64,000 nucleotides of DNA from Bryobacterales bacterium (lineage in GTDB: Bacteria > Acidobacteriota > Terriglobia > Bryobacterales > Bryobacteraceae), in the NCBI GenBank assembly GCA_947446025.1, contig CANFEY010000001.1, forward strand, positions 62,001 through 126,000, given 5' to 3'. Shown here one piece after another: positions 1 through 64,000 of the stretch (position 1 is the stretch's first letter; each line of letters opens with the position of its first letter). The notes under the pieces were generated by a model. It was given only the letters and a program-made list of their open reading frames with translations. It was not told the DNA's origin and ran no database searches. Position numbers and translations under genes: made by a program.

Positions 1-180
1 CTGCGCGCCGGAGCCGAGTTGCTCAAGGTCAAAGCCGGACAGATGTTCCAGCCGATCCGTGTAGCCGTGTGCGGCCGCAAGAATGCTCCGCCGCTATTTG
101 AAACACTGGAAGTTTTGGGACGCGAGGTGTGCCTAAGCCGCATCGCCGCGGCGCGCCGCCTTCTAAAGGAATCCGCATGA
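1..180 (+). CDS. gltX: glutamate-tRNA ligase, C-terminal end (partial)
   Basis: The first 59 codons of the window are open in frame 1 and end at TGA 178-180. The peptide contains [16 protein letters not shown] and [13 protein letters not shown], which match the end of the anticodon-binding domain of GluRS. The family charges tRNA-Glu (and in some bacteria tRNA-Gln) with glutamate in the cytoplasm. The start lies outside the window. The stop overlaps the glnS start as ATGA, so the two synthetase genes are translationally coupled. Identification rests on a short but characteristic segment. Confidence 0.85.
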
Positions 181-1850
181 GTGACGCAGTTCCGTCGCAT
201 TTTATCCGCGACATCATCCTTGAAGACATCAAATCCGGCAAACATGACGGCCGGGTGCAGACACGCTTTCCCCCGGAACCCAACGGCTACCTGCACGTGG
301 GCCATGCCAAGTCAATCACCATCAACTTCGGACTCGCCGAAGAATTCGGCGGCCTGTGCAACCTGCGCTTCGACGACACCAACCCGTCGAAGGAAGAAGT
401 CGAATACGTCGATTCTATCATCGAAGACGTCCGCTGGCTGGGCGGCGACTTCGGCGACCGGATGTTTTATGCCTCGGATTACTTCGAGCAAATCTACCAA
501 TGGGCTGAGCAGCTGATCCAGAAGGGCCTTGCCTACGTCTGCGATCTGACCGGCGAGCAAGTCCGCGAAACACGCGGCACGCCCACCGAACCCGGCACCG
601 AAAGCCCGTACCGCAGCCGTAGTGTGGAAGAGAACCTGGACCTGTTCCGCCGCATGCGTGCGGGCGAATTTCCCGACGGTACACGTGCGCTGCGCGCGAA
701 GATCGACATGGCGTCGCCCAACTTCAACTTCCGCGACCCAGTGATGTACCGCATCCTGCACGCCCACCATCACCGGACGGGCGACAAGTGGTGCATTTAC
801 CCGATGTACGACTTCGCGCACGGGCAGTCGGATTCCATCGAACGCATCACGCACTCCATCTGCACACTGGAGTTCGAAGACCACCGCCCGCTGTACGACT
901 GGTACATCCAGCAGCTGGGCATCTATCCGCCGCGGCAGATCGAGTTCGACCGCCTCAGCATTACCTACACGCTGCTCAGCAAGCGCAAGCTGCTCACGCT
1001 GGTGCAGGATAAACACGTCTCCGGCTGGAACGATCCGCGCATGCCCACCATCTCCGGCATGCGCCGCCGCGGCTATTCGCCGGAGGCAATCAGCAACTTC
1101 TGCAAGCGCATCGGCGTATCGAAGACCAACGGAACAACTGAGCTGCAATTGCTCGAATACTACGTCCGCGAAGATCTCAACAAACACGCGTTGCGCGTGA
1201 TGGCGGTGCTGGACCCGCTGAAGGTCGTCATCGACAACTATCCCGAAGGACAAGTGGAACACATGGCGGCGGTAAACCATCCCGAGGATGAAAGCGCGGG
1301 CACCCGCACCGTACCGTTTTCCAAGGTCCTCTACATTGAGCAGGACGACTTCCGCGAAGTTCCGCCGCCCAAGTATTTCCGCTTGTCGCCGGGGCGCGAA
1401 GTACGTCTGCGCTACGGCTACTTCATCACCTGCACCAGCGTGGTCAAGGACGCGGCTGGCAAGGTGGTGGAGGTCCATTGCACCTACGATCCAGCTACCA
1501 GCGGCGGCAATGCGCCGGACGGGCGCAAGGTGAAATCGACCATCCACTGGGTCTCCGCCGAACATGCCGTCGATGCCGAAGTGCGCATCTACGAAACCTT
1601 GTTCGCCAAGGAAGATCCCAATGACGTCCCCGAGGGTGCGGATTTCACCGTCAACCTGAATCCAAAGTCGCTGGACGTGCAGCGGGCAAAGGTGGAGCCT
1701 AGCTTGCGTGGTGCGGCCGCGGGCAGCCGCTATCAATTCGAGAGACTGGGGTATTTCGCCGTGGATGCCGATAGTACCCTAGCGGTGCCGGTTTTCAATC
1801 GCACCGTGGCCCTGCGCGACGCGTGGGCGAAGATCGAGGCCAAGGCATAA
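177..1850 (+). CDS. glnS: glutamine-tRNA ligase
   Basis: Glutaminyl-tRNA synthetase, 557 residues, joins glutamine to tRNA-Gln. The class I signature is visible: [14 protein letters not shown] near residue 30 (HIGH-type motif) and LLSKRKL near residue 270 (KMSKS-type motif). The C-terminal half has the beta-barrel anticodon-binding sequence typical of GlnRS. The start ATG at 177 overlaps the gltX stop (ATGA); an upstream start at 129 would run into gltX and has no support. Length is normal for bacterial GlnRS. A carbamoyltransferase starts one base after the stop, so the three genes probably share a transcript. Confidence 0.97.
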
Positions 1851-1851
1851 C

Positions 1852-3411
1852 ATGGCAATTTTGGGATTAGGCGGATTACTGGGCGACGCGGCGTGCGCTC
1901 TGTTGCATAACGGTGAGCTGAAGGCGGCCATCGAGGAAAACAAGCTGCGGCGCGGGGCGCACGCGGGCGAAGTTCCGCAAGCCGCGGTGGCGGAGTGCTT
2001 GCGCCTGGCGGGCCTCACCCGCGATCAGGTCCAATGTGTTGCCGTGGTGCGGCCTTTTTCCAAGGCGGCGGAATCGCACTTCCACCTGGCGCTACGCGAT
2101 CAGTTTCCGCGCGCCGAAATCGTCGTTGTTGAGCATCATCAGGCACACGCGGCGTCCGCCTTTTTCACCTCGCCGTTCGAGGAAGCCACGGTGCTGACGC
2201 TGGACCACGCGGGCGATTTCCGGTGCGGCGCGCGCTGGCACGCGCAGGGCACGCAGTTGCAGCTGGACAAGGAATGGTACTACCCGGATTCCCTCGGGCG
2301 GCTCTACGGGGCGGTTACCGAGCTGCTCGGATTGCGCGCGGGCTCGGAGGAGCACAAGATCCAGTGGCTCTCCACCTCCGGCGACGCCAGGTATGTGGAG
2401 AAGTTCGGAGAAGTAGTCTCCGACAATGCGCGCCTGGACGCGTCGTACTTCACCGGCCACGGACGGGTGCGCGGCGGGCTGAATCAGAAATTTTTGGACC
2501 TATTGGGCGTGGCCTCGCCCATTTCCAGTGCCGACGGCGCCCACATCGCGCACGCCCTGCAAAAGACCGTCGAGGCGACGGTGCTGGGCCTGGCGGGTGA
2601 AGGCGAGAACCTTTGCATCGCCGGCGGTCTGTTCATGAATGTTCTGCTGGTGGAGGCGCTGGAGCGTTCCGGCAAATGGAAAAACGTGTACGTGCAGCCG
2701 GCCGCGGGCAACGCGGGAACGGCCATCGGTGCCGTCTACCATGTGTGGCACCAACTGCGCCGTCACCAACGGCGTAGCGGGCCGGGCACCATGTTCCTGG
2801 GCCCCACGGCGAATGTTGAAGAGATCAAGCAAGTGCTGGAAAACTGCAAACTGCGCTTCCAGCACATCCGCTCACAAGACCAGATGCTGACCACCGCGGT
2901 GAACATGCTGGGTGACCACAAGATCGTCGCGTGGATGCACGGGCGCATGGAGTTCGGCCCGCGCGCGCTGGGCAACCGCAGCATCCTGGCCTCGCCGCTG
3001 GACCCGTATTCCACTGAGAATCTGAACGTCTACATCAAGCATCGCGAGCCGTTCCGCAAGTTCGCCGCGTCGGTCACCGCCGAAGCCGCCGAGAAGTACT
3101 TCGACGCCGGTCCCAACGCGCGCAACCTGGCCACCATGAGCCGGGTGCGCCCCCAGCACAAGAAGACATTTGAAGCCGCCATCCTGGGCCAGGACATGAT
3201 CCGCGCTCACGTGGTCCACCAGGCCGATAATCCCCTCTACCACCGCTTGCTGCTTGAAGCCGGCAAGGTGACGGGCCTGCCCGTGCTCTACAACACCAGC
3301 TTCAACCTCTTTGGTGACCCGCTAGTCTCTACGCCGCGCGATGCCGTGCGCAGTTTCTACTCCTCGGGAATCGATGCCATGTTCGTGGGCAACTTCCTGC
3401 TGGAGAAGTAG
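1852..3411 (+). CDS. carbamoyltransferase (NodU/CmcH/TobZ-type)
   Basis: 519 residues, starting one base after glnS. The N-terminal part has the ASKHA-fold features of this family, with EHHQAHAASAFF near residue 90 (metal-binding histidines) and LTLDHAGD soon after. The C-terminal part has the signature MHGRMEFGPRALGNRSI and ends with VLYNTSFNLFGDP. Family members transfer a carbamoyl group from carbamoyl phosphate, through an adenylate, to hydroxyl groups of antibiotics, Nod factors or sugars. The substrate cannot be told from the sequence; no biosynthetic cluster surrounds it. It is a little shorter than NodU-like proteins. Confidence 0.9.
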   Translation: MAILGLGGLLGDAACALLHNGELKAAIEENKLRRGAHAGEVPQAAVAECLRLAGLTRDQVQCVAVVRPFSKAAESHFHLALRDQFPRAEIVVVEHHQAHAASAFFTSPFEEATVLTLDHAGDFRCGARWHAQGTQLQLDKEWYYPDSLGRLYGAVTELLGLRAGSEEHKIQWLSTSGDARYVEKFGEVVSDNARLDASYFTGHGRVRGGLNQKFLDLLGVASPISSADGAHIAHALQKTVEATVLGLAGEGENLCIAGGLFMNVLLVEALERSGKWKNVYVQPAAGNAGTAIGAVYHVWHQLRRHQRRSGPGTMFLGPTANVEEIKQVLENCKLRFQHIRSQDQMLTTAVNMLGDHKIVAWMHGRMEFGPRALGNRSILASPLDPYSTENLNVYIKHREPFRKFAASVTAEAAEKYFDAGPNARNLATMSRVRPQHKKTFEAAILGQDMIRAHVVHQADNPLYHRLLLEAGKVTGLPVLYNTSFNLFGDPLVSTPRDAVRSFYSSGIDAMFVGNFLLEK

Positions 3412-3509
3412 AACCGGGAAAATCGTCTTAGTACTCGCTTTCCCTCGTACCTTGCCCTACAGCATACGCCTGCCTCCGACGAATACCCACATCGGAGGGG
3501 ATCTGTCCC

Positions 3510-4127
3510 ATGGTACGTTTAGGCAAATTCATCGGTCTTATGGTTGCTTCGTGCGGCTTGCTGGCCGCCGAGGTGCGCTTCGGGCTTCCGGTTGCGAGTC
3601 TTGAAAATTCCAAGCCGTTCCGCTTCATTGATCTCACGGACAACAAGTTCGCCATGGCGCAGCGTGGCGATATCGTGGTGGCCACGGTGGTCTACGGCGG
3701 CCCGTGGCGCTACTTTGTGGATGTGGCGGTGAGCAACCGCGGCAGCAAGCCGGTCACGCTAGTTGACGATTTTGTGCGCTTTCACAAGAACGGCACGGCG
3801 GTGGCGGCTTCGAACACCCGGATGATTGCCGCCGAACTACAAAGAGGGATCGAGATGGCCGCCGCTCCCAAGGTGACGCCGGTCACCTTTGCCGGCAACG
3901 TCAAGGCGATTCAGGAACGAGCCGCCCTGGAAAAAGAGCGCGAGCAGAAGCAGGACATGGTCACGCATGTTTCCGCTTTTGCGCATGAAAAACAGTCGCT
4001 GGAGTTGGCCCCCGGGAAGATGACGATGTATACCTACGTCTTCAACGCGCCGGACCGTGAAAAGATGGGCTTCGAGCTATGCATCGTCGCGGGCGAGCAA
4101 GAGTTCAAGTACGAATACAAGAAGTAG
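3510..4127 (+). CDS. secreted protein of unknown function
   Basis: 205 residues. The N-terminus (VRLGKFIGLMVASCGLLAAE) is a signal peptide, so the protein is probably exported. A strong ribosome binding site GGAGGGGA at 3494-3501, eight bases before ATG, fixes the start. The mature part starts with a beta-rich region (residues 20-90, containing YFVDVAVSNRGSKPVTLVDD, which resembles an immunoglobulin-like or DUF4352-type fold), then a charged helical segment (130-150, EKEREQKQ), then another beta region. I do not recognise the family. It stands alone, followed by a hairpin repeat. Confidence 0.75.
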   Translation: MVRLGKFIGLMVASCGLLAAEVRFGLPVASLENSKPFRFIDLTDNKFAMAQRGDIVVATVVYGGPWRYFVDVAVSNRGSKPVTLVDDFVRFHKNGTAVAASNTRMIAAELQRGIEMAAAPKVTPVTFAGNVKAIQERAALEKEREQKQDMVTHVSAFAHEKQSLELAPGKMTMYTYVFNAPDREKMGFELCIVAGEQEFKYEYKK

Positions 4128-4151
4128 CCCATCCCGTAAGGGTGGGGCTAC
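4124..4151 (+). repeat. short interspersed hairpin repeat, type TAGCCC-CCGTAAGGG-GGGGCTA
   Basis: An imperfect palindrome, GTAGCCC...CCC-GTAA-GGG...GGGGCTAC, overlapping the stop codon of the secreted protein gene. A second copy in the opposite orientation is at 10346-10370 (core CCGTAAGGGCGGGGCT when read on the minus strand). No U-run follows, so it is more like a REP-type element than a classical terminator, though it may still end or protect the transcript. Confidence 0.6.
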
Positions 4152-4169
4152 TAGTAAGAATGCGACGAG

Positions 4170-4235
4170 GCAAAAAGGGTACAGGCACGAAATTTCGCAA
4201 AGGCGGCGAAAATTCGAGCCAGTCCCCGTTTTTGC
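4170..4235. repeat. long hairpin, REP/MITE-like element
   Basis: Two arms of about 28 bases, 4170-4197 and 4207-4235, are inverted copies of each other with a few mismatches around a 9-base loop. The left arm has GCAAAAAGGGTACAGGCACG; the reverse complement of the right arm has GCAAAAACGGGGACTGGCTCG; both then read into A/T-rich ends. The style (AAAA-GGG-ACAGGC-CGAAATTTCG) resembles palindromes mobilised by Y1/REP-type transposases, but no such transposase is in the window. Only one copy is present here. Confidence 0.6.
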
Positions 4236-4265
4236 GCATCAGACTGTTCCCGAACAAGAAGACCA

Positions 4266-4937
4266 CTAGGCGTTCTTGAAATACCACAGCCAGAAATACT
4301 GCACGCCCGCGCCGTAGGAATAGCGCATCTCAAAGCCGCAACGCTCCGCCATTTCACGGGCCTGCGGTTCGCTGTACGCCACGCCGTGCCAGGTATCGTC
4401 CGGCGTGCTGTCCGTAGCGATGTAGCCCTGTACCTGGAACTTAAACAGCGCCCCTGGCTTCAGCAGCCGGTGGACTTCCCGCACGTAGGTCTCAATGATC
4501 TCTCGGCTGGGGATGTGCTGGAACACGATCGCGGAGTAGGCGAAATCAAACTCCAGCTGCGGAATCACGGATAGGTCGCAGCCGTTGTTCTGATACAAAT
4601 GCACGCCCGGACGCCCGCCCAGCGCGGAACGTGCCTGCGCCACCATCTCCCCGCTTACGTCCACGGCATGCACCTCGCCGAAGATGTTGGAAAGCGCCTG
4701 CGTGAGCCGCCCCGCGCCGCAGCCGATCTCCAGAATCCGCATCTGCTTGGGATCTTTCTCCTGGCAAATGTTGGTCATGTCCGTGGAGATGTCCTGGGAA
4801 ATGGCGAGTTCACCGGACGCAAAGAATTCATCGTCGGACCAATCCTTGCGGCTGGTGTCGACGTAGTAGCGCGCGTTTTCCTTGGCGCGGCGGTCCCAAT
4901 CGGCCCGCATCTTTTGGAGCTGCTGTTCGCGGGTCAA
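4266..4937 (-). CDS. class I SAM-dependent methyltransferase
   Basis: 223 residues, cytoplasmic. The Rossmann-type motif I is ILEIGCGAGRLTQAL (about residue 68), followed by VHAVDVSGEMV (motif acidic Asp-Val) and the post-motif LLKPGALFKFQV. An N-terminal extension (residues 1-60, MRADWDRRAKENARYYVDT) is common in small-molecule or lipid methyltransferases of this type. The stop of the gene is TAG at 4266. The following NIPSNAP gene lies one base upstream (its stop is at 4939), so methyltransferase, NIPSNAP and glycosidase form one leftward run. The substrate is unknown. Confidence 0.88.
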   Translation of the reverse strand: MTREQQLQKMRADWDRRAKENARYYVDTSRKDWSDDEFFASGELAISQDISTDMTNICQEKDPKQMRILEIGCGAGRLTQALSNIFGEVHAVDVSGEMVAQARSALGGRPGVHLYQNNGCDLSVIPQLEFDFAYSAIVFQHIPSREIIETYVREVHRLLKPGALFKFQVQGYIATDSTPDDTWHGVAYSEPQAREMAERCGFEMRYSYGAGVQYFWLWYFKNA

Positions 4938-4938
4938 T

Positions 4939-5328
4939 TTACTTCAGCTTTGAGAACGTGGTTGCGTCCATCCAGACCCGGTCAACCTTCGTGGCCAGCC
5001 GGCCGTCTTTTTCCGTCTCGGCGACCACTTTCTTCCATTCTTCGTCGGCCAGGAACGCAGCCCAATTCTTCTCCGCTTCCGCGCGGCTGGGGTGCTTCAG
5101 AATGTAGATCAGCGTGTTCTTCGAAGCCGGGGCATCGGAGGGGACCCAGTAGCCCACGCTTTCCATGTGCAGCCGGTTGAAAATCGGGATGGTGCGGTCT
5201 CGGAAGCGGGCGATCAGGGCGTCCAGCTTGCCCTCCGGCGCGGTGTAGGTGCGCAATTCGTAGACCGGCGACTGGGCCAGGGCAAAGCCCGCGGACAAGA
5301 CGGCAAGAAGAAGGAGTTTCCGAACCAT
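4939..5328 (-). CDS. NIPSNAP family secreted protein
   Basis: 129 residues. The start is set at ATG 5328 because it begins a clear signal peptide (MVRKLLLLAVLSAGFALAQ); longer in-frame versions run into the glycosidase gene. The mature part has the NIPSNAP pattern: VYELRTYTAPEGKLDAL, then a FRDRTIPIFNRLHM helix, then VGYWVP and a strand LIYILKHPSRAEAEKNWAAF. NIPSNAP domains adopt a dimeric ferredoxin-like fold; the biochemical role in bacteria is unclear. It lies 5 bases downstream of the GH5 gene and probably shares its transcript. Confidence 0.88.
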   Translation of the reverse strand: MVRKLLLLAVLSAGFALAQSPVYELRTYTAPEGKLDALIARFRDRTIPIFNRLHMESVGYWVPSDAPASKNTLIYILKHPSRAEAEKNWAAFLADEEWKKVVAETEKDGRLATKVDRVWMDATTFSKLK

Positions 5329-5333
5329 AGGAA

Positions 5334-6248
5334 CTAGTTTACACCGGCCAGCAGCCTCTGCTGCACCAACTCCCCGAACGCCGTGGGCCGAAGGGTGTCG
5401 CGCGAGACCAGCAAGGGACGGTCCGTGAAGCTCCATGCGGTCCAGCCGATGCCCAGCTGGTCAAAGTAGTCGAGCAGCCGTTGGCCCCACGCCACGTCGC
5501 AGTCCTGCCCGCCGAATTCCCCGGCGAACACCGGCGCATGCGGTGCCAGGAAGCCAAACGCTCCGAACCAGTCGTCGCCTTTGTTCGGATACACGTGGGT
5601 TGAATAGACCAGACCCTCACGGTCCAGCGGCAAGCCGCGCAAGTCGTAAGCCCAGGCGGTGCCCGAAACGAAAATGACCGACTCTGGTGCCTCCGCGCGG
5701 ATGGCGTCCACCAGACGTTCCGCCCACGGTCCCCACTCAGTCATGGACACCTCGCGGTGATCCGGATCGTAGAGGGAGCCATCCGGCCGGAACAGCCGAT
5801 AAGGGTCGTCCAGGGCGCGGTTATGCGGCTCATTGAGGACGTCAAACAACACCGCCGGGTTGTCACGATAGCGGCTCGCCAGCACCGCCCACATGGTGGC
5901 CGTATCCGGATTGGGCAGCGGCGGCACGAATTGGCGGTCGGGACCGAAGGGGTGTTCGGCATCGAGCCATTGCAGGTCCAGCAGGGTGTAGGCTCCACCG
6001 GCCGCAGCGCGCTCGATCACCGCATCCAGCAATTCCAGGTAGCCTCCCGCCCGTAGGGCCCAGTCCTGATTGAAAGGTATCCGAAGGACGTTGGCCCGCC
6101 AGTCCCGGGTGATGACGTCGATCTCTTCCGGGGGGATTGGCGAGCAGCTGTATTCGAGACCCGAGCGATTGACGCCGCGCAACGTCACTGGCCTGCCCTG
6201 AGGATCGACGATACGGGGTCCGGCTACGGACAATCGCGGGAGCGGCAC
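5334..6248 (-). CDS. glycoside hydrolase family 5 (cellulase-type)
   Basis: 304 residues. GH5 enzymes hydrolyse beta-1,4-glucans or related glycans with two glutamates. Here the acid/base is Glu140 in DVLNEPH and the nucleophile Glu244 in FAGEFGG; His218 and Tyr220 in STHVYPN and Trp262 region also fit. The start is GTG 6248; TAG lies directly upstream in frame. No signal peptide is visible, which is unusual for a secreted cellulase. A -10 box TAGGAT sits 7 bases before the GTG, pointing to a leaderless message. A NIPSNAP gene follows. Confidence 0.9.
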   Translation of the reverse strand: MPLPRLSVAGPRIVDPQGRPVTLRGVNRSGLEYSCSPIPPEEIDVITRDWRANVLRIPFNQDWALRAGGYLELLDAVIERAAAGGAYTLLDLQWLDAEHPFGPDRQFVPPLPNPDTATMWAVLASRYRDNPAVLFDVLNEPHNRALDDPYRLFRPDGSLYDPDHREVSMTEWGPWAERLVDAIRAEAPESVIFVSGTAWAYDLRGLPLDREGLVYSTHVYPNKGDDWFGAFGFLAPHAPVFAGEFGGQDCDVAWGQRLLDYFDQLGIGWTAWSFTDRPLLVSRDTLRPTAFGELVQQRLLAGVN

Positions 6249-6261
6249 CTAGGGCATCCTA
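6249..6261 (-). promoter_or_regulatory. leaderless-type promoter of the GH5 gene
   Basis: TAGGAT at 6261-6256 on the minus strand, then 7 bases, then GTG 6248. The predicted transcription start falls on the start codon. No Shine-Dalgarno sequence can fit. Confidence 0.55.
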
Positions 6262-6381
6262 CCTAAGTCCACTCTACAGTACCAGCCGATCTCCGCCGAT
6301 GGATGTTGCAGGAAAAAGTTCCGCGCGAAGTTCGGCGGAGCAAGACAGGCCCTTCCGGGCCCGGTTAGGGTTGGAGACGCG

Positions 6382-7083
6382 ATGAAAAAGAAAAACTTAG
6401 TCACACTGCTGGCGATTGCGTTCATGGTGGCGCTGGTGGCGACCGGGATGTTCTACGGGCTCTTCGTTTCCAAACTGAAGAGCAACGGCAGCGGAAAGAC
6501 GCTGGTGGTGGCTGCCCGGCCCTTGGAGGCGGGGACAGTGCTGACCGCCGATGACGTCAAGAGCGTCGCGTGGCCCGCGGAAGAACTGCCGCAGGGCGCC
6601 TACGAGCACTCTGCGCAGGTCACCGGCAAGACGCTTTTCGGGTCACTGAGTCCGGCCGAGCCGGTGCTCGCGGCGCGCCTCGCCTCGGAAGAGGGCGGCG
6701 GCCAAAGCGCGGGCATTCCCACGGGGATGCGTGCCGTCTCCGTTCACGTTTCTGATTCCAGCGGTGTCATGGCCCTGCTGCATGCCGGTCATCGGGTGGA
6801 TGTGCAGGTGATCATCCCGAGGTCGCCGGAGTCTGGTGCACAACTGCGCACGGCCATTGAAGGATTGGAAGTTCTGGCGGTGACCAACAAGCCGGAGCCA
6901 AGCTCGCAGGGCTTCAGTCTGCCGGTGGTGACGCTGCTGGCCAGCCCGTCGCAGGCTGACACACTGGCGCTTGCTGATTCCGGCGCGCGGCTCCGTTTGA
7001 CCCTGCGCAACCCGCTCGATGCTTCTACCCGTTCGCGGGTGCCTCTGACTCTCTCGACAGTGATGCAGACGCCCGTCCGGTAG
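6382..7083 (+). CDS. cpaB: Flp pilus assembly protein CpaB
   Basis: 233 residues. An N-terminal membrane anchor (residues 5-28) precedes a SAF domain (about 38-100, with VAARPLEAGTVLTADDVKSVAWP) and a RcpC/CpaB domain (GMRAVSVHVSDSSGVMALLHAGHRVDVQVI). In Tad systems CpaB/RcpC sits in the periplasm and helps assemble the secretin channel. GGAGA lies about 5 bases before the ATG. It is followed closely by tadB and tadC; the secretin, the ATPase and the pilin are not in this window. Confidence 0.92.
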   Translation: MKKKNLVTLLAIAFMVALVATGMFYGLFVSKLKSNGSGKTLVVAARPLEAGTVLTADDVKSVAWPAEELPQGAYEHSAQVTGKTLFGSLSPAEPVLAARLASEEGGGQSAGIPTGMRAVSVHVSDSSGVMALLHAGHRVDVQVIIPRSPESGAQLRTAIEGLEVLAVTNKPEPSSQGFSLPVVTLLASPSQADTLALADSGARLRLTLRNPLDASTRSRVPLTLSTVMQTPVR

Positions 7084-7089
7084 GTTCCC

Positions 7090-8052
7090 ATGCTGATCAT
7101 CTCCGTACTGGGCTTTTTTGTCGTCATCTTCCTGATGCTTACCATCGTGGTGGCCATCGCATGGATGGCGTTCGTCAAACGCACGGCGGAGGCGGATGAG
7201 GCGGCCCGCGGCGAGGGCGTCCTTGAGCTGGAAGACGGCGACTCGCCGCTCTTTCGCACGCAGCGTCTCAGCACCTTGAACTTCTGGCAGAATCTGCTGT
7301 CCCGTTTTGACTTCATGGATCTGCTGCGCGCACGGCTGGCGCAAGCCGAGCTGCACTGGTCCGTAGGCCGGGTCACGTTGGCGATGCTGCTGAGCGGTAC
7401 CGTGGTCGGCTTGCTGGTGAGCAGCGTTTTCCCCTCATGGGCGGCATTTGCAGTGGGTGTAGCGGCGGCATTCTCGCCCTACGGCTACATTTTGCGCCAG
7501 CGCGACCGGCGCTTCCGCAAGTTCCGCGAGATGTTCCCGGATGTTCTCGATTCGCTGGCGCGCGCGCTGCGGGCCGGGTATCCCATCTCCGCCGCGTTTG
7601 AATTGGTGTCCAAGGACATCCAGGAGCCGCTGGCCACCGAGATGCGCCGCGTCTCCGTCGAGGCCAACCTTGGCATGGGATGGCAGCGGGCTCTCGAAAC
7701 ACTCGGTGAGCGGATGCCGTTGCTGGAAGTAAACTTGTTCTCCTCCGCCGTGACGCTGCATGCCCGCACGGGTGGCAAGCTGAACGAAGTTTTGGCCGAC
7801 CTGGCCACCAATATGCGTGAGGCACTGGCCCTGCAAGGCGAAGTTCGGGCACTATCCGCGCACGGCAAACTTACAGGTGCCGTGCTGACCTGCCTGCCGA
7901 TCGGCATCGCCGCGATGATGTTGTTTGTCAGCCCGACCTATATGATGGTGCTGTACAACCACGAGTACGGCAAAGTGATGATCGCCACCGCGGTTGGGTG
8001 TCTTGTCGCCGCTCACTTCGTGATCGGGAAGCTGGTGGATATCAAGTTATGA
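7090..8052 (+). CDS. tadB: Tad pilus inner-membrane platform protein TadB
   Basis: 320 residues. There is a membrane helix at the N-terminus (residues 1-27), two around 95-140 and two at the C-terminus. Between them is the T2SSF domain with the typical FPDVLDSLARALRAGYPISAAFELV and a second half around FSSAVTLHARTGGKLNEVLADLATNMREAL. TadB and TadC form the membrane platform on which the TadA ATPase drives Flp pilus polymerisation. The gene starts 6 bases after cpaB, and its TGA overlaps the tadC ATG. Confidence 0.94.
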   Translation: MLIISVLGFFVVIFLMLTIVVAIAWMAFVKRTAEADEAARGEGVLELEDGDSPLFRTQRLSTLNFWQNLLSRFDFMDLLRARLAQAELHWSVGRVTLAMLLSGTVVGLLVSSVFPSWAAFAVGVAAAFSPYGYILRQRDRRFRKFREMFPDVLDSLARALRAGYPISAAFELVSKDIQEPLATEMRRVSVEANLGMGWQRALETLGERMPLLEVNLFSSAVTLHARTGGKLNEVLADLATNMREALALQGEVRALSAHGKLTGAVLTCLPIGIAAMMLFVSPTYMMVLYNHEYGKVMIATAVGCLVAAHFVIGKLVDIKL

Positions 8053-8972
8053 CGACCACTGCCCTGTTGGTTTCGTTCTTTGTGTTCACGCTGTTTGGCG
8101 TGAGCGCGGCGGGATACTTGTTCGTGCTCAAGCCGGCCAGGGCGGATGGCGATGACGGCGATATCTCCGCGCCCAGCGTCTTGAACCAGCCCGACCTGCC
8201 TGCCCCACAGGCGGCTGTTCTGGATATTTTCAGCATGGTGGGCCGGTTCATTCCGGAGCGCAGTCCGCAGCGGGAGGCCGCGCGAAAGCTGCTGTTGATG
8301 TCCGGCTACCGGTGGCCGTCAGCCGTTTCCACGTTCCTGGGCATCAAATGCTCCACCGCCTTCACGCTCGGGGTTGCCGGAGCTTGGGCCAGCCTCACGT
8401 TTAACGATGGCAACGCAGTGTCGCTAGCCGCAATCTGCGGCCTCGGCTTTGGATTCCTGGCACCTGACCGGGTGCTCGAATACGTGGCTCGATCCCGGGG
8501 CGAACGGCTCCGCCGCGGTCTGCCGGCCGCGCTCGACCTGCTGGTGCTGGCTGTGGAGGCCGGTCAGAGCATTGACTCCGCCATCGCAGAGACCGCACGC
8601 GGCCTGCGCATCGGCCATGCGGACTTGGCCGCCGAATTCACCCAGCTCCACTTGGAACTGCGCGCCGAGGCTTCGCGCGAAGACGCCCTACGCAGCTTCG
8701 CGGCCCGCACGCAGGATCAGGAGATCCGCAAGTTCGCCGCTCTGATCATGGACACGGACCGCTTCGGTTCCAGCCTGGGACCCGCCCTGCGTTCGCATAG
8801 CCACTACCTACGCACCCGCTTCCGGCAGAAGGCTCAGGAGCGTGCCCGCAAGGTGGCCGTCAAGCTAATCTTCCCGGTGTTCTTCCTGATCTTCCCCTCG
8901 GTGATCCTGGTAACGCTGGGGCCGGCCGTCATCCTCATCTTCACGCAGATGACGAAGCTGGTCGGTCAGTAG
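8049..8972 (+). CDS. tadC: Tad pilus inner-membrane platform protein TadC
   Basis: 307 residues, starting at ATG 8049 that overlaps the tadB stop (ATGA). Features: N-terminal membrane helix (3-24), hydrophobic segments around 105-150, the T2SSF domain (GLPAALDLLVLAVEAGQSIDSAIAETARGL, later FAALIMDTDRFGSSLGPALRSHS), a basic RTRFRQKAQERARK stretch and two C-terminal helices (about 275-305). It pairs with TadB in the pilus platform. It is the last gene of the rightward cpaB-tadB-tadC unit and meets the DUF6152 gene tail to tail after two bases. Confidence 0.94.
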   Translation: MTTTALLVSFFVFTLFGVSAAGYLFVLKPARADGDDGDISAPSVLNQPDLPAPQAAVLDIFSMVGRFIPERSPQREAARKLLLMSGYRWPSAVSTFLGIKCSTAFTLGVAGAWASLTFNDGNAVSLAAICGLGFGFLAPDRVLEYVARSRGERLRRGLPAALDLLVLAVEAGQSIDSAIAETARGLRIGHADLAAEFTQLHLELRAEASREDALRSFAARTQDQEIRKFAALIMDTDRFGSSLGPALRSHSHYLRTRFRQKAQERARKVAVKLIFPVFFLIFPSVILVTLGPAVILIFTQMTKLVGQ

Positions 8973-8974
8973 AG

Positions 8975-9364
8975 TCACTTGCCGGGCTGTTCGTTCGTTC
9001 CCGAACCGCCCAAGAAGAGCTTCTTGCCGTCCTGCAACGTCACGTCGCGGCCATTGGCGCGATTGGACCCGTCCTTGGCTTGATAGCCGTCCACAACCAC
9101 CACCGTGCCCTTAGGCAGTGAATCCTTGTTGATGCCGCGGCGGAACAGCGTGTTCGGGCTGCCGCCCTCGATCATCCAACTGGTGACCGCGCCTGCCTCA
9201 TCCTTCACGTCGATGTGAATCCAAGAATGCGGGTTGATGAACTCGACCTTTGTCACCACGCCGGTCATCTTGATCGGTTTCTTTGAGTCAAATTCCGCGG
9301 AGAAGGCATGATGCGCGTACATCGGCGCAACCGTCAAAAAAGCGGCCAAAGCCCTGTGCATCAT
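8975..9364 (-). CDS. DUF6152 secreted protein (copy 1)
   Basis: 129 residues. A short signal peptide (MMHRALAAFLTVAPMYA) is followed by HHAFSAEFD, the mature start seen in all three DUF6152 copies here. Conserved later parts are VEFINPHSWIHIDV, WMIEGGSPNTLFRRGINKDSLPKGT and VVDGYQAKDGSNRANGRDVTLQDGK. The predicted fold is a small beta-barrel; function unknown. The ATG at 9364 overlaps the stop of the upstream WEGETLVV-family gene (ATGA), so the pair is co-translated. Copy 2 has the same neighbour arrangement, suggesting that the pair was duplicated. Confidence 0.85.
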   Translation of the reverse strand: MMHRALAAFLTVAPMYAHHAFSAEFDSKKPIKMTGVVTKVEFINPHSWIHIDVKDEAGAVTSWMIEGGSPNTLFRRGINKDSLPKGTVVVVDGYQAKDGSNRANGRDVTLQDGKKLFLGGSGTNEQPGK

Positions 9365-10335
9365 TGTTTCTTCTCCTCCAGCCGCGCTCCGGCCAACATG
9401 CCTTCCATGGCGTAGTTGCCTTCATTGCATGCGTACTCGTACAGCGGACCTTCGATGGAACTCATCGGAATCTGCGCCGTCCACGGACGCACAAACGCCG
9501 GGTCATTGACAGTGAACTCGTACATCAGCACATCCTTGTTGACGCGGGTGAATTTCTCCACCAGCTTCATGTCCTTGCTGGAACCATTGAACGGAGAATC
9601 GTTGGTGAAGTTGGTTGTTTCGACAACTAGCGTTTCGCCCTCCCAATGCCCCACCGGATCACCCATCCACAGGCGGACCGTTGGCGGCAAATGCGCGCGC
9701 CCATCGGTGGGGATGATGCGCACGTCGTGGATCATCTCGATGTAGATCGCGACGTAGCCGGGGCCTTGTACGAACTGGTAGTTGTTGTTGTAGAAGCTCG
9801 GCATCATGGGCGGGCCACCGGTGGGCCACACGATGCAGCGTTCGGCCAGCGAGCGGCTCTCCGGGCCATCGGCGGCTCCGCGCAGACGGCGCTGGTTGGC
9901 ACGCTCGGCCTGGACCTGCTTGCCGTAGTCGGACAGCGCGGGCACATGGCCGTCCTCGGGATCGATGATGAGCGAGGTTCGCAGTGTGGGCACCACCTGA
10001 TTGCCGCGATCCCACCAGAAGTCGTTGTAGGCTTTGCCTACGTCCTGGTCGGCTGCCACGCGCACGTCGGCGTTGTTGCGGGCCACGGTTTCTTTCTCGT
10101 AGGACTGGGCCTCGGTCTCGGTGAAGAACGGCTTGGTTGCTAAGTTCGCTGGCCGTTGCAGAGGCGTGATGGTGACGTTGGTCCACAGCCCTTGCAGGTC
10201 GGGGACACCGTCGGGGGTGCGGGGGGCTTTCCAGGCCTTGGGGGCGACAACAGAGGGGCGGCGCGAGGGGGTCTGGGCGGAAAGCGCCACGAGGGCGCAG
10301 CCCGCGAGTGAAACAGTGACAAATCTAGCTAGCAT
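9361..10335 (-). CDS. secreted WEG(D/E)TLVV-family protein (paralogue A)
   Basis: 324 residues, with a signal peptide (MLARFVTVSLAGCALVALSAQ). The mature protein opens with APRTPDGVPDLQGLWTN and keeps the family blocks AERCIVW, QFVQGPGYVAI, IIPTDGRAH, GHWEGETLVVETTNF, LVEKFTR, TVNDPAF, and the end YEYACNEGNYAM. The two Cys residues could form a disulphide. I know no established function for this acidobacterial family. It is the first gene of a pair with DUF6152 copy 1 and is most similar to the protein at 10804-11775. Confidence 0.85.
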   Translation of the reverse strand: MLARFVTVSLAGCALVALSAQTPSRRPSVVAPKAWKAPRTPDGVPDLQGLWTNVTITPLQRPANLATKPFFTETEAQSYEKETVARNNADVRVAADQDVGKAYNDFWWDRGNQVVPTLRTSLIIDPEDGHVPALSDYGKQVQAERANQRRLRGAADGPESRSLAERCIVWPTGGPPMMPSFYNNNYQFVQGPGYVAIYIEMIHDVRIIPTDGRAHLPPTVRLWMGDPVGHWEGETLVVETTNFTNDSPFNGSSKDMKLVEKFTRVNKDVLMYEFTVNDPAFVRPWTAQIPMSSIEGPLYEYACNEGNYAMEGMLAGARLEEKKQ

Positions 10336-10345
10336 GAACGTTTTC

Positions 10346-10370
10346 AGCCCCGCCCTTACGGACGGGGCTA
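10346..10370 (-). repeat. short interspersed hairpin repeat, type TAGCCC-CCGTAAGGG-GGGGCT
   Basis: The plus strand reads AGCCCCGCCC-TTAC-GGACGGGGCT, a 10-base stem with one mismatch, between the DUF6152 copy 2 stop and the start of paralogue A. Read on the minus strand it matches the element at 4124-4151 in its core. Confidence 0.6.
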
Positions 10371-10379
10371 TAAGGGCCG

Positions 10380-10793
10380 TTAATTGTTCCCGCCGTCGGC
10401 ACCCGGAGCCGAGCCGCCCATGAAGAGCCGCTTGCCGTCCTTGGCGAATGTCAGGTCCTTACCCACCGCCCGGTTCGCGCCGTCCTTGGCCTGGTAGCCG
10501 TCGACGACGATTTCGGTGCCCTTGGGCAACGACTCGCGCGAGAAGCCCAGCCGGAAGAGCGAATTCGGACTCCCGCCTTCCACCATCCAGCGCGTGACCG
10601 AGCCATCCGGGTTCTTCACGTCCAGATGAATCCAGGAATGCGGGTTGACCAGCTCCCATTTGACCACCGTGCCCTTGAGCATCAGCGGCCGGGATGCGTC
10701 GAACTCCGCCGCGAAGGCATGATGCGCCCCTGCAGGCCGCGAAGACATCAGCATTCCAACACACACAGCGGCAATCGCAAGCGTCTTTCGCAT
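10380..10793 (-). CDS. DUF6152 secreted protein (copy 2)
   Basis: 137 residues. ATG 10793 is chosen because GGAG lies about 7 bases upstream and it begins a signal peptide (MRKTLAIAAVCVGMLMSSRPAGA). The mature part is closely similar to copy 1: HHAFAAEFD, WELVNPHSWIHLDV, WMVEGGSPNSLFRLGFSRESLPKGT, VDGYQAKDGANRAVGKDLTF. It ends with a Gly/Ala/Asn-rich tail (GGSAPGADGGNN). It follows paralogue B by 10 bases on the same strand. Function unknown. Confidence 0.85.
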   Translation of the reverse strand: MRKTLAIAAVCVGMLMSSRPAGAHHAFAAEFDASRPLMLKGTVVKWELVNPHSWIHLDVKNPDGSVTRWMVEGGSPNSLFRLGFSRESLPKGTEIVVDGYQAKDGANRAVGKDLTFAKDGKRLFMGGSAPGADGGNN

Positions 10794-10803
10794 TGTAAAG
10801 CTC

Positions 10804-11775
10804 CTATTTCGCAGCGGCAGCGGCGGCTTTCTTTTCGTCAGCGCGGGCACCGCTCAGAATGTTCGCCATGCCGTAGTTGCCTTCCTGGCAGGCGTACTCG
10901 TAGAGGGCGCCATCGATCTTGCCGATGGGATACTCGCCGGACCACGACTTCTCCCAGGTGGACGGATCGGACACCGTGAACTGATACAACACCGTCTCGG
11001 GACCGGTTTTGGTGAACTTTTCAACGACGTGCAGATTCTTGCTGGCACCGCGGCCTACCGCAGGCTGGTCATTAAAATTGGTGGTGTCCACCACTAGCGT
11101 GTCGCCTTCCCAGTGGCCGACCGATTCGCCGAAGAACTGGCGGATGTTGGAAGACGCGTGAGCGCGGCCATCGGTGGGGATGATGCGCGTATCGTGGATC
11201 ATTTCCTGCACGATGCCGACGTAGCCGGGACCTTGCACGATCTGCAGCGTGGCGTTGTAGCCGACGGGCAGCATCGGCGGGCCTTCATTGCCCCAGTAGA
11301 TGCAGCGCTCGGCGATGCCGCGGTTTTCAGGGCCGTCGAACGCCTTGCCAGCGACCAACGCGCGGGCATCGGCCTGACGCTTGGTGGCTTCGGGGAGCAT
11401 GGGCGGGACGCGGCCAGTTTCGCCGGTGAGGATCGAGGTCCGCAGGGTGGACATGGCTTCGGTCACGTTGGCCTTCAGGCCGAACTGGGCGGTGTCATAG
11501 TGAATGTCCGCAACCGTACCCACTTGGTTGGCTTGAGGAAACGCGGGTGCGGCGGCGGCGCGCTTGGCGGCGGCTTCCTTATTCGCCTTTACTTCCGCTT
11601 CCGTGTAGAATTCCTTCGCGCCCAGCGCCGCGGCACGTTCCAGCGGCACCGCGCTCGAATTGCTGTAGACGCCCTGCAGGTCCGGCACGCCGTCCGGTGT
11701 TCGCGGAGCCTTGAACGCCTTCGTCTGCGCGAACATCGTCGCGGCCACCAACATCATTAGGATCAACTTGTTCAT
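10804..11775 (-). CDS. secreted WEG(D/E)TLVV-family protein (paralogue B)
   Basis: 323 residues. GGGAGG at 11785-11790 is 8 bases before ATG 11775, which is preferred over the GTG at 11781. The signal peptide is MNKLILMMLVAATMFAQ. Family blocks: APRTPDGVPDLQGVYSN, AERCIYW, QIVQGPGYVGI, IIPTDGRAH, GHWEGDTLVVDTTNF, VVEKFTK, TVSDPSTW, YEYACQEGNYGM. It has an Ala/Lys-rich C-terminal tail. Along most of its length it aligns with paralogue A, and both are followed by a DUF6152 gene, so the two pairs look like a tandem duplication. Confidence 0.85.
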   Translation of the reverse strand: MNKLILMMLVAATMFAQTKAFKAPRTPDGVPDLQGVYSNSSAVPLERAAALGAKEFYTEAEVKANKEAAAKRAAAAPAFPQANQVGTVADIHYDTAQFGLKANVTEAMSTLRTSILTGETGRVPPMLPEATKRQADARALVAGKAFDGPENRGIAERCIYWGNEGPPMLPVGYNATLQIVQGPGYVGIVQEMIHDTRIIPTDGRAHASSNIRQFFGESVGHWEGDTLVVDTTNFNDQPAVGRGASKNLHVVEKFTKTGPETVLYQFTVSDPSTWEKSWSGEYPIGKIDGALYEYACQEGNYGMANILSGARADEKKAAAAAAK

Positions 11776-11806
11776 GATCACAGCCTCCCGATTTTTTGGG
11801 TCTAAT

Positions 11807-12730
11807 CTACTGCTTGCCTTTGCCCTTGCCCTTACCTTGATTCCCGGCGGGCGGAGCAGGTGCCGGCGCGGGCGTAACGGCTCCCGCAGGTTTACGCAGG
11901 TGGCCGTAGAGCAACTCTTCGGCGAACACTACGCATTTGAATTCGAGCAACCGTGCGTTGTCTTCCACCTGCCGGTAGAGCGGCACGCGGATGGTCCAGG
12001 GCTGCGTATAGACTTCGGGATCTTCGATGCGCGCTTCGTACATCAGTACGTCTGCGCTGCGCATGGTCCAGCGCTCGATTACGTGCAACTGGTCACTGTG
12101 GAAGTTGCCGGAGCGGTCCAGCCAGCTTTGGTCACCCAGCGCCGTCACGTCCACCACCAGCGTCTCGCCTTCCCAGTGGCCGTTGGATGTACCCATCCAG
12201 GAATCGGCCGGCGCTTTCAGCGGAGTTCCCATGTTCAGGATACGTACAGCGCCCGCGTGCTCGTAGCTGATCATGAAGTCCTTGGCTCCCTGGATGATCT
12301 GGAAGGGGTAGGACATGTAGTTCGAGCGGGGCACGCCGCCCATATAGCACTTGGCTTCCGGATCTTCCTTGGCGCGAGCGGCGAAATTCTTCTTCTTTTG
12401 CTCCAGCGCGGCTGGCTTGTAGGGGATAGTTCCGCCCACAACGTAGCCCACGCCGGGCGGGACTGCGTAGATGGCGCCGAGTTTGGGATCGGTGGCCATG
12501 GCGGGGCCGTGCGGCTCCAGATCCCAGTTCGCCATTCCGTTGGACATCCACAGCCCGTTGAGGTTCGGCTTGCCGTCCTTGGTCCGAGGTGCTTTATAGG
12601 CCGGGGCTTTTGCCGGAGCCGCTTTCGCGGGAGCCTGCTGGGCTTGTGTTTCAGTGGGCAGGAAAATAGCGGCCACCAACGCCGCCATCGCGCTTGCAAC
12701 TACCAGGGAACCAGTGAACCAATTGCGCAT
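11807..12730 (-). CDS. secreted WEG(D/E)TLVV-family protein (paralogue C)
   Basis: 307 residues from ATG 12730, which opens a signal peptide (MRNWFTGSLVVASAMAALVAAIF...QAQ). A GTG start at 12757 is possible but adds only a hydrophilic lead. After an Ala/Pro/Lys linker come APRTKDGKPNLNGLWMSN, EAKCYMGGVPRS, FQIIQGAKDF, GHWEGETLVVDVT, LHVIERW, IEDPEVYTQPW and FKCVVFAEE. It ends in a Pro-rich segment and a Gly-Lys repeat (GKGKGKGKQ). It is more distant from paralogues A and B and has no DUF6152 partner next to it. Confidence 0.82.
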   Translation of the reverse strand: MRNWFTGSLVVASAMAALVAAIFLPTETQAQQAPAKAAPAKAPAYKAPRTKDGKPNLNGLWMSNGMANWDLEPHGPAMATDPKLGAIYAVPPGVGYVVGGTIPYKPAALEQKKKNFAARAKEDPEAKCYMGGVPRSNYMSYPFQIIQGAKDFMISYEHAGAVRILNMGTPLKAPADSWMGTSNGHWEGETLVVDVTALGDQSWLDRSGNFHSDQLHVIERWTMRSADVLMYEARIEDPEVYTQPWTIRVPLYRQVEDNARLLEFKCVVFAEELLYGHLRKPAGAVTPAPAPAPPAGNQGKGKGKGKQ

Positions 12731-12823
12731 AAATGAATGAAAGCCCTCGCCGAGCACGGCTAGTAAACCGTTTTAGATGTTACAGTCAAACGCCCCCGGT
12801 GTCAATGGGAGAGCGGGCCCCCC

Positions 12824-13792
12824 CTACCTTCGGCTGATTCGACCAGCCGGTCCAGCTCCCCAGCACGAATTTCCGGCGGCGCTGAGGGCGTTGAGCGGGA
12901 CGTCATCCAGGGCGCGCCAGGTCAGCCCCGCGTCGAGGGAGATGTCGGACCCGCTGGTGCCCGCGGCGACCCAGGCATCCTGGCAGCGGACCACGGCGGA
13001 GCGGTACCCTCGTGGCACCGGGCCGGACGGGATCGACCATTTTGCGCCATCCCACAGGAGGATGTTGCCGTCTGGAGCTTGCGCCTTGGTGTAGTCTCCC
13101 CCCACGGCAACGCCGCGCGTGCCGGAGAATGCCAGGGAGAAGATCCCGGCCCCTTCTCCAGCAGACCGGATAGGGGTTCGGACCCCGTCCCAAGTTTTCC
13201 CGCCGTCCATGGAATGGAAGATCCTGCCGCCGTTGATGCCGCCGGAGGCGAACCAGGCTTCCCGCGTGCCTCGGGTGACCAAGGCTGTCCCGCTGGCGGC
13301 GAACGCGGCCTCGCCTTTTTCAGCCTTGGGGCCTTCCTGCGCCACCCACGTCGCCCCGTCGCTGGTGGTCAGGATGGTGAACCGCCCGTCCACGGGATCG
13401 CCCATGAGGATGCCGTGGGTGGCGTCCCACAAGGCCAGCGAGTCCCAGAAGCCTTCCACTCCGTTGGCGCGCAGCAGCGTCCAGGAAGCGCCGCCGTCGG
13501 TGGTCTTGTAAATGCGGGATGCCCGGCCCTCCCCGGCGCTCATGGCGAACGCCACGCGGTCACTCAGCGCTTCAATGTCGCGGAAGTCCAGGTCGGCAAC
13601 GCCCGGAGGACCCACGGACTGCCAGGTAGCGCCGTCGGTCGTGCGCAGAATGGTCCCCTTGGTTCCGCTGGCCCACGCCACGCGGTCACTCACCGCGCTG
13701 ATGCCGCGTAGGGACGCAGTGGAGCCGCTTTCCTGCGTCTGCCACGTCTGCGCCAGCGCCACCGAAGCCGTTACCAAGAAGATTCGCCACAC
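12824..13792 (-). CDS. YCF48/BNR-repeat beta-propeller protein, secreted
   Basis: 322 residues with a short signal peptide (VWRIFLVTASVALAQ). Repeated blades of the pattern TDG-ATW, TTDGGASWTLL, TSDGATWV, SMDGGKTWDGV and SLDAGLTWRAL are the BNR/Asp-box motif found in YCF48-like photosystem assembly factors and sialidases. Six or seven blades would form a propeller. No catalytic residues can be assigned. The start is GTG 13792, with a -10 box TACAAT 8 bases upstream that overlaps the -10 box of ptrB on the other strand. Confidence 0.82.
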   Translation of the reverse strand: MWRIFLVTASVALAQTWQTQESGSTASLRGISAVSDRVAWASGTKGTILRTTDGATWQSVGPPGVADLDFRDIEALSDRVAFAMSAGEGRASRIYKTTDGGASWTLLRANGVEGFWDSLALWDATHGILMGDPVDGRFTILTTSDGATWVAQEGPKAEKGEAAFAASGTALVTRGTREAWFASGGINGGRIFHSMDGGKTWDGVRTPIRSAGEGAGIFSLAFSGTRGVAVGGDYTKAQAPDGNILLWDGAKWSIPSGPVPRGYRSAVVRCQDAWVAAGTSGSDISLDAGLTWRALDDVPLNALSAAGNSCWGAGPAGRISRR

Positions 13793-13812
13793 AACCCCTT
13801 ATTGTAGAGAGA
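13793..13812. promoter_or_regulatory. divergent promoter with overlapping -10 boxes
   Basis: The plus strand has TATTGT at 13800-13805, 7 bases before GTG 13813 (ptrB). The minus strand has TACAAT at 13806-13801, 8 bases before GTG 13792 (YCF48-like). The two hexamers share five base pairs. Both messages would be leaderless. Confidence 0.6.
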
Positions 13813-15861
13813 GTGACCCCTCCCATTGCAAAGACCGTTCCCGCGTCTGCGACGCTCTTCAACGACACCCGCCAGGACCCCTACGCGTGGCTGCGCAATC
13901 GAGAGGACCCGGACACCATCCCGTATCTAGAAGCCGAGAACGCCTACACCGAGCAGGTGATGGCTCCCACCGCCGCGCTGCAGGCAACGCTCTACGGAGA
14001 AATGCTCGGGCGCATCCAGCAGACCGACGTCACCGTTCCCATCCTCCGCGACGGGTATTTTTACTACACCCGCACCGAAGAGGGAAAACAGTACGCCATC
14101 TATTGCCGAAAAGCCGCCCCCACCCTCGACACTGAACAGCGACCGTCAGGGAGCGGACAGCCCGAACAGATCCTCCTCGACGCCAACCTCCTAGCCCAAG
14201 GCCAGTCCTACTTCCGCGTCGGCAACTTCGTAGTCAGCCCCGACACCCGCCTTCTGGCCTACTCAACCGACGTCCTAGGCGACGAAACCTACACCATCCG
14301 AGTGAAGGACCTGGCAACCGGAGAACTGCTGGAAGACGAGATCCCGAACACCTACTACAGCCTGGAATGGGCCGCCGACAGCAAGACATTCTTCTACTGC
14401 GTGCTGGACGAAGCGAAGCGCCCCTACCAGGTCTTCCGCCATCAGTTGGGCACACCCGCCGACACGCTTGTGCATCACGAGGAAGACGAGCGCTTCACCG
14501 TGGAGGTGGCGAAAACATCCAGCTGGGAATTTCTGCTGATCAACATTCACAGCTCGTTGACCTCAGAGGTGCGCTACATCCCCGCAGCCGATCCGACTGC
14601 CGAATTCACGCCCATTCTGCCGCGCCAGCAAGGCGTTGAGTACGACGTCACGCACCACCATCAGCACTTCTACGTCCGCTCCAATGAACACGCCAAGACG
14701 TTCCGGATCATGCGCCTCCCCGTGGGAGGCGCGGACCGCGAAGAGTTCCTGCCGATGCGCCCCGGCGTCACCGTGGAACACCTGCGCGCCTTCCGCGACT
14801 ACATCGCCATCGAGGAGCGCGATCAGGGCTTGACGCAGATCCACCTCCACCACTTCCCCACCGGCGAGCGCCACCGCGTCGCCTTCGACGAAGCGGCCTA
14901 TCACACCGACGTCACCGGCAACGCCGAGTACGATACCAACCTCATCCGCTTTACCTACACCTCGCTGGTGACCCCGGAAAGCGTCTTCGATTACGACATG
15001 GTCACGCGGACCCGTGAACTCAAGAAACAGGCTCCGGTGCTGGGCTACGATGCGGCGCTGTACGCATCGGAACGCGTGCATGCCACCGCGCCTGACGGCA
15101 CAGCGGTCCCCATTTCGCTGGTTTACAAGAAGGGCTTTGAGCAGAACGGCCGCGCGCCCATGCTGCTCGACGGCTATGGTGCTTATGGGCTCAGCCACGA
15201 TCCGGTATTCAAGCAGGACCGCCTCAGTCTGCTGGACCGCGGCTTTGTCTACGCCATCGCCCACATCCGCGGCGGTGCGGACCTGGGCAAGCCGTGGCAC
15301 GAAGACGGCCGCATGCTAACCAAGCGGAACACCTTTACCGACTTCATCGCCTGCGCCGAGCACTTGATCGCGCAAGGCTACACTTCGTCCCGGCGGCTGG
15401 CCATCACCGGAGGCAGCGCCGGCGGCCTGTTGATGGGTGCCGTGCTGAACATGCGCCCGGACCTGTTCGCCGCCGTCGTCACGCGCGTGCCTTTTGTGGA
15501 CGCCTTGAATACGGAGCTGGACGCGACGCTGCCGCTCACCATTGGCGAGTGGGAGGAATGGGGCAATCCGGCGGAGGAGCAATACTACTGGTACATCAAG
15601 TCCTACGCTCCGTACGAAAACGTGCGCGCGCAGGCGTACCCGGCCATGCTGATTACGGCGGGTCTCAACGACCCCCGCGTTTCGTATTGGGAACCCGCCA
15701 AATGGGTGGCCCGGCTGCGGGCGCTAAAGACGGATTCGAATACGCTGCTGCTCAAAACCGACATGGGGGCGGGGCACTTTGGGGCGTCGGGACGTTATGA
15801 GCATTTGAAGCAGACTGCCTTCAACTTCGCATTCCTGTTACGAACTTTGGGGATCGCCTAA
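13813..15861 (+). CDS. ptrB: oligopeptidase B / prolyl oligopeptidase family (S9A)
   Basis: 682 residues. An N-terminal beta-propeller (about 70-400) covers a C-terminal alpha/beta hydrolase. The catalytic serine is Ser535 in ITGGSAGGLLMG; the aspartate is in GLNDPRVSYWEP and the histidine in MGAGHFGASGRYE. DALNTELDATLPLT is a form of the oligopeptidase B-specific loop. These enzymes cut short peptides after basic residues in the cytoplasm; there is no signal peptide. The start is GTG 13813, 20 bases from the divergent YCF48-like gene and apparently leaderless. Confidence 0.93.
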   Translation: MTPPIAKTVPASATLFNDTRQDPYAWLRNREDPDTIPYLEAENAYTEQVMAPTAALQATLYGEMLGRIQQTDVTVPILRDGYFYYTRTEEGKQYAIYCRKAAPTLDTEQRPSGSGQPEQILLDANLLAQGQSYFRVGNFVVSPDTRLLAYSTDVLGDETYTIRVKDLATGELLEDEIPNTYYSLEWAADSKTFFYCVLDEAKRPYQVFRHQLGTPADTLVHHEEDERFTVEVAKTSSWEFLLINIHSSLTSEVRYIPAADPTAEFTPILPRQQGVEYDVTHHHQHFYVRSNEHAKTFRIMRLPVGGADREEFLPMRPGVTVEHLRAFRDYIAIEERDQGLTQIHLHHFPTGERHRVAFDEAAYHTDVTGNAEYDTNLIRFTYTSLVTPESVFDYDMVTRTRELKKQAPVLGYDAALYASERVHATAPDGTAVPISLVYKKGFEQNGRAPMLLDGYGAYGLSHDPVFKQDRLSLLDRGFVYAIAHIRGGADLGKPWHEDGRMLTKRNTFTDFIACAEHLIAQGYTSSRRLAITGGSAGGLLMGAVLNMRPDLFAAVVTRVPFVDALNTELDATLPLTIGEWEEWGNPAEEQYYWYIKSYAPYENVRAQAYPAMLITAGLNDPRVSYWEPAKWVARLRALKTDSNTLLLKTDMGAGHFGASGRYEHLKQTAFNFAFLLRTLGIA

Positions 15862-15865
15862 CAGC

Positions 15866-15936
15866 CTGCTCAAAAAAGTCAGCGAGAACGGCAGATCGCA
15901 GGCGAAACCGCCTGCCATTTCGGGTTTCTTGAGCAG
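15866..15936. repeat. nested hairpin element with GCAGGCGAAACCGCCTGC core
   Basis: Outer arms CTGCTCAA (15866-15873) and TTGAGCAG (15929-15936) enclose an inner 7-bp hairpin, GCAGGCG-AAAC-CGCCTGC (15898-15915). The inner core recurs at 42416-42435. The element fills most of the gap between ptrB and the next gene and may also end the ptrB transcript, though there is no clear U-run. Confidence 0.6.
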
Positions 15937-15975
15937 CGCGCTAAAGAAATCGCGCCACATTGCCGATTCGCGGGC

Positions 15976-16866
15976 ATGCGCACCCTCGCCGCCGCCCTGC
16001 TTCTGCCTTTGTTCGCCTTCGGTCAAGCCGAGTGGCGCTTTGCCCACCCGGATGCGACGCTGGTCGGGACCATCCATCCGGTCGCGCTACTGAACTCGCC
16101 TCTGCTTGCATCTGCAATAACTAGTGCGAGCCCCAACGATCCGTCCGCCGCCGCGATGGTGGCGATGGCCAAGGACATGCTCGGCGGGATCAAGGAGATT
16201 CGATTCTCATTGATGGACAACGGTTCGCCGGAGCCGGACGTGGTCGCCGTGATCGATGGGCAGTTCGATGAAGGCATGCTGGCGGCCCTGGGGCAGGCGA
16301 ACGCGAAGTACCGCCGTCTGGACGCCCACACGATTCTGTTCGGTAATGGTCCGTCGCTTGAGAAAGCCGCCGCGCGCGTCGCGCAGACCACTCCCGTACT
16401 ACAGCCGCGCGTGCTGGTCGGCACCGAGCTGCTGGCGGCCTACGACATGTGGATCTCCGGGCGCCTTCCCAATCTTCCGGCTGGACTTCCCGCGCTGCCC
16501 GGCGGACTCAAGATTGACGTGCGTGGCGTGGCGTTGGGCCTGAGCTTCCACGAAAACGTGGAAATGGAGTTGGCGCTGGAGACAGCGTCCGCGGCAGCAG
16601 CGGAAGCCCTGCTCAAGACCGCCCACGACGCCGAGCTTTCGCAGCCGCAGCAACTCCGTGGCGTCCTACGGAGCTTCGCCGATGGCAACACCGCGCGCTT
16701 TCGTATGAATCTTCCTCAGGCTCTGGCGATGGCGGCATTGCGCACCCGGTCCGCTCAGCCGTCGGCCAGCGCTCCTCAGCCTCTGCCGCCTCCCGCGAAG
16801 CCCCGCCGTGCCACGATCCTCATTCAGGGACTGGACGACGGTCCCCGTGAAATTCCTCTGCACTGA
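15976..16866 (+). CDS. secreted protein of unknown function
   Basis: 296 residues with a signal peptide (MRTLAAALLLPLFAFGQ). The mature part looks like an alternating beta/alpha protein; residues 75-110 (IKEIRFSLMDNGSPEPDVVAVIDGQFDEGML) and 175-225 (hydrophobic, then AAAEALLKTAHDAELSQ) suggest a repeated two-layer unit. The C-terminus is Pro/Ala-rich. I do not recognise the family; similar large unknown exported proteins are common in acidobacteria. The 3' end overlaps the convergent HAD gene by 47 bases. Confidence 0.7.
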   Translation: MRTLAAALLLPLFAFGQAEWRFAHPDATLVGTIHPVALLNSPLLASAITSASPNDPSAAAMVAMAKDMLGGIKEIRFSLMDNGSPEPDVVAVIDGQFDEGMLAALGQANAKYRRLDAHTILFGNGPSLEKAAARVAQTTPVLQPRVLVGTELLAAYDMWISGRLPNLPAGLPALPGGLKIDVRGVALGLSFHENVEMELALETASAAAAEALLKTAHDAELSQPQQLRGVLRSFADGNTARFRMNLPQALAMAALRTRSAQPSASAPQPLPPPAKPRRATILIQGLDDGPREIPLH

Positions 16867-17626
16867 GCAGCCCGGGCAGCGCGGCAATCGAATCCAAGAG
16901 GAAACCCGGCTTCACGACACCGTCTTCATCTCCCGCGCGGTACTTGCCCGTCTTCACCAGCGCGCCTTGCAAGCCGGCCTGCTGCGCTCCGCCCACATCC
17001 ACCCGCACATCGTCGCCGACCATGAGCACGTCTTCCTTCGGCACACCCAATCGCCGCACGGCCGCCTCAAAGAACGCCGCCGCCGGCTTGCCCGTCACTA
17101 CCGCCTGTTTTCCCGTCGCGCGTTCCAGCGCCGCCACATAGGGAGCCGTATCCAGCCGCAGCCCATCCGCCGCCTGCCAGAAGCGCGTCATGCCCAGCGC
17201 AATGAGCTGCGCCCCAGGCGTCGACTGCAGCAGCCGGAACGCCCGGTTGAGCGTCCGGAAGTCCCAGCCTTCGCCCAAGTCGCCCACTACCACCCACCGC
17301 GCGCCGGATTCGCGATCTTCAGGCAGCAGTTCCATGCCCGCGAACTCGCCGTGCGTTTTATGCGGCACGAATAAAGCCACTGGACCCGAGTCTCCCATGA
17401 ACTCCCGCGCCGCCACACACGGCGACAGGATGTCCTCCTCGGTGGCCGGAATTCCGAAGCGTGCCAGCTTTTCCACCAACTCGCCCCGCCCGCGCGAAGT
17501 GGTATTGGTCACGAACATATGCGGAATCCCCCGTGCCCGCACCCATGCTAGCGTCTCCGGCGCACCCGGAATCAGCGTTTCGGAGTTGTACACGACCCCG
17601 TCCATATCGAATAGAAGTGCTCTCAT
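16820..17626 (-). CDS. HAD-superfamily phosphatase, class IIA (NagD-like)
   Basis: 268 residues, cytoplasmic. HAD motif I is LLFDMDGVVYN (nucleophile Asp in DMDGV), motif II FVTNTTS, motif III Lys in VTGKPAAAFFE and motif IV MVGDDVRVDVGGAQQAG. The class IIA cap lies between motifs II and III. These enzymes dephosphorylate small phosphates such as p-nitrophenyl phosphate or nucleotides; the natural substrate is unknown. ATG 17626 is preferred because DMDG then lies at the usual distance from the N-terminus and a CAGAAT box sits 6 bases upstream. It is divergent from the DUF3467 gene with only 19 bases between the starts. Confidence 0.9.
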   Translation of the reverse strand: MRALLFDMDGVVYNSETLIPGAPETLAWVRARGIPHMFVTNTTSRGRGELVEKLARFGIPATEEDILSPCVAAREFMGDSGPVALFVPHKTHGEFAGMELLPEDRESGARWVVVGDLGEGWDFRTLNRAFRLLQSTPGAQLIALGMTRFWQAADGLRLDTAPYVAALERATGKQAVVTGKPAAAFFEAAVRRLGVPKEDVLMVGDDVRVDVGGAQQAGLQGALVKTGKYRAGDEDGVVKPGFLLDSIAALPGLLSAEEFHGDRRPVPE

Positions 17627-17645
17627 GCTGGTATTCTGAAATCGC
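17627..17645. promoter_or_regulatory. divergent promoter with overlapping -10 boxes
   Basis: The plus strand has TATTCT at 17632-17637, 8 bases before ATG 17646. The minus strand has CAGAAT at 17638-17633, 6 bases before ATG 17626. The hexamers share five base pairs and there is no room for leaders or ribosome binding sites. Confidence 0.55.
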
Positions 17646-17939
17646 ATGCATCCGCAACAGCCCGCGAAGATTCAATTGTCCAACACTCCTGACTATCGTG
17701 AAGCCTACGCCAACAGCGTCCAGGTCCGCGTCAGCCTGTGGGACTTCTTTCTGTCCTTCGGAACCATCAACCAAACCTCCCCTGACGCGGTGGATATCAG
17801 GAACTATCAAGGCATCTTCCTGAGTCCGCAGCAGGCCAAGGCGCTGGCGAATGTGCTGAACCAGAACATCTCGCAGTATGAGTCCACGTTCGGCGAAATC
17901 CGGCTGGAGCCCAAGCAGGGCGGCGCGGCAATCCAGTAA
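17646..17939 (+). CDS. DUF3467 family protein
   Basis: 97 residues. The sequence fits the small DUF3467 family: YREAYANSVQVRVSLWDFFLSFGTI, then IFLSPQQAKALANVLNQNISQYESTFGEI. The role is unknown; the fold is a beta-sandwich followed by one helix. The gene is probably leaderless (see 17627-17645) and is followed 6 bases later by a membrane glycosyltransferase gene on the same strand. Confidence 0.85.
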   Translation: MHPQQPAKIQLSNTPDYREAYANSVQVRVSLWDFFLSFGTINQTSPDAVDIRNYQGIFLSPQQAKALANVLNQNISQYESTFGEIRLEPKQGGAAIQ

Positions 17940-17945
17940 TTCGCG

Positions 17946-19391
17946 ATGCGTGCCCGCATCTTTCTGCTGACCGGCCTCGCGGCCATCCTGGTGGCGTTGC
18001 ACGCGCCCTACATCCGGCTCCCCTTCCATTGGGATGAACTGGGCCAGTTTGTACCCGCTGCGCTGGACCTGTACCGGGACGGCGCATGGGTGACGCATTC
18101 TACTGACCCCAACGTTCACCCGCCGGGGCTCATGGCGGTGTTGGCAATGGCGTGGCGGGTAGCGGGTTTTTCCGTCGCGGCCTCCCGCTTGACCATGCTG
18201 CTGATCGCGGCTGCGGGAGCCTACGCCGCGTTCCTGCTGGCCATCCGTCTGGGCAGAACCAGCGCGGGCGCTCCGGGATTTACCGCCGTGGCCTTCCTGC
18301 TGGCCGCGCCCATGTTCTACACGCAATCCATGATGGTGCTACTGGACATGCCCGCCATGGGGCTGACGGCATTCGCTCTGTTGCTGTTTCTGGAGGAGCG
18401 CTACGCGGCTTGCGCCGCAGCCACGGTGGCGTTGGTATTGGTCAAGGAAACCGCTCTCACCACGCCGATGGTGTTCGGCGCGTGGCTGCTTTTCCGCGAC
18501 AGGCGCATGCAGCCCGCGTTGTACTTTTTCGCCCCTGCTGTCGCCCTGGGGCTGTGGCTGGTGTACCTGCGGCAGGCCACCGGGTCGTGGTTCGGCAACG
18601 CGGAATTCGCGCAGTACAACGTGACGGATTCCTTTACGCCGCTCCATATCCTGTATGCGCTTCTGCGCCGCGCCTACACGCTCTTGATCGCCGACGGCCA
18701 CTGGATCGGCGCGATTGCGCTGTGGCAAGGCCGGCGGGCATTGCGCGGGCGTGATTGGTCTGTCGCGTGGGCGGTGGCAGCGGCGCAACTCGCCGCGGTG
18801 ACGTTGCTGGGCGGCGCGGTGCTGGACCGCTACCTTCTCCCCGTGCTGCCCATTCTCTATGCCGCGTTCGCGGTGGCGGCCTGCACCTATACCGTGCGGT
18901 GGCGGATGTCGTCCAACCTGGCGGTGCTGGGGCTGATGGTGACGGGATGGTTCGTCAATCCGCCCTATCCGTTCCCGCTCGAAAACAATCTCGCGGTGGT
19001 CGATTTCGTGGACCTGCAGCACGAGGCATCGCAGTACCTGGAGTCCAATTTCACTGGCCGCCGCGTAGCCAGCGTGTGGCCGCTGACCGCCGCGATTCGG
19101 AATCCTGACTTCGGCTACGTGCAGGTCCGCATCCCCACTCTGCGCACGCCCGGTCTTCGGCTCGCTGATTTTCAGGCGCTGCCGCTGCGTGAGGAAGACG
19201 TGATCGTGACCTATTCCCGCGGGCAGACGCCGCCGCGTTACATCCTGGAAAATCCAACGCTGCGCGGTTGGTTCGCGCCCTTCGTGGATCTCCAGCCCGA
19301 GGCTTCGTCCGCCGAGTTGCAGAGCATCGGGTACCGTTCGCAGGCCCGCTGGGAGCGCAAAGGGCAGTGGGTCGAAATTTACAGCCGTTAG
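17946..19391 (+). CDS. membrane glycosyltransferase, PMT/GT39-like (ArnT-type)
   Basis: 481 residues with about ten membrane helices. The first periplasmic loop has FHWDELGQF (Asp30-Glu31), the acidic pair that GT-C enzymes use to bind the metal and lipid-linked sugar. HPPGLMAVLAM and the following helices fit the PMT_2 family. A soluble tail (about 340-481) follows. Such enzymes move a sugar from polyprenyl phosphate onto protein, lipid A or glycan outside the inner membrane. The acceptor is unknown. It shares a transcript with the DUF3467 gene; its stop codon overlaps the convergent gene's stop by 4 bases. Confidence 0.85.
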   Translation: MRARIFLLTGLAAILVALHAPYIRLPFHWDELGQFVPAALDLYRDGAWVTHSTDPNVHPPGLMAVLAMAWRVAGFSVAASRLTMLLIAAAGAYAAFLLAIRLGRTSAGAPGFTAVAFLLAAPMFYTQSMMVLLDMPAMGLTAFALLLFLEERYAACAAATVALVLVKETALTTPMVFGAWLLFRDRRMQPALYFFAPAVALGLWLVYLRQATGSWFGNAEFAQYNVTDSFTPLHILYALLRRAYTLLIADGHWIGAIALWQGRRALRGRDWSVAWAVAAAQLAAVTLLGGAVLDRYLLPVLPILYAAFAVAACTYTVRWRMSSNLAVLGLMVTGWFVNPPYPFPLENNLAVVDFVDLQHEASQYLESNFTGRRVASVWPLTAAIRNPDFGYVQVRIPTLRTPGLRLADFQALPLREEDVIVTYSRGQTPPRYILENPTLRGWFAPFVDLQPEASSAELQSIGYRSQARWERKGQWVEIYSR

Positions 19392-20416
19392 CGGAACGCG
19401 CCTTTCGACTTCGCCGTCTGTTCCGCTTTGATCCCCGCGCCGAACAGCTTCTCGAAGTAGCCTTCCTTCACCAGCTTGTCCACTAGCTTGTTGTCGATCA
19501 CCTGTTTGTAGTCGAACGCGCGCATCGCCGCCGCCGATTGCGCGTCCGCTGGATGATCCAGAACATACTTCACCGCGGCAGCCTGGATATAGGGCACGCG
19601 CTCATAGGCACCCATCTTCGAATACACGTCCCACACGCGTTCGATATCGGCGCGGGTTTGCGAAGGGTCCCACTTGACGTACGCGTCGACCGCGAACTTC
19701 TTGTCGTCGTAGAAGCGCTTGGTGGCTTCCGCGTGGGCTTTGATCATACGCTCGGCGACGTCATTGTTGGCCACGGCGGTTTTCTTGAACAGGTAGACCG
19801 ACGGCGCGTGGATCTCATCGGCATCCGCGATGTTGCCCAGGATTTTGTAGCCTTCTTGCTCCAATTTGAAATACTCCGGCGCGGTGAGCATGGTGGCATC
19901 GGCACGGCCTGCCATCACGGCGTTGCCTCGAGCGCCCGCGCCCGCGCCCACCGGAATCCATTCCACATCTCGAGGCGTCAGCTTCGCCTTGGCCAGCAGC
20001 CCTACAGCGTAGTTGTAAGGAGCATCCGCCAGTTGGCTCACCGCGATCCGTTTGCCCTTCAGCCCCGCCACGGACCCGATGTTTTTCGCCGCCACCAGCG
20101 CGAAGCTGCTCTTCTTGTACGGCTGCCCCAGCATGATGAACGACCCATCGCGGAACGAAGCCTGCATGGACTGCTCCAACGTGTAAGGCGACATCAACGC
20201 CTGATTGCTGGTAATCGCGGCGATGGCCGTGGGATGCACGCCGAAGGTGAGTTCCACATCGAAGCCGTACTTCTCGTAGTAGCCGCCTTCCTTCGCGATA
20301 TACAGCGGCCAGGTCTGTGACGCCCGCGTCGGGAAGATGATGGTGACCTTCTGCCGAGGCTGAGCCCAGGCAGTTTGCGCGATCAGCGCGCAGATCAGTA
20401 GAACTCTTGTGAACAT
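19388..20416 (-). CDS. ABC transporter substrate-binding protein (SsuA/THI5-like)
   Basis: 342 residues with a signal peptide (MFTRVLLICALIAQTAWA). The start of the mature part, VTIIFPTRASQTWPLYIAKEGGYYEKYGFDVELTF, matches the NMT1/THI5-like periplasmic binding fold; GLKGKRIAVSQLAD and VMAGRADATMLTAPE are further family features. Members bind alkanesulphonates, taurine, pyrimidine precursors or aromatic compounds for import. No permease or ATPase gene is nearby, so it is an orphan. It lies 10 bases downstream of the extradiol dioxygenase gene on the same strand, which hints at an aromatic ligand. Confidence 0.88.
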   Translation of the reverse strand: MFTRVLLICALIAQTAWAQPRQKVTIIFPTRASQTWPLYIAKEGGYYEKYGFDVELTFGVHPTAIAAITSNQALMSPYTLEQSMQASFRDGSFIMLGQPYKKSSFALVAAKNIGSVAGLKGKRIAVSQLADAPYNYAVGLLAKAKLTPRDVEWIPVGAGAGARGNAVMAGRADATMLTAPEYFKLEQEGYKILGNIADADEIHAPSVYLFKKTAVANNDVAERMIKAHAEATKRFYDDKKFAVDAYVKWDPSQTRADIERVWDVYSKMGAYERVPYIQAAAVKYVLDHPADAQSAAAMRAFDYKQVIDNKLVDKLVKEGYFEKLFGAGIKAEQTAKSKGAFR

Positions 20417-20426
20417 TCCCGTCTCC

Positions 20427-21434
20427 TCATTCCCAACAAGCGAATCCCATGGCGCTGCCCGTGCCCGCTTCAGAGCGGTAACACGGCACGTAATCCACCA
20501 GGCGCATGGTGAGGCCCGCCTCCGCCATGATGCCCGCTACCGTGATCCAGTTTTTGATCTCCGAGGTGCCCGATTGGAACATGTCCTCCGGAACGCCCGT
20601 CAGGGAAGCGTCACCGTCCAGCATCGCGGCCAGCACCTGCTGATCGAACTCTTCGTCGATTACGAAGTGCGTCAGTCCGCCCGAGGCAATCACGCCCACC
20701 CGCGCATTTTCCGGCCACGACAAGATCGCGCGGCCTAACGCGCGCCCAAACTCGAAGCACCTGCCCACGGTGGGCTGGTTCGGCGGATAGAAGGTGTTGA
20801 TGAACACCGGCACCGTGGGCGGAACCTTATCGCGCATCACGCGCCGGTACACGAACCCGTAGGCGTGGGGCGCGGAGCTGACGCCTAGCTCCCCCGCGGA
20901 AAGCTTGGTCATCTGTGAGACGTCGAAGCCGTCCGTTACCACGCGCTCCACCAAGTGGCGGCCCAGCGCGGGTGAGCAGGGATACTGCGTGTATTCCATC
21001 GGCGTGCGGTCCAATTCGGCGCGCGCGATGGCCGGGTCCAGCTTCGCCAGAAATTCCTTTGACCGGGGATGGCCCTCAATGTGGTCCCCCCAGAAGACCG
21101 CGAGCCCGGGCACGTGATCGGCGGAAAAGACTTCCATCTGATCGTTCCCGACGATGACCACCGTGTCCAGCTTGCCGGCCTCGAAGATGTCCGCCAACTG
21201 AGTGATCGCCGCTTGGCAACGGGCGTGCCGAAGCGCCGATTCCTCCGGGGTGATCTGCGCGCCTAAATTCTCCAAAGACCTCAAATCCGCCAACTCCGCG
21301 AACGCGTACGTCCGCCCCCGGTACGGCAGAGCCGTGTGCCGGCGGTCAAACGGCACCCGGTCGCCCCAATGCTCCGAACCAATCGACAACATCGGCCCAT
21401 GCGAAGTCCCAAGTCCAAGTGTGATGCGCGCCAT
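20427..21434 (-). CDS. extradiol ring-cleavage dioxygenase, class III (LigB-type)
   Basis: 335 residues, cytoplasmic. The LigB fold is shown by GLGTSHGPML near the N-terminus (iron-ligand His13), VVIVGNDQMEVF, PVFINTFYPPNQPT and ARVGVIASGGLTHFVIDEEFD near residue 245. Class III extradiol dioxygenases open catechol-type rings, for example protocatechuate, gallate or 3-O-methylgallate, with Fe(II). GGAG is about 4 bases before the start. No LigA-type small subunit is present; some relatives (gallate or methylgallate types) are single-subunit. The binding protein gene follows. Confidence 0.88.
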   Translation of the reverse strand: MARITLGLGTSHGPMLSIGSEHWGDRVPFDRRHTALPYRGRTYAFAELADLRSLENLGAQITPEESALRHARCQAAITQLADIFEAGKLDTVVIVGNDQMEVFSADHVPGLAVFWGDHIEGHPRSKEFLAKLDPAIARAELDRTPMEYTQYPCSPALGRHLVERVVTDGFDVSQMTKLSAGELGVSSAPHAYGFVYRRVMRDKVPPTVPVFINTFYPPNQPTVGRCFEFGRALGRAILSWPENARVGVIASGGLTHFVIDEEFDQQVLAAMLDGDASLTGVPEDMFQSGTSEIKNWITVAGIMAEAGLTMRLVDYVPCYRSEAGTGSAMGFACWE

Positions 21435-21514
21435 CTCCGGTCATCCTCTCACATTTGCGTCCGTAGACGGTTGTAACACAAGCCCTAGGGCAAATTGTGT
21501 AACCTGTTGGGTAC

Positions 21515-23581
21515 ATGGCCCCCGCCGCCCTCAGCCCGGATATCACCACCGCGTCGCTGCCGCTGGATCATCCCAGCCTCTACCTGGATCGCGAAATGAG
21601 CTTGCTGGCGTTCCAGCGCCGCGTCCTGGGCGAGGCCCGCGACGTACGCAATCCGCTGCTGGAGCGAGTGAAGTTCCTGTCGATTTTGTTTTCCAATATT
21701 GACGAGTTCTTCATGGTCCGCGTGGCGCTGCTGAACCAGAGAGTGGATTCCAGCAAGAACGACCTCCGGGCAACGGAGCACCTGGAACGGATGGGCAACG
21801 AACTGCGCACATTGTTGTCGGATGCCTACGCGGTGTGGGTGGAGCTCGACCTCGCCCTTTCGCAGGCCGGCATCGACATCCGCGAGTACCGCAACCTTAC
21901 GGAGACCGAGCGCGACGCTCTGGATACGTACTTCCACGACGTGGTCCACCCGGTGCTGACGCCGCTGGCGTGTCGCGCGTTAGCCGGACACTACTGCCCG
22001 CATATTTCAAACCTCAGTCTGAACCTGGCGGTGATCGTTAAGGATCTGCACGGCGCGCGGAAATTCGCCCGCGTCAAGATCCCGGACGCCTTTCCGGCCC
22101 TGGTCAGCGCCGGGCAAACTGAAGGCCAGCAAACCTTTGTCTGGCTGGAGCAGCTCATCCGCGCTAACCTGCGGTCTCTGTTTCCGGGTCTCGAAATCGT
22201 GGAAGCCCACCCGTTCCGCGTGACCCGCGACGCCGAGTACGAAATTCAGGAGCTGGAAAGCGATGATCTTCTGGAGACCATCGAGGAGGCCGTGTGGCAA
22301 CGCCGTTTCCGCGACGTGGTCCAGATCCAGGTGCTCAAGGATATCCCGCGTGACTTGTTGGATGTGCTGCTGGAAAATCTCAAACTCCACCAGCGCGACG
22401 TCTACTACGTGGAAGGCCCGCTGGATCTCAGCCGCGCCAAGCAGCTGATGTCCCTGGACCGGCCCGCCTTGAAGGACCCGGCGTTCGTGCCGCAAACTCC
22501 GCGCTCGCTGCGGTCCAAGGAGGGCGAAGACGTCTTCGCCGCCATCCGCAAGCAGGACATCCTGCTGCATCACCCGTTCGAATCCTTCCAGCCCGTACCC
22601 GACTTCCTCCGCCACGCCGCCACCGATCCCGACGTGCTGGCCATAAAAATCATGCTGTACCGGGTGGGGCGCAACTCGCCCATCGTGGAGCATTTGCTCA
22701 CAGCGGTAGAGCACGGCAAACAGGTGGCGGTGCTGGTGGAGCTAAAGGCCCGCTTTGACGAAGAGAGCAACATCGAGTGGGCGCGGGCGTTGGAATCGGC
22801 GGGCGTACACGTAGTCTACGGGCTGGTGGGGCTGAAGGTGCATTCCAAGGTGGCCTTGGTGGTGCGCCGGGAGGGTGACAAGATCCGGCGCTACGTTCAC
22901 CTGGGGACCGGCAATTACAACGCCACCACCGCGCGCCTCTACACCGACCTGAGCCTCATGACCGCCGACGATGCCATCGGCGCGGATGTCACCGATCTGT
23001 TCAACTACGTCACGGCCTATTCCGGCAAGAAGGAATTCCGCAAACTGATGGTGGCTCCGCGCAGCCTGCGGCCTGGTTTGGAAGCCCTGATCCGCCGTGA
23101 AATCTGCCACGCCCAAAAAGGCGAGCCCGCGCACTTGATCTTCAAGATGAACTCCCTCGAAGACCCGGCGATGATCCGCCTTCTCTACGAGGCATCGCAA
23201 GCCGGCGTCCATGTGAACCTGCTGGTGCGCGGCCTGTGCTGCCTGCGGCCGGGCGTCGAGGGTATCAGTGCCAATATCCGGGTGATCAGCGTCGTAGGCC
23301 GGTTCCTCGAACACAGCCGCATCTACTATTTCCGCAACGGCGGCCAGGAGCAGATCTACCTGGGCAGCGCGGACATGATGGGCCGCAATCTGGACCGCCG
23401 CGTGGAGGTTCTGTTCCCCGTGGAGCACCGCGGACTGGTTGCCAGAGTGCGTGGCGAGATCCTGGGCACCTACCTGGCCGACACGCGCAACGCGAACTAC
23501 ATGCAATCCGACGGTTCCTACCGCAAGCCCGAGCCGGGCCCCAGCCCTCTCAACAGCCAAGCCCATTTCCTGGGACTCTAG
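21515..23581 (+). CDS. ppk: polyphosphate kinase 1
   Basis: 688 residues, the usual length. PPK1 reversibly makes polyphosphate from ATP at the inner face of the membrane. The N-domain opens with LYLDREMSLLAFQRRVL, the middle has SLHHPF-type LHHPFESF, and the active-site His443 is in LKVHSKVALVV; the second conserved stretch is YVHLGTGNYN. The C-domain ends in MMGRNLDRRVEVLFPV. A weak -10 box TAACCT lies 9 bases before the ATG. The gene ends one base before the stop of the convergent lpxA, so there is no terminator between them. Confidence 0.97.
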   Translation: MAPAALSPDITTASLPLDHPSLYLDREMSLLAFQRRVLGEARDVRNPLLERVKFLSILFSNIDEFFMVRVALLNQRVDSSKNDLRATEHLERMGNELRTLLSDAYAVWVELDLALSQAGIDIREYRNLTETERDALDTYFHDVVHPVLTPLACRALAGHYCPHISNLSLNLAVIVKDLHGARKFARVKIPDAFPALVSAGQTEGQQTFVWLEQLIRANLRSLFPGLEIVEAHPFRVTRDAEYEIQELESDDLLETIEEAVWQRRFRDVVQIQVLKDIPRDLLDVLLENLKLHQRDVYYVEGPLDLSRAKQLMSLDRPALKDPAFVPQTPRSLRSKEGEDVFAAIRKQDILLHHPFESFQPVPDFLRHAATDPDVLAIKIMLYRVGRNSPIVEHLLTAVEHGKQVAVLVELKARFDEESNIEWARALESAGVHVVYGLVGLKVHSKVALVVRREGDKIRRYVHLGTGNYNATTARLYTDLSLMTADDAIGADVTDLFNYVTAYSGKKEFRKLMVAPRSLRPGLEALIRREICHAQKGEPAHLIFKMNSLEDPAMIRLLYEASQAGVHVNLLVRGLCCLRPGVEGISANIRVISVVGRFLEHSRIYYFRNGGQEQIYLGSADMMGRNLDRRVEVLFPVEHRGLVARVRGEILGTYLADTRNANYMQSDGSYRKPEPGPSPLNSQAHFLGL

Positions 23582-24370
23582 TCATTCGCGGCAAATACCA
23601 CGCTTGCTGGAACGGATGAACTCCAACAAGTGCAGCGTGTGCTCTGTCGGCACGTCGCTTTCGATGCGAGCCAGCGCGTCATCGAGCTTCAGGCCCGAGC
23701 GGTACAGGAGCTTGTAAGCGGCCTTGAGCGCCTGCACCTGCGAGTGCGTGAAGCCCGAGCGCTTGAGCCCCACGAGATTCAATCCGCACGGCGTGACATT
23801 GAAATCCGTGTAGAGGAAGTAGGGCGGCACGTCCAGATTCACACGCGTGTTGCCGCCGATCATCGCCAGGCGTCCCACTTTTGAAAACTGGTGAATCACC
23901 ACGCCGCCGGAGATGAACGCCTGATCTTCCACATCCACGTAGCCCGCCACCAACGCGCAACTGGCGATCACCGTCCGGTTCCCGATGCGGCAGTTATGCG
24001 CGATGTGCCCCGAGGTCATGATGTAGTTGCCGTCGCCGATCACCGTCTCCGACTCCGGCGCTGTTCCGCGCGAGATGGTGTAATGCTCGCGGATCGAATT
24101 GTCGTTGCCGATCTTGAGGTAGCTGCGAGCTCCTGAGAAATTCTTGTCCAGTGGATCGGTGCCCAGCACCGTTCCCGCTGAAATCCTGTTGCGAGCGCCC
24201 ATGGTGGTCCAGCGCTTCACGTAGACGTGTGGTTCCAGTTGGCAGGCTTCGCCGATGACGACGTCCTGCTCCACGATGGTGTAGTCGGCGATGACCACAC
24301 CCGCGCCGATGACGGCATCGGGGTGGACACGCGCGGTGGGCGCAATCTGTGCGGAAGGATCGATGGGCAT
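23582..24370 (-). CDS. lpxA: UDP-N-acetylglucosamine acyltransferase LpxA
   Basis: 262 residues. LpxA adds a hydroxyacyl chain to UDP-GlcNAc, the first step of lipid A synthesis. The N-terminal two thirds are hexapeptide repeats (AQIAPTARVHPDAVIGAGVVI...), forming a left-handed beta-helix; the catalytic His is in MTSGHIAHNCRIG. The C-terminal helical part has GLNLVGLKRSGF. There are no other lpx genes here. It lies 3 bases downstream of the oxidase subunit III gene. Confidence 0.96.
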   Translation of the reverse strand: MPIDPSAQIAPTARVHPDAVIGAGVVIADYTIVEQDVVIGEACQLEPHVYVKRWTTMGARNRISAGTVLGTDPLDKNFSGARSYLKIGNDNSIREHYTISRGTAPESETVIGDGNYIMTSGHIAHNCRIGNRTVIASCALVAGYVDVEDQAFISGGVVIHQFSKVGRLAMIGGNTRVNLDVPPYFLYTDFNVTPCGLNLVGLKRSGFTHSQVQALKAAYKLLYRSGLKLDDALARIESDVPTEHTLHLLEFIRSSKRGICRE

Positions 24371-24373
24371 GAA

Positions 24374-24970
24374 TCAGTGAGCCAGAACGAAGAATAGCGC
24401 AACCCACAAGACGCCGAGAAAGTGCCAGTAGTAGGCCGCTGCGTCTACCATTTCGCGCCGCCGGTTGCGGCTCCAGGTGACGTAGGCCAAGCTACCCAGC
24501 CCGCCCAGCAAGTGCGCCGCGTGCAGTGCCGTGAAGAGGTAGAAAAACGCGCTGTACGGATTTTGCTGCAGGTAGGCTCCACGATCAATCAGCGCCAGCC
24601 ACGCCGTCACCTGCGAACCCAGGAACGCCAGCCCCAAGACGCCGGTGGCCGCGATGAGCCGCGCCGCACGCTGATGCAACCCGTTCCGGTAGGCCCTGCG
24701 CCCCACCTCGAACACCACGCTAGACGCCAGGATGATCGCGGTGGAAATCCACAATGCCCCCGGCAGCGGAGCCTGATCCCACACCCCCGGCTCGCTCTTG
24801 CGCCAATAGTAGGCGAACACCAGCGACGCAAACAGCACCGCCATGGATCCGCAGGCCAAGAATAGCCCCATCCGCACCAGCCCCGGCATGGCCTTGTTGG
24901 GATCTTCGGTGGACGCGGGCAGCACCACGACCTCAGCGGTCTTGCCGGCACGGTCACTCAGGAGAGGCAT
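24374..24970 (-). CDS. heme-copper oxidase subunit III family protein
   Basis: 198 residues with five membrane helices (about 30-52, 73-92, 105-127, 140-160, 178-197). The pattern VRMGLFLACGSMAVLFASLVFAYYW, FLGSQVTAWLAL, FYLFTALHAAHLLGGLGSLAY and AAYYWHFLGVLWVALFFVL is typical of short (five-helix) cytochrome c or quinol oxidase subunit III. ATG 24970 has GGAAG about 6 bases upstream. No other oxidase subunits are adjacent, so its partners must be elsewhere. It begins 16 bases after the tRNA-Leu gene on the same strand. Confidence 0.88.
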   Translation of the reverse strand: MPLLSDRAGKTAEVVVLPASTEDPNKAMPGLVRMGLFLACGSMAVLFASLVFAYYWRKSEPGVWDQAPLPGALWISTAIILASSVVFEVGRRAYRNGLHQRAARLIAATGVLGLAFLGSQVTAWLALIDRGAYLQQNPYSAFFYLFTALHAAHLLGGLGSLAYVTWSRNRRREMVDAAAYYWHFLGVLWVALFFVLAH

Positions 24971-24986
24971 AGATACTTCCAAATGT

Positions 24987-25073
24987 TGGTGCGAACGGGG
25001 AGGGTCGAACTCCCATGACCTTGCGGTCGCTGGAACCTAAATCCAGTGCGTCTGCCAGTTCCGCCACGTTCGC
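24987..25073 (-). tRNA. tRNA-Leu (anticodon UAG)
   Basis: An 87-nt cloverleaf read on the minus strand: GCGAACG acceptor start, D-arm GCGGAACTGGCAGACGC, anticodon stem CTGGA/TCCAG with loop TTTAGGT (anticodon TAG), a long variable arm (class II tRNA), T-arm GGGAGTTCGACCCTCCC, and the encoded end ACCA (24990-24987). It decodes CUA and wobble CUN codons. A TATAAT box lies 14 bases upstream. Confidence 0.96.
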
Positions 25074-25120
25074 GCACGACTCTCTTGATTATAGCGTGGG
25101 GCAGCTTCCCGAGCTGCCAG
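25074..25120 (-). promoter_or_regulatory. tRNA-Leu promoter with upstream hairpin repeat
   Basis: TATAAT at 25093-25088, within CGCTATAAT, is 14 bases before the tRNA 5' end. Immediately upstream is the palindrome GGCAGCT-CGGGA-AGCTGCC (25118-25100), in the place of a -35 box. The same hairpin plus CGCTATAAT precedes gatB at 44601-44639. Confidence 0.6.
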
Positions 25121-25127
25121 CCAGTCG

Positions 25128-25634
25128 TCAGCGCGCAAACATAGCCGCCGCGCGAACCCGCTCCGCAGGCACCGGCGAAGAAACCCGAGGCGTCCGCAGC
25201 CCGCAGGCACACAGGCCCTCGTCGATGGCGTACCCGGTCCAGTCATGCCCCTGCGCCTCCACGTGCAGCCCGTCGTGAGCTTCGCACTCGGCGGCCAAGC
25301 GGTCGCCTTGGGCACCGATGAGCTGCTCGAACACCGGCACGCGGAAGGCCCGCCACAGCTGGTCGCGATCCGCATTGGTCAGCAGCATATCCGTGGGCCG
25401 GGCCAGGACGATCAGAGCGTGAGTCAGCGCGGGAGGCTCCGCCGTCAGCGCCAACAACTGTGCCCGCGTGCCCGCGATAGCGGCGGGTGCGTAGTCAGAG
25501 GCATTCTGAGTCCAGCCGGGGAAACTTTGCACCGACCTGCCGGTGCGGAACCAGGGGACCAGAACGGCGGTCCGGGGCGCTTCCCCAATCGGGTATTGAA
25601 ACGCCGCCTTGCGTGATGGCCAGAATTTCAGCAT
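25128..25634 (-). CDS. hypothetical protein
   Basis: 168 residues. No signal peptide. I do not recognise the family. Hydrophobic and polar positions alternate in a way that suggests a soluble alpha/beta protein; short features include ALTHALIVLARPTDMLLTNADRDQLWRAF and CEAHDGLHVEAQGHDW, which holds several His/Asp/Glu that could bind a metal. It lies 16 bases downstream of the amidohydrolase gene on the same strand and is probably co-transcribed with it. The ATG at 25634 is preferred over GTG 25637. Confidence 0.6.
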   Translation of the reverse strand: MLKFWPSRKAAFQYPIGEAPRTAVLVPWFRTGRSVQSFPGWTQNASDYAPAAIAGTRAQLLALTAEPPALTHALIVLARPTDMLLTNADRDQLWRAFRVPVFEQLIGAQGDRLAAECEAHDGLHVEAQGHDWTGYAIDEGLCACGLRTPRVSSPVPAERVRAAAMFAR

Positions 25635-25650
25635 CACAACTAGAGTTGGT

Positions 25651-26556
25651 TTAGCGGGCGAGAATTCTCAGGAGATTATCGGCGAAGATGGCCTGTGCGT
25701 CAGTACTAGAGGTTCCCAGCTCATGCAGGGCAGTGGCCTGGGTCTCAAAAATCGCGGTCTGCCAGCCGCGCGGGAAGAACGACGAATCGGTGCCGAAGAG
25801 CAAGCGCTGCGGTCCGAGGACCTTCAAGGCCTGGCGGAACGACCCGCGCACGCTGATGGGGGGAACCTGCAACTTGGTCCAATCATTGGAGCTGGACGTA
25901 TCCAGGTACACGTTGGGGCACAGACTGGCCACCATCAAGGCCTCGCGGAAGTAGCCCGCGCCGAAGTGCGGAATGATGATGGGCACGTCCGGGTATTTCA
26001 GCGCCACCGCATGCAGGTCAATCGGGTTCGAGTACCGCATATCAAATGGCGAAGGCAGGTCCAGCTTTTTGCGCACGCCGACGCTGAGCATCCCGCAGTG
26101 GACGAAAACCGCGCGTTTTTCGCGCTGCGCCCACTCAAAGAGGGGGCGGCAACATTCGTCCTGAATCGAATAGCGGTGCATCGCAGGAAACAGGCAGGCA
26201 ACGCGGATGTTTGCGAGGACGGGAGCTTGTGGTGACTTGGGATTCACCATGGCGTAGGCGAAGAGGCGGTCCGGATTGGCCTGGGCCGCCGCCGCCACCG
26301 ACGACTCATCCCCCGGCAGGCTCGCGATGATGGCTGCTGCTTCGACGCTCTGCTGGTCCAATTCGGCAAGCCAGCGCGCCGCGAATTTCTCCGGGTCGGG
26401 GTCCGGCATTTCCCAGTCCAGTTGTTCCATCGCGGCGTCGAGCGTCAGGCCCGGCTTCTGGGACACCAGCGTGGAGAAGAACTTGTGCGAAAAAAAGTGG
26501 ACGTGTGCATCCACCACCCGCATGGGACCCCACGGAGATGGCCGCTCCCGCCTCAT
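25651..26556 (-). CDS. amidohydrolase family protein (amidohydrolase 2)
   Basis: 301 residues. A TIM-barrel metal hydrolase or decarboxylase of the ACMSD/amidohydrolase-2 group: VVDAHVHF near residue 15 (first metal His pair), FVHCG near 155, IIPHFGAGYF near 205 and LLFGTDSSFF near 265 (metal-binding Asp). Members include aminocarboxymuconate-semialdehyde decarboxylase and related ring-cleavage enzymes. The start at 26556 overlaps the stop of the response regulator (ATGA); an internal ATG at 26523 would leave only VVDAHVHF at the end. The coupling to a two-component pair is unusual and suggests joint expression. Confidence 0.88.
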   Translation of the reverse strand: MRRERPSPWGPMRVVDAHVHFFSHKFFSTLVSQKPGLTLDAAMEQLDWEMPDPDPEKFAARWLAELDQQSVEAAAIIASLPGDESSVAAAAQANPDRLFAYAMVNPKSPQAPVLANIRVACLFPAMHRYSIQDECCRPLFEWAQREKRAVFVHCGMLSVGVRKKLDLPSPFDMRYSNPIDLHAVALKYPDVPIIIPHFGAGYFREALMVASLCPNVYLDTSSSNDWTKLQVPPISVRGSFRQALKVLGPQRLLFGTDSSFFPRGWQTAIFETQATALHELGTSSTDAQAIFADNLLRILAR

Positions 26557-27227
26557 TCCGCGTGGCCCTTGGCCAGGCTGGTGAGCCCCGTGGAAAGCGC
26601 TAACTGCGTGAGCCCGGCAACGTTATTGACGCCGAGTTTTTTCATCATCGTCTTCCGATAGCTCCGCACTGTCTGTTCCTTCAGATCCAACAGCACCGCG
26701 ACTTCCTTGCTCGATTTGCCGTCGGCGACCAGGCGCAGCACCTGCACTTCACGCGGCGAGAGCGAGTCCAGCACCGCGTTGGCGGGGCGTGCTTCCAAGT
26801 CGCCCTTTTGGATGCGGTGCAGCAGCCGGTCAGAAACCTGCGGACTCAGATACATGCCGCCCGCGGCCACCATGCGCAGGGCTTCCAGCAGATCGGCGTC
26901 AGAGGCGCGCTTCAGGATGAACGCCCGTGCGCCGCTGCGGATCGCGCTGACCACGGAATTCTCATCGTCGAACATGCTGAGGATGACCACCTTGCAGTCG
27001 GGATGAGCGCGCAGAACTTCGGTGGTGGTTTCCACGCCATTCAATCCGTTGGGCATGCCGATGTCCATCAGCACCATATGCGGCTTGCGGAGCTTGACGA
27101 ATTGCACCGCGTCGGTACCGTTCTCTGCTTCCCCCACCACGCGGAAGTCGTCGGCACGCGTGAGGATCGCTTTGATCCCGTCGCGCATGATCTTATGGTC
27201 ATCTACCAGCAGGACGTCGAATGGCAT
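26553..27227 (-). CDS. LuxR/NarL-family response regulator
   Basis: 224 residues. The receiver domain (1-120) has DDHKIMRDGI, the phosphorylation site Asp55 in VLMDIGMPNG and Lys near 104 in AFILKRA. A C-terminal HTH domain (155-215) shows LSPREVQVLRLVADGKSSKEVAVLLDLKEQTVRSYRKTMMKKLGV, typical of DNA-binding NarL proteins. Its target promoters cannot be named. The gene overlaps the upstream kinase gene by 29 bases and the amidohydrolase gene by 4 bases, so all three are one operon. Confidence 0.95.
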   Translation of the reverse strand: MPFDVLLVDDHKIMRDGIKAILTRADDFRVVGEAENGTDAVQFVKLRKPHMVLMDIGMPNGLNGVETTTEVLRAHPDCKVVILSMFDDENSVVSAIRSGARAFILKRASDADLLEALRMVAAGGMYLSPQVSDRLLHRIQKGDLEARPANAVLDSLSPREVQVLRLVADGKSSKEVAVLLDLKEQTVRSYRKTMMKKLGVNNVAGLTQLALSTGLTSLAKGHAE

Positions 27228-27816
27228 GCCTTATGGAAACAATTGTACTCTTTATCGTCGTAACAGTGACAGCAAGACCGGCGGCTTCGGCAAGTTTAAA
27301 AGGGACCGCCAGTGTGGTTCCGCGCCGGGAAGCGCGCCCGTCATCGGCGATCCGCACCTTCACTCCGGCGGAGCCGGTAACACTGACGCGAATGTTCTTG
27401 CCGTCCGCCTCCTGCGCCGCGCGAATCGCTGCCGCGGCCGCTTCGTAGAGGGCGGAGGCTGTCTCGCGCGACATGCGGGCGGTAGCGGAATAGGCGACGG
27501 AAACGCGCGGGTCGCGCTCGGAAAAACGCAGCAGCGCATGACGTAGGCCCAGCCGGTCTACGGGCGAGGCATTCAGCTCCTGGCTCAGCTCCCGCACGCT
27601 CTCCATGGCCTTATCGAGGGCCGAGAGCACTTCCTGCACAGCGGGCGCGGCCTTGGGGTGGTCGCTCTTCACGAGCGAAAGTAGCATGCCCGCTCCGGCC
27701 AACTGCGGTCCCACGTCGTCATGCAGCCTGCGTCCCGCCCGCGCCAGCGTTGCTTGGGCTTTTGCGCACAGAGATGCTAGCTCGTCGGTCTCATTGTCTT
27801 TACCGCGGCGGGCCAT
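27199..27816 (-). CDS. sensor histidine kinase-like protein (HisKA_3), degenerate ATPase
   Basis: 205 residues, soluble, without a sensor domain. RRLHDDVGPQLAGAGMLLSLV places the phospho-acceptor His at residue 32 in a dimerisation helix of the NarX type, and SVRELSQELNASPVDRLGLRHALLRF is the usual linker. The ATPase part is weak: the N-box reads YEAAAAAIRAA with Ala where NarX-type kinases have the conserved Asn, IADDG remains of the G1 box, and the G2 box is not clear. It may be a phosphotransfer or dimer partner rather than an active kinase. Its 3' end overlaps the response regulator. Confidence 0.75.
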   Translation of the reverse strand: MARRGKDNETDELASLCAKAQATLARAGRRLHDDVGPQLAGAGMLLSLVKSDHPKAAPAVQEVLSALDKAMESVRELSQELNASPVDRLGLRHALLRFSERDPRVSVAYSATARMSRETASALYEAAAAAIRAAQEADGKNIRVSVTGSAGVKVRIADDGRASRRGTTLAVPFKLAEAAGLAVTVTTIKSTIVSIRHAIRRPAGR

Positions 27817-27826
27817 ACCTACGATG

Positions 27827-28786
27827 CTAGCGCTTTCGCTTCAGCACACGCCGGGCGGCGGCGGCGACGTCGCGCGCCAACAGTCCGTACTTGTCGATGA
27901 GCTGCTCCGGCGTGGCCGATTCGGCGTAGGTATTTTGCACACCGACGAATTCCATGGGAACCGGGCTGGTCTCGGCAACCACTTGCGCCACGCGCACTCC
28001 GAGGCCGCCGTCCACCAGGTGCTCTTCGGCCACCACAATTGCTCCGGTCTCCCGTGCCGCCTTCGCAATGGCATCGCGGTCGAGCGGTTTGATGGTGTGG
28101 AAGTCCAGCACACGCGCCGAAATTCCTTCCGCCGCCAACGTTTCCGCCGCGCGAATCGCTTCCGCCACCAACAGGCCCGTTGCAATCAACGTCACGTCAG
28201 CGCCGTTCATCAACGTAACGGCCTTGCCGATGGTGAACTCTTGATCCGAACCGTAAATCACCGGCACCTTTGCCCGACCCGCGCGGATAAACACTGGCCC
28301 CACGTGCTCCGCCGCCGCATGCATCAGCCGCATCATGGACACTTCGTCCGCTGGGCACAACACGGTGAATCCAGGCAGCGAACAAGCCAGGCTGAGATCC
28401 TCCACGCTCATTTGCGATGGCCCATCTTCGCCGATCGAGATGCCGCTATGCGTGCCAACTACCTTCAGGTTTACGTTGGGGAACGCCGCAGTCACCCGCA
28501 GTTGCTCGAAACCCTTGTTCAATAGGAACGCGGAAAAGCTCGCAGCGAACGGGATCTTGCCCGCCGACGCCAGGCCGGCTCCGATGGCGACCATGTTGGC
28601 CTCCGCGATGCCGCATTCGATGAAACGGTCTGGAAACTCCTTCGCGAACCCCGCACTCATCGTGGACTTTGACAGGTCCGCATCCAACGCCACCACGTTG
28701 GGGTTCTTCTTCCCCAATTCCATCAGTGCTTTGCCGAACGCTTCACGGGTTGCCGCACCGGGCTTCAACTCAAATTTGGCCGCCAT
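27827..28786 (-). CDS. transketolase, C-terminal subunit
   Basis: 319 residues. Corresponds to the middle (pyrimidine-binding) and C-terminal domains of transketolase: TREAFGKALMELGKKNPNVVALDADLSKST at the start, FIECGIAEANMVAIGAGLA (with the catalytic Glu in the ECGIAE motif), and ARVLDFHTIKPLDRDAI. Transketolase moves two-carbon units between sugar phosphates with thiamine diphosphate. The two-subunit form is common in archaea and several bacteria. The start overlaps the N-subunit stop by one base (TAATG). It belongs in the pentose phosphate pathway. Confidence 0.92.
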   Translation of the reverse strand: MAAKFELKPGAATREAFGKALMELGKKNPNVVALDADLSKSTMSAGFAKEFPDRFIECGIAEANMVAIGAGLASAGKIPFAASFSAFLLNKGFEQLRVTAAFPNVNLKVVGTHSGISIGEDGPSQMSVEDLSLACSLPGFTVLCPADEVSMMRLMHAAAEHVGPVFIRAGRAKVPVIYGSDQEFTIGKAVTLMNGADVTLIATGLLVAEAIRAAETLAAEGISARVLDFHTIKPLDRDAIAKAARETGAIVVAEEHLVDGGLGVRVAQVVAETSPVPMEFVGVQNTYAESATPEQLIDKYGLLARDVAAAARRVLKRKR

Positions 28787-29607
28787 TACGCCAGCTCCTG
28801 CATCGCTTTTTGGAATTCATCAGCCGACGGGGCCGCGCCGTGGAACTTGGGATTGTTCTCCATGAAGGACACGCCTTTGCCCTTGATGGTGTTCGCCAGA
28901 ATGCAGGTCGGCTTGCCTTTGGTGGCCGCCGCTTCGGCGAATGCTGCCTGTAACGCCGGGATGTCGTGGCCATCCACATCGATTACATGCCAGCCGAAGC
29001 TCCGCCACTTGTCTCCGAGCGGTTCAAGATCAAGGATGTCCTTGACGAAGCCGTCCAGCTGGATCTTGTTGGAATCGACAATGGCCAGGACGTTGTCCAC
29101 CTTGTGGAACGAGCCGAACATCGCCGCTTCCCAAATCTGCCCTTCCTGGATTTCGCCATCGCCCAACACCACGTACGTGCGCGCCGGACTCTTGTCGAGC
29201 TTGGCGGAAAGCGCCATACCGAGTCCCAACGACAGGCCCAATCCCAACGACCCCGTGGATGCCTCCAACGCCGGAATGAAGCGGACGTCGGGGTGGCCTT
29301 GATAGATGGACCCTAGCTTGCGCAGTGTGTTCAGTGACTCCTTCGGGCAATATCCGCACTCCGCCATCACTGCATAGAGGATGGGGCAGCAGTGCCCCTT
29401 CGACAGGATGAAGCGGTCGCGATCCTTCCATTTCGGATTCGCCGGATCGTGGCGCAAGACGTCGAAATACATCGTCACGACAATCTCTGCAATGGAAAGC
29501 GATCCACCGGGATGCCCCGACTTGGCGGCGGTGATCATCTCCATCGCCGTCCGGCGCATGCGCTTGGCGATGGCCGCGAGTGCGACCGGGTCACTGGTTT
29601 TTTGCAT
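28786..29607 (-). CDS. transketolase, N-terminal subunit
   Basis: 273 residues. The thiamine-diphosphate domain with SGHPGGSLSIAEIV near residue 29, DRFILSKGHCCP near 65 and the ThDP motif GDGEIQEGQIWEA about residue 145 followed by NKIQLDG. ATG 29607 is selected because it begins the conserved region and has AAAGGAA just upstream; in-frame extension would run into the divergent gene. It is divergent from the 491-residue protein, with 46 bases between the starts. Confidence 0.92.
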   Translation of the reverse strand: MQKTSDPVALAAIAKRMRRTAMEMITAAKSGHPGGSLSIAEIVVTMYFDVLRHDPANPKWKDRDRFILSKGHCCPILYAVMAECGYCPKESLNTLRKLGSIYQGHPDVRFIPALEASTGSLGLGLSLGLGMALSAKLDKSPARTYVVLGDGEIQEGQIWEAAMFGSFHKVDNVLAIVDSNKIQLDGFVKDILDLEPLGDKWRSFGWHVIDVDGHDIPALQAAFAEAAATKGKPTCILANTIKGKGVSFMENNPKFHGAAPSADEFQKAMQELA

Positions 29608-29640
29608 GTGTTCCTTTACTGTAACATTGCGATTCCACGG

Positions 29641-29653
29641 TACACTCAAGCAA
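29641..29653 (+). promoter_or_regulatory. leaderless-type promoter of the 29654 gene
   Basis: TACACT at 29641-29646 followed by 7 bases and the ATG. No ribosome binding site fits. Confidence 0.55.
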
Positions 29654-32133
<2,480 letters not shown>

Positions 32134-32145
32134 TTAATCAGTGTA
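32134..32145 (-). promoter_or_regulatory. leaderless-type promoter of gap
   Basis: TACACT at 32145-32140 on the minus strand, 6 bases, then ATG 32133. No ribosome binding site precedes the start. Confidence 0.6.
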
Positions 32146-32175
32146 TCGTCCCTTGTCCTGCTGGACGTTAGGGTG

Positions 32176-32748
32176 CTACTTCGACGTCTCGCTCACCAAC
32201 TTGCTGGCCAGTGGACGATCCTGCCCCGCGTACTTGTTCGAGGCCTTCTTGTGATACGGAACCGAGGACGGCGTGGTCAACTGCTCGAACGTAAACGAGC
32301 AGATGCGCATACCCGGATACAGGGCCACGGGCATGCGGCCCAGGTTGCTCAGCTCAAGCGTGGCCTTACCGCGCCAGCCTGGATCGAACAGGCCCGCCGT
32401 GCCGTGGACTATGATGCCGATGCGGCCTAGGCTCGATCGGCCTTCCAGGCGGCCCAGCACGTCGTCGTCGAGTTCCAGGCGCTCTTCGGTGATCGCGAGC
32501 GCAAACTCACCCGGTTGTAAAATGAACGATTCGCCATCGGGGACCACGATGGTCCGCATCAATTCCTGGATCGCGGTCTTCTCGCGCAGATCGATGAAGG
32601 CATGCTTGCTGTGCTCGAAGACGCCGAACTCATTGCCCAGCCGGAAGTCGACCGAGCAGCTGCCGAACTGCTCTGCGGGGAGCTCAGGGGTCACGCGGAT
32701 TTTGCCCTCGGCAATGTAGCGGTGGATGTCGACGTCGGAAAGGACCAT
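32176..32748 (-). CDS. dcd: dCTP deaminase
   Basis: 190 residues. Converts dCTP to dUTP for thymidylate synthesis. The family fold shows SCSVDFRLGNEF near residue 31, FILQPGEFALAITEERLEL, and RLEGRSSLGRIGIIVHGTAGLFDPGWRGKATLEL around 105-130, where the catalytic Glu and Arg lie. The GLFDPGW stretch is the conserved core. The sequence does not decide whether it also hydrolyses dUTP (bifunctional form). TAGAAT lies 6 bases before the ATG. Confidence 0.93.
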   Translation of the reverse strand: MVLSDVDIHRYIAEGKIRVTPELPAEQFGSCSVDFRLGNEFGVFEHSKHAFIDLREKTAIQELMRTIVVPDGESFILQPGEFALAITEERLELDDDVLGRLEGRSSLGRIGIIVHGTAGLFDPGWRGKATLELSNLGRMPVALYPGMRICSFTFEQLTTPSSVPYHKKASNKYAGQDRPLASKLVSETSK

Positions 32749-32760
32749 CTTTAGATTCTA
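32749..32760 (-). promoter_or_regulatory. leaderless-type promoter of dcd
   Basis: TAGAAT at 32760-32755 on the minus strand, 6 bases, then ATG 32748. Confidence 0.6.
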
Positions 32761-32803
32761 TCTCTGGATAGCGCTACTCTAGAAGTTTCCCCCGTCACCA
32801 CTT

Positions 32804-33955
32804 ATGAAACCCACAGTTCTGCCTCAGCGGCCCTTCTTCTCTTCCGGCCCGTGCGCGAAGCGGCCGGGATGGAGTTTGCAGGCGCTCCAACACGCGGTAG
32901 TTGGCCGCTCCCATCGCGCCAAGGCGGGTAAGTCAAAGCTGGAGCAAGTCATCGAGCGCAGCAAGACGCTGCTGGGAATTCCGGGCGAGTACGTCCTCGC
33001 GATTGTACCCGCGTCAGACACCGGAGCGGTGGAGATGGCGCTGTGGTCGATGCTGGGTGAGCGCGGCGTGGACGTGCTGGCGTGGGAGAGTTTTAGCAGC
33101 GGCTGGGCGTCGGACTGCAAGAGCCAGCTGAAGCTCGCGGATCTGCGGGTGCTCAAAGCCGACTACGGCCAGCTGCCCGATCTGGCGCAAGCAGATTGGT
33201 CGCGCGACGTCGTGTTTGCCTGGAACGGCACCACCTCCGGCGTCAGAGTACCCAACGGAAATTGGATCGCCGAAGACCGGCAAGGGCTCGCGATTTGTGA
33301 CGCGACGTCCGCAGTCTTCGCCATGGGAATTCCGTGGAGCAAGCTCGACGTGGTGACTTGGTCGTGGCAGAAGGTGCTGGGCGGCGAGGGCGCGCACGGC
33401 ATGATCGCGCTCAGCCCGCGCGCGGTGCAGCGGCTTGAGACGTACACGCCGGATCGCCCGATCCCGAAGATCTTCCAAATGACCAAGGGCGGCAAGCTGA
33501 TCGCCGGCCTGTTTCAGGGCGAGACCATCAACACTCCGTCGATGTTGTGTGTTGAGGATGCGCTGGACGCGCTAGGTTGGGCAGAGTCGATCGGTGGGCT
33601 GCCGGCGCTGATCGCCCGGTCGCACGCCAACTTGGCCGCGTTGGAAGCGTGGGTAGCGAAATCCAACTGGGCTGGTTTCCTCGCGGTCGACGCGTCTGTG
33701 CGCTCCAACACGTCGATCTGCCTGAAGATCGTCAACCCGGCGTACGCGGCCCTCTCCGCCGACGCCCAGCAGAAGCACGTGAAATCGATGGTCACCGCGC
33801 TCGAAAAATCCGGGGCCGCCTACGACGTCGGAGCCTATCGCGACGCGCCCCCCGGATTGCGCGTTTGGGGCGGAGCCACGGTCGATACGTCCGACATCGA
33901 AGCGCTGCTGCCGTGGCTGGACTGGGCCTACGCCGAAGCGCGGACGCAATTTTAG
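32804..33955 (+). CDS. serC: phosphoserine aminotransferase
   Basis: 383 residues, class V PLP aminotransferase. It converts 3-phosphohydroxypyruvate to phosphoserine. [12 protein letters not shown] opens the protein; the Schiff-base Lys is in [12 protein letters not shown] (about residue 190); the C-terminal has [17 protein letters not shown]. The length and form are those of the alphaproteobacterial/actinobacterial-type SerC. serA starts 7 bases after the stop, so the two serine-synthesis genes form an operon. A TACTCT box is about 24 bases upstream, without a clear ribosome binding site. Confidence 0.93.
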
Positions 33956-33962
33956 GAGCCAC

Positions 33963-34907
33963 ATGCCGAAAGTTCTCATCTCAGACAGCCTCAGCCCGAG
34001 CGCTATTGACGTGTTCAAAGAAGCTGGAATTGAGGTAGACATCAAGATTGACCTCAAAGAAGCAGACTTGATCGCGATCATTGGCGACTACGAAGGCATC
34101 GCGATCCGTTCCGCCACGAAGATCACGGCTAAGGTGTTGGACGCGGCCACCAACCTGAAAGTCGTGGGCCGAGCCGGCATCGGCGTGGACAACATTGACC
34201 TCGCCGCCGCAGCCGCGCACGGAGTGGTCGTCATGAACACGCCGTTCGGGAACACTACTGCCACCGCCGAGCTCGCCATCACGCACATCATGGCCGTGGC
34301 CCGCCAGCTAGGCTCCGCCAACTCGACCACGCACGCCGGAAAGTGGCTGAAGAACAAATACATGGGCGTCGAGGTCACCGGCAAAACGCTGGGCATCATC
34401 GGCTGCGGCAATATCGGTAGCATCGTCGCCGACCGCGCCCAAGGCCTCAAGATGCACGTCATCGCCTACGATCCATTCCTCGATCACGAGCGCGCCCGAG
34501 GCCTCGACGTGGAAAAAGTGGAACTCGACGATCTCCTCGCGCGAGCCGACTTCATCACGCTGCACACGCCGATGACGCCGCAGACGAAATACATCCTGAA
34601 CAAAGAGACGCTCTCCAAAACGAAGAAGGGCGTCCGCATCGTCAACTGCGCCCGCGGCGGCTTGATCCACGAAGGCGACCTTAAAGCCGCCATCGAATCC
34701 GGCCACGTCGCCGGAGCCGCACTCGACGTGCTGGAGGTGGAGCCCGGGAAAGAAAATCCTCTCTTCGGCATGGAAGAGATCGTCGCCACTCCGCACCTGG
34801 GCGCATCCACGCACGAAGCGCAAGAAAACGTTGCGCTGCAAGTGGCCGAGCAGATCGCGGACTACTTGAAGTCCGGCACCATCGTCAACGCCGTGTCCAG
34901 GCGTTAA
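33963..34907 (+). CDS. serA: D-3-phosphoglycerate dehydrogenase, short form
   Basis: 314 residues. The D-2-hydroxyacid dehydrogenase core is complete: RSATKITAKVLDAA and GRAGIGVDNIDLAAAAAHGVVVMNTP, the NAD motif GIIGCGNIGS, the catalytic Arg in NCARGGLIHEGDL, Glu in DVLEVEPG and His in TPHLGASTHEA. It ends at YLKSGTIVNAVSRR, just where longer SerA proteins continue into the intervening and ACT domains. It probably lacks serine feedback control. RBS GGAGCC precedes the ATG closely. It follows serC. Confidence 0.9.
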   Translation: MPKVLISDSLSPSAIDVFKEAGIEVDIKIDLKEADLIAIIGDYEGIAIRSATKITAKVLDAATNLKVVGRAGIGVDNIDLAAAAAHGVVVMNTPFGNTTATAELAITHIMAVARQLGSANSTTHAGKWLKNKYMGVEVTGKTLGIIGCGNIGSIVADRAQGLKMHVIAYDPFLDHERARGLDVEKVELDDLLARADFITLHTPMTPQTKYILNKETLSKTKKGVRIVNCARGGLIHEGDLKAAIESGHVAGAALDVLEVEPGKENPLFGMEEIVATPHLGASTHEAQENVALQVAEQIADYLKSGTIVNAVSRR

Positions 34908-34910
34908 CGC

Positions 34911-34922
34911 TACACTGAGGGC
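34911..34922 (+). promoter_or_regulatory. leaderless-type promoter of the antitoxin-like gene
   Basis: TACACT at 34911-34916, then GAGGGC, then GTG 34923. The GAGG could instead act as a close ribosome binding site. Confidence 0.45.
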
Positions 34923-35111
34923 GTGAAGACGCTGCCGTTCAAGAAGGCTCTGAACAAGGGCCCCAGCTTCGACCCCTACCTTGCGGCGGCGAATGAGCGT
35001 GCTCGCCAGGCCGTGCGAAAACTGCAAGAAGCCGGCATCATTGGGAACCGCATTAGAACGGATCTCCCGCCCGCTATGGAAGAGGGTTCCGATAGGGACT
35101 TCGGCGGGTAA
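34923..35111 (+). CDS. small antitoxin-like protein, partner of a zeta toxin
   Basis: 62 residues from GTG 34923. It is rich in charged residues: a helix FDPYLAAANERARQAVRKLQEAGI followed by RIRTDLPPAMEEGSDRDFGG. This type of short protein, ending in RTDLP-x-M-x-G-D-DFGG, precedes zeta-type toxin genes in many bacteria. Its TAA overlaps the ATG of a zeta-toxin reading frame (TAATG at 35109-35113), as expected for a toxin-antitoxin pair. The toxin gene is now broken, so the antitoxin remains alone. Confidence 0.65.
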   Translation: MKTLPFKKALNKGPSFDPYLAAANERARQAVRKLQEAGIIGNRIRTDLPPAMEEGSDRDFGG

Positions 35112-35313
35112 TGCCGCCGCGCATGTTTGTGGTCGCCGGACCACTTGCGAAGCCTTGCTCGCGCAATCTCCGAAATGGACATGCTGTTGGTCTACGATAA
35201 TCTCATCCGTGACCCCAACTCTGCGATTGTTGCTCGAATGCAAGCGCGGGGAGATCCTCTTCGAGGCTCAGATTCTTCCAGAATGGCTAGACAGAGTCCT
35301 GGATGCCTCCTAG
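35111..35313 (+). pseudogene. zeta toxin remnant (deleted and frameshifted)
   Basis: Three reading frames together give pieces of a zeta toxin/AAA kinase. Frame 2 from ATG 35111 reads MPPRMFVVAGP, the start of the Walker A region. Then a large internal part is missing. Frame 3 resumes at about 35145 with SLARAISEMDMLLVYDN and DPNSAIVARM, the family C-terminus. A second shift near 35235-35245 moves to frame 1, KRGEILFEAQILPEWLDRVLD, ending at TAG 35311-35313. The Walker A lysine and catalytic centre are absent, so no toxin can be made. Confidence 0.7.
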
Positions 35314-35355
35314 TAGACGGTTCATGTTCCCTGCCATGCTACGATCAAAACCGAT

Positions 35356-37278
35356 ATGCGCACTCGCAAGCTCGCACTCCTTTTGGGCCCTGTCGCGGTC
35401 GTTGGTTTAGCCTTCGCTTGGCTGGCCACCGCCCAACAGCCCCGCCGCGTGGACGACGTGATGATCCGTAACGCCAGCAAAACCGGTGAGGAATGGCTCA
35501 CCTACAACGCGTCCCCTGGCGAAACCCGCTACAGCCCGCTGAAACAAATCGACACGGCCAACGTCGGCAAGCTCGGTCTCGCGTGGTCCTACGAAATCGA
35601 CTTCGGCGGCGGCGGCACGCAGGAATCTACGCCGCTCGTGCATGACGGCGTGATCTACTCCATCACCAACTGGAGCCGTGTATTCGCCGTGGACGCGCGC
35701 ACCGGAAAAGAGAAGTGGCGCTTCGACCCCGAAGTCAACCAGACCACCGTTCGCCCCAAAATCTGCTGCGGCATCGTGAATCGCGGCGTGGCTCTCTACG
35801 AAAACCTGGTGATCGCGCCCGTGCTCGATGGACGTTTGATCGCGCTCGACATCAACACCGGAAAGCCTGTGTGGGAGACGCGCCATGTGTGGTCACAGGA
35901 CAGCTACACCATCACCATGGCCCCGCGAATCGCCAAGGGCAAAGTGATCATCGGAGCCGGCGGGGCTGAATATCCCGTACGCGGCGTGGTGGCGGCGTTC
36001 GACGCGCGCACCGGCAAGGAAGCCTGGCGCTTCTACACCGTTCCCGGCGACCCCTCGAAGCCGTTCGAGAACGAAGACATGCGCAAGGCGTCGGCGACTT
36101 GGGCCAAGGATTCCTGGAAGCTCGGCGGTGGCGGTACGGTGTGGGATGGCATGGCGTACGATCCTGACGAAGAGCTGGTCTACGTCGGCACAGGCAACGC
36201 GGGCCCGTGGCCGGAGAATCTGCGCCAGACCAAGGGTCAGGATGCGCTGTACGCCTGCTCCATCCTCGCCATCAACGTCAACACCGGCAGGCTCAAGTGG
36301 TATTTCCAGAACGTCCCCGGCGATTCGTGGGATTACGACACCGTGGCGCAGTTGATGCTGGCCGACCTCAACATCAAGGGCAAAGCGCGCAAGGTGATCA
36401 TGCAGGCCAATAAGAATGGCTTCTATTACGTGATAGACCGCGTAACGGGTGAGTTCATCTCCGGCAAGCCGTACGCGAAGGTAACTTGGGCCGCCGGCCT
36501 CGACGAAAAGACCGGTCGTCCGGTGGTGCATCCGGAGTCGGTCTATACGGCCACCGAATCCGTCCAACTCACGCCGGGTCCGGGCGGCGCGCACAATTGG
36601 CCGCCGATGTCTTTCAATCCCACCTCGGGGCTAGTGTACATTCCCGGCTCATCAGGCGGAACGTTCAACTACCAAGTGGACCCGGTATTCAACTACAAGC
36701 CGGGCGAATTGAACCTTGGCATCCAGATCGGCGGGCCGCCCGCGGGTGGCAATCAGGGCAAGCAAGAGAAGCAGGCTCCGGCGGCTCCGAATGCTGAGTC
36801 CCCGGAAGTGGCGGCGGCACGCGCTGCAGCGGCAGCTAAGCCTCAAGCAGCACCCGCGAAACCTGCAGCGGCGGCAACGCGCCGTCCCACGCCTCCCTCC
36901 ATCGGACCCGACGTCAGCGGCAGCTACCTCTTTGCCTGGGACCCGGTGAACCAAGTGGAAAAATGGCGCAAGCTAGGCGGCGGCAGCGGACAAGGCGGAA
37001 CGCTCTCCACCGGAGGCAACCTGGTCTTCCAAACTCTGCCCGATGGACGTTTGATGGCATATAGCGCCGACAAGGGCGATGAGCTTCTCGAACTCCGCAT
37101 GGGTCCCCAGAACGGCATCGGCCCGCCGATGACCTTCATGCTCGACGGCAAGCAGTACATCGCCGTGCAAGGCGGACAAGGTCCCGGACAGCCGCAAGGT
37201 TTCGGCGGCGGCGATCCGGTGAACGCGAAGGCCCCGCCTCCGCCGTTCCCCAAGCTAATGGTGTTCGCGGTGAAATAG
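35356..37278 (+). CDS. PQQ-dependent dehydrogenase (quinoprotein alcohol dehydrogenase-like)
   Basis: 640 residues with a signal peptide (MRTRKLALLLGPVAVVGLAFAWLATAQ). An eight-bladed propeller is indicated by repeats such as LFAVDARTGKEKWRF, LIALDINTGKPVWET, VAAFDARTGKEAWRF and ILAINVNTGRLKWYF. The vicinal cysteines Cys137-Cys138 (KICCG) are those that contact PQQ. TGNAGPWPEN and GDSWDYD supply the metal-binding Asn and catalytic Asp326; Asp328 two residues on resembles the extra acidic ligand of lanthanide-dependent enzymes. Residues 465-515 are an Ala/Pro/Lys-rich insert. There is no heme c motif. The electron acceptor and substrate are unknown. Confidence 0.87.
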   Translation: MRTRKLALLLGPVAVVGLAFAWLATAQQPRRVDDVMIRNASKTGEEWLTYNASPGETRYSPLKQIDTANVGKLGLAWSYEIDFGGGGTQESTPLVHDGVIYSITNWSRVFAVDARTGKEKWRFDPEVNQTTVRPKICCGIVNRGVALYENLVIAPVLDGRLIALDINTGKPVWETRHVWSQDSYTITMAPRIAKGKVIIGAGGAEYPVRGVVAAFDARTGKEAWRFYTVPGDPSKPFENEDMRKASATWAKDSWKLGGGGTVWDGMAYDPDEELVYVGTGNAGPWPENLRQTKGQDALYACSILAINVNTGRLKWYFQNVPGDSWDYDTVAQLMLADLNIKGKARKVIMQANKNGFYYVIDRVTGEFISGKPYAKVTWAAGLDEKTGRPVVHPESVYTATESVQLTPGPGGAHNWPPMSFNPTSGLVYIPGSSGGTFNYQVDPVFNYKPGELNLGIQIGGPPAGGNQGKQEKQAPAAPNAESPEVAAARAAAAAKPQAAPAKPAAAATRRPTPPSIGPDVSGSYLFAWDPVNQVEKWRKLGGGSGQGGTLSTGGNLVFQTLPDGRLMAYSADKGDELLELRMGPQNGIGPPMTFMLDGKQYIAVQGGQGPGQPQGFGGGDPVNAKAPPPPFPKLMVFAVK

Positions 37279-37296
37279 TCTGAAGTTTTCCGTCAT

Positions 37297-37337
37297 GCCC
37301 CGCTCCTTTTCTTCGGAGCGGGGCTTTTTCTTTTCTT
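37297..37337 (+). terminator. rho-independent terminator after the PQQ dehydrogenase
   Basis: A perfect 10-bp stem, GCCCCGCTCC (37297-37306) with GGAGCGGGGC (37315-37324), an 8-base loop TTTTCTTC and then TTTTTCTTTTCTT. Confidence 0.9.
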
Positions 37338-37364
37338 GTCATTCTACTTTCACGGAACTTCGTG

Positions 37365-37377
37365 TATTCTGCTATCC
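37365..37377 (+). promoter_or_regulatory. leaderless-type promoter of the DUF2278 gene
   Basis: TATTCT at 37365-37370 followed by 7 bases and ATG 37378. Confidence 0.55.
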
Positions 37378-38359
37378 ATGCCTCTCGCAAATTACGGAGT
37401 CCTTGTCGGTCGCCCTTTGCGCGGCGTCCCCGGTCGCGGTCAAAATGCGCATTACCAAGTGCACGTCGCCGATCACGCGACCGAATACCGCATCGCGATC
37501 AATGTGAAGTCGAAGCTGTCGCCCTCGGAAGTGGAGTATCTGGTCGACGAAAACTTCCAGCATCCAGTCACGGAGACTCTGCGGCACCGCAACCCGGGTT
37601 TCTATCCCCTCGGCAACCAGCCCAACAGCGGATCATTGGACTTCATCCGCGGCAACCTGTTTGACCCGTCACGGATGGTGCCCCTGCCCGGACGATGATT
37701 TGAACGATAAAGTGGACCGGATCATCCAAGCGGCTGTAGCTGAGGAAGATGCCTTTGTCTGCGCGTTCGGCCAGCGCTGGGGGCCCGAAAACGTCCGCGA
37801 CAAGATCTTCGGTTTCCTGCCCGGGAACGGCATCCACGATATTCACATGAACCAGGGCAACTCCGGCAGCTTCGCGCGCGACAACGGAGTTTGGCAGGAC
37901 GGCGGGTTGCTGGTATTCTTCCCCTCCACCGGGAAATGGTCGGCTATTTTCCTGAAATTCCAATCGCAGACCTGGCACACGGATGATCGCACGGGTGATC
38001 CCATCACGCCTGACGTGGTGCCGCCCCGGCCCACATCGGACTTCGATGTCCGCATCATCGCGGCCTTGGTGAATCCGGTTGGTCCGGATCAAGGCAAAGA
38101 GACTGTGATGCTGCTGAATGTCTCTGACGCCGACGTCGACTTGTCCCGCTGGCACATCGCGAACCGCAATAAGGACAAGGCGCCGCTTGCGGGCGTGATC
38201 AAGAGCGGGCAGGTGATGCAGTTCACGCTGCCTGTGCAGGTGCCGCTTGGCAACGACGGCGGCATTATCACGCTGCTGGACGCGGCGGGATTGAAGATCG
38301 ACGGCGCATCCTACACCAAGGCGCAGGTATCGCGCCAAGGCTGGACGGTCGCGTTCTAG
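37378..38359 (+). pseudogene. DUF2278 (YukJ-like) protein with lamin-tail domain, frameshifted
   Basis: Two adjacent frames make one protein. Frame 1 from ATG 37378 reads MPLANYGVLVGRPLRG to DPSRMVPLPG and then stops at 37698. Frame 2 takes over from about 37685 with PDDDLNDKVDRII, IHDIHMNQGN and NGVWQDGGLLVFF to the stop at 38359. Removing one C from CCC at 37687-37689 would restore RMVPLPDDDLND. The intact protein would be about 326 residues: a DUF2278 domain and then a lamin-tail-like beta domain (TVMLLNVSDADVDLSRWHIAN). Real mutation or sequencing error cannot be decided here. Confidence 0.8.
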
Positions 38360-38601
38360 GCAGTAGGCCCGGTGGGCGGCAGATCCTCGGGCTTGAGGAA
38401 CCCCATCTTCTCTAACCGTTCGCGAAGCGGGCGGAGCCTCCCCATCTGGCGGAAGCAGAACTGAATGATGGGATCATCCTTGCCCAGCACGCCGATGGCA
38501 GCCACGAAAAACACCCAGCCTTGAATGATCGGAATGGGGCCTGTCACGATGGCCAGGATGATCAGGAAGATCCCCAGCCCCCTGCGCAACTTCCGTTTCA
38601 T
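38356..38601 (-). CDS. small membrane protein, PGPGW-like
   Basis: 81 residues with two hydrophobic helices (about 8-26 and 28-42, LGIFLIILAIVTGPIPIIQGWVFFVAAIGVLG). The GPIPIIQGW turn resembles the PGPGW motif of the putative transmembrane PGPGW family. A basic C-terminal helix follows (FRQMGRLRPLRERLEKMGF). The role is unknown. It is the last gene of the leftward operon; its start overlaps the methyltransferase stop (ATGA) and its stop overlaps the convergent DUF2278 stop. Confidence 0.75.
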   Translation of the reverse strand: MKRKLRRGLGIFLIILAIVTGPIPIIQGWVFFVAAIGVLGKDDPIIQFCFRQMGRLRPLRERLEKMGFLKPEDLPPTGPTA

Positions 38602-39254
38602 CGTTTCACGAGAATGAGCAAGTGCTGCCGGGGCAACGTCTCAATCGGGTCGAGCAAACGGAAGCCTTCCGGCTCGATCTCGCGGCGTACCTGATCCACC
38701 GTCATCTTGTGTTCGGGATTGATGGGAATCGACGGGTCTTCGGCGCGATACTCCAGCAGAACGAGTCGGCCGTCGGGCTTCAACGCCTGCCGAATTTTGC
38801 GCAACATTGCTTGCGGCTGAGAGACTTCGTGATACACGTCCACCATCAGGATCAAATCGATCTGTCCGGCGGGGAGCTTCGGGTCGGCGAGTTCCCCCAA
38901 GATCGGAACCACATTGGTTACGCTGTTCGCTTTGGCATTCTTCTCTAACTCCGCCAGCATGCCCGGTTGCAGATCCACGCCGTAAATCTTGCCGGTGGGG
39001 CCGACGCGCTTCGCCATGCGCAGGGTCATGTAGCCGACGCCGGAGCCGAGGTCTGCAATCGTCATGCCGGGCTTGAGATTCAGAGCATCGATCGCGCCGT
39101 CGGGATTCTCTTCGGCCACGCGCTCCGGGCGGACCAGCCATTCGGCTCCGTTCATGCCCATTACGCCGGCGATCTTGCGACCGGTGATCGGATGGGTTCC
39201 CTGCCCACAAGCGGCCAGCGCCGCTACCAACAAAATCAGAAGTGTCTTCTTCAC
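38598..39254 (-). CDS. class I SAM methyltransferase with lipoprotein signal
   Basis: 218 residues. The N-terminus MKKTLLILLVAALAACGQ ends in a lipobox (LAAC, Cys16), so the protein should be exported and lipidated. The rest is a normal methyltransferase: IADLGSGVGYMTLRMAKRVG (motif I, about residue 66), YGVDLQPGML and LILMVDVYHEVSQPQAML, and the late PDGRLVLLEYRAED. SAM is not expected in the periplasm, so either the enzyme is not active there or SAM is supplied. It sits between a thioredoxin-like protein and a small membrane protein, overlapping both by 4 bases. Confidence 0.85.
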   Translation of the reverse strand: MKKTLLILLVAALAACGQGTHPITGRKIAGVMGMNGAEWLVRPERVAEENPDGAIDALNLKPGMTIADLGSGVGYMTLRMAKRVGPTGKIYGVDLQPGMLAELEKNAKANSVTNVVPILGELADPKLPAGQIDLILMVDVYHEVSQPQAMLRKIRQALKPDGRLVLLEYRAEDPSIPINPEHKMTVDQVRREIEPEGFRLLDPIETLPRQHLLILVKR

Positions 39255-40141
39255 AGCACCGCCTCAATTTCACGGATCAGCTCGGCTTCGGTCGCCGTGC
39301 CCGGATGATACCAGCGTACGATGCCTTGCTTGTCGATCAGCGCGAGCGTCGGCGTTGAGCTGCAGCCGTATGTCTCAAAGATCGTGTTGCTCAACGGTGA
39401 GGCGGCGCTAGCGAGCGGTGCGTAGTAGCGGTCGCGGATCTGGCCGATGTAGGCTTTCTCCGCTGGCCTCGGTGCATCCGCACCGCCTTCGATGTAGCCG
39501 TAGTAGCGAGTCGGCGCGACCATCGTCAGCCCCCGCGAACTGTACCGGCGCATCAGGTTCGCGAGCAGCGGAGAAAGCTCCTTGCAGTCCGGGCACCAGT
39601 GCGCCCAGAAAAACACCAGCACCGGCTTGCCGCGATAAGTGGCCCAGGCGGGCGGCTTCGTACGGCCGATCCAATCCGTAGCGTCCAGCGAAGGCGCGCG
39701 CTTGCCCTTCAAGCTGAGAAGGTTGATGTTCTTCGCGATGCGCTCCACGATGGAGGTGCCCGCGTACTTGCGCCGCTCCGTCTCCAGATACCCGACGGCG
39801 CTGGAAATTTCGCCGCGCCGCGCCATTACTTGCCCATGCACCTCGATGGACGCGCCCAGCGCCAGCGGCACCATCGTCTCGGCGTCCAGCTTGCGGGATT
39901 TCAACTGCTGTAGTGACCAGTCACGCGCTTTATCGGCGTAGCTCTCCGCCAGCTCCAGCTTGCCCAGCACCAAAGCACCGCGCGCCTGCCAGGACATCGC
40001 CAGCGTCACTTCGGGATTCGCGCCGAAGCGCTGCCGGTAGTTATCGATTAGCCGGTCTGCCGTGGCGAAGTCGCCCTTTGAATTAGACGCCCGCACTTGA
40101 TCGAGCAACGGCGTCTGCGCGTTGCCCGTCGTGAATAGCAA
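39251..40141 (-). CDS. TlpA-like thioredoxin-fold protein with TPR-like N-terminal part
   Basis: 296 residues. The N-terminal half (about 15-140) is helical and resembles TPR repeats. The C-terminal half is a TlpA/ResA-type redoxin with PVLVFFWAHWCPDCKELSPLLANL (CPDC active site) and the cis-Pro in CSSTPTLALIDKQG. Such proteins reduce or exchange thiols outside the cytoplasm. The only ordinary start is TTG 40141, which cuts a hydrophobic signal; the frame stays open upstream and KVTLALVLLFTTGNAQ would make a good signal peptide if translation began near the ATC at 40168. The downstream overlap with the methyltransferase is 4 bases. Confidence 0.82.
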   Translation of the reverse strand: MLFTTGNAQTPLLDQVRASNSKGDFATADRLIDNYRQRFGANPEVTLAMSWQARGALVLGKLELAESYADKARDWSLQQLKSRKLDAETMVPLALGASIEVHGQVMARRGEISSAVGYLETERRKYAGTSIVERIAKNINLLSLKGKRAPSLDATDWIGRTKPPAWATYRGKPVLVFFWAHWCPDCKELSPLLANLMRRYSSRGLTMVAPTRYYGYIEGGADAPRPAEKAYIGQIRDRYYAPLASAASPLSNTIFETYGCSSTPTLALIDKQGIVRWYHPGTATEAELIREIEAVL

Positions 40142-40155
40142 GACCAGCGCGAGGG

Positions 40156-40782
40156 TTACTTTTTGGATTCCAGATGATTGAGGTGTGTACAGAACTGCTC
40201 CTGCAAATCGCGGTTGACCGCGTCGAATGTGCGCGTGAAGGTGAGCGGCTTGGTCAGCGCCTTTGAATCTTCCACCGTGTACTGAATCTCAAGCAGTGTT
40301 GGACTCACGCGCCGGTAACGCTCCACCACGCGCATCGCCTCACTGTGCGGCTTGCCCGTGGAATCGAGCCAAGTACGGTCATTGAATCCAATTGTATCCA
40401 CCACCAATATGTCGCCTTCCCATTTTCCTATGGAATCGCCGGTCCACGCCTCGGGCTCCAGGTCCAGATTGTGCGCACGTCCATCTAAGAATACGCGGCG
40501 GAAGCTGTGCGTGTTCCCTTCAGAGAGGATCACTACGAGTTTGTCGGTCTGCACGATCTTGTAAGGCAGATTCGTCACGCGCACCACGCCGTTAGGCAGG
40601 CAGTAGGTGGCGGGATCTTGTGCTTTCAAGTCTTTCCTGCGTTCCTGCCAGACTTTCTGGAACGCCGGGTTGTACGCCGGAGTAGCTGCGATGTCCGCGC
40701 TGCCTCGCACCGCCCACACGCCGGACAAGTCCGCGCCGAACAGGCTCCCGCCGAGGGCCAGAAGAATCGCGGTCCGCATCAT
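40156..40782 (-). CDS. secreted WEG(D/E)TLVV-family protein (paralogue D)
   Basis: 208 residues from ATG 40782, which overlaps the stop of paralogue E; signal peptide MMRTAILLALGGSLFGA. Family blocks: ADLSGVWAVRG, TYCLPNGVVRV, KIVQTDKLVVIL, RVFLDGRAH, GDSIGKWEGDILVVDTIGFND, HSEAMRVVERYRR and QFCTHLN. It is the shortest member and lacks the first long part found in A and B. In the middle of the operon 38356-41911. Function unknown; the fold probably is a beta-sandwich or barrel. Confidence 0.83.
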   Translation of the reverse strand: MMRTAILLALGGSLFGADLSGVWAVRGSADIAATPAYNPAFQKVWQERRKDLKAQDPATYCLPNGVVRVTNLPYKIVQTDKLVVILSEGNTHSFRRVFLDGRAHNLDLEPEAWTGDSIGKWEGDILVVDTIGFNDRTWLDSTGKPHSEAMRVVERYRRVSPTLLEIQYTVEDSKALTKPLTFTRTFDAVNRDLQEQFCTHLNHLESKK

Positions 40783-41510
40783 TTGCCCACCATGTGCAGC
40801 GCGTCGGAGTTGTTTTCGTTGCACACATACTCCGTCATTTCTATTTCCGTTTCCAGTGTCGCCTCACGCTTAATCACCCACGGCTTGGCGTAGGTCTTCG
40901 GATCAATGATCGTAACCTCAATCTCCATGTTGCCGTAGTCGCGCCGGTGATACTTTTCGATCACGCGCAGGTCCGTGGTGTGCGGATGTCCCGCCATGTC
41001 GAACCAGAATTTGTCATTGAAACCGACCGTATCCACCACCAGCGTGTCGCCTTCCCAGCGGGCGATCGAATCGCCGTACCACAGCGGTTCCATCTTCTTC
41101 GGGTGCTCAGCGCGGTCCAGGAAGAACTGCCGGAACGAATGGATGTTGCCTTCAAACAGCATCAGCACCAACTTCGGCGTCTGCACGATCTGGTGGTGAT
41201 ACGGAATCGCGCGCGGCACGCCGCCGGGAATACAGCGGGCCTCGGGATCATCGGCGGAATAGTTCTCCGTGCGCTCTTTGGTAAGACTCGCCGCCCACGG
41301 CAGCATCTCCGGCTCGGGCTGACCCGGCAGCGGACGTTGCCCGTTCCACAATCCCGAAAGATCCGGCTTGCCGTCAGCGGTCCGGGGCACCGGACCTTTG
41401 GGACCTGACGGACCCAGCGGCTTCGGCGGCGCGGCACCCGGAGGCACGATCTGTTTTGTCTGCGCCGAGCAAGCCAACGCGCCGATCAACAAAAGCGTTG
41501 CGGCCTGCAC
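40779..41510 (-). CDS. secreted WEG(D/E)TLVV-family protein (paralogue E)
   Basis: 243 residues from GTG 41510, two bases after the DUF6152 stop; GGACGGA lies about 11 bases upstream. The N-terminus QAATLLLIGALACSAQ is a signal peptide, possibly a lipoprotein one (ALAC). After a Pro/Gly linker come VPRTADGKPDLSGLWNG, EARCIPGGVPRA, QIVQTPKLVLML, RQFFLDRAEH, GDSIARWEGDTLVVDTVGFND, LRVIEKYHR, IIDPKTYAKPW and YVCNENNSD. It is most like paralogue D, with which it is coupled by ATGA. Confidence 0.83.
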   Translation of the reverse strand: MQAATLLLIGALACSAQTKQIVPPGAAPPKPLGPSGPKGPVPRTADGKPDLSGLWNGQRPLPGQPEPEMLPWAASLTKERTENYSADDPEARCIPGGVPRAIPYHHQIVQTPKLVLMLFEGNIHSFRQFFLDRAEHPKKMEPLWYGDSIARWEGDTLVVDTVGFNDKFWFDMAGHPHTTDLRVIEKYHRRDYGNMEIEVTIIDPKTYAKPWVIKREATLETEIEMTEYVCNENNSDALHMVGK

Positions 41511-41512
41511 GG

Positions 41513-41911
41513 CTACTTTCCGTCCGCCACGTTCGCCGAAGTGCCGCCGAACACTTGCTTGCCCCCTGGCAGCGTCACCCGCCGGGCGTTGCCCATTGAC
41601 TTGGTGCCGTCCTTGGGCAAGTAACCTTCCACCGTGACCGTATCGCCGGGTTTCAACGAATCTTTGCGCCAGCCCTGCTTGATCAGCACCGGCAGTGCGC
41701 CCAACTCCAGATTCCAGTTGACGACCTTGCCATCCGCGCCTTTCACGTCCACATAGAAGTGGGCGTGCGGATTCATCCACTCCATTTTGGTGACGGTACC
41801 CGTCAGGGTCATCGTCTTGTTGAAGTCATACTCAGCTTCAAACGAATGATGCGCAGTCAGTGGTAGGGCGACGGCTAGCGCAGCCAGCAAAATGGAAGAA
41901 CGCAAATTCAT
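41513..41911 (-). CDS. DUF6152 secreted protein (copy 3)
   Basis: 132 residues. ATG 41911 is preceded by GAGGAG (41924-41919) at 7 bases and begins a signal peptide (MNLRSSILLAALAVALPLTA). The mature protein starts HHSFEAEYDFNKTMTLTGTVTKMEWMNPHAHFYVDV, then GDTVTVEGYLPKDGTKSMGNARRVTLPGG. It is more distant from copies 1 and 2. It is the first gene of a six-gene leftward operon. A -10-like TACATT at 41937-41932 lies 20 bases before the start. Confidence 0.85.
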   Translation of the reverse strand: MNLRSSILLAALAVALPLTAHHSFEAEYDFNKTMTLTGTVTKMEWMNPHAHFYVDVKGADGKVVNWNLELGALPVLIKQGWRKDSLKPGDTVTVEGYLPKDGTKSMGNARRVTLPGGKQVFGGTSANVADGK

Positions 41912-41931
41912 GAATCGTCTCCTCAGCACAG

Positions 41932-41947
41932 AATGTATCATATCCCC
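41932..41947. promoter_or_regulatory. divergent promoter region of DUF6152 copy 3 and DUF1569
   Basis: Plus strand TATCAT at 41936-41941 is 6 bases before ATG 41948 (leaderless-type). Minus strand TACATT at 41937-41932 is 20 bases before ATG 41911, leaving room for the ribosome binding site GAGGAG. The two hexamers overlap by 2 bases. Confidence 0.5.
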
Positions 41948-42394
41948 ATGAGTACTTTCGCCGACCCGGCCGTCAAAGCCTCCGTCCGCCAGCGCCTCGC
42001 GAGTCTCACGCCCAACGCGGCGCGCCAATGGGGACGGATGACCCCGCATCAGATGGTGTGTCACCTCACCGACGGCTACCGTCTGGCCTCGGGCGAGCGG
42101 ATGCCCAAGCAGATCGACAATTTCTTCAGCCGGTCCGTGATCCGTTGGGTGGCGCTGCACTCCCCGATGGCGTGGCCGAAGGGCGTGAAGACGACTCCCG
42201 AGGCAGATCAGGAGCAGGGTGGTACCAAGCCGGCCGAGTGGGACCGCGACTTTGCTGAGCTGCTGCGGATGCACGATGCCTTCCGCGCCATCGAAGGCAA
42301 CAAGCATCCCATGTTCGGTCTGCTCACCGCGGAAGAGTGGAGCGTGTGGGGCTTCCGCCATGCCGACCATCACCTGCGGCAGTTCGGACTCTGA
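41948..42394 (+). CDS. DUF1569 family protein (DinB-like fold)
   Basis: 148 residues. ATG 41948 is chosen over 41933 because it has TATCAT 6 bases upstream and the longer version would overlap the promoter. The DinB/YfiT-like four-helix bundle is indicated by RQWGRMTPHQMVCHLTDGYRLA (first metal His) and FRHADHHLRQFGL at the C-terminus (second metal-binding pair). Many such proteins bind divalent metals and some are thiol-dependent transferases. The function here is unknown. It is alone between the DUF6152 operon and the ABC ATPase. Confidence 0.82.
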   Translation: MSTFADPAVKASVRQRLASLTPNAARQWGRMTPHQMVCHLTDGYRLASGERMPKQIDNFFSRSVIRWVALHSPMAWPKGVKTTPEADQEQGGTKPAEWDRDFAELLRMHDAFRAIEGNKHPMFGLLTAEEWSVWGFRHADHHLRQFGL

Positions 42395-42415
42395 CTCTGA
42401 CTGGAAAATCGAATT

Positions 42416-42435
42416 GGCAGGCGAAACCGCCTGCC
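42416..42435. repeat. short hairpin repeat GGCAGGCG-AAAC-CGCCTGCC
   Basis: A perfect 8-bp stem with a 4-base loop, between the DUF1569 stop and the ABC ATPase stop (convergent). The same 19-base core occurs at 15898-15916. Confidence 0.7.
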
Positions 42436-42464
42436 CTACCTCTGCGCTGAGTTTTCTGCCGCCT

Positions 42465-43127
42465 TTAAGGTTCAATCCAACCGTCGGCGATTTGGATCAC
42501 CCGGTTCCCGTAAGCCGCGTTTGTCTCCGAATGCGTCACTTGGATGATGGTGGTCCCGGCATCGTTCAACTGTTTGAACGTTTCCATGATCTGCTTGGCT
42601 TGGCTGGAGTGCAGGTTGCCGGTCGGCTCATCCGCCAGCAGGATCTTCGGACTCGCGATCATCGCCCGCGCGATTCCCACCAGCTGCTGTTGGCCGCCGG
42701 ACAATTGATTGGGGAAGAGGTCCTTCTTGCCCACCATCTGAAAGCGGTCGAGCGCATCACACACGATGGCGTCGCGGTCGGACTTCTTGACGTTGCGGTA
42801 AGAAAGCGGGATGTCGAGGTTTTCGTACACCGTCAGCGAGTCCAGCAAATGATAGCTCTGGAACACGAAGCCGAAGTATTTCTTGTACAGCGCATCACGG
42901 TCGTTCTTCTTCAGCGCATGAATCGGGTAGTCCAGTAAGTGATATTCGCCGGTCCAGGCCGTATCGTGCATGCCGATCAGATGCAGTAGCGTGGACTTGC
43001 CCGCGCCGGAGGGTCCCATAATGGAGACGAACTCGCCCTCTTTGATGTCCACGTTGATGCGGCGCAGCACAAACGTCTTGGTGGGTCCGTGTTGAAAAAA
43101 CTTCTCAACGTTGCGCAGTTGGATCAA
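42465..43127 (-). CDS. ABC transporter ATP-binding protein (LolD/MacB-type)
   Basis: 220 residues. Walker A is [16 protein letters not shown], the Q-loop [18 protein letters not shown], the signature [16 protein letters not shown], Walker [12 protein letters not shown] and the switch His in QVTHS. The closest family is the lipoprotein-release and macrolide-exporter type, in which the ATPase drives a MacB/FtsX-like permease. No permease is present nearby. Its start overlaps the gatB stop (ATGA), an odd pairing of transport with tRNA amidation. Confidence 0.92.
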
Positions 43128-44593
43128 AGCTTGTCCTTGAGCAGCCGATTGACCACCGCCGGGTCGCCCTGCCCGCGCGAGGCCTTCATCACCTGGCCAA
43201 CGAAGAAGCCGATCACAGTGGTCTTGCCCGCGCGGTATTGCTCCAACTGCTTGGGATTAGCGGCGATCACTTCGTCGATGATTTTCAGCAGCGCGCCTTC
43301 GTCGCTGATTTGCGAAAGGCCCTCGCGCTCGACGAGGGTCTCAGGCGCGTCGCCGGATTCCGCCATCTTCGGCAGCAGCTCCTTGGCGATCTTGCCGCTG
43401 ATCTTCCCCTCGGCGATGAGCTTGATGAGCCTGCCCAGATTCGCGGCGCTGATGGGAGATTCGGCAATGCTCTTTTCGGCGTCCTTGAGCAGCGCCGCCA
43501 GGTCGCCCATCACCCAGTTCGCAGCCGCCCGGGCGTCTCCGCTCGCTTTCACCACTTGTTCAAAGTAGTCGGATGTCTCGCGCTCCGCCGTGAGCACCTG
43601 CGCGTCATACTCACGCAGGCCGTACTCGCCGGTGAAGCGCGCGCGGCGCGAAGCGGGCAGCTCCGTCATCGCGGCTTGCACGTTCGCCATCCACGCCTCG
43701 CTGATTTTGAGCGGGACCAAGTCCGGCTCGGGGAAATAGCGGTAGTCGTGCGCATTTTCCTTGCTGCGCATTGTCACAGTTTCGCCGGTCGCCGGGTTGA
43801 ACAGCCGGGTCTCCTGCATCACCCGCCCGCCGCTATCGACGATTCCGACCTGCCGCTCAATCTCCTGATCCACGGCGAGCTTCAGAAAGCGGAAGGAGTT
43901 GAGATTCTTGACCTCCGCCTTGGTGCCGAACTTGTCCGCACCCTTCAGCATCACGCTCACATTCGCGTCGCAGCGTAGGTGGCCCTTCTCCATATCGCAG
44001 GTGGAGACGCCCACGTACTGCAGCACCTGCTTCAGTTCCGTGAGATACGCGTGGGCTTCGTCGGCGCTGCGAATATCCGGCTCACTGACAATCTCGATTA
44101 GCGGAGTGCCCGTGCGGTTCAGATCGACATAGGTGTACTTGTCGGAGTCCTTGAAGCCGTCGTGAATGCTCTTGCCCGCGTCGTCTTCCATGTGGATGCG
44201 CGTGATCCCGATGCGCTTCTTGACGCCATTCACTTCGATGTCCACGTAGCCATGCTCGGCAAGCGGCTTGTCGAACTGCGAGATCTGGTAGCCCTTGGGC
44301 AGGTCCGGGTAGAAGTAGTTCTTGCGCGCGAAGACCGATACAGGATTGACGCGGCAGTTCAGCGCCAGCGCGGCCTGGATCGCGAACTCCACCGCCTGCT
44401 TGTTCAGCACCGGCAGCGCGCCGGGAAGCCCCAGGCACACCGGGCACACATTGGTGTTGGGCGCGGCTCCAAATCCGGTAGCGCAGCCGCAGAAAATTTT
44501 AGTGCGCGTGGCCAGTTGGCAATGCACTTCCAGCCCGATCACCGGCTGATAGCGAGCAATCACGGAAGCGTCAGGGGCGGCAAGACTCGGCAT
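43124..44593 (-). CDS. gatB: aspartyl/glutamyl-tRNA amidotransferase subunit B
   Basis: 489 residues. GatB forms GatCAB, which turns Glu-tRNA-Gln or Asp-tRNA-Asn into the amide form. [23 protein letters not shown] opens the catalytic core, [15 protein letters not shown] follows, and the C-terminal half contains the Yqey-like helical and tail domains. ATG 44593 is preferred: a perfect TATAAT (44606-44601) ends 7 bases before it, and the alternative ATG 44602 would lie inside that box. gatA and gatC are not adjacent. The glnS gene in this window suggests that GatCAB here may serve mainly tRNA-Asn. Confidence 0.95.
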
Positions 44594-44639
44594 GGAGTCC
44601 ATTATAGCGGGCCATTGTGCGGCAGCTTCCCGAGCTGTC
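44594..44639 (-). promoter_or_regulatory. gatB promoter with upstream hairpin repeat
   Basis: TATAAT at 44606-44601 in CGCTATAAT, 7 bases before ATG 44593 (leaderless). Upstream, the hairpin GACAGCT-CGGGA-AGCTGCC (44639-44621) matches the one before tRNA-Leu at 25100-25118 with one change. Confidence 0.6.
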
Positions 44640-44640
44640 A

Positions 44641-44843
44641 ACCCAACTAGTACTGTATTAAGTGCCTAGACAACTTCACCCTACGCCATGGCGGGCGCAC
44701 CAGCCCATCCCGATGGATGGAGTGAAGGCGTAACAACCTCCAACCCCTGACAACGGTGCCGCTTGCGGGGCGGTGTAACAGCCGCCTCGCCGGACCGGCC
44801 TCACCCCAGTACTCGCCACGGAACTTTCTCCGCCCGGCTCGCG
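44641..44843. other. intergenic region with inverted repeats only
   Basis: No reading frame is convincing. Short inverted repeats are visible (CTTCAC 44674-44679 with GTGAAG 44722-44727; CCATCC with GGATGG around 44705-44720). It may hold a structured RNA or only promoter spacing. Confidence 0.3.
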
Positions 44844-44855
44844 TATCCTTAGTCA
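44844..44855 (+). promoter_or_regulatory. leaderless-type promoter of the DUF4097-like lipoprotein
   Basis: TATCCT at 44844-44849, 6 bases, then ATG 44856. No ribosome binding site fits. Confidence 0.5.
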
Positions 44856-45548
44856 ATGAAGCTCTACGCTGGATTGATCACCCTTGTTCTCCTGATCGGT
44901 TGCGGGGCCGCGCGCACGGGTCCCACGCAGCACGAATCGGCGCATTTTGACTTGGACAAGTCCGAGATGACGCGGGTGGAGCTGCGCATGGGCGCGGGCG
45001 AGCTGAACGTCTCCGGCGGTTCGTCCAAGCTGGCCGAGGCGGACTTTACCTACAACGTGGCCAGTTGGAAGCCGAACGTGGACTACCATTCGACCGGCGT
45101 CCGCGGCGACCTGCTCATCGCGCAGCCCGAAGGCAGCGGCGGCTTCGGTGATACGGAGTACCGCTGGGATGTGAAGCTCAACGACGGGTTGCTGATGGAT
45201 GTTGTGACCAAGCTCGGTGCCGGCGACGCGCGCATGAACCTGGGTAGCATGAACCTGAGAAGCGTGGAACTGAACATCGGCGCGGGCGAGGTGACGATGG
45301 ATCTGCGCGGCGCGCCTAAGCGCAGCTACGACGTACGCATCAATGGCGGCGTTGGCCAGGCCACGGTGTACCTGCCGAAGAGTGTCGGCATCGATGCGAC
45401 GGCCAAAGGCGGCATCGGCGAGGTCAACGTACGGGGGCTGGAGCAGCGAAGCGGCCGGTGGGTGAATGCCGCGCAGGAGAACTCCCCCGTAACCATTCGC
45501 CTGGACGTAAAAGGCGGCGTGGGTCAGATCGACATCGTCGCAGAGTAG
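44856..45548 (+). CDS. lipoprotein with toast-rack/DUF4097-like beta domain
   Basis: 230 residues. The N-terminus MKLYAGLITLVLLIGCGAA has a lipobox (LIGC, Cys16). The mature part is built of short repeated strands: VELRMGAGELNVSGG, VVTKLGAGDARMNLG, VELNIGAGEVTMDLRG, RINGGVGQATVYLP and KGGIGEVNVRGL. This right-handed beta-solenoid or toast-rack pattern is that of DUF4097/DUF2154-like proteins, which are often linked to envelope stress control. No partner gene is nearby. Confidence 0.82.
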   Translation: MKLYAGLITLVLLIGCGAARTGPTQHESAHFDLDKSEMTRVELRMGAGELNVSGGSSKLAEADFTYNVASWKPNVDYHSTGVRGDLLIAQPEGSGGFGDTEYRWDVKLNDGLLMDVVTKLGAGDARMNLGSMNLRSVELNIGAGEVTMDLRGAPKRSYDVRINGGVGQATVYLPKSVGIDATAKGGIGEVNVRGLEQRSGRWVNAAQENSPVTIRLDVKGGVGQIDIVAE

Positions 45549-45550
45549 CT

Positions 45551-45931
45551 CTAGCTCGAACTCTCAAACAGCAATTGACGATAGAGCCGGTCTCGCGCAG
45601 CCTCGGGCTCCGCCGGGACGCCTAGTTGCGCCGAGGCGGCCCGCCAGAGCTTAGTCATCAGCACGGCCAGCAGTTCCTCATCCTCCGTCGCATAGCGCCT
45701 GTTCAGCCAACCCCGGTTAAGCGGCTCGTGCAGCGAAAACGTGTCGGCTCCCTGGCGAAGACTCAGCCGAATGCGGGTCCCGGTGCGGTCGTGGTTCTGG
45801 GTGAGGTCCATATCCACTTCCCCCGCATGAGCAGCGAGACCCGCACCCGCGGATTCACGCCAAACCACCCGCGGAGGACTCGCTACCGTGCCCTCCAGTA
45901 GAAACTGCACCGTGTAGGCGTCAGTGATCAT
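45551..45931 (-). CDS. hypothetical protein
   Basis: 126 residues, no signal peptide. MITDAYTVQFLLEGTVASPPRVVWRES suggests a beta strand start, and ATEDEELLAVLMTKLWRAASAQLG a C-terminal helix. I do not recognise the family. A possible ribosome binding site (GGAAGG) lies upstream of the ATG. It is downstream of dgt, 63 bases away, on the same strand, and its stop meets the lipoprotein gene's end after two bases. Confidence 0.6.
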   Translation of the reverse strand: MITDAYTVQFLLEGTVASPPRVVWRESAGAGLAAHAGEVDMDLTQNHDRTGTRIRLSLRQGADTFSLHEPLNRGWLNRRYATEDEELLAVLMTKLWRAASAQLGVPAEPEAARDRLYRQLLFESSS

Positions 45932-45994
45932 GGCTTGCCTTCCACTCCATCCTACGGGCGTTGCGGCGCGGCGTCCAATAGAAAGGTTGGATGA

Positions 45995-47137
45995 CTAGCC
46001 CAAGTGAAATTGATCGCAGGTTTTGACGAAGTAGCCGTCGGTCATGCCGGCGATGTAGTCGCAGACCTGGCGGTGGAGGGGTTGGCTGGCGGACTGCTCG
46101 CGGTAGACTGCGGGCATGTGCTCGGGGTGGGCAAGCAGCAGTTCGAAGAGCGCTTCCATGCGGCGCACGGAGGCTCGGGTGGCGGAGCGCACGGGGTCGG
46201 ATTCGTAGACTTGCGTGCGCAGGAAGGTTTTGAGTTCACGGCTGCACTGGGCAGCTTCCGGGGTGAAGCGGGCAATGCGGGCGGGGGCGGAACGGACGGA
46301 TTCGAAGTCGGGCAGGCCTTCGGCGGCCGCGATGGTTGCTTGCAGCAGGCCGCCCACCATCACGTTGATCAAGCCGCGCAGTACTTCTTGCACGCGGACT
46401 CGTTCGGAGGCTCCGGGGTACATGGACTCAGCGTCGTCCCAGAGGTCCGCGAACTTGGCCACTGCGCCTTGGGCGTCTTCGATGCGCAACATGCCGGCAT
46501 TGTAGGCGTCGTCGAAGTCGGCGGCGTTGTAGGCGATCTCGTCGCACAGGTCAATGAGCTGGGCTTCGAGCGGCGGCTTGAGCGCGGGCAGATACTCTTC
46601 GAGCAGGGGGTCGGCGCCGGGGACCAAGTCCCGCGAATGCTTGACGATGCCTTCGCGCACTTCGAAGGTCAGGTTCAGGCCGGGGAAGCGGGCGTACGGG
46701 TTCTCGAAGCTTTCCACGATGCGCAGCGCCTGCAGGTTGTGCTCGAAGCCTGCGCCGAAGCGGTTCATCAAGCGGTCCAATTCCACTTCGCCGGAGTGCG
46801 CGAAGGGCGGGTGGCCGATGTCATGGGCTAGGGCCAGGGCCTCAGTCAAGTCGCCGTTCAAGCCGAGCGCCGCCGCAACCGTACGCGCGATCTGCGAAAC
46901 CTCAATGGTGTGGGTGAGGCGGTTGCGGAAATGATCGGAAACGGAGGCCGCGAACACCTGGGTCTTGTCTTCCAGGCGGCGGAAGGCACGGGCGTGGACC
47001 ACACGGTCGCGGTCACGCTGGAAATCGCTGCGGAACGGGTGCGGGAACTCGGGGAAGCGCCGCCCTCGGCCCCGGTCGTCAGGGAATCGCAATCGCCCCA
47101 GCGGCGGACTCGGCGGAGGCTGTAGTGCGGAACTCAA
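45995..47137 (-). CDS. dgt: deoxyguanosinetriphosphate triphosphohydrolase-like protein
   Basis: 380 residues. HD-domain dNTPase of the dGTPase type 2 group. RRLEDKTQVF is followed by DHFRNRLTHTIEVSQIAR, then the metal motif ALAHDIGHPPFAHSGE and later LIDLCDEIAYNAADFDDA. Such enzymes split dNTPs into deoxynucleosides and triphosphate, so controlling dNTP pools. The start is TTG 47137, the only conventional codon placing the conserved region normally; no strong ribosome binding site is seen. It lies 13 bases after the TPR protein gene on the same strand. Confidence 0.9.
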   Translation of the reverse strand: MSSALQPPPSPPLGRLRFPDDRGRGRRFPEFPHPFRSDFQRDRDRVVHARAFRRLEDKTQVFAASVSDHFRNRLTHTIEVSQIARTVAAALGLNGDLTEALALAHDIGHPPFAHSGEVELDRLMNRFGAGFEHNLQALRIVESFENPYARFPGLNLTFEVREGIVKHSRDLVPGADPLLEEYLPALKPPLEAQLIDLCDEIAYNAADFDDAYNAGMLRIEDAQGAVAKFADLWDDAESMYPGASERVRVQEVLRGLINVMVGGLLQATIAAAEGLPDFESVRSAPARIARFTPEAAQCSRELKTFLRTQVYESDPVRSATRASVRRMEALFELLLAHPEHMPAVYREQSASQPLHRQVCDYIAGMTDGYFVKTCDQFHLG

Positions 47138-47150
47138 TCCGGATGAACGC

Positions 47151-47861
47151 TCAGTTGGCTTTCGGCGGCAACTGTCCCATCATTTCCACGGCCATGGTGC
47201 TTATGGTGGTGGTACTGGTGCGGAGCTTGTCCAAGAGTTTGCGTGCCTCGTCCGGATTGCTCTGCAACTGGAGCCGGGCCAGGATCAGCGAGGCTTGATC
47301 AGCGGACACGAAAGCGGTCGGGCTGGCGATCAACTCCTCCAGCAGCTTTTTGGCTTCATCCGCCTTGCCTTGACCCCAGATGACCTGCGCCAGTGCTAGC
47401 TTGGCGGAGGACTTGAATTCCTTGGGCGCGTTGTCGGCAACCTGACGGTAGAGGGCGACGGACTTGTCGACCTCACCCCGGTCGAGTGCCTGAGATGCGA
47501 GATACATGCGCGCGATGGAGCCTTCGGTGGAGCCGGAGTACTGGTCGCCCAGCTTGGTGAAGGCTTCGGTAACGGCCTTGGCCTGCGCTTCCTTGGTGGG
47601 ATAGCTGAGATTGGGCGGGGTGACGGTGGCTCCGATCTGCGCGTTGAGGACCCGGCGCGCCTGACGCAACGCGTCCTGGCGGGCGGACGACTGCCGGTTG
47701 TTGTAGATCCAGTAACCGCCCAAAACGACCAGCACGGCCAATGCGGCCAGCGCGTAGCGCGTGACTTGGCTCTTGTGGCTTGCGACAAACTCCACGCCGT
47801 GGGTAACTTCGGCGGCAAGCACGTCTTTTTTAAGGTCTTTGCGGTTTAGATGGGAAGACAT
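47151..47861 (-). CDS. membrane-anchored TPR protein (YfgM/DUF2133-like)
   Basis: 236 residues. A cytoplasmic N-terminus (1-38) precedes one membrane helix (about 40-58, RYALAALAVLVVLGGYWIY) and a periplasmic domain of TPR-like helices (about 90-225), as in YfgM, an ancillary factor near SecYEG. ATG 47861 has CTGGAG 6 bases upstream. The gene lies 41 bases downstream of flgJ on the same strand and may be read from the flagellar operon. Confidence 0.8.
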   Translation of the reverse strand: MSSHLNRKDLKKDVLAAEVTHGVEFVASHKSQVTRYALAALAVLVVLGGYWIYNNRQSSARQDALRQARRVLNAQIGATVTPPNLSYPTKEAQAKAVTEAFTKLGDQYSGSTEGSIARMYLASQALDRGEVDKSVALYRQVADNAPKEFKSSAKLALAQVIWGQGKADEAKKLLEELIASPTAFVSADQASLILARLQLQSNPDEARKLLDKLRTSTTTISTMAVEMMGQLPPKAN

Positions 47862-47902
47862 GGAAACTCCAGAGGGACTTTTCCAATTGTAGCCCAAACC
47901 GG

Positions 47903-48169
47903 CTACGGTTTCTTCTCAAGGCTTGTGGAAATCAGCTTTGCTAGACCCAGGCCCCCGTTTTTAGACAGCACCTGGGCAAACTGCTGGGCGGCCATGTCCA
48001 TCATGGTGTCCGACGTCGGGTCATCGGAATCTTCGGCGGTGCGGACGTTTTGCAGCATTTGTCCCAGCAGGAGAGCCTCGAATTGTTGCGCGGCCTCGCC
48101 GGCATTCTTGGGCTTCGAGACGCCGTCGGGCGCGGACGGCAGCGCCGCGGAAAGAGGGGCGAAGTTCAG
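47903..48169 (-). CDS. flgJ: flagellar rod-cap protein FlgJ, N-terminal domain only
   Basis: 88 residues. The sequence KNAGEAAQQFEALLLGQMLQNVR, then MMDMAAQQFAQVLSKNGGLGLAKLI is the rod-binding domain of FlgJ; the muramidase domain of enteric FlgJ is absent, as in many phyla. No ATG, GTG or TTG is available in frame before the conserved region; CTG 48169, overlapping the flgI stop by 4 bases (CTGA), is the likely start. It helps assemble the rod in the periplasm. Identification is firm; the start is an inference. Confidence 0.85.
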   Translation of the reverse strand: MNFAPLSAALPSAPDGVSKPKNAGEAAQQFEALLLGQMLQNVRTAEDSDDPTSDTMMDMAAQQFAQVLSKNGGLGLAKLISTSLEKKP

Positions 48170-49245
48170 ATAACCTCGATTTCGGCGGAAAGGGCTCCCG
48201 CGGCACGCATGTTTTGCAGGATGGCGATGATGTCGCGGGAGGTGGAGCCGATGGCTTGAAGAGCGCGGACCAAGTCCTCTACAGTCGCTCCTTGGCTCAG
48301 CACAACGTTTTGCGCCTTGGCTTCCTTGGCATCCACGTTAACGGTGGGGACCACTTTGGTCTCGCCCTGGGCGACCGGGTTCGGTTGGGACACTTCAAAC
48401 GTGGTGCGAACCTCCACGCTGAGCGCTCCATGCAGGATGGCGACCGGAGAAATACGCACTTCCTTGCCCAGCACGATGGTCCCGGTGCGTTCATTGATGA
48501 CAACCTTTTGCATGCGGTCGGCCTCCACGGTGAGGCTTTCCATCTCGGCTACGAATTCAACCGAGCGGCTGGCGAAGGATGCGGGCATGGTGACCAAGAC
48601 GGCGGCGGAACTTTCGGCGTGCGCGGCGTTGGGGAAGCGCTGGTTGAGTGCCTCGGTGATGCGGGCCGCGGTGCTGAAGTCCGCTTGGCGCAATTGCAGG
48701 CGGAACTTGTCGGTGGGGGCAACCGTCGGGGGACTGCGTTCGATGATGGCTCCGCTGGGGATGCGTCCGACGGTGGGATGGTTCAGCGTCTGGGCGTTGC
48801 CGCCGCCGCCCGCCACGAAGCCGCCCGTGAGTAGGGCGCCCTGGGCTGCGGCGTAGACTTCGCCGTCGGGTCCCTGAAGCGAGGTGAGCAGAAGTAGGCC
48901 GCCCTGCAGGTTGGTGGAGTCGCCGATGGCGGCTGCCGTCACGTCGATGCGCGTGCCGGGCTGGGCAAAAGGCGGAAGCGTCGCGGTGACCATCACCGCA
49001 GCCATATTGCGGACCAGGATCGCCGTGGGATTCACGGTGACGCCCATGCGGCGCAGGATGTTGGTGAGGGCTTGTGCGGAGAAGACGGTCTGGCGCTTGT
49101 CGCCCGTACCGTTGAGGCCGACGACCAGTCCATAACCCATCAGCTGGTTGTCACGGACGCCTTCGAGCGAGGCGAGTTCTTTCAGGCGCGCGGCCGCCGG
49201 GGCAGCCGCAGCCGTCAGGAGTAGGACTGCAAGGAGTCGTTTCAT
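48166..49245 (-). CDS. flgI: flagellar P-ring protein FlgI
   Basis: 359 residues with a signal peptide (MKRLLAVLLLTAAAAPAAA). RLKELASLEGVRDNQLMGYGLVVGLNGTGD and QALTNILRRMGV are the family start, and GATVEDLVRALQAIGSTSRDIIAILQNMRAAGAL the typical end. FlgI forms the P-ring around the rod in the peptidoglycan layer. It lies 4 bases after flgH and overlaps flgJ. Confidence 0.97.
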   Translation of the reverse strand: MKRLLAVLLLTAAAAPAAARLKELASLEGVRDNQLMGYGLVVGLNGTGDKRQTVFSAQALTNILRRMGVTVNPTAILVRNMAAVMVTATLPPFAQPGTRIDVTAAAIGDSTNLQGGLLLLTSLQGPDGEVYAAAQGALLTGGFVAGGGGNAQTLNHPTVGRIPSGAIIERSPPTVAPTDKFRLQLRQADFSTAARITEALNQRFPNAAHAESSAAVLVTMPASFASRSVEFVAEMESLTVEADRMQKVVINERTGTIVLGKEVRISPVAILHGALSVEVRTTFEVSQPNPVAQGETKVVPTVNVDAKEAKAQNVVLSQGATVEDLVRALQAIGSTSRDIIAILQNMRAAGALSAEIEVI

Positions 49246-49249
49246 GAAG

Positions 49250-49846
49250 TTAGAAAGGCAGCAGCCCGAGCAAGATCCGATAGAGAATGTTGGGCCGTTT
49301 GATCGCGTCGTTCACCACGCCCTTGCCGTTGACTTCGAGCGTGAGGTCCGACATTTGGTCGGAACGGATGATGTTCCCGGGAGTGATGTCGACGGGACGG
49401 ATCAGACCGCGCACCAGGATGGTTTGGCGCTCCGAGTTCACCACGGTCTGCTTGGTCCCTTCGACCACCAGAAGTCCGTTGAGCGTGGTGGCGACCACGC
49501 GGGCGGAGACCGTGGTGGTCAGCGTCATCGCGCGGGTGGTTTCGCCTTGCCCCTGCAGAGTGCGCTCGTTAGAAAAGTTCAGCAGGCTGCCCAATGGATT
49601 GCCCGCCGCCAGCGCTCCGGCCAGGGAAGAGATCTGTGCGTTGCCGGCGGATTGGCGCGATGTATTGGTGCCTCCGGTTGCCGTGGCCGAGGCTTGATCG
49701 GAGACCACGATGGTCACAATGTCGCCAGGCGCGTTGGCGCGCACATCGCGGGCGGAGTTTGAGAGCGGCCCGGCCGCCGTGAACAAAGAGCCCGGCGATT
49801 GCCCCAGCGCCGCCAGCGGCAAACACATCCACAGCAAGACTCTCAT
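49250..49846 (-). CDS. flgH: flagellar L-ring protein FlgH
   Basis: 198 residues. After the signal peptide (MRVLLWMCLPLAALGQ) come SLFTAAGPLSNSARDVRANAPGDIVTIVVSDQASATA, then ARVVATTLNGLLVVEGTKQTVVNSERQTILVRGLIRPVDI, the FlgH core. FlgH makes the outer-membrane L-ring. Usual FlgH is a lipoprotein; here the only early Cys (residue 8) is not in a good lipobox, so cleavage by signal peptidase I is more likely. It overlaps flgA by 4 bases. Confidence 0.95.
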   Translation of the reverse strand: MRVLLWMCLPLAALGQSPGSLFTAAGPLSNSARDVRANAPGDIVTIVVSDQASATATGGTNTSRQSAGNAQISSLAGALAAGNPLGSLLNFSNERTLQGQGETTRAMTLTTTVSARVVATTLNGLLVVEGTKQTVVNSERQTILVRGLIRPVDITPGNIIRSDQMSDLTLEVNGKGVVNDAIKRPNILYRILLGLLPF

Positions 49847-50517
49847 TTTCGTATTCCTACTTTCCCTGGAGCCTCGACCACCGCCCGGAAGCGCTGGCCG
49901 TTGGCCGGATTTCTTACGGTGACGCGCTCGCCCAAGTGCCCGGAACTTTCGGCCTCGGAATCGAAGGCGATCAAGACGCCTCCGCTTTTGATTTCCACGC
50001 GGACCTTGTCCCCTCGCGAAATTTCGCGCTCGGTTACTGGCTTGGGTGGCGGTGCGCCCGGCAGCCGAACGCGGGCCCAGATCGCCACGCTGCGGTTATC
50101 GCCGAACAGCCAGCGCCCGCGCCACAATCCATTGGGCGACAAACCGTCCGGCCGGAACTCCGGCTTCCCAAGCGGGAGCGCGTTGCGGCTGAAGTCCAGA
50201 ATCTCCGCGCCGGAAGCTTCCATCGCGTCGCGCAACAACGCCGCTTCCAGCCGTACCGTGGCGCGCTCGAAACAAGCTTCGCGGGGAGCGTCGGCAGCCA
50301 GCGGGATCGAATGCTCCCTCGCGATCCGATCCAGTTCGTAGTACCTGAGGGTTCTGCGCGATCCCGCCACCGGAGCGGGTCCCAGGTCGAGCTTGGCGTC
50401 GAGGCCCGAAAACGCAACGTGCTCGGTCGCGAGTTCGCTACCGTGGATGCGGTCGCCCTCCACTAACGTACACGCCGGCAGCAGCCCCGCAAGGATCAGT
50501 CCCAGGAGAATTCTCAT
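49843..50517 (-). CDS. flgA: flagellar P-ring assembly protein FlgA
   Basis: 224 residues. A signal peptide with a lipobox-like end (LLPAC, Cys16) is followed by two weakly conserved domains and a C-terminal SAF-type domain: VTEREISRGDKVRVEIKSGGVLIAFDSEAESSGHLGERVTVRNPANGQRFRAVV, the FlgA signature. FlgA is a periplasmic chaperone for P-ring assembly. The position between flgG and flgH, coupled to both by 4-base overlaps, supports the assignment. Confidence 0.92.
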   Translation of the reverse strand: MRILLGLILAGLLPACTLVEGDRIHGSELATEHVAFSGLDAKLDLGPAPVAGSRRTLRYYELDRIAREHSIPLAADAPREACFERATVRLEAALLRDAMEASGAEILDFSRNALPLGKPEFRPDGLSPNGLWRGRWLFGDNRSVAIWARVRLPGAPPPKPVTEREISRGDKVRVEIKSGGVLIAFDSEAESSGHLGERVTVRNPANGQRFRAVVEAPGKVGIRK

Positions 50518-51305
50518 CGCGTGAGGTTGTTGACCTGGGAATACATCTCGTCCGCCGCTTTAACCACCTTGGTGTTGGCCTCATAAGCCCGCTGGCTGGT
50601 AATCATGTTGATGAATTCTTCTACTACGCTGACGTTGGAGGCCTCGACGTAGCCTTGTTGGAGGGTGCCGAGGCCTTCCTGGCCGCCAGGGTTGCCGACG
50701 GTGGGGTCACCGCTGGCGTCGGTGGGCAGGAAGAGTCCGCCGCCGATGCTGTTCAGGCCGCCGGGGTTGGTGAAGTTCGCCAGCTGAATTTGCCCGGCCA
50801 CCTGTGCGGCCGTCTGACCGGGCTGGGTGTAGCTGACCGTGCCGTCGGCGGCGATGGTTACTGTTTGCGCTTGCTGGGGCAGGGTAATCTGTGGCTCCAC
50901 GGGGTCGCCCGCGGAGGTCACCATGTTGCCGTCGCGGTCAAGCTGGAAGGCTCCAGCGCGGGTGTAGGCGACTTCTCCCGACGCCTTGCGGATCTGGAAG
51001 AAGCCTTTGCCTTGGATCACGACGTCCAATTGGTTGCCGGTCTGTTGAAAGTTGCCCTGGGTGAACACGATGCTGTTGGCCGAGGGGCGCGCGCCTAGGC
51101 CAAGCTGCAACCCGCTGGGGACGGTCGTCTGCGACCCCGCCGCCGCGCCCGGTTGCAGAAAACTCTGGTATAGCAGGTCCTGGAACTGCGTCCGGCGTGA
51201 CTTGAAGCCCGCCGTGTTGGCGTTGGCCAGGTTGTGGGCAATGTTGTCGATGCTCATTTGCTGGGCGTTCAACCCGCTGGCGGCGCTATATAAGGCTCGA
51301 ATCAT
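50514..51305 (-). CDS. flgG: flagellar distal rod protein FlgG
   Basis: 263 residues, the usual length. MIRALYSAASGLNAQQMSIDNIAHNLANANTAGFKSRR is the conserved N-terminal rod motif; DVVIQGKGFFQI follows; the C-terminus GYVEASNVSVVEEFINMITSQRAYEANTKVV is the FlgG signature. No signal peptide, as it leaves through the flagellar export gate. It lies 11 bases after flgF, and its stop overlaps the flgA start. Confidence 0.97.
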   Translation of the reverse strand: MIRALYSAASGLNAQQMSIDNIAHNLANANTAGFKSRRTQFQDLLYQSFLQPGAAAGSQTTVPSGLQLGLGARPSANSIVFTQGNFQQTGNQLDVVIQGKGFFQIRKASGEVAYTRAGAFQLDRDGNMVTSAGDPVEPQITLPQQAQTVTIAADGTVSYTQPGQTAAQVAGQIQLANFTNPGGLNSIGGGLFLPTDASGDPTVGNPGGQEGLGTLQQGYVEASNVSVVEEFINMITSQRAYEANTKVVKAADEMYSQVNNLTR

Positions 51306-51316
51306 ACTTGGCTCCT

Positions 51317-52024
51317 CTAACTGGCTCTCGCCACTTCGTCAATCGCGCGCTTGTTCATCTCTGCCCCCACCGACATGGCGCGTTGCAGCATCTCAAATTG
51401 GCGCATCACGCTGATCAACCGGACTGCCGCGTCGGTGACCGGTACGTTCGATTGTTCAACCGAACCTTGCTTGACGACTGCGTCGGGAGCCGTCTTTGCG
51501 CCCGCCGGATCGAGTTGGGCGAAGTAGCTCGAGCCCAGTTTGCCCAGTGCCTGGGTGGCGTTGCCGAAGCCGGTGATTTCGAGTTGTCCCAGTTCCTGCC
51601 CGTTTTGCTTGACGACCCCCGCCCGGTCGATCTCAAAGGGACGCAACGGATCGACGGCGATGGGTTGTCCGTTGTTGCGCGTATTGCGCAAGGTGTAGCC
51701 TTCCGCAGTCGCAAGCTGGTTGGCGCTTGAGACCTGAAAACTCCCGCTGCGCGAATACACCACGCCCGCCGGGGAGTTCAGCGCGAAGAATCCCTTGCCG
51801 TCGAGCGCGAGGTCCAGCGGATTGCCGGTCGGCATCACAGTACCTTGACTGAAGTCGGTCCAGCGCGTTTCAATGATGGGAAGCTCCTGCTTGAACAGAC
51901 TGTAGAACTCGCGGTCGGCTTTGAAGCCGTTGGTGCCGCTGTTGGCTATGTTGTTCGCCAACATGTCGAGCGATTCCATGCGTGCCTTCATGCCACTGGC
52001 GGCGGTGAGGAGGAGAGGGTCCAT
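51317..52024 (-). CDS. flgF: flagellar proximal rod protein FlgF-like
   Basis: 235 residues. MDPLLLTAASGMKARMESLDMLANNIANSGTNGFKADREF is a rod/hook N-terminus, DLALDGKGFFAL the middle, and SVEQSNVPVTDAAVRLISVMRQFEMLQRAMSVGAEM the end. It is shorter and less typical than FlgG, and its place before flgG fits FlgF. ATG 52024 has CAGGAA about 9 bases upstream. First gene of the leftward flagellar operon. Confidence 0.92.
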   Translation of the reverse strand: MDPLLLTAASGMKARMESLDMLANNIANSGTNGFKADREFYSLFKQELPIIETRWTDFSQGTVMPTGNPLDLALDGKGFFALNSPAGVVYSRSGSFQVSSANQLATAEGYTLRNTRNNGQPIAVDPLRPFEIDRAGVVKQNGQELGQLEITGFGNATQALGKLGSSYFAQLDPAGAKTAPDAVVKQGSVEQSNVPVTDAAVRLISVMRQFEMLQRAMSVGAEMNKRAIDEVARAS

Positions 52025-52052
52025 TGGTTGCGAGTTCCTGGGGGAGTCATTG

Positions 52053-52083
52053 CAATCGGCGCGCCGTTTGCGGAAACCTTTGA
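52053..52083 (-). promoter_or_regulatory. possible sigma-28-like promoter of flgF
   Basis: On the minus strand, CAAAGGTTT (52082-52074) and GCCGATTG (52060-52053) resemble the sigma-28 consensus TAAAGTTT and GCCGATAA, but the spacing is 13 instead of 11. It lies 28 bases before ATG 52024. Confidence 0.25.
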
Positions 52084-52193
52084 ATCCTGCGGTTTCCGGG
52101 TTCGTGCGGGGACGTGGCCGACAAGTTTGTGCCGATTTGGGTTCCGTTTCCGGCAAGGGACTGGCGTCGGCGCGGACCAAACGCCGTAAACAC

Positions 52194-53975
52194 GTGAAAA
52201 ACAGCCTGGATTGCTTTGGGCCTTCGCTTGCACTTGTGGGGTGCGTGACTGGATTGGCCATCGCCGCGCCCTCCGAGGGCAATTTTGGAGCGTTGTTGGG
52301 TGGAGCGCCATCGTTCACGGCTGCGCCGCCGGTTGCTCAAGCGATTGCGTTTCTTGATCTATTGGGGTTGTTAGGGGACCCCTCGTCCGGCGAGGACGAT
52401 GCTCTGATGGAGTCGGCTCCCGAGTGGGCGGGGGAAAGCGCGCCGCAGCCTGTGTCGTCGCAGGTGGTGTCATGGCCGGTCGTGTCGTGGCCGGTGGTGC
52501 AGGCGGCCCCGCAACAGATCGCAGCGGCGGTGATCCGGGCGATGTTGCGGCCTACCGCACCAGCGCTGATTCCGGTGCCGAATGCAGTGACGAGTCCGGT
52601 GCCGACAACAGTGCCTATAGACGTTGGTGGGGCTGCACCGGAGGTGGCCGTGGCGAGCCCGTGCGTGCAGGACGATTGGGATGTGCCGTTGGATTGGATT
52701 GCTCCAGAGGAGGTCAGTCTGCGCGAGGACGAAGACGACCTGGGAATGGATCCCGTTCTGCATGAGGTCCAGCGGGGCACAGTGGTGTTTGCGCCGCCCA
52801 TCGCAGTGAGTGTACCTGTCTTGCAGCCCGTTTCCGAGGCTGCTCCCGTTTTGCAAGCGGCGGTGGCGGATGCGACCGCTCCGGGCACAGCGCCTCAGCC
52901 GGTTGAGCGCGGGGAGTGGACGCGAGTTGGCGCTCCGCTGCGTGGGCCGGAGCTGGCTGCCCCGCTCGCGTTTGCGATGCGTCTGAGCGCCACGGGCAGT
53001 TTTTCGCCGGAAAGTGTCTCGCAGGATGATTCTCCGAAGATAGAAGGTGGAATGTCGCTGCCTGCGGAGGTCCATCTGGATCATTCAGAGGTTCGGCCGC
53101 CGGTTCAGGCTACCCTCGCCGGAGAGGTTCCGACGAACCCGTTAGCGGCGCGCCACTCGGTTGAAGTAGTGAAGGCAGACGTGGTGGTGAGGGCTGGCCA
53201 GATCAGGGTCGGGGTGGCTCCCCAGGAACCCAATGCCAAGCCTGATGCCAAGCCCGATGCGAAACCTGATGAGAAGGATGAGAAGAAGGACTCCGGGTCT
53301 GAGGATCGGAAGCCCACGGCTGCAACGGTTGTCCGGCCGAGAACGCCAAAGATAGCGCCAGTAAGGGCGGAAGTCTCTCCAGTTCCGGAACATAAGGTGG
53401 GGGTCCCCGTCGTCGACACCCGCCAGGGGCAGCCAGTTTCACAAAAACCGCTGGAAACCGCCGTGCGAGCCGTCGCGGAAACACATCCGATTGACGTGCC
53501 TGCTGCCGCGCCGCTGCGTGCCGGTGCGAGCCACGAAATTGCGGTCCGCGTCTCGACTCCCGACGCTGCGCCAGTAGATGTGCGAGTGAGGGAACGCGGC
53601 GGGGCTGTGCACGTGGCGGTCCGGACCGCCGACGGTGCCATGCAAACTGCTTTGCGGCAAGACTTGGGAGTACTGATGGACCGTCTGGAACAGACAGGGC
53701 TGCGCACCGAGGCGGTACTCACTCAGGACAGCAGTCCGCGCGCGGATACGGGTATGGATCTAGCTGGCGGACTCCGCGTGCAAAGCGCGAGCCAGGCCGA
53801 GGCGAGCACATCGTCCAGTCCCGGCACGCCGCAGGAGCGCGATAACTCCGGCGCGCGCGAGCAGACTCCTGGGGGACGCCAGCAGAATCCCCAGCGTCGG
53901 CAAACCCCTGCGCAGCAACAAAGATGGCTGCAATCGATGTTGGCACAAACAAAAGCAATGGAGAACCAAGCATGA
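52194..53975 (+). CDS. fliK: flagellar hook-length control protein FliK-like
   Basis: 593 residues if GTG 52194 is the start; this is not firm, because there is no clear ribosome binding site and longer forms overlap flgF. The central part (about 70-430) is low-complexity, rich in Pro, Ala and Val, with a [18 protein letters not shown] segment about 350. The C-terminal [62 protein letters not shown] is the FliK/Flg_hook domain. The tail is Gln-rich. FliK measures the hook during export. flgD starts within its stop. Confidence 0.85.
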
Positions 53976-54232
53976 CGACAAACAGCCTTACGGGCACAGC
54001 AACGACGGGGAGCGGGACTGAGACCAAGCTCCCAGCGGACAAATTAGGCGCGGACAAAGCTACGTTCTTGCGCCTGCTGGTGACCCAACTCAGGCATCAG
54101 AACCCGCTCAGTCCCTCCGACGGGGTGGAATTTGTAACCCAGCTCGCGCAATTCACCTCGCTCGAACAATCCACGCAGATGAGCCAGGATATCGCCGAGA
54201 TCCGCAAACTCTTGACCGCACAGAACGCTTAA
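53972..54232 (+). CDS. flgD: flagellar hook capping protein FlgD, short form
   Basis: 86 residues from ATG 53972, which overlaps the fliK stop (ATGA). [46 protein letters not shown] is the N-terminal FlgD domain. The FlgD Ig-like and Tudor-like C-terminal domains are missing, but the gene is intact; short FlgD proteins occur in other phyla. It helps to place FlgE subunits at the hook tip. flgE follows after 14 bases. Confidence 0.92.
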
Positions 54233-54246
54233 AAAGGACCCCAACC

Positions 54247-55488
54247 ATGCCCTCATTCGCAACCGCACTTTCCGCCCTCGCCGCGCACACCACGGCCATC
54301 GACGTTATCGGCAACAACCTGGCCAACTTGAATACACCGGGATTCAAGGCCAGCGTGGTTTCGTTCCACGATCTGGTGACTCAATCGTTGGGCGCGGGCC
54401 TGGGTGAGACCCAGGTCGGATTCGGCGTCGGCACTCCGGTTACCTTGCGGCAGTTTTCGCAGGGTGCAATCCAGAGTTCCGGGGGACCGCTTGATGCCTC
54501 CATTCAAGGGGACGGATTCTTCGTCATTCGGGGCAGCGCCAATCAGACTCTGTACACGCGAGGCGGCAATTTCCAGGTGGACACGGATGGCAACCTGACG
54601 ATGGCAACCGGCGAGCGTTTGCAGGGGTGGTCGTCGGTCGGCGCGCCACTGGACGTCAACGCTCCGATTGGGGACATCACGGTTCCGGTGGGAAGTCTAA
54701 AAGCGCCCATCGCCACCACGAGCTTCTCGGTGGACTTAAATTTGGACGCGGCCGCCACCGATGGTCCGCCGGCGGATGTTTTCTCCACGTCGGTCGAGAT
54801 TTACGACTCACTGGGCAACTCGCACATCATTACAACGCGCTTCACCAAGACGGCGAACGCGAACGAATGGGACTACTTGCTGTCGTTTCCCGACGGGGAT
54901 TTGACGGCGGCAGGGACTCCGCTGACTGGGACTGTCAGCTTCGATTCGAATGGGGTGATGACCAGTCCGGCGGTCAGCGATCCGCCGTTGGTCTTGGCGG
55001 TAACCGGTCTGGCCGATGGGGCGAGCGATATGAACATCGAGTGGAAGCTGTTCGAAGGCTCGACGCCGAGGATCACGCAGTTTTCACAACCCTCGGCCAG
55101 TTCGGCGTTGGCGCAAGACGGCGCGGCGGCTGCGAATCTGGTTCGCGTCGGCTTGGGAAATGGCGGCAAGATCCTGGCGCAGTACTCGAACGGCCAGCAG
55201 GTGGTTGTGGGTCAGGTGGCGATGGCGACGGTCCGCAATCCTGAATCGTTGATTGCCGCAGGTAACAGCACCTTCCAGCTGAGTGCCCGTACGGCGCTTC
55301 CGGCGGTGGGGCTCCCAGACACCGGCGGTCGCGGGTCCGTGTTGGGCGGCACCGTCGAGGCCTCCACCGTGGACATCGCGCGTGAGTTCACCAACTTGAT
55401 CATCTATCAGCGCGGCTACCAGGCCAACGCGCGCATGATCACCACCGTGGACGACATTAGCCAGGAAACGATCAACCTGAAGCGCTAG
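54247..55488 (+). CDS. flgE: flagellar hook protein FlgE
   Basis: 413 residues. MPSFATALSALAAHTTAIDVIGNNLANLNTPGFKASVVSFHDL is the hook N-terminus, ASIQGDGFFVIRG the second conserved part, SFSVDLNLDAAATDG starts the D1/D2 region with SLGNSHIITTRFTKT, and GTVEASTVDIAREFTNLIIYQRGYQANARMITTVDDI is the conserved end. The AAGGAC ribosome binding site is upstream. It builds the hook. Third gene of the rightward operon. Confidence 0.97.
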   Translation: MPSFATALSALAAHTTAIDVIGNNLANLNTPGFKASVVSFHDLVTQSLGAGLGETQVGFGVGTPVTLRQFSQGAIQSSGGPLDASIQGDGFFVIRGSANQTLYTRGGNFQVDTDGNLTMATGERLQGWSSVGAPLDVNAPIGDITVPVGSLKAPIATTSFSVDLNLDAAATDGPPADVFSTSVEIYDSLGNSHIITTRFTKTANANEWDYLLSFPDGDLTAAGTPLTGTVSFDSNGVMTSPAVSDPPLVLAVTGLADGASDMNIEWKLFEGSTPRITQFSQPSASSALAQDGAAAANLVRVGLGNGGKILAQYSNGQQVVVGQVAMATVRNPESLIAAGNSTFQLSARTALPAVGLPDTGGRGSVLGGTVEASTVDIAREFTNLIIYQRGYQANARMITTVDDISQETINLKR

Positions 55489-55489
55489 C

Positions 55490-55738
55490 GTGACCGTTCT
55501 AGAACAAACTGCGCACGTGGCGAACGTGCCCATTGACCTGGAGGCCGAACTGGGCCGGCGAACCATGACGCTTCGCTCCATCCTGGAGCTGCGCCAGGGA
55601 AGCGTCATCCGGCTGCCCCGGTCGGCCGGCGAGAACATCGACATTCTCGCGGGCGGGCACCTGCTGGGCTCCGGTGAAATTGTGATTATCGAGGAGCGCT
55701 TCGGCATACGCATCACAGACTTTAGAGAGGACTTGTAA
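55490..55738 (+). CDS. fliN: flagellar motor switch protein FliN
   Basis: 82 residues from GTG 55490, one base after the flgE stop. It is essentially one SpoA domain: VPIDLEAELGRRTMTLRSILELRQGSVIRLPRSAGENIDILAGGHLLGSGEIVIIEERFGIRITDF. FliN forms part of the cytoplasmic C-ring and export platform. It lacks the N-terminal extension of longer FliN proteins. Its place right before fliO-P-Q-R is normal. Confidence 0.95.
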   Translation: MTVLEQTAHVANVPIDLEAELGRRTMTLRSILELRQGSVIRLPRSAGENIDILAGGHLLGSGEIVIIEERFGIRITDFREDL

Positions 55739-55743
55739 ACGAC

Positions 55744-56040
55744 ATGGACGTCGCTGAGGGGGATTTGATCCGGCAGATGCTCGCCGTGCTGCTGGTATTT
55801 GGATTGTTAGGTGCGGCTGTGTGGAAGCTGCGGAGCGGAGGATTTTCAGTCCGTTCCAGCGGGGCGCGGCTGGTATCCGAGGGACGGCTGGTCTTAACGC
55901 CGCAACACGCGATCCACATGTTACGGATTGATGGGCGGGAGTTGGTCGTTGCTACACACCCGCAGGGGTGCTCGGTGTTGCTGCCTGCGTCCGTGTCGTT
56001 ATCTGCGCCCGGGTCGTTACCTGCAAAGGAGCCAGCATGA
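55744..56040 (+). CDS. fliO: flagellar biosynthesis protein FliO
   Basis: 98 residues. One membrane helix (about 10-28, RQMLAVLLVFGLLGAAVWKL) and then a small beta domain (LVSEGRLVLTPQHAIHMLRIDGRELVVATHPQGCSVL) typical of FliO. It helps assemble the FliP ring. The sequence is poorly conserved in the family, but the position between fliN and fliP supports it. Its stop overlaps the fliP ATG. Confidence 0.88.
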   Translation: MDVAEGDLIRQMLAVLLVFGLLGAAVWKLRSGGFSVRSSGARLVSEGRLVLTPQHAIHMLRIDGRELVVATHPQGCSVLLPASVSLSAPGSLPAKEPA

Positions 56041-56759
56041 AGAAGCTGCTGTTCCTGCTCGTAGTGCCCGTCATGGCCGCGCCGAACGATTCGCTGCTGG
56101 GCGTGACGCTGGTGGCGGACAAGTCCGGGCAGTCGCTGGGAGCTCCGATGCAGATCATTCTGCTGCTGACGCTGCTTACGATGCTGCCGGCGGTGCTGAT
56201 GTCAGCGACGCCGTTTCTGCGTATCGTCGTGGTGCTGCATTTCCTGCGGCAGGCGTTGGGCACGCAGACGACGCCGTCCAATCAAGTGCTGGTCGGGCTG
56301 GCGTTGTTTCTGTCCTTGATCGTGCTGCAGCCAGTCGGAACCGAGCTGGTTCATCAGAGCTGGGAGCCGCTGGAGCAAGGCGAGATCACCGCGAGCCAGG
56401 CTTGGGAGCGGGCGTCGGTCCCGATCCACACGTTTCTATTGCGCTTCGCCCGGGAAAAAGACATCGCACTGTTCATGGAGTTGTCGCACGCGCCCGCCCC
56501 CAAGTCTCCCGCCGAGGTGCCGTTGAGCGCGCTCGCGCCCGCCTACGTGTTGAGTGAGTTGAAAACCGCGTTCCAGATTGGTGCCGTGCTGTTCCTGCCG
56601 TTCCTGGTGATCGACCTCATAGTCGCTTCGGTGACGCTATCGATCGGCATGGTGCAACTGCCTCCGGTGATGGTCTCCGCCCCCTTCAAGATTCTGCTGT
56701 TCGTACTCGTAGACGGGTGGAACCTGGTCATCGGATCTTTGGTAAGGAGCTTCAATTGA
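56037..56759 (+). CDS. fliP: flagellar export gate protein FliP
   Basis: 240 residues from ATG 56037, within the fliO stop (ATGA). A signal peptide-like start (MKKLLFLLVVPVMAA) is followed by helices with PMQIILLLTLLTMLPAVLMSATPFLRIVVVLHFLRQALGTQTTPSNQVLVGLALFLSL and, near the end, LSELKTAFQIGAVLFLPFLVIDLIVASVTLSIGMVQLPPVMVSAPFKILLFVLVDGWNLVIGSL, the FliP signature. It is the main ring of the type III export gate. Confidence 0.97.
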   Translation: MKKLLFLLVVPVMAAPNDSLLGVTLVADKSGQSLGAPMQIILLLTLLTMLPAVLMSATPFLRIVVVLHFLRQALGTQTTPSNQVLVGLALFLSLIVLQPVGTELVHQSWEPLEQGEITASQAWERASVPIHTFLLRFAREKDIALFMELSHAPAPKSPAEVPLSALAPAYVLSELKTAFQIGAVLFLPFLVIDLIVASVTLSIGMVQLPPVMVSAPFKILLFVLVDGWNLVIGSLVRSFN

Positions 56760-57025
56760 CGCCCGCTACCGTAACCGATCTGCTACACAACGCCTTCATG
56801 ACGACTTTCTGGATCGGGCTGCCGGTGCTCGCCGCCGGCTTTGTCATCGGGATCGTAGTGAGTCTGGCTCAGATTCTGACGTCGATTCAAGACTCGAGCT
56901 TCAGCACCGTTCCGCGGCTCACCGTTTTTCTCGGGGTGCTTTTGTTCACCATGCCGTGGATGCTGGCCCGTATGGTCAGCTATACGGCCACACTGTTCGG
57001 CGACTTGGGGCGCTTCGCGCATTGA
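56756..57025 (+). CDS. fliQ: flagellar export gate protein FliQ
   Basis: 89 residues from TTG 56756, which overlaps the fliP stop (TTGA) and has a good AAGGAG six bases upstream. Two membrane helices contain AFMTTFWIGLPVLAAGFVIGIVVSLAQILTSIQDSSFSTVPRLTVFLGVLLFTMPWML, the FliQ pattern. It packs around FliP in the export gate. Its stop overlaps the fliR TTG in the same way. Confidence 0.96.
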   Translation: MTPATVTDLLHNAFMTTFWIGLPVLAAGFVIGIVVSLAQILTSIQDSSFSTVPRLTVFLGVLLFTMPWMLARMVSYTATLFGDLGRFAH

Positions 57026-57786
57026 CCTTAGGACTCCCACTCGCGACGATCTCTGCGTTTCTCGTGGTGCTGGCGCGCGTCGGCGGACTGGTGGCGTTTT
57101 TCCCGCTCCCGGCATTCCGCAGCACGCCCGCGCCGGTGCGGGCGGGGCTGGCGCTGACGCTAACGCTCGCGCTGTTTCCCGTGTGGCCCGATCTGCCCAA
57201 CGCGCTTCCCACGGTGACGCAGATCCTGATCTGGACGTTTTCGGAAGCAGGCCTAGGCCTGGCCGTGGGACTCGCGGTCGCCTTCCTCTTGGAAGGGTTC
57301 CAGCTGGCGATGCAGATTGTCGGGTTGCAGGCGGGCTATGGCTATGCACTCACCATCGACCCGACGAGTCAGGCCGATTCGAGCGTGCTCCAAGTGATGC
57401 TTATGCTCACCACGGGCTGGCTGTTCTTTATCATGGGCTTTGATCGCGAGATAATCCGCATCCTGGCGGCGAGCTTCGTCCGTTTTCCCGCAGGCTCCTG
57501 GGCTCCCTCCGCGGCGAGCCTAGATGGGATTGTGCGGCTCGGTGGCAACATGCTGGTCACCGGGGTGCGGCTGGCGCTGCCGGTGGCCGCGATCCTGCTG
57601 CTGATCGACTTGGCGCTCGCGCTGCTCGGCCGGATGCAACAGCAGTTGCAGCTACTTTCGCTGGCGTTTCCCGCGAAGATGCTGACGGCACTGATCATCC
57701 TGGCTGCGCTCGCGCCGATGCTGCCGCGCATTTTCTCCACCGCGGCCGAGCGCACCATGGCCTCCATCTGGCGGTTGTTGGGGTAG
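57022..57786 (+). CDS. fliR: flagellar export gate protein FliR
   Basis: 254 residues from TTG 57022 (overlap TTGA with fliQ). Six membrane helices; family features are ISAFLVVLARVGGLVAFFPLPAFRSTPAPVRAGLALTLTLALFP, GLAVAFLLEGFQLAMQIVGLQAGYGYALTIDPTSQADSSVLQVMLML, and FPAKMLTALIILAALAPMLP. FliR completes the FliPQR gate. The flhB gene starts one base after the stop. Confidence 0.96.
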   Translation: MTLGLPLATISAFLVVLARVGGLVAFFPLPAFRSTPAPVRAGLALTLTLALFPVWPDLPNALPTVTQILIWTFSEAGLGLAVGLAVAFLLEGFQLAMQIVGLQAGYGYALTIDPTSQADSSVLQVMLMLTTGWLFFIMGFDREIIRILAASFVRFPAGSWAPSAASLDGIVRLGGNMLVTGVRLALPVAAILLLIDLALALLGRMQQQLQLLSLAFPAKMLTALIILAALAPMLPRIFSTAAERTMASIWRLLG

Positions 57787-57787
57787 T

Positions 57788-58863
57788 ATGGCGAGCGGCG
57801 GCGAGCAAACAGAAAAGCCTACACAACGGCGGCTGGACCGGGCACGCAAGGAAGGCAATTTCCCGGCCAGCCGCGAGTTCGTGGGAGCGGTCCACTTCGC
57901 CGGCGTCGTGGTGCTGATCTCGATGTTCAGCGGCGATTTTCTAGCGCGGCTCATCCGGCTCACGCGGCACCTGCTGGCGCTCGCATTCACCACTTCGCTC
58001 ACACAGCAGCAATTCGTGACGTTGGCGCGCACGCTCATCGCGCCTGATCTGGTGCCGCTGATCTTCGGCGGCTTCGGACTCGCGGTGCTCGTGATCGCGA
58101 TTCAGCTGGGCAGCACGAAGCTCGGCATTTCGTTCGCCAAGCTCGCGCCCGACTTGAAGCGCCTGAATCCGCTCACGAAAATCACGGGCTTGCCGACGCA
58201 GAATATGCCGGTCTTTTCCAGGCCCTCTTGCTGCTGCCGCTGGTCGGCGTGGTGCTGTACTACGAACTCACGGAGAACTTGAACTCGTTCATGGAGCTGC
58301 CGTGGCTGCATCCCCGCTCGGCCCTCGCGCGAGTTGGACTGACGCTCGAAACGCTGCTGTGGCGGGCCGCGGGATTGTTTCTGCTGATCGGTGTCATCGA
58401 CCTGCTGTGGCAGCGGCACCGCTACACCAAGCAGCTCAAGATGTCGAAGCAGGACATCCGCGAAGAGTCGAAAGAATCCGAAGGCAACCCGCAGATCAAG
58501 GCCCGCGTGCGCCGCATTCAGCGCGACATGGCGCGCAAGCAGATGATGCAGGAGGTTGCCAAGGCCACCGCCATCGTCGTCAATCCGACGCACTACGCGG
58601 TGGCGATCCGCTACGCACTTCCGGGCACTCCGGGCGAAGGCTCGGCTCCGCGCGTGGTGGCCAAGGGCAAAAACTTCCTGGCCGCGCGCATCCGCGAACG
58701 CGCGCGCGAGCATCAGATTCCAATTGTCGAAAACCCGCCGCTTGCGCGCGCGCTGTACAAGTCGGTCGACGTGGGTCAAGAGATTCCCGCTCACCTTTAT
58801 CGCGCGGTCGCAGAAATTCTTGCGTACATATATCGACTGATGAATGGACGCCTACCTGGATGA
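57788..58863 (+). pseudogene. flhB: flagellar export protein FlhB, interrupted by a frameshift
   Basis: Two frames give one FlhB. Frame 2 from ATG 57788 reads GGEQTEKPTQRRLDRARKEGNFPASREFVGA and continues to LKRLNPLTKITGLPTQN, then shifts. Frame 1 takes over near 58210 with LFQALLLLPLVGVVLYYEL and ends at 58863, including the cytoplasmic VVNPTHYAVAIRY (NPTH autocleavage site) and GLARALYKSVDVGQEIPAHLYRAVAEILAYIY-type end. Adding one base near 58208-58212 would restore about 358 residues. Without it FlhB would be truncated before its last helices. A base-calling error is possible. Confidence 0.88.
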
Positions 58864-58924
58864 TTCCTGCAACCAAGCACTGCATCACGGCGTCCAATGC
58901 AGCAGAAGGAGACACTGGACACCC

Positions 58925-59455
58925 ATGAAAAACAGACACGCGATTTCAACGCTTTTCGCCGCCGCCCTGTTGGCGGTCCCCGGTTTCGCATCCCATGGAA
59001 CACCCGCCCCCAACGCCGCGCTGGAAAGCAACGTTCGGCAGGCGATTAACAAGCTCGCCTACTACGGCGTATTCGATGACCTATCGTTCACGTTGGATGA
59101 TTCCGGAGCGGTAACCCTCAGCGGTCAAGTGATGCAGTACTACGTGCGCAATGCCGCCGTGAGCGCGGTGAAGGACGTCGCCGGTGTGACGCGTGTGGAT
59201 GACAAGATAGAAGTGCTGCCGCTATCTCCGTTCGACAACGGCATCCGCATCCGCGCCTACAACGCAATCTTCGGGTACCCCGCGCTGAGCCGCTATGCGA
59301 TCAATGCGCGGCCTCCGATCCGCATTCTGGTGAAGAACGGCAACATCACCTTGGCGGGCGTGGTGAACAATGAGCTGGACCGCACGCTTGCGTACAACCG
59401 GCTCCAGTCGCTTCCCGGTGCTTTCTCGGTAACGAACCAGCTACGGCTCGACTAA
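58925..59455 (+). CDS. secreted BON-domain protein
   Basis: 176 residues with a signal peptide (MKNRHAISTLFAAALLAVPGFA). Two BON domains are visible: about 30-95 (LESNVRQAINKLAYYGVFDDLSFTLDDSGAVTLSGQVMQYYVRNAAVSAVKDVAGVTRVDDKIEVL) and 105-175 (RIRAYNAIFGYPALSRYAINARPPIRILVKNGNITLAGVVNNELDRTLAYNRLQSLPGAFSVTNQLRL). BON domains bind phospholipids or act in envelope maintenance. AAGGAGA is about 13 bases upstream. It lies 61 bases after flhB and has a strong terminator after it. Confidence 0.88.
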   Translation: MKNRHAISTLFAAALLAVPGFASHGTPAPNAALESNVRQAINKLAYYGVFDDLSFTLDDSGAVTLSGQVMQYYVRNAAVSAVKDVAGVTRVDDKIEVLPLSPFDNGIRIRAYNAIFGYPALSRYAINARPPIRILVKNGNITLAGVVNNELDRTLAYNRLQSLPGAFSVTNQLRLD

Positions 59456-59514
59456 GTTCGGGTCCCGGACGCAGTCACCTTCTCCCCGATGCTCGCGGAG
59501 AAACCGGGAACCCC

Positions 59515-59552
59515 ACGGCGGCTCAGGCACCTCCGACCTGAGCCGCCGTTTT
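59515..59552 (+). terminator. rho-independent terminator after the BON gene
   Basis: A perfect 13-bp stem, ACGGCGGCTCAGG (59515-59527) with CCTGAGCCGCCGT (59537-59549), a 9-base loop and a TTTT run. It probably ends the transcript of the BON gene and anything read through from flagellar genes. Confidence 0.85.
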
Positions 59553-59567
59553 CCATGAGCACCGCGC

Positions 59568-59580
59568 TAGAATACAAACG
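59568..59580 (+). promoter_or_regulatory. leaderless-type promoter of the HEAT-repeat gene
   Basis: TAGAAT at 59568-59573 followed by 7 bases and GTG 59581. Confidence 0.6.
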
Positions 59581-60861
59581 GTGAGACTCCTAACGATTTC
59601 CGTCCTAAGCGTCACGCTGTTAGTAGCGCAGCCTGCCACCGACCCCAAGGAGCGCTCGCGCGCGGTCCGCGAGTTGGGCAAGCTCGGCATCGAAGGCATC
59701 GCCGGCATCGCGGCCTACATCCCCGACCCCGCCGCCGAGGTCCGCGTGGAAGCGGCGAAACGCCTCAACGACATCGGCGGCCCCCGCACCCTGCCTTCGC
59801 TCGTCCGCCTCACCTCGGACGCCGACCCGGAAGTCCAGATCAACGCCATCGATGGACTCATCAACATTTTCGTCCCCGGCTACCTGAAGTCCGGGATCGC
59901 GCGCACCACGACGCGCTCTGGCGATGCACTCAAAGTAAAGTTCAACGAACCCGGAGACCTCGTCATCGACGGCTACGTCAACGTCGCTCCCGAGGCCATC
60001 GCCGCCGCCACCGACGTGCTGGCAAAATCGAAGAGCCTCGAATCCCGAGCCAATGCCGCCCGGGCGCTCGGCATCTTCCGCGCAAGGTCGGCGATCCCGC
60101 AACTCAGCGAAGCCCTCTATTCAAAAGACGACCAGCTGATGTACGAATCATTGGTCGCCATCCAGAAGATCCGTGACCCCAACGCGGGCGCAAGCGTTGC
60201 CTTCCTCGTGCGCGACCTCAACGAAAAAATCCAGACCGCCGCCCTTCGCGCGAGCGGCATCCTCCGGGCTAAGCAGGCCGCCCCCGCCATCCGCACCGTG
60301 ATCGACGACAAACCCACGCCGCGCATTCTGCGAGAGGCCGGCGACGCGCTCGCCATGATCGCCGACCCCGCGGACCGCGGCATTTTCCTCCGCTTCCTGG
60401 CAGAGCGAGACCCCTACCTCCGTGGCTCCGCCGCCGAAGGCCTCGCGCGCATCAGGAATCCCGGCGACGCCGAGCGCTTGAACCAGGCCTTTGAAGCCGA
60501 GCGCGAGTTCGGCCCGCGCTTGTCCATGGCCTTTGCGCTGGCTTCACTCGGTCGCTTGGAGATCAACGACTTCAGCCCCTTCCGCTACCTCATTGCCAAC
60601 GGACTCAACCGGGCAATGTTCCGCAGCGTGGCCCTGGCGTACCTAACGGAACTGACCCGCGAGTCCGCCGCACGGCTGACGCTCTACCCAAGCATCGCCC
60701 GTGCCACCAAGGACGAGAAGACCGGCATCTGTCAGATCCTGGCGGAGAGCGGTCAGCAAGACAGCGTGCAGTATGTGGTGGGGTTGAAAGACGACAATGA
60801 CCCCGAGGTCGCGCAGATCTGCCTTCGCAGTCTGCGGACACTCGAGGCCCGTCTGAAATAA
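59581..60861 (+). CDS. secreted HEAT-repeat protein
   Basis: 426 residues from GTG 59581; signal peptide VRLLTISVLSVTLLVAQ. The rest is a solenoid of HEAT/PBS-lyase-type repeats, for example DPAAEVRVEAAKRLNDIG, DADPEVQINAIDGLINI, SRANAARALGIFRARSAIPQLSEAL, KIQTAALRASGILRAKQAAPAI and DPYLRGSAAEGLARIRNPGDAERL. Such proteins are scaffolds for protein-protein contacts. It stands alone between the terminator and a convergent small gene. Confidence 0.85.
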   Translation: MRLLTISVLSVTLLVAQPATDPKERSRAVRELGKLGIEGIAGIAAYIPDPAAEVRVEAAKRLNDIGGPRTLPSLVRLTSDADPEVQINAIDGLINIFVPGYLKSGIARTTTRSGDALKVKFNEPGDLVIDGYVNVAPEAIAAATDVLAKSKSLESRANAARALGIFRARSAIPQLSEALYSKDDQLMYESLVAIQKIRDPNAGASVAFLVRDLNEKIQTAALRASGILRAKQAAPAIRTVIDDKPTPRILREAGDALAMIADPADRGIFLRFLAERDPYLRGSAAEGLARIRNPGDAERLNQAFEAEREFGPRLSMAFALASLGRLEINDFSPFRYLIANGLNRAMFRSVALAYLTELTRESAARLTLYPSIARATKDEKTGICQILAESGQQDSVQYVVGLKDDNDPEVAQICLRSLRTLEARLK

Positions 60862-60882
60862 GTTGGAAAGAACGGAAGCGGC

Positions 60883-61092
60883 TTACTTCGCCTTCTTCTG
60901 TTTCTGCTGACCGACGCGGACCTTGAACTGCTTCTGCATCGCTTCACTGTGCGCCTTCCAGTCAAACCGCTTGGCGGCGTCGGACAAATAGGCGTTGACG
61001 TCGACATCCTTGGGAAGAACAGCCATCAAGGTGGCGGACAGAGCCCCGTCCGGGCTGCTGATGCGGTAGCGCTTTACGTTGGGAATTGCCAT
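60883..61092 (-). CDS. small hypothetical protein
   Basis: 69 residues, basic: MAIPNVKRYRISSPDGALSATLMAVLPKDVDVNAYLSDAAKRFDWKAHSEAMQKQFKV, then a Lys/Gln tail. No known family. A TACCCT box lies 9 bases before the ATG, so it may be leaderless. The position between two larger genes and the steady codon pattern make it a likely real gene. Confidence 0.55.
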   Translation of the reverse strand: MAIPNVKRYRISSPDGALSATLMAVLPKDVDVNAYLSDAAKRFDWKAHSEAMQKQFKVRVGQQKQKKAK

Positions 61093-61115
61093 AACTCATC
61101 TAGGGTAGCACGGAG

Positions 61116-62279
61116 CTAGCCAAGCTTGTTCAGCATTCCCGCCAATTCGTACAGCCCGATGGCTTCGGTGTTGTGGCGGATGGGGTAACGCTCCGTGCCA
61201 GAGTTCACCATGAAGCGCTGTGTGGCCTTCAGGTCCTCGCAACCGGCGTAGAAGCCCTTCTCCGGCCGCGAGGATTGGCCGCGTTTGATGTCGATTGCCC
61301 ACAGGCCGTGCCCCGGCATCTCCAGCACCAGGTCCACCTCCGCCCCGGCGGCCGTACGGTAGAACAGGGCTGCGGTTTGCGGAGGTGCCACACGGAGTAG
61401 ATTCTCGATGACGAATCCCTCCCAGCTATCTCCGCACACCGGGTGCCCCAGCAGGTCATCGTAGTCGCGGATGCGCAGCAGCGAATGCACCACGCCGCTA
61501 TCGCGGATGTAGACCTTTGGGGCTTTGATCAGCCGCTTGCCTGCGTTGGTTTGATACGGCTGCAAGCGGCGCACTAACATCAGGTCGACCAGCAAGTCGA
61601 GATAGCGGGCTACGGTCTTCCCGTCCACGGCGAGCCCCCGGGCGAGTTGCGCTGCGTTGAATAGGCCGCCCTGCACGTGCGCGAGCATGGTCCAAAAGCG
61701 CAGCAGCGTTGTCGCCGGAATGCGCAAGCCGAATTGCGGAATGTCGCGCTCCAGGTACGTGCGGATGAAGTCCTCCCGCCAAGTCATGCTGCCAGCGTCG
61801 TCCGGCGTGCTGAAAGCGTCCGGAAATCCGCCTCGCACCCAAAGTTTAGTGTGATTCTCCGGCGGCAACTCCAGCACGTCGAGCGGTCCCAGCTCCAGGT
61901 AAGAAATGCGCCCGGCAAGAGTCTCGGACTGGCGGAACAAATCGGACGAAGCCGAGCCCAGCAACAGGAATCGGCCAGAGCGCTTGCCCCGACGCCGACC
62001 CTGGTCAATGAGGCCTCGCAGGGTTTGAAACAGCTCTGGCACCCGCTGCACCTCATCCAGGATTACTAGGTCATCCTCGTGGGCCGTAAGGTAGGCTAGG
62101 CCGTCGCCGAGCTTCTCCCGGTCGGCAGGGGACTCTAAGTCTAGGTAAAAATTGCCTCTGGCGCCCGTCACTGCATGAGCAAGCGTAGTCTTTCCCGCTT
62201 GGCGGGGGCCAAGCAGGGCGACGGCGGGAATGTGCCTCAGGCGGTCCCAAACCTTTGATTCTATGCGCCGAGAGTACAT
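61116..62279 (-). CDS. AAA ATPase with DUF4143 C-terminal domain
   Basis: 387 residues from ATG 62279 (a TTG at 62300 would add seven residues). Walker A is ALLGPRQAGKTTLAHAV, Walker B LVILDEVQRVPELF and sensor FLLLGSASSDLFRQSETLAGR. A winged-helix-like part (RFWTMLAHVQGGLFNAAQLARGL) and a DUF4143 domain follow, with GAEVDLVLE and WAIDIKRG resembling a PD-(D/E)xK nuclease-like core. These ATPases are widespread, often in variable genome parts; their role is unknown. No partner gene lies next to it. Confidence 0.9.
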   Translation of the reverse strand: MYSRRIESKVWDRLRHIPAVALLGPRQAGKTTLAHAVTGARGNFYLDLESPADREKLGDGLAYLTAHEDDLVILDEVQRVPELFQTLRGLIDQGRRRGKRSGRFLLLGSASSDLFRQSETLAGRISYLELGPLDVLELPPENHTKLWVRGGFPDAFSTPDDAGSMTWREDFIRTYLERDIPQFGLRIPATTLLRFWTMLAHVQGGLFNAAQLARGLAVDGKTVARYLDLLVDLMLVRRLQPYQTNAGKRLIKAPKVYIRDSGVVHSLLRIRDYDDLLGHPVCGDSWEGFVIENLLRVAPPQTAALFYRTAAGAEVDLVLEMPGHGLWAIDIKRGQSSRPEKGFYAGCEDLKATQRFMVNSGTERYPIRHNTEAIGLYELAGMLNKLG

Positions 62280-62408
62280 GGATTTCTGATAACCATGCAA
62301 TTGCGTAATCTAACTCCATATTTGCATGGTTGAAACGTTCGCCTGAGCGATGCATCCTCTCCCATATCCGGTCCAACTCCGACGGGCCGGATCACCGGTG
62401 GCGGGGGA

Positions 62409-62438
62409 CGCGAGGTGCTGCTTCGGCGGTACCTCGCG
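62409..62438. other. intergenic hairpin
   Basis: CGCGAGGT (62409-62416) and ACCTCGCG (62431-62438) form a perfect 8-bp stem with a 14-base loop in the gap between the AAA ATPase and the next gene. It could be an operator or a structured leader for the rightward gene; no repeat partner is seen. Confidence 0.3.
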
Positions 62439-62472
62439 CATCGGGCGGCAAAATGTGGTCCAATCGACCTGT

Positions 62473-63327
62473 ATGAAGACCCTAGCCGCGATTCTTCTGG
62501 CCACGGTGCTCCCCGCTTCAGCGCAACTGGACCTCTCTGGAGTATGGGTGCCGGTATTTCACGAAGACCAACCGGAGCGCATCCCCGGCCCCGCGCTCGC
62601 CGATTTTGTTGGCTTGCCCGTTAACGATGCAGCGCGCAAATGGGCGCTGGCCTGGGACCCGGACCGGCTCACGGCCCAAGAGCACCAATGCCAGGTCCAC
62701 ACCGCGGCCTACATTTACCGCGGCCCTCTGTTGCTGCGCGTGTGGGATGAGCGCGATCTGCAAACGCAAAACATTGTTGCGCAGCGCCAGTACATCAACA
62801 ACTACGAGCAGAACCGCACCATCTACCTGGATGGCCGCCCGCACCCGCCGGACCACTATCCGCACACCTGGATGGGGTTCTCCACCGGCGAATGGCAAGG
62901 CAACGTGCTGACGGTCTACACCACGCACATCAAGCAGGGCTGGCACCGCCGCAACGGCCTGCCTTCGAGCGACCGCATCACGCTGACCGAACACTTCATC
63001 CGCCACGCTGACCACCTGACGCACGTCAGCATCGTCACCGACCCCGACTATCTGGAAGAGCCGCTCATCAAGAGTCAGGATTTCGTGCTCAGCCTGACAG
63101 CAGGCCTGGAAACGCAGGGCACCAATTTGCTGTCCAACTGGCTCTACCCCTGCGAGTACGTGGAAGAGGCACCCTGGCATCTCCGCGATCGCGTACAGAG
63201 TTTCACGCCGGGAGAAAATCCGTTCCTGGACGAATTCGCAAAGCAGAGCGGCATCCCGCGCGAGGCGGCGCTGGGCGGAGCCGCCACCATGTATCCCGAG
63301 TATCGCGAGACTTTGCCCCGTCGTTAA
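62473..63327 (+). CDS. secreted WEG(D/E)TLVV-family protein (paralogue F)
   Basis: 284 residues. ATG 62473 opens a signal peptide (MKTLAAILLATVLPASA); longer forms have no support. Family features are weaker: QLDLSGVWVPV, EHQCQVHTAAYIY, RTIYLDGRPHPP, GEWQGNVLTVYTTH, ITLTEHFIR, VTDPDYLEEP and LYPCEYVEE. GEWQGNVLTV takes the place of G-x-WEGDTLVV. It lies alone, upstream of the ketosynthase gene by 28 bases. Confidence 0.78.
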   Translation: MKTLAAILLATVLPASAQLDLSGVWVPVFHEDQPERIPGPALADFVGLPVNDAARKWALAWDPDRLTAQEHQCQVHTAAYIYRGPLLLRVWDERDLQTQNIVAQRQYINNYEQNRTIYLDGRPHPPDHYPHTWMGFSTGEWQGNVLTVYTTHIKQGWHRRNGLPSSDRITLTEHFIRHADHLTHVSIVTDPDYLEEPLIKSQDFVLSLTAGLETQGTNLLSNWLYPCEYVEEAPWHLRDRVQSFTPGENPFLDEFAKQSGIPREAALGGAATMYPEYRETLPRR

Positions 63328-63355
63328 TCCGCTTGCTACAGTTGAAGATTCACCA

Positions 63356-64000
63356 ATGCAAAAACGAATCGGGGTCTTCGGCTGGGGCATCGTCGCGCCG
63401 AAGTCGCCTAACATTGAAACCTTCCGCCGCAATCTGACTTCCTCGGATAGCTGGCTTGCGCCCTTCAACGGCTTTGGACCAGACAACTTCCTTGTGGGCA
63501 CCCCGGAGTTCGACTTTGCGGATTATCACGGTTGGGTGGGGGAGCGATTCGCGCCGCGGCATTTCCAGCGTTTGGTGGACAAGATGGACTACCCATCCCT
63601 CTATGCCGTGGGGGCGTTCATTCAATCCTTGGCACAGAATCCTGGCTTGGAACAGGTGTTGCAGGAATTGAAGGGTCAGGCGCACGTGTACGTCGGCACG
63701 GGGTTGGGCAGCCTGCACACCATCCACGACGCCAGTGTTGCTTTGTACGAATCGCAGCAGCAGTGGGATAAGTTTTGGGCGGGGCGCGAAGCTGGGCTGC
63801 AGGAATACCTGGACGAACTCGCGAAAATCGACGGCTTGGCAATTGAGGGCGGCATCGAGGCTGGCAAGCTCCACGCCATCCGCGAGAAGGAAAAGAGCCG
63901 CGTCCGGCTGCAGGAGAAATGGAGCGCTCCCGAACCTCCGTGGAATGTTTCCGCAAAGCTCATCTGGAACATTCACAACACGCCCGCGGCGCAGATTTCT
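63356..64000 (+). CDS. beta-ketoacyl synthase N-terminal part (partial)
   Basis: 215 codons are open from ATG 63356 to the edge of the window. The beginning RIGVFGWGIVAPKSPNIETFRRNLTSSDSWLAPFNGFG and AHVYVGTGLGSLHTI resemble the N-terminal part of ketoacyl synthases (KAS family), which condense acyl chains in fatty acid or polyketide synthesis. The active-site Cys would be after the window, so it is not seen. The call is tentative between KAS II-like and other thiolase-fold proteins. Confidence 0.7.
   Translation, partial: MQKRIGVFGWGIVAPKSPNIETFRRNLTSSDSWLAPFNGFGPDNFLVGTPEFDFADYHGWVGERFAPRHFQRLVDKMDYPSLYAVGAFIQSLAQNPGLEQVLQELKGQAHVYVGTGLGSLHTIHDASVALYESQQQWDKFWAGREAGLQEYLDELAKIDGLAIEGGIEAGKLHAIREKEKSRVRLQEKWSAPEPPWNVSAKLIWNIHNTPAAQIS

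Follow-up and report, generated by a model that had tools for sequence, protein, structure and literature searches.

TANNNT hexamers before start codons support leaderless expression in a Bryobacterales genome, with some boxes possibly shared by divergent genes

In the genome of a Bryobacterales bacterium (GCA_947446025.1), hexamers of the form TANNNT stand directly before the start codons of a sizeable minority of genes, where they very probably act as -10 boxes giving leaderless transcripts that are read directly by the ribosome. Leaderless expression in this genome is well supported in silico, and the geometry of some divergent pairs suggests that one -10 box is used by two leaderless genes. 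The window is a 64,000-nt stretch (contig CANFEY010000001.1, 62,001-126,000), which together with 40 stretches outside it makes up the 864 kb of this genome that were sampled. Start codons were picked from codon use and start-codon type only, with the upstream DNA ignored (blind starts); the gap is the number of bases from the end of the box to the start codon, and the background for TANNNT counts was taken from gaps 30-71 upstream or, separately, from dinucleotide shuffles. Per-gene P(leaderless) comes from a mixture model, with P >= 0.5 as the threshold for a call, and Thermus (known to be leaderless) and Anoxybacillus (leadered) served as positive and negative controls, respectively.

The first-pass annotation of the window had held that such hexamers 6-8 bases before start codons should be rare by chance, a claim that the window bears out weakly and the genome sample decisively. 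With blind starts, 7 of the 67 window genes have TANNNT at gap 6-8, which ranks 2 among 60 composition-matched patterns, as do 6 of the 35 first-in-unit genes, where it is tied first among the patterns; by itself, the window thus exceeds chance only weakly. Across the 864 kb sample, 72 of 741 genes carry TANNNT at gaps 6-8 vs 18.0 expected from gaps 30-71 (Poisson P = 8e-22), and against shuffled upstream sequence the count is 71 vs 15.6 in 743 upstream regions. Outside the window, TANNNT comes first among the 60 patterns in the 40 stretches (65 of 674 genes), the others forming a background with a mean of 21.3, an sd of 6.9 and a maximum of 50. The strict excess corresponds to only ~7% of the genes in the sample, and the leaderless fraction of 22.7% given by the mixture model is an upper bound, because Anoxybacillus also yields 16.1%, with a meaningless motif. 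Heads of divergent units are richest in the leaderless signal (0.35 vs 0.15 for tight same-strand genes). A same-genus and a same-order genome both have the TANNNT excess, which is strongest in Thermus (ratio 13.7; 38.6% of genes fitted) and absent by the same procedure in Anoxybacillus (ratio 0.7; fitted motif degenerate). Orthologues of nfo were matched in 51 of 61 genomes and read in 21; counting this genome's own, 12 of these 21 have [TC]ANNNT with varying middles at gap 6-9, and the other 9 have no box at these gaps.

A free fit of the motif settles on TAnaaT at gaps 6-7 (base weights T.77 A.89 C.35 A.56 A.50 T.97); its preferences are TAtaaT-like and strongest at positions 1, 2 and 6, as expected of a sigma-70-type -10 box. 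The absence of a clear -35 box, already remarked on in the window, holds for the sampled genome: TTGACA-like sequences 15-19 bases upstream are not significantly enriched (19 of 103 genes vs 14.5 expected). A G at -14, two bases upstream of the hexamer, is found in 61 of 103 genes. Shine-Dalgarno (SD) signals, described as missing before the first-pass genes, are scarce before box-bearing starts (3/50 vs 69/332 among first-in-unit genes of the sampled genome). Like published TA-led genes, those of the host have a TANNNT-like signal ~10-12 bases upstream, above the shuffled background, and few SD signals. In the model we propose, the hexamers would be -10 elements of housekeeping-type promoters, bound by RNA polymerase without a recognisable -35 and probably with the aid of the G at the extended -10 position. 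Transcription would begin ~7 bases downstream, at or within 1-2 bases of the start codon, and the ribosome would take the 5'-terminal AUG or GUG of the leaderless transcript directly, a mode that would serve a sizeable minority of genes and most frequently those heading divergent units. Position, motif, the few SD signals, the lack of a significant -35, the controls and some of the upstream regions of orthologues agree in supporting the leaderless interpretation first made for the window, as far as sequence can speak to it.

All 14 hexamers named by the first-pass annotation were located at its start codons and spacings; the CAGAAT of HAD is not strictly TANNNT. Ten of the 14 genes have P(leaderless) >= 0.5, GH5, HAD and an ORF at 34923 do not stand and ptrB is ambiguous; the gene list is somewhat inflated, and its claim that every gene opens a unit fails for gap, which follows dcd on the same strand at a distance of 42 bases. 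On the forward strand, TACACT (29641..29646) precedes the gene at 29654 (gap 7; P 0.99), TATTCT (37365..37370) the DUF2278 gene (ATG 37378, gap 7; P 0.64), whose Pfam match begins at residue 1 of both protein and model, TATCCT (44844..44849) a toast_rack/LiaF-like gene at 44856 (gap 6; P 0.96), and TAGAAT (59568..59573) a HEAT-repeat gene (GTG 59581, gap 7; P 0.93). Also on this strand, the box of the DUF1569 gene (ATG 41948, gap 6; P 0.91) lies in TATCATA at 41936..41942, a heptamer of both strands. It can also be read toward the divergent DUF6152 gene with its GTG at 41929; the start of that gene is more likely the ATG at 41911, behind GAGGAG. On the reverse strand, boxes precede gatB (TATAAT, 44601..44606; ATG 44593, gap 7; P 0.96), dcd (TAGAAT, 32755..32760; ATG 32748, gap 6; P 0.94) and gap itself (TACACT, 32140..32145; ATG 32133, gap 6; P 0.98). 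Aligned gap orthologues mostly have, by eye, an AGGAG-type SD instead of the box, and a change of gap from SD-led to leaderless expression seems to have taken place in this genome. The TACACT at 34911..34916 (+) precedes a 62-codon ORF unsupported as a gene, being neither called as one nor matched in a Pfam search.

Two further divergent pairs of the window surround heptamers that can be read on both strands. The symmetric TATTGTA at 13800..13806 reads as TATTGT toward the ptrB-like prolyl oligopeptidase gene (13813..15861, +; PF02897, PF00326; GTG 13813, gap 7) and as TACAAT toward the YCF48-like gene (PSII_BNR; 12824..13792, -; PF14870, E 3.5e-7; GTG 13792, gap 8). The latter has a P(leaderless) of 0.82 and an in-frame TAA just upstream of its GTG, and its TACAAT is retained in genome G014, at gap 6. 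TATTCTG at 17632..17638 gives TATTCT for the DUF3467 gene (17646..17939, +; PF11950; gap 8; P 0.57), with box and spacing retained in G014, where the upstream flank differs, and a weak CAGAAT for the HAD hydrolase gene (16820..17626, -; PF13344; start 17626, gap 6; P 0.15), whose leaderless start at 17626 is backed by neither the blind nor the mixture calls. Relative to the old box, the starts of ptrB and HAD are spaced differently in G014. For GH5, and perhaps ptrB and HAD, the likelier account is that TA-rich hexamers stand there by chance and that the genes are led by an SD or transcribed with a leader from other promoters. The TAGGAT of GH5 (6256..6261, -; GTG 6248, gap 7) is not upheld (P 0.03) and is absent in G014 although the flanking bases are retained, as is TGTAGAGT further upstream. 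For ptrB, the blind start equals that of the first-pass annotation, and the mixture model favours a weak SD reading, which suits the gene better (P 0.18); of 30 ptrB loci, own included, only 4 have TANNNT 6-8 bases before the aligned first codon and 26 lack it there, the aligned first codon often being no start codon. Some 18 of 741 genes would be expected to carry the hexamer by chance, but chance leaves the genome-wide excess unexplained.

A reading that concerns all box-bearing genes, and that we consider unlikely, is that the -10 boxes are real but that leaders of 3-7 bases exist or annotated starts are slightly off, so that leaderless would be an approximate term. The excess does persist at gaps 9-13 (15, 15, 12, 12 and 12 genes vs 6.0), and 23% of the fit weight falls on gaps 9-10, but the mode lies at gaps 6-7, the same as in Thermus. 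That start choice made the pattern, through in-frame TAA/TAG upstream or motif-fitted starts, is largely refuted and very improbable: gap 6 puts TA in frame, and the first-pass starts, chosen by eye, coincide with blind starts in only 7 of 14 genes, but in-frame stop codons do not explain the excess because the out-of-frame gaps 7 and 8 are also enriched (28 and 19 genes vs 6.0 expected each), starts were set from nothing but codon use and the type of start codon, and Anoxybacillus yields nothing under the same procedure.

Genuine leaderless promoters may, in places, be two-sided. In some divergent pairs, such as ptrB/YCF48, a symmetric TANNNTA lies between start codons that are 16-20 bases apart. 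We regard it as possible, though somewhat short of probable, that both genes of such a pair use one palindromic TANNNTA, flanked on either side by a start codon at 5-8 bases, so that 16-20 bases would hold the complete promoter together with the two translation starts, the genes competing or being balanced by flanking bases, and that such pairs arise and vanish quickly. A conditional spacing test, applied after pairs had already been seen, gives 8 shared-geometry loci vs 1.5 expected jointly in 864 kb of the host genome. The same test finds no excess of shared geometry in samples of Thermus (400 kb; 4 distinct loci vs 5.2 expected) or of the relatives G010 and G040. The pattern CAY-N4..7-TANNNTA-N4..7-RTG is present at the host's own nfo locus and in 0/20 relatives, upstream of its own ptrB and in 0/29 relatives, and at 0/30 HAD loci; shared-box pairs would come and go fast, because relatives do not keep them. 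In one ptrB relative, a match lies inside the gene region.

Raw pattern counts were rejected as proof of bidirectional leaderless promoters, the reversed control not holding start codons constant. In 61 Deinococcota genomes, CAY-N5..7-TANNNTA-N5..7-RTG occurs 1072 times vs 417 reversed (more often forward in 51 genomes, less often in 9, equally in 1), and in Thermus composti 20 times vs 1; among the 15 of these 20 matches that were read, coding lies on both sides in 7, on one side in 7 and on neither in 1. Given the result of the conditional test in Thermus, the excess probably reflects mostly one-sided leaderless genes. In the host genome, the relaxed pattern occurs only 35 times vs 27 reversed and the ATG-only pattern 14 vs 6, and 20 loci read have coding on both sides (7), one side (11) or neither (2); over 149 acidobacterial genomes, the ATG-only pattern is mixed and not decisive, as it is in a 14-genome set. 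Compared with 15 other palindromic cores, TANNNTA scores 8 vs 13 summed over the 15 in the host genome, and 5 vs 2 in 110 divergent pairs with starts set by codon use. As a case for sharing this comparison is overstated, because one-sided leaderless genes enrich TA cores too, and the conditional test is the fairer one. The 23-bp geometry (ANNNTANNNT) gives 1 vs 1 in the host genome and 3 vs 2 in Thermus.

Leaderless genes in the phylum are already published: Acidobacteria are on the list of Zheng et al. 2011 (PMC3160421), with TA-led leaderless genes predicted in 3/3 genomes and 13.3% of genes (9.7-19.4). The likeness extends to the first T of TANNNT, ~12 bases upstream of the start, and to high-GC genomes; the host belongs to another lineage of the phylum. 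In Deinococcus-Thermus, the same motif adjoining the ORF was experimentally shown to act as a -10 region (PMC12340547), whereas the host has a smaller gene fraction; the main text of that article has no word starting with divergent, bidirectional, palindrom or symmetr. For E. coli, Warman et al. (PMC12825309) described bidirectional promoters in which one symmetric -10 is read on both strands, with 18 bp as the commonest distance between transcription start sites (TSSs), the equivalent of two start codons 17 bases apart, each at gap 6. The word leaderless is absent from the text of that article, whereas the same geometry here would put both start codons at the TSSs.

The literature searched contained no transcription-start map for Acidobacteriota, and the present analysis would add one more lineage of this phylum to those with leaderless expression. 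In genomes of this kind, a -10 model should be used alongside an SD model for calling gene starts. If boxes are shared, RNA polymerase would load in one direction at a time, so that the two genes compete or flanking bases balance them, and neither a leader nor a separate operator would fit between paired genes. The compact divergent pairs are direct test objects for one -10 box serving two leaderless genes.

The window covers bases 62001–126000 of contig 1 in a draft genome of 4.43 Mb (99.9% complete) and has a GC content of 60–64% throughout. Its gap protein has its nearest named relatives in a MAG of the Bryobacteraceae (80% identity) and in SZAS-9, an acidobacterial MAG (79%); on this basis the organism probably belongs to Acidobacteriota, near Bryobacteraceae. 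The genome sample of 864 kb was made up of the window and 40 stretches, each 20 kb long, taken from 20 further contigs. It yielded 767 genes and 741 upstream regions that could be used; starts were called from codon preference and start-codon type only, with upstream DNA ignored. Counts of TANNNT ending 6, 7 or 8 bases ahead of the start codon were 25, 28 and 19, compared with an average of 6.0 for each position 30–71 bases away (ratio 4.0), and a count against dinucleotide-shuffled upstream sequence likewise gave an excess (71 observed, 15.6 expected). The strict excess amounts to about 54 of the 741 genes, or 7%. TANNNT was also compared with the other ways of placing T, A and T in a hexamer (60 patterns in all). 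In the 40 stretches that exclude the window it came top (65/674; other patterns: mean 21.3, sd 6.9, maximum 50), as it did among their first-in-unit genes (45/347). The first-pass annotation had held that this spacing should be rare by chance; this stands in the 864 kb sample, whereas the window alone is suggestive, not conclusive, because there TANNNT ranks second overall (7/67) and joint first among first-in-unit genes (6/35). Upstream in-frame stop codons were rejected as the source of the excess, since the TA is out of frame at distances of 7 and 8 bases.

The same procedure, applied to 400 kb sampled from each comparison genome, gave a ratio of 3.1 for a genome of the same genus, 3.0 for one of the same order and 13.7 for Thermus composti, whose many leaderless genes are already known; Anoxybacillus had no TANNNT excess (ratio 0.7). 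A mixture model in which the hexamer, the Shine-Dalgarno (SD) motif and the choice of start were all left free, initialised from TANNNT, settled in the window’s genome on T.77 A.89 C.35 A.56 A.50 T.97, with distances of 6–7 bases favoured. It assigned 38.6% of Thermus genes to the hexamer class and 22.7% of 749 genes of the window’s genome, the latter being an upper bound because in the Anoxybacillus fit the motif dissolves and the class still takes up 16.1%. For comparison, Zheng et al. (PMC3160421) report a share of 39.4% in Deinococcus-Thermus and of 13.3% in Acidobacteria.

Leaderless transcription, the interpretation originally placed on these hexamers, is supported in silico, and its two accompanying observations carry over to the larger sample: box-bearing starts seldom have a ribosome binding site, with an SD tetramer in 3 of 50 box-bearing first-in-unit genes versus 69 of 332 others, and no clear -35 box emerges from an alignment on 103 confident boxes (19 versus 14.5 expected). 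These 103 boxes have a G two bases upstream of the hexamer in 61 cases (background 0.31) and are followed by A-rich sequence. In the window’s genome the hexamer class is most frequent in divergent genes (0.35) and least so in genes whose same-strand neighbour lies no more than 30 bases away (0.15), and GTG makes up 26% of the leaderless starts of the mixture model.

All 14 hexamers named at the outset are present at their start codons and distances, and starts chosen without upstream DNA coincide with 7 of the 14. Pfam supports the names GH5, YCF48-like, S9 peptidase (ptrB), DUF3467, HAD, DUF2278, DUF1569 and gatB, and those of dcd and the HEAT gene were likewise confirmed; the gene at 44856 encodes a toast_rack/LiaF-like protein, and the ORF at 34923 has no Pfam match and was not called as a gene. 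The mixture model, fitted on a gene set containing these same genes, gave probabilities of being leaderless of 0.99 (29654 gene), 0.98 (gap), 0.96 (gatB and the 44856 gene), 0.94 (dcd), 0.93 (HEAT gene), 0.91 (DUF1569), 0.82 (YCF48), 0.64 (DUF2278), 0.57 (DUF3467), 0.18 (ptrB), 0.15 (HAD) and 0.03 (GH5). The PQQ gene (35356, distance 10), listed earlier as a weaker case, reached 0.79. Four more starts, at 5328 (-), 21515 (+), 61092 (-) and 62171 (-), have fitted boxes at distances of 7, 9, 9 and 10 bases (0.79–0.93).

Upstream regions in relatives differ from gene to gene. For DUF3467, box and spacing are identical in the relative G014 amid a different upstream flank. The GH5 hexamer is missing there while adjoining bases are retained, which argues against the GH5 box; TGTAGAGTGGACTTAGGTAGG (6256–6278, minus strand) is conserved with G014 and may contain both the true -10 (TAGAGT) and the SD-like AGGTAGGA. 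The ptrB loci lend little support, because TANNNT lies 6–8 bases before the aligned first codon in only 4 of 30 (own included), and frequently no start codon stands at that place. In an order-level genus, TAGNCT precedes an in-frame ATG by 6–7 bases in all 11 genomes with the HAD locus (counted by eye), close kin treated as one event. Aligned gap orthologues mostly have an AGGAG-type SD (by eye), so the initiation mode of this gene seems to have changed in this lineage. For nfo, found via a divergent pair outside the window, 21 upstream regions were examined (its own and 20 of 50 other matching genomes): [TC]ANNNT stands 6–9 bases ahead of the aligned start in 12 and is absent at that distance in 9, the TANNNT middles being TCA, TGA, TTA, CCA, AGC, AAA, GAT and GCA. 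In one orthologue (L316, from the relative G023) a CTG aligns with the nfo start behind TAGCAT at a distance of 6, possibly a CTG start on a leaderless message.

In some divergent pairs, one symmetric -10 box could serve two leaderless genes. The start codons of ptrB and the YCF48-like gene are 20 bases apart, and both boxes are the two strands of the heptamer TATTGTA; those of DUF3467 and HAD are 19 bases apart around TATTCTG, with the HAD side weak and the last base breaking the symmetry. At 8 loci in 864 kb, including the DUF1569 pair, TANNNTA is flanked on both sides by coding ATG or GTG codons at a distance of 5–8 bases. A conditional test, which begins at one leaderless-like gene and locates the divergent coding start, was judged fairer; designed after the pairs were known, and with distinct loci tallied by hand, it found a divergent start 5–8 bases from the same box at 11 loci, where other distances would predict 5.1 (P 0.016), the symmetry-giving trailing A in 8/11 versus 14/47 elsewhere (P 0.012), and 8 versus 1.5 for both jointly (P 2e-4). 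Thermus showed no excess in 400 kb (4 distinct loci versus 5.2 expected), and the same-genus, same-order and Anoxybacillus samples yielded 0 loci, the same-genus genome giving one once TTG starts were permitted. The geometry is kept in 0/20 nfo relatives and 0/29 upstream of ptrB, which lowers a shared box from an even chance to somewhat short of one. Between DUF1569 and the DUF6152 gene (41911–41948) lies TATCATA; the DUF6152 start is more likely at 41911, behind GAGGAG, and the region is possibly a bidirectional promoter with a leaderless DUF1569 product and a short-leadered DUF6152 product using GAGGAG. Further divergent coding pairs surround one TANNNTA at L113 7486/7504, L100 1282/1299, L093 2764/2778 and L120 14538/14557 (positions in sampled stretches), with only 13–18 bases between start codons.

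In E. coli bidirectional promoters, according to PMC12825309, the commonest distance between transcription starts is 18 bp, the geometry of the putative shared box here. Among the matches listed in open-licence literature, none presents in its title or first lines a single -10 box common to two leaderless bacterial genes, and no acidobacterial transcription-start map was among those listed. The leaderless mode itself is already known and was predicted earlier for this phylum; it is the shared symmetric box that merits experiment.
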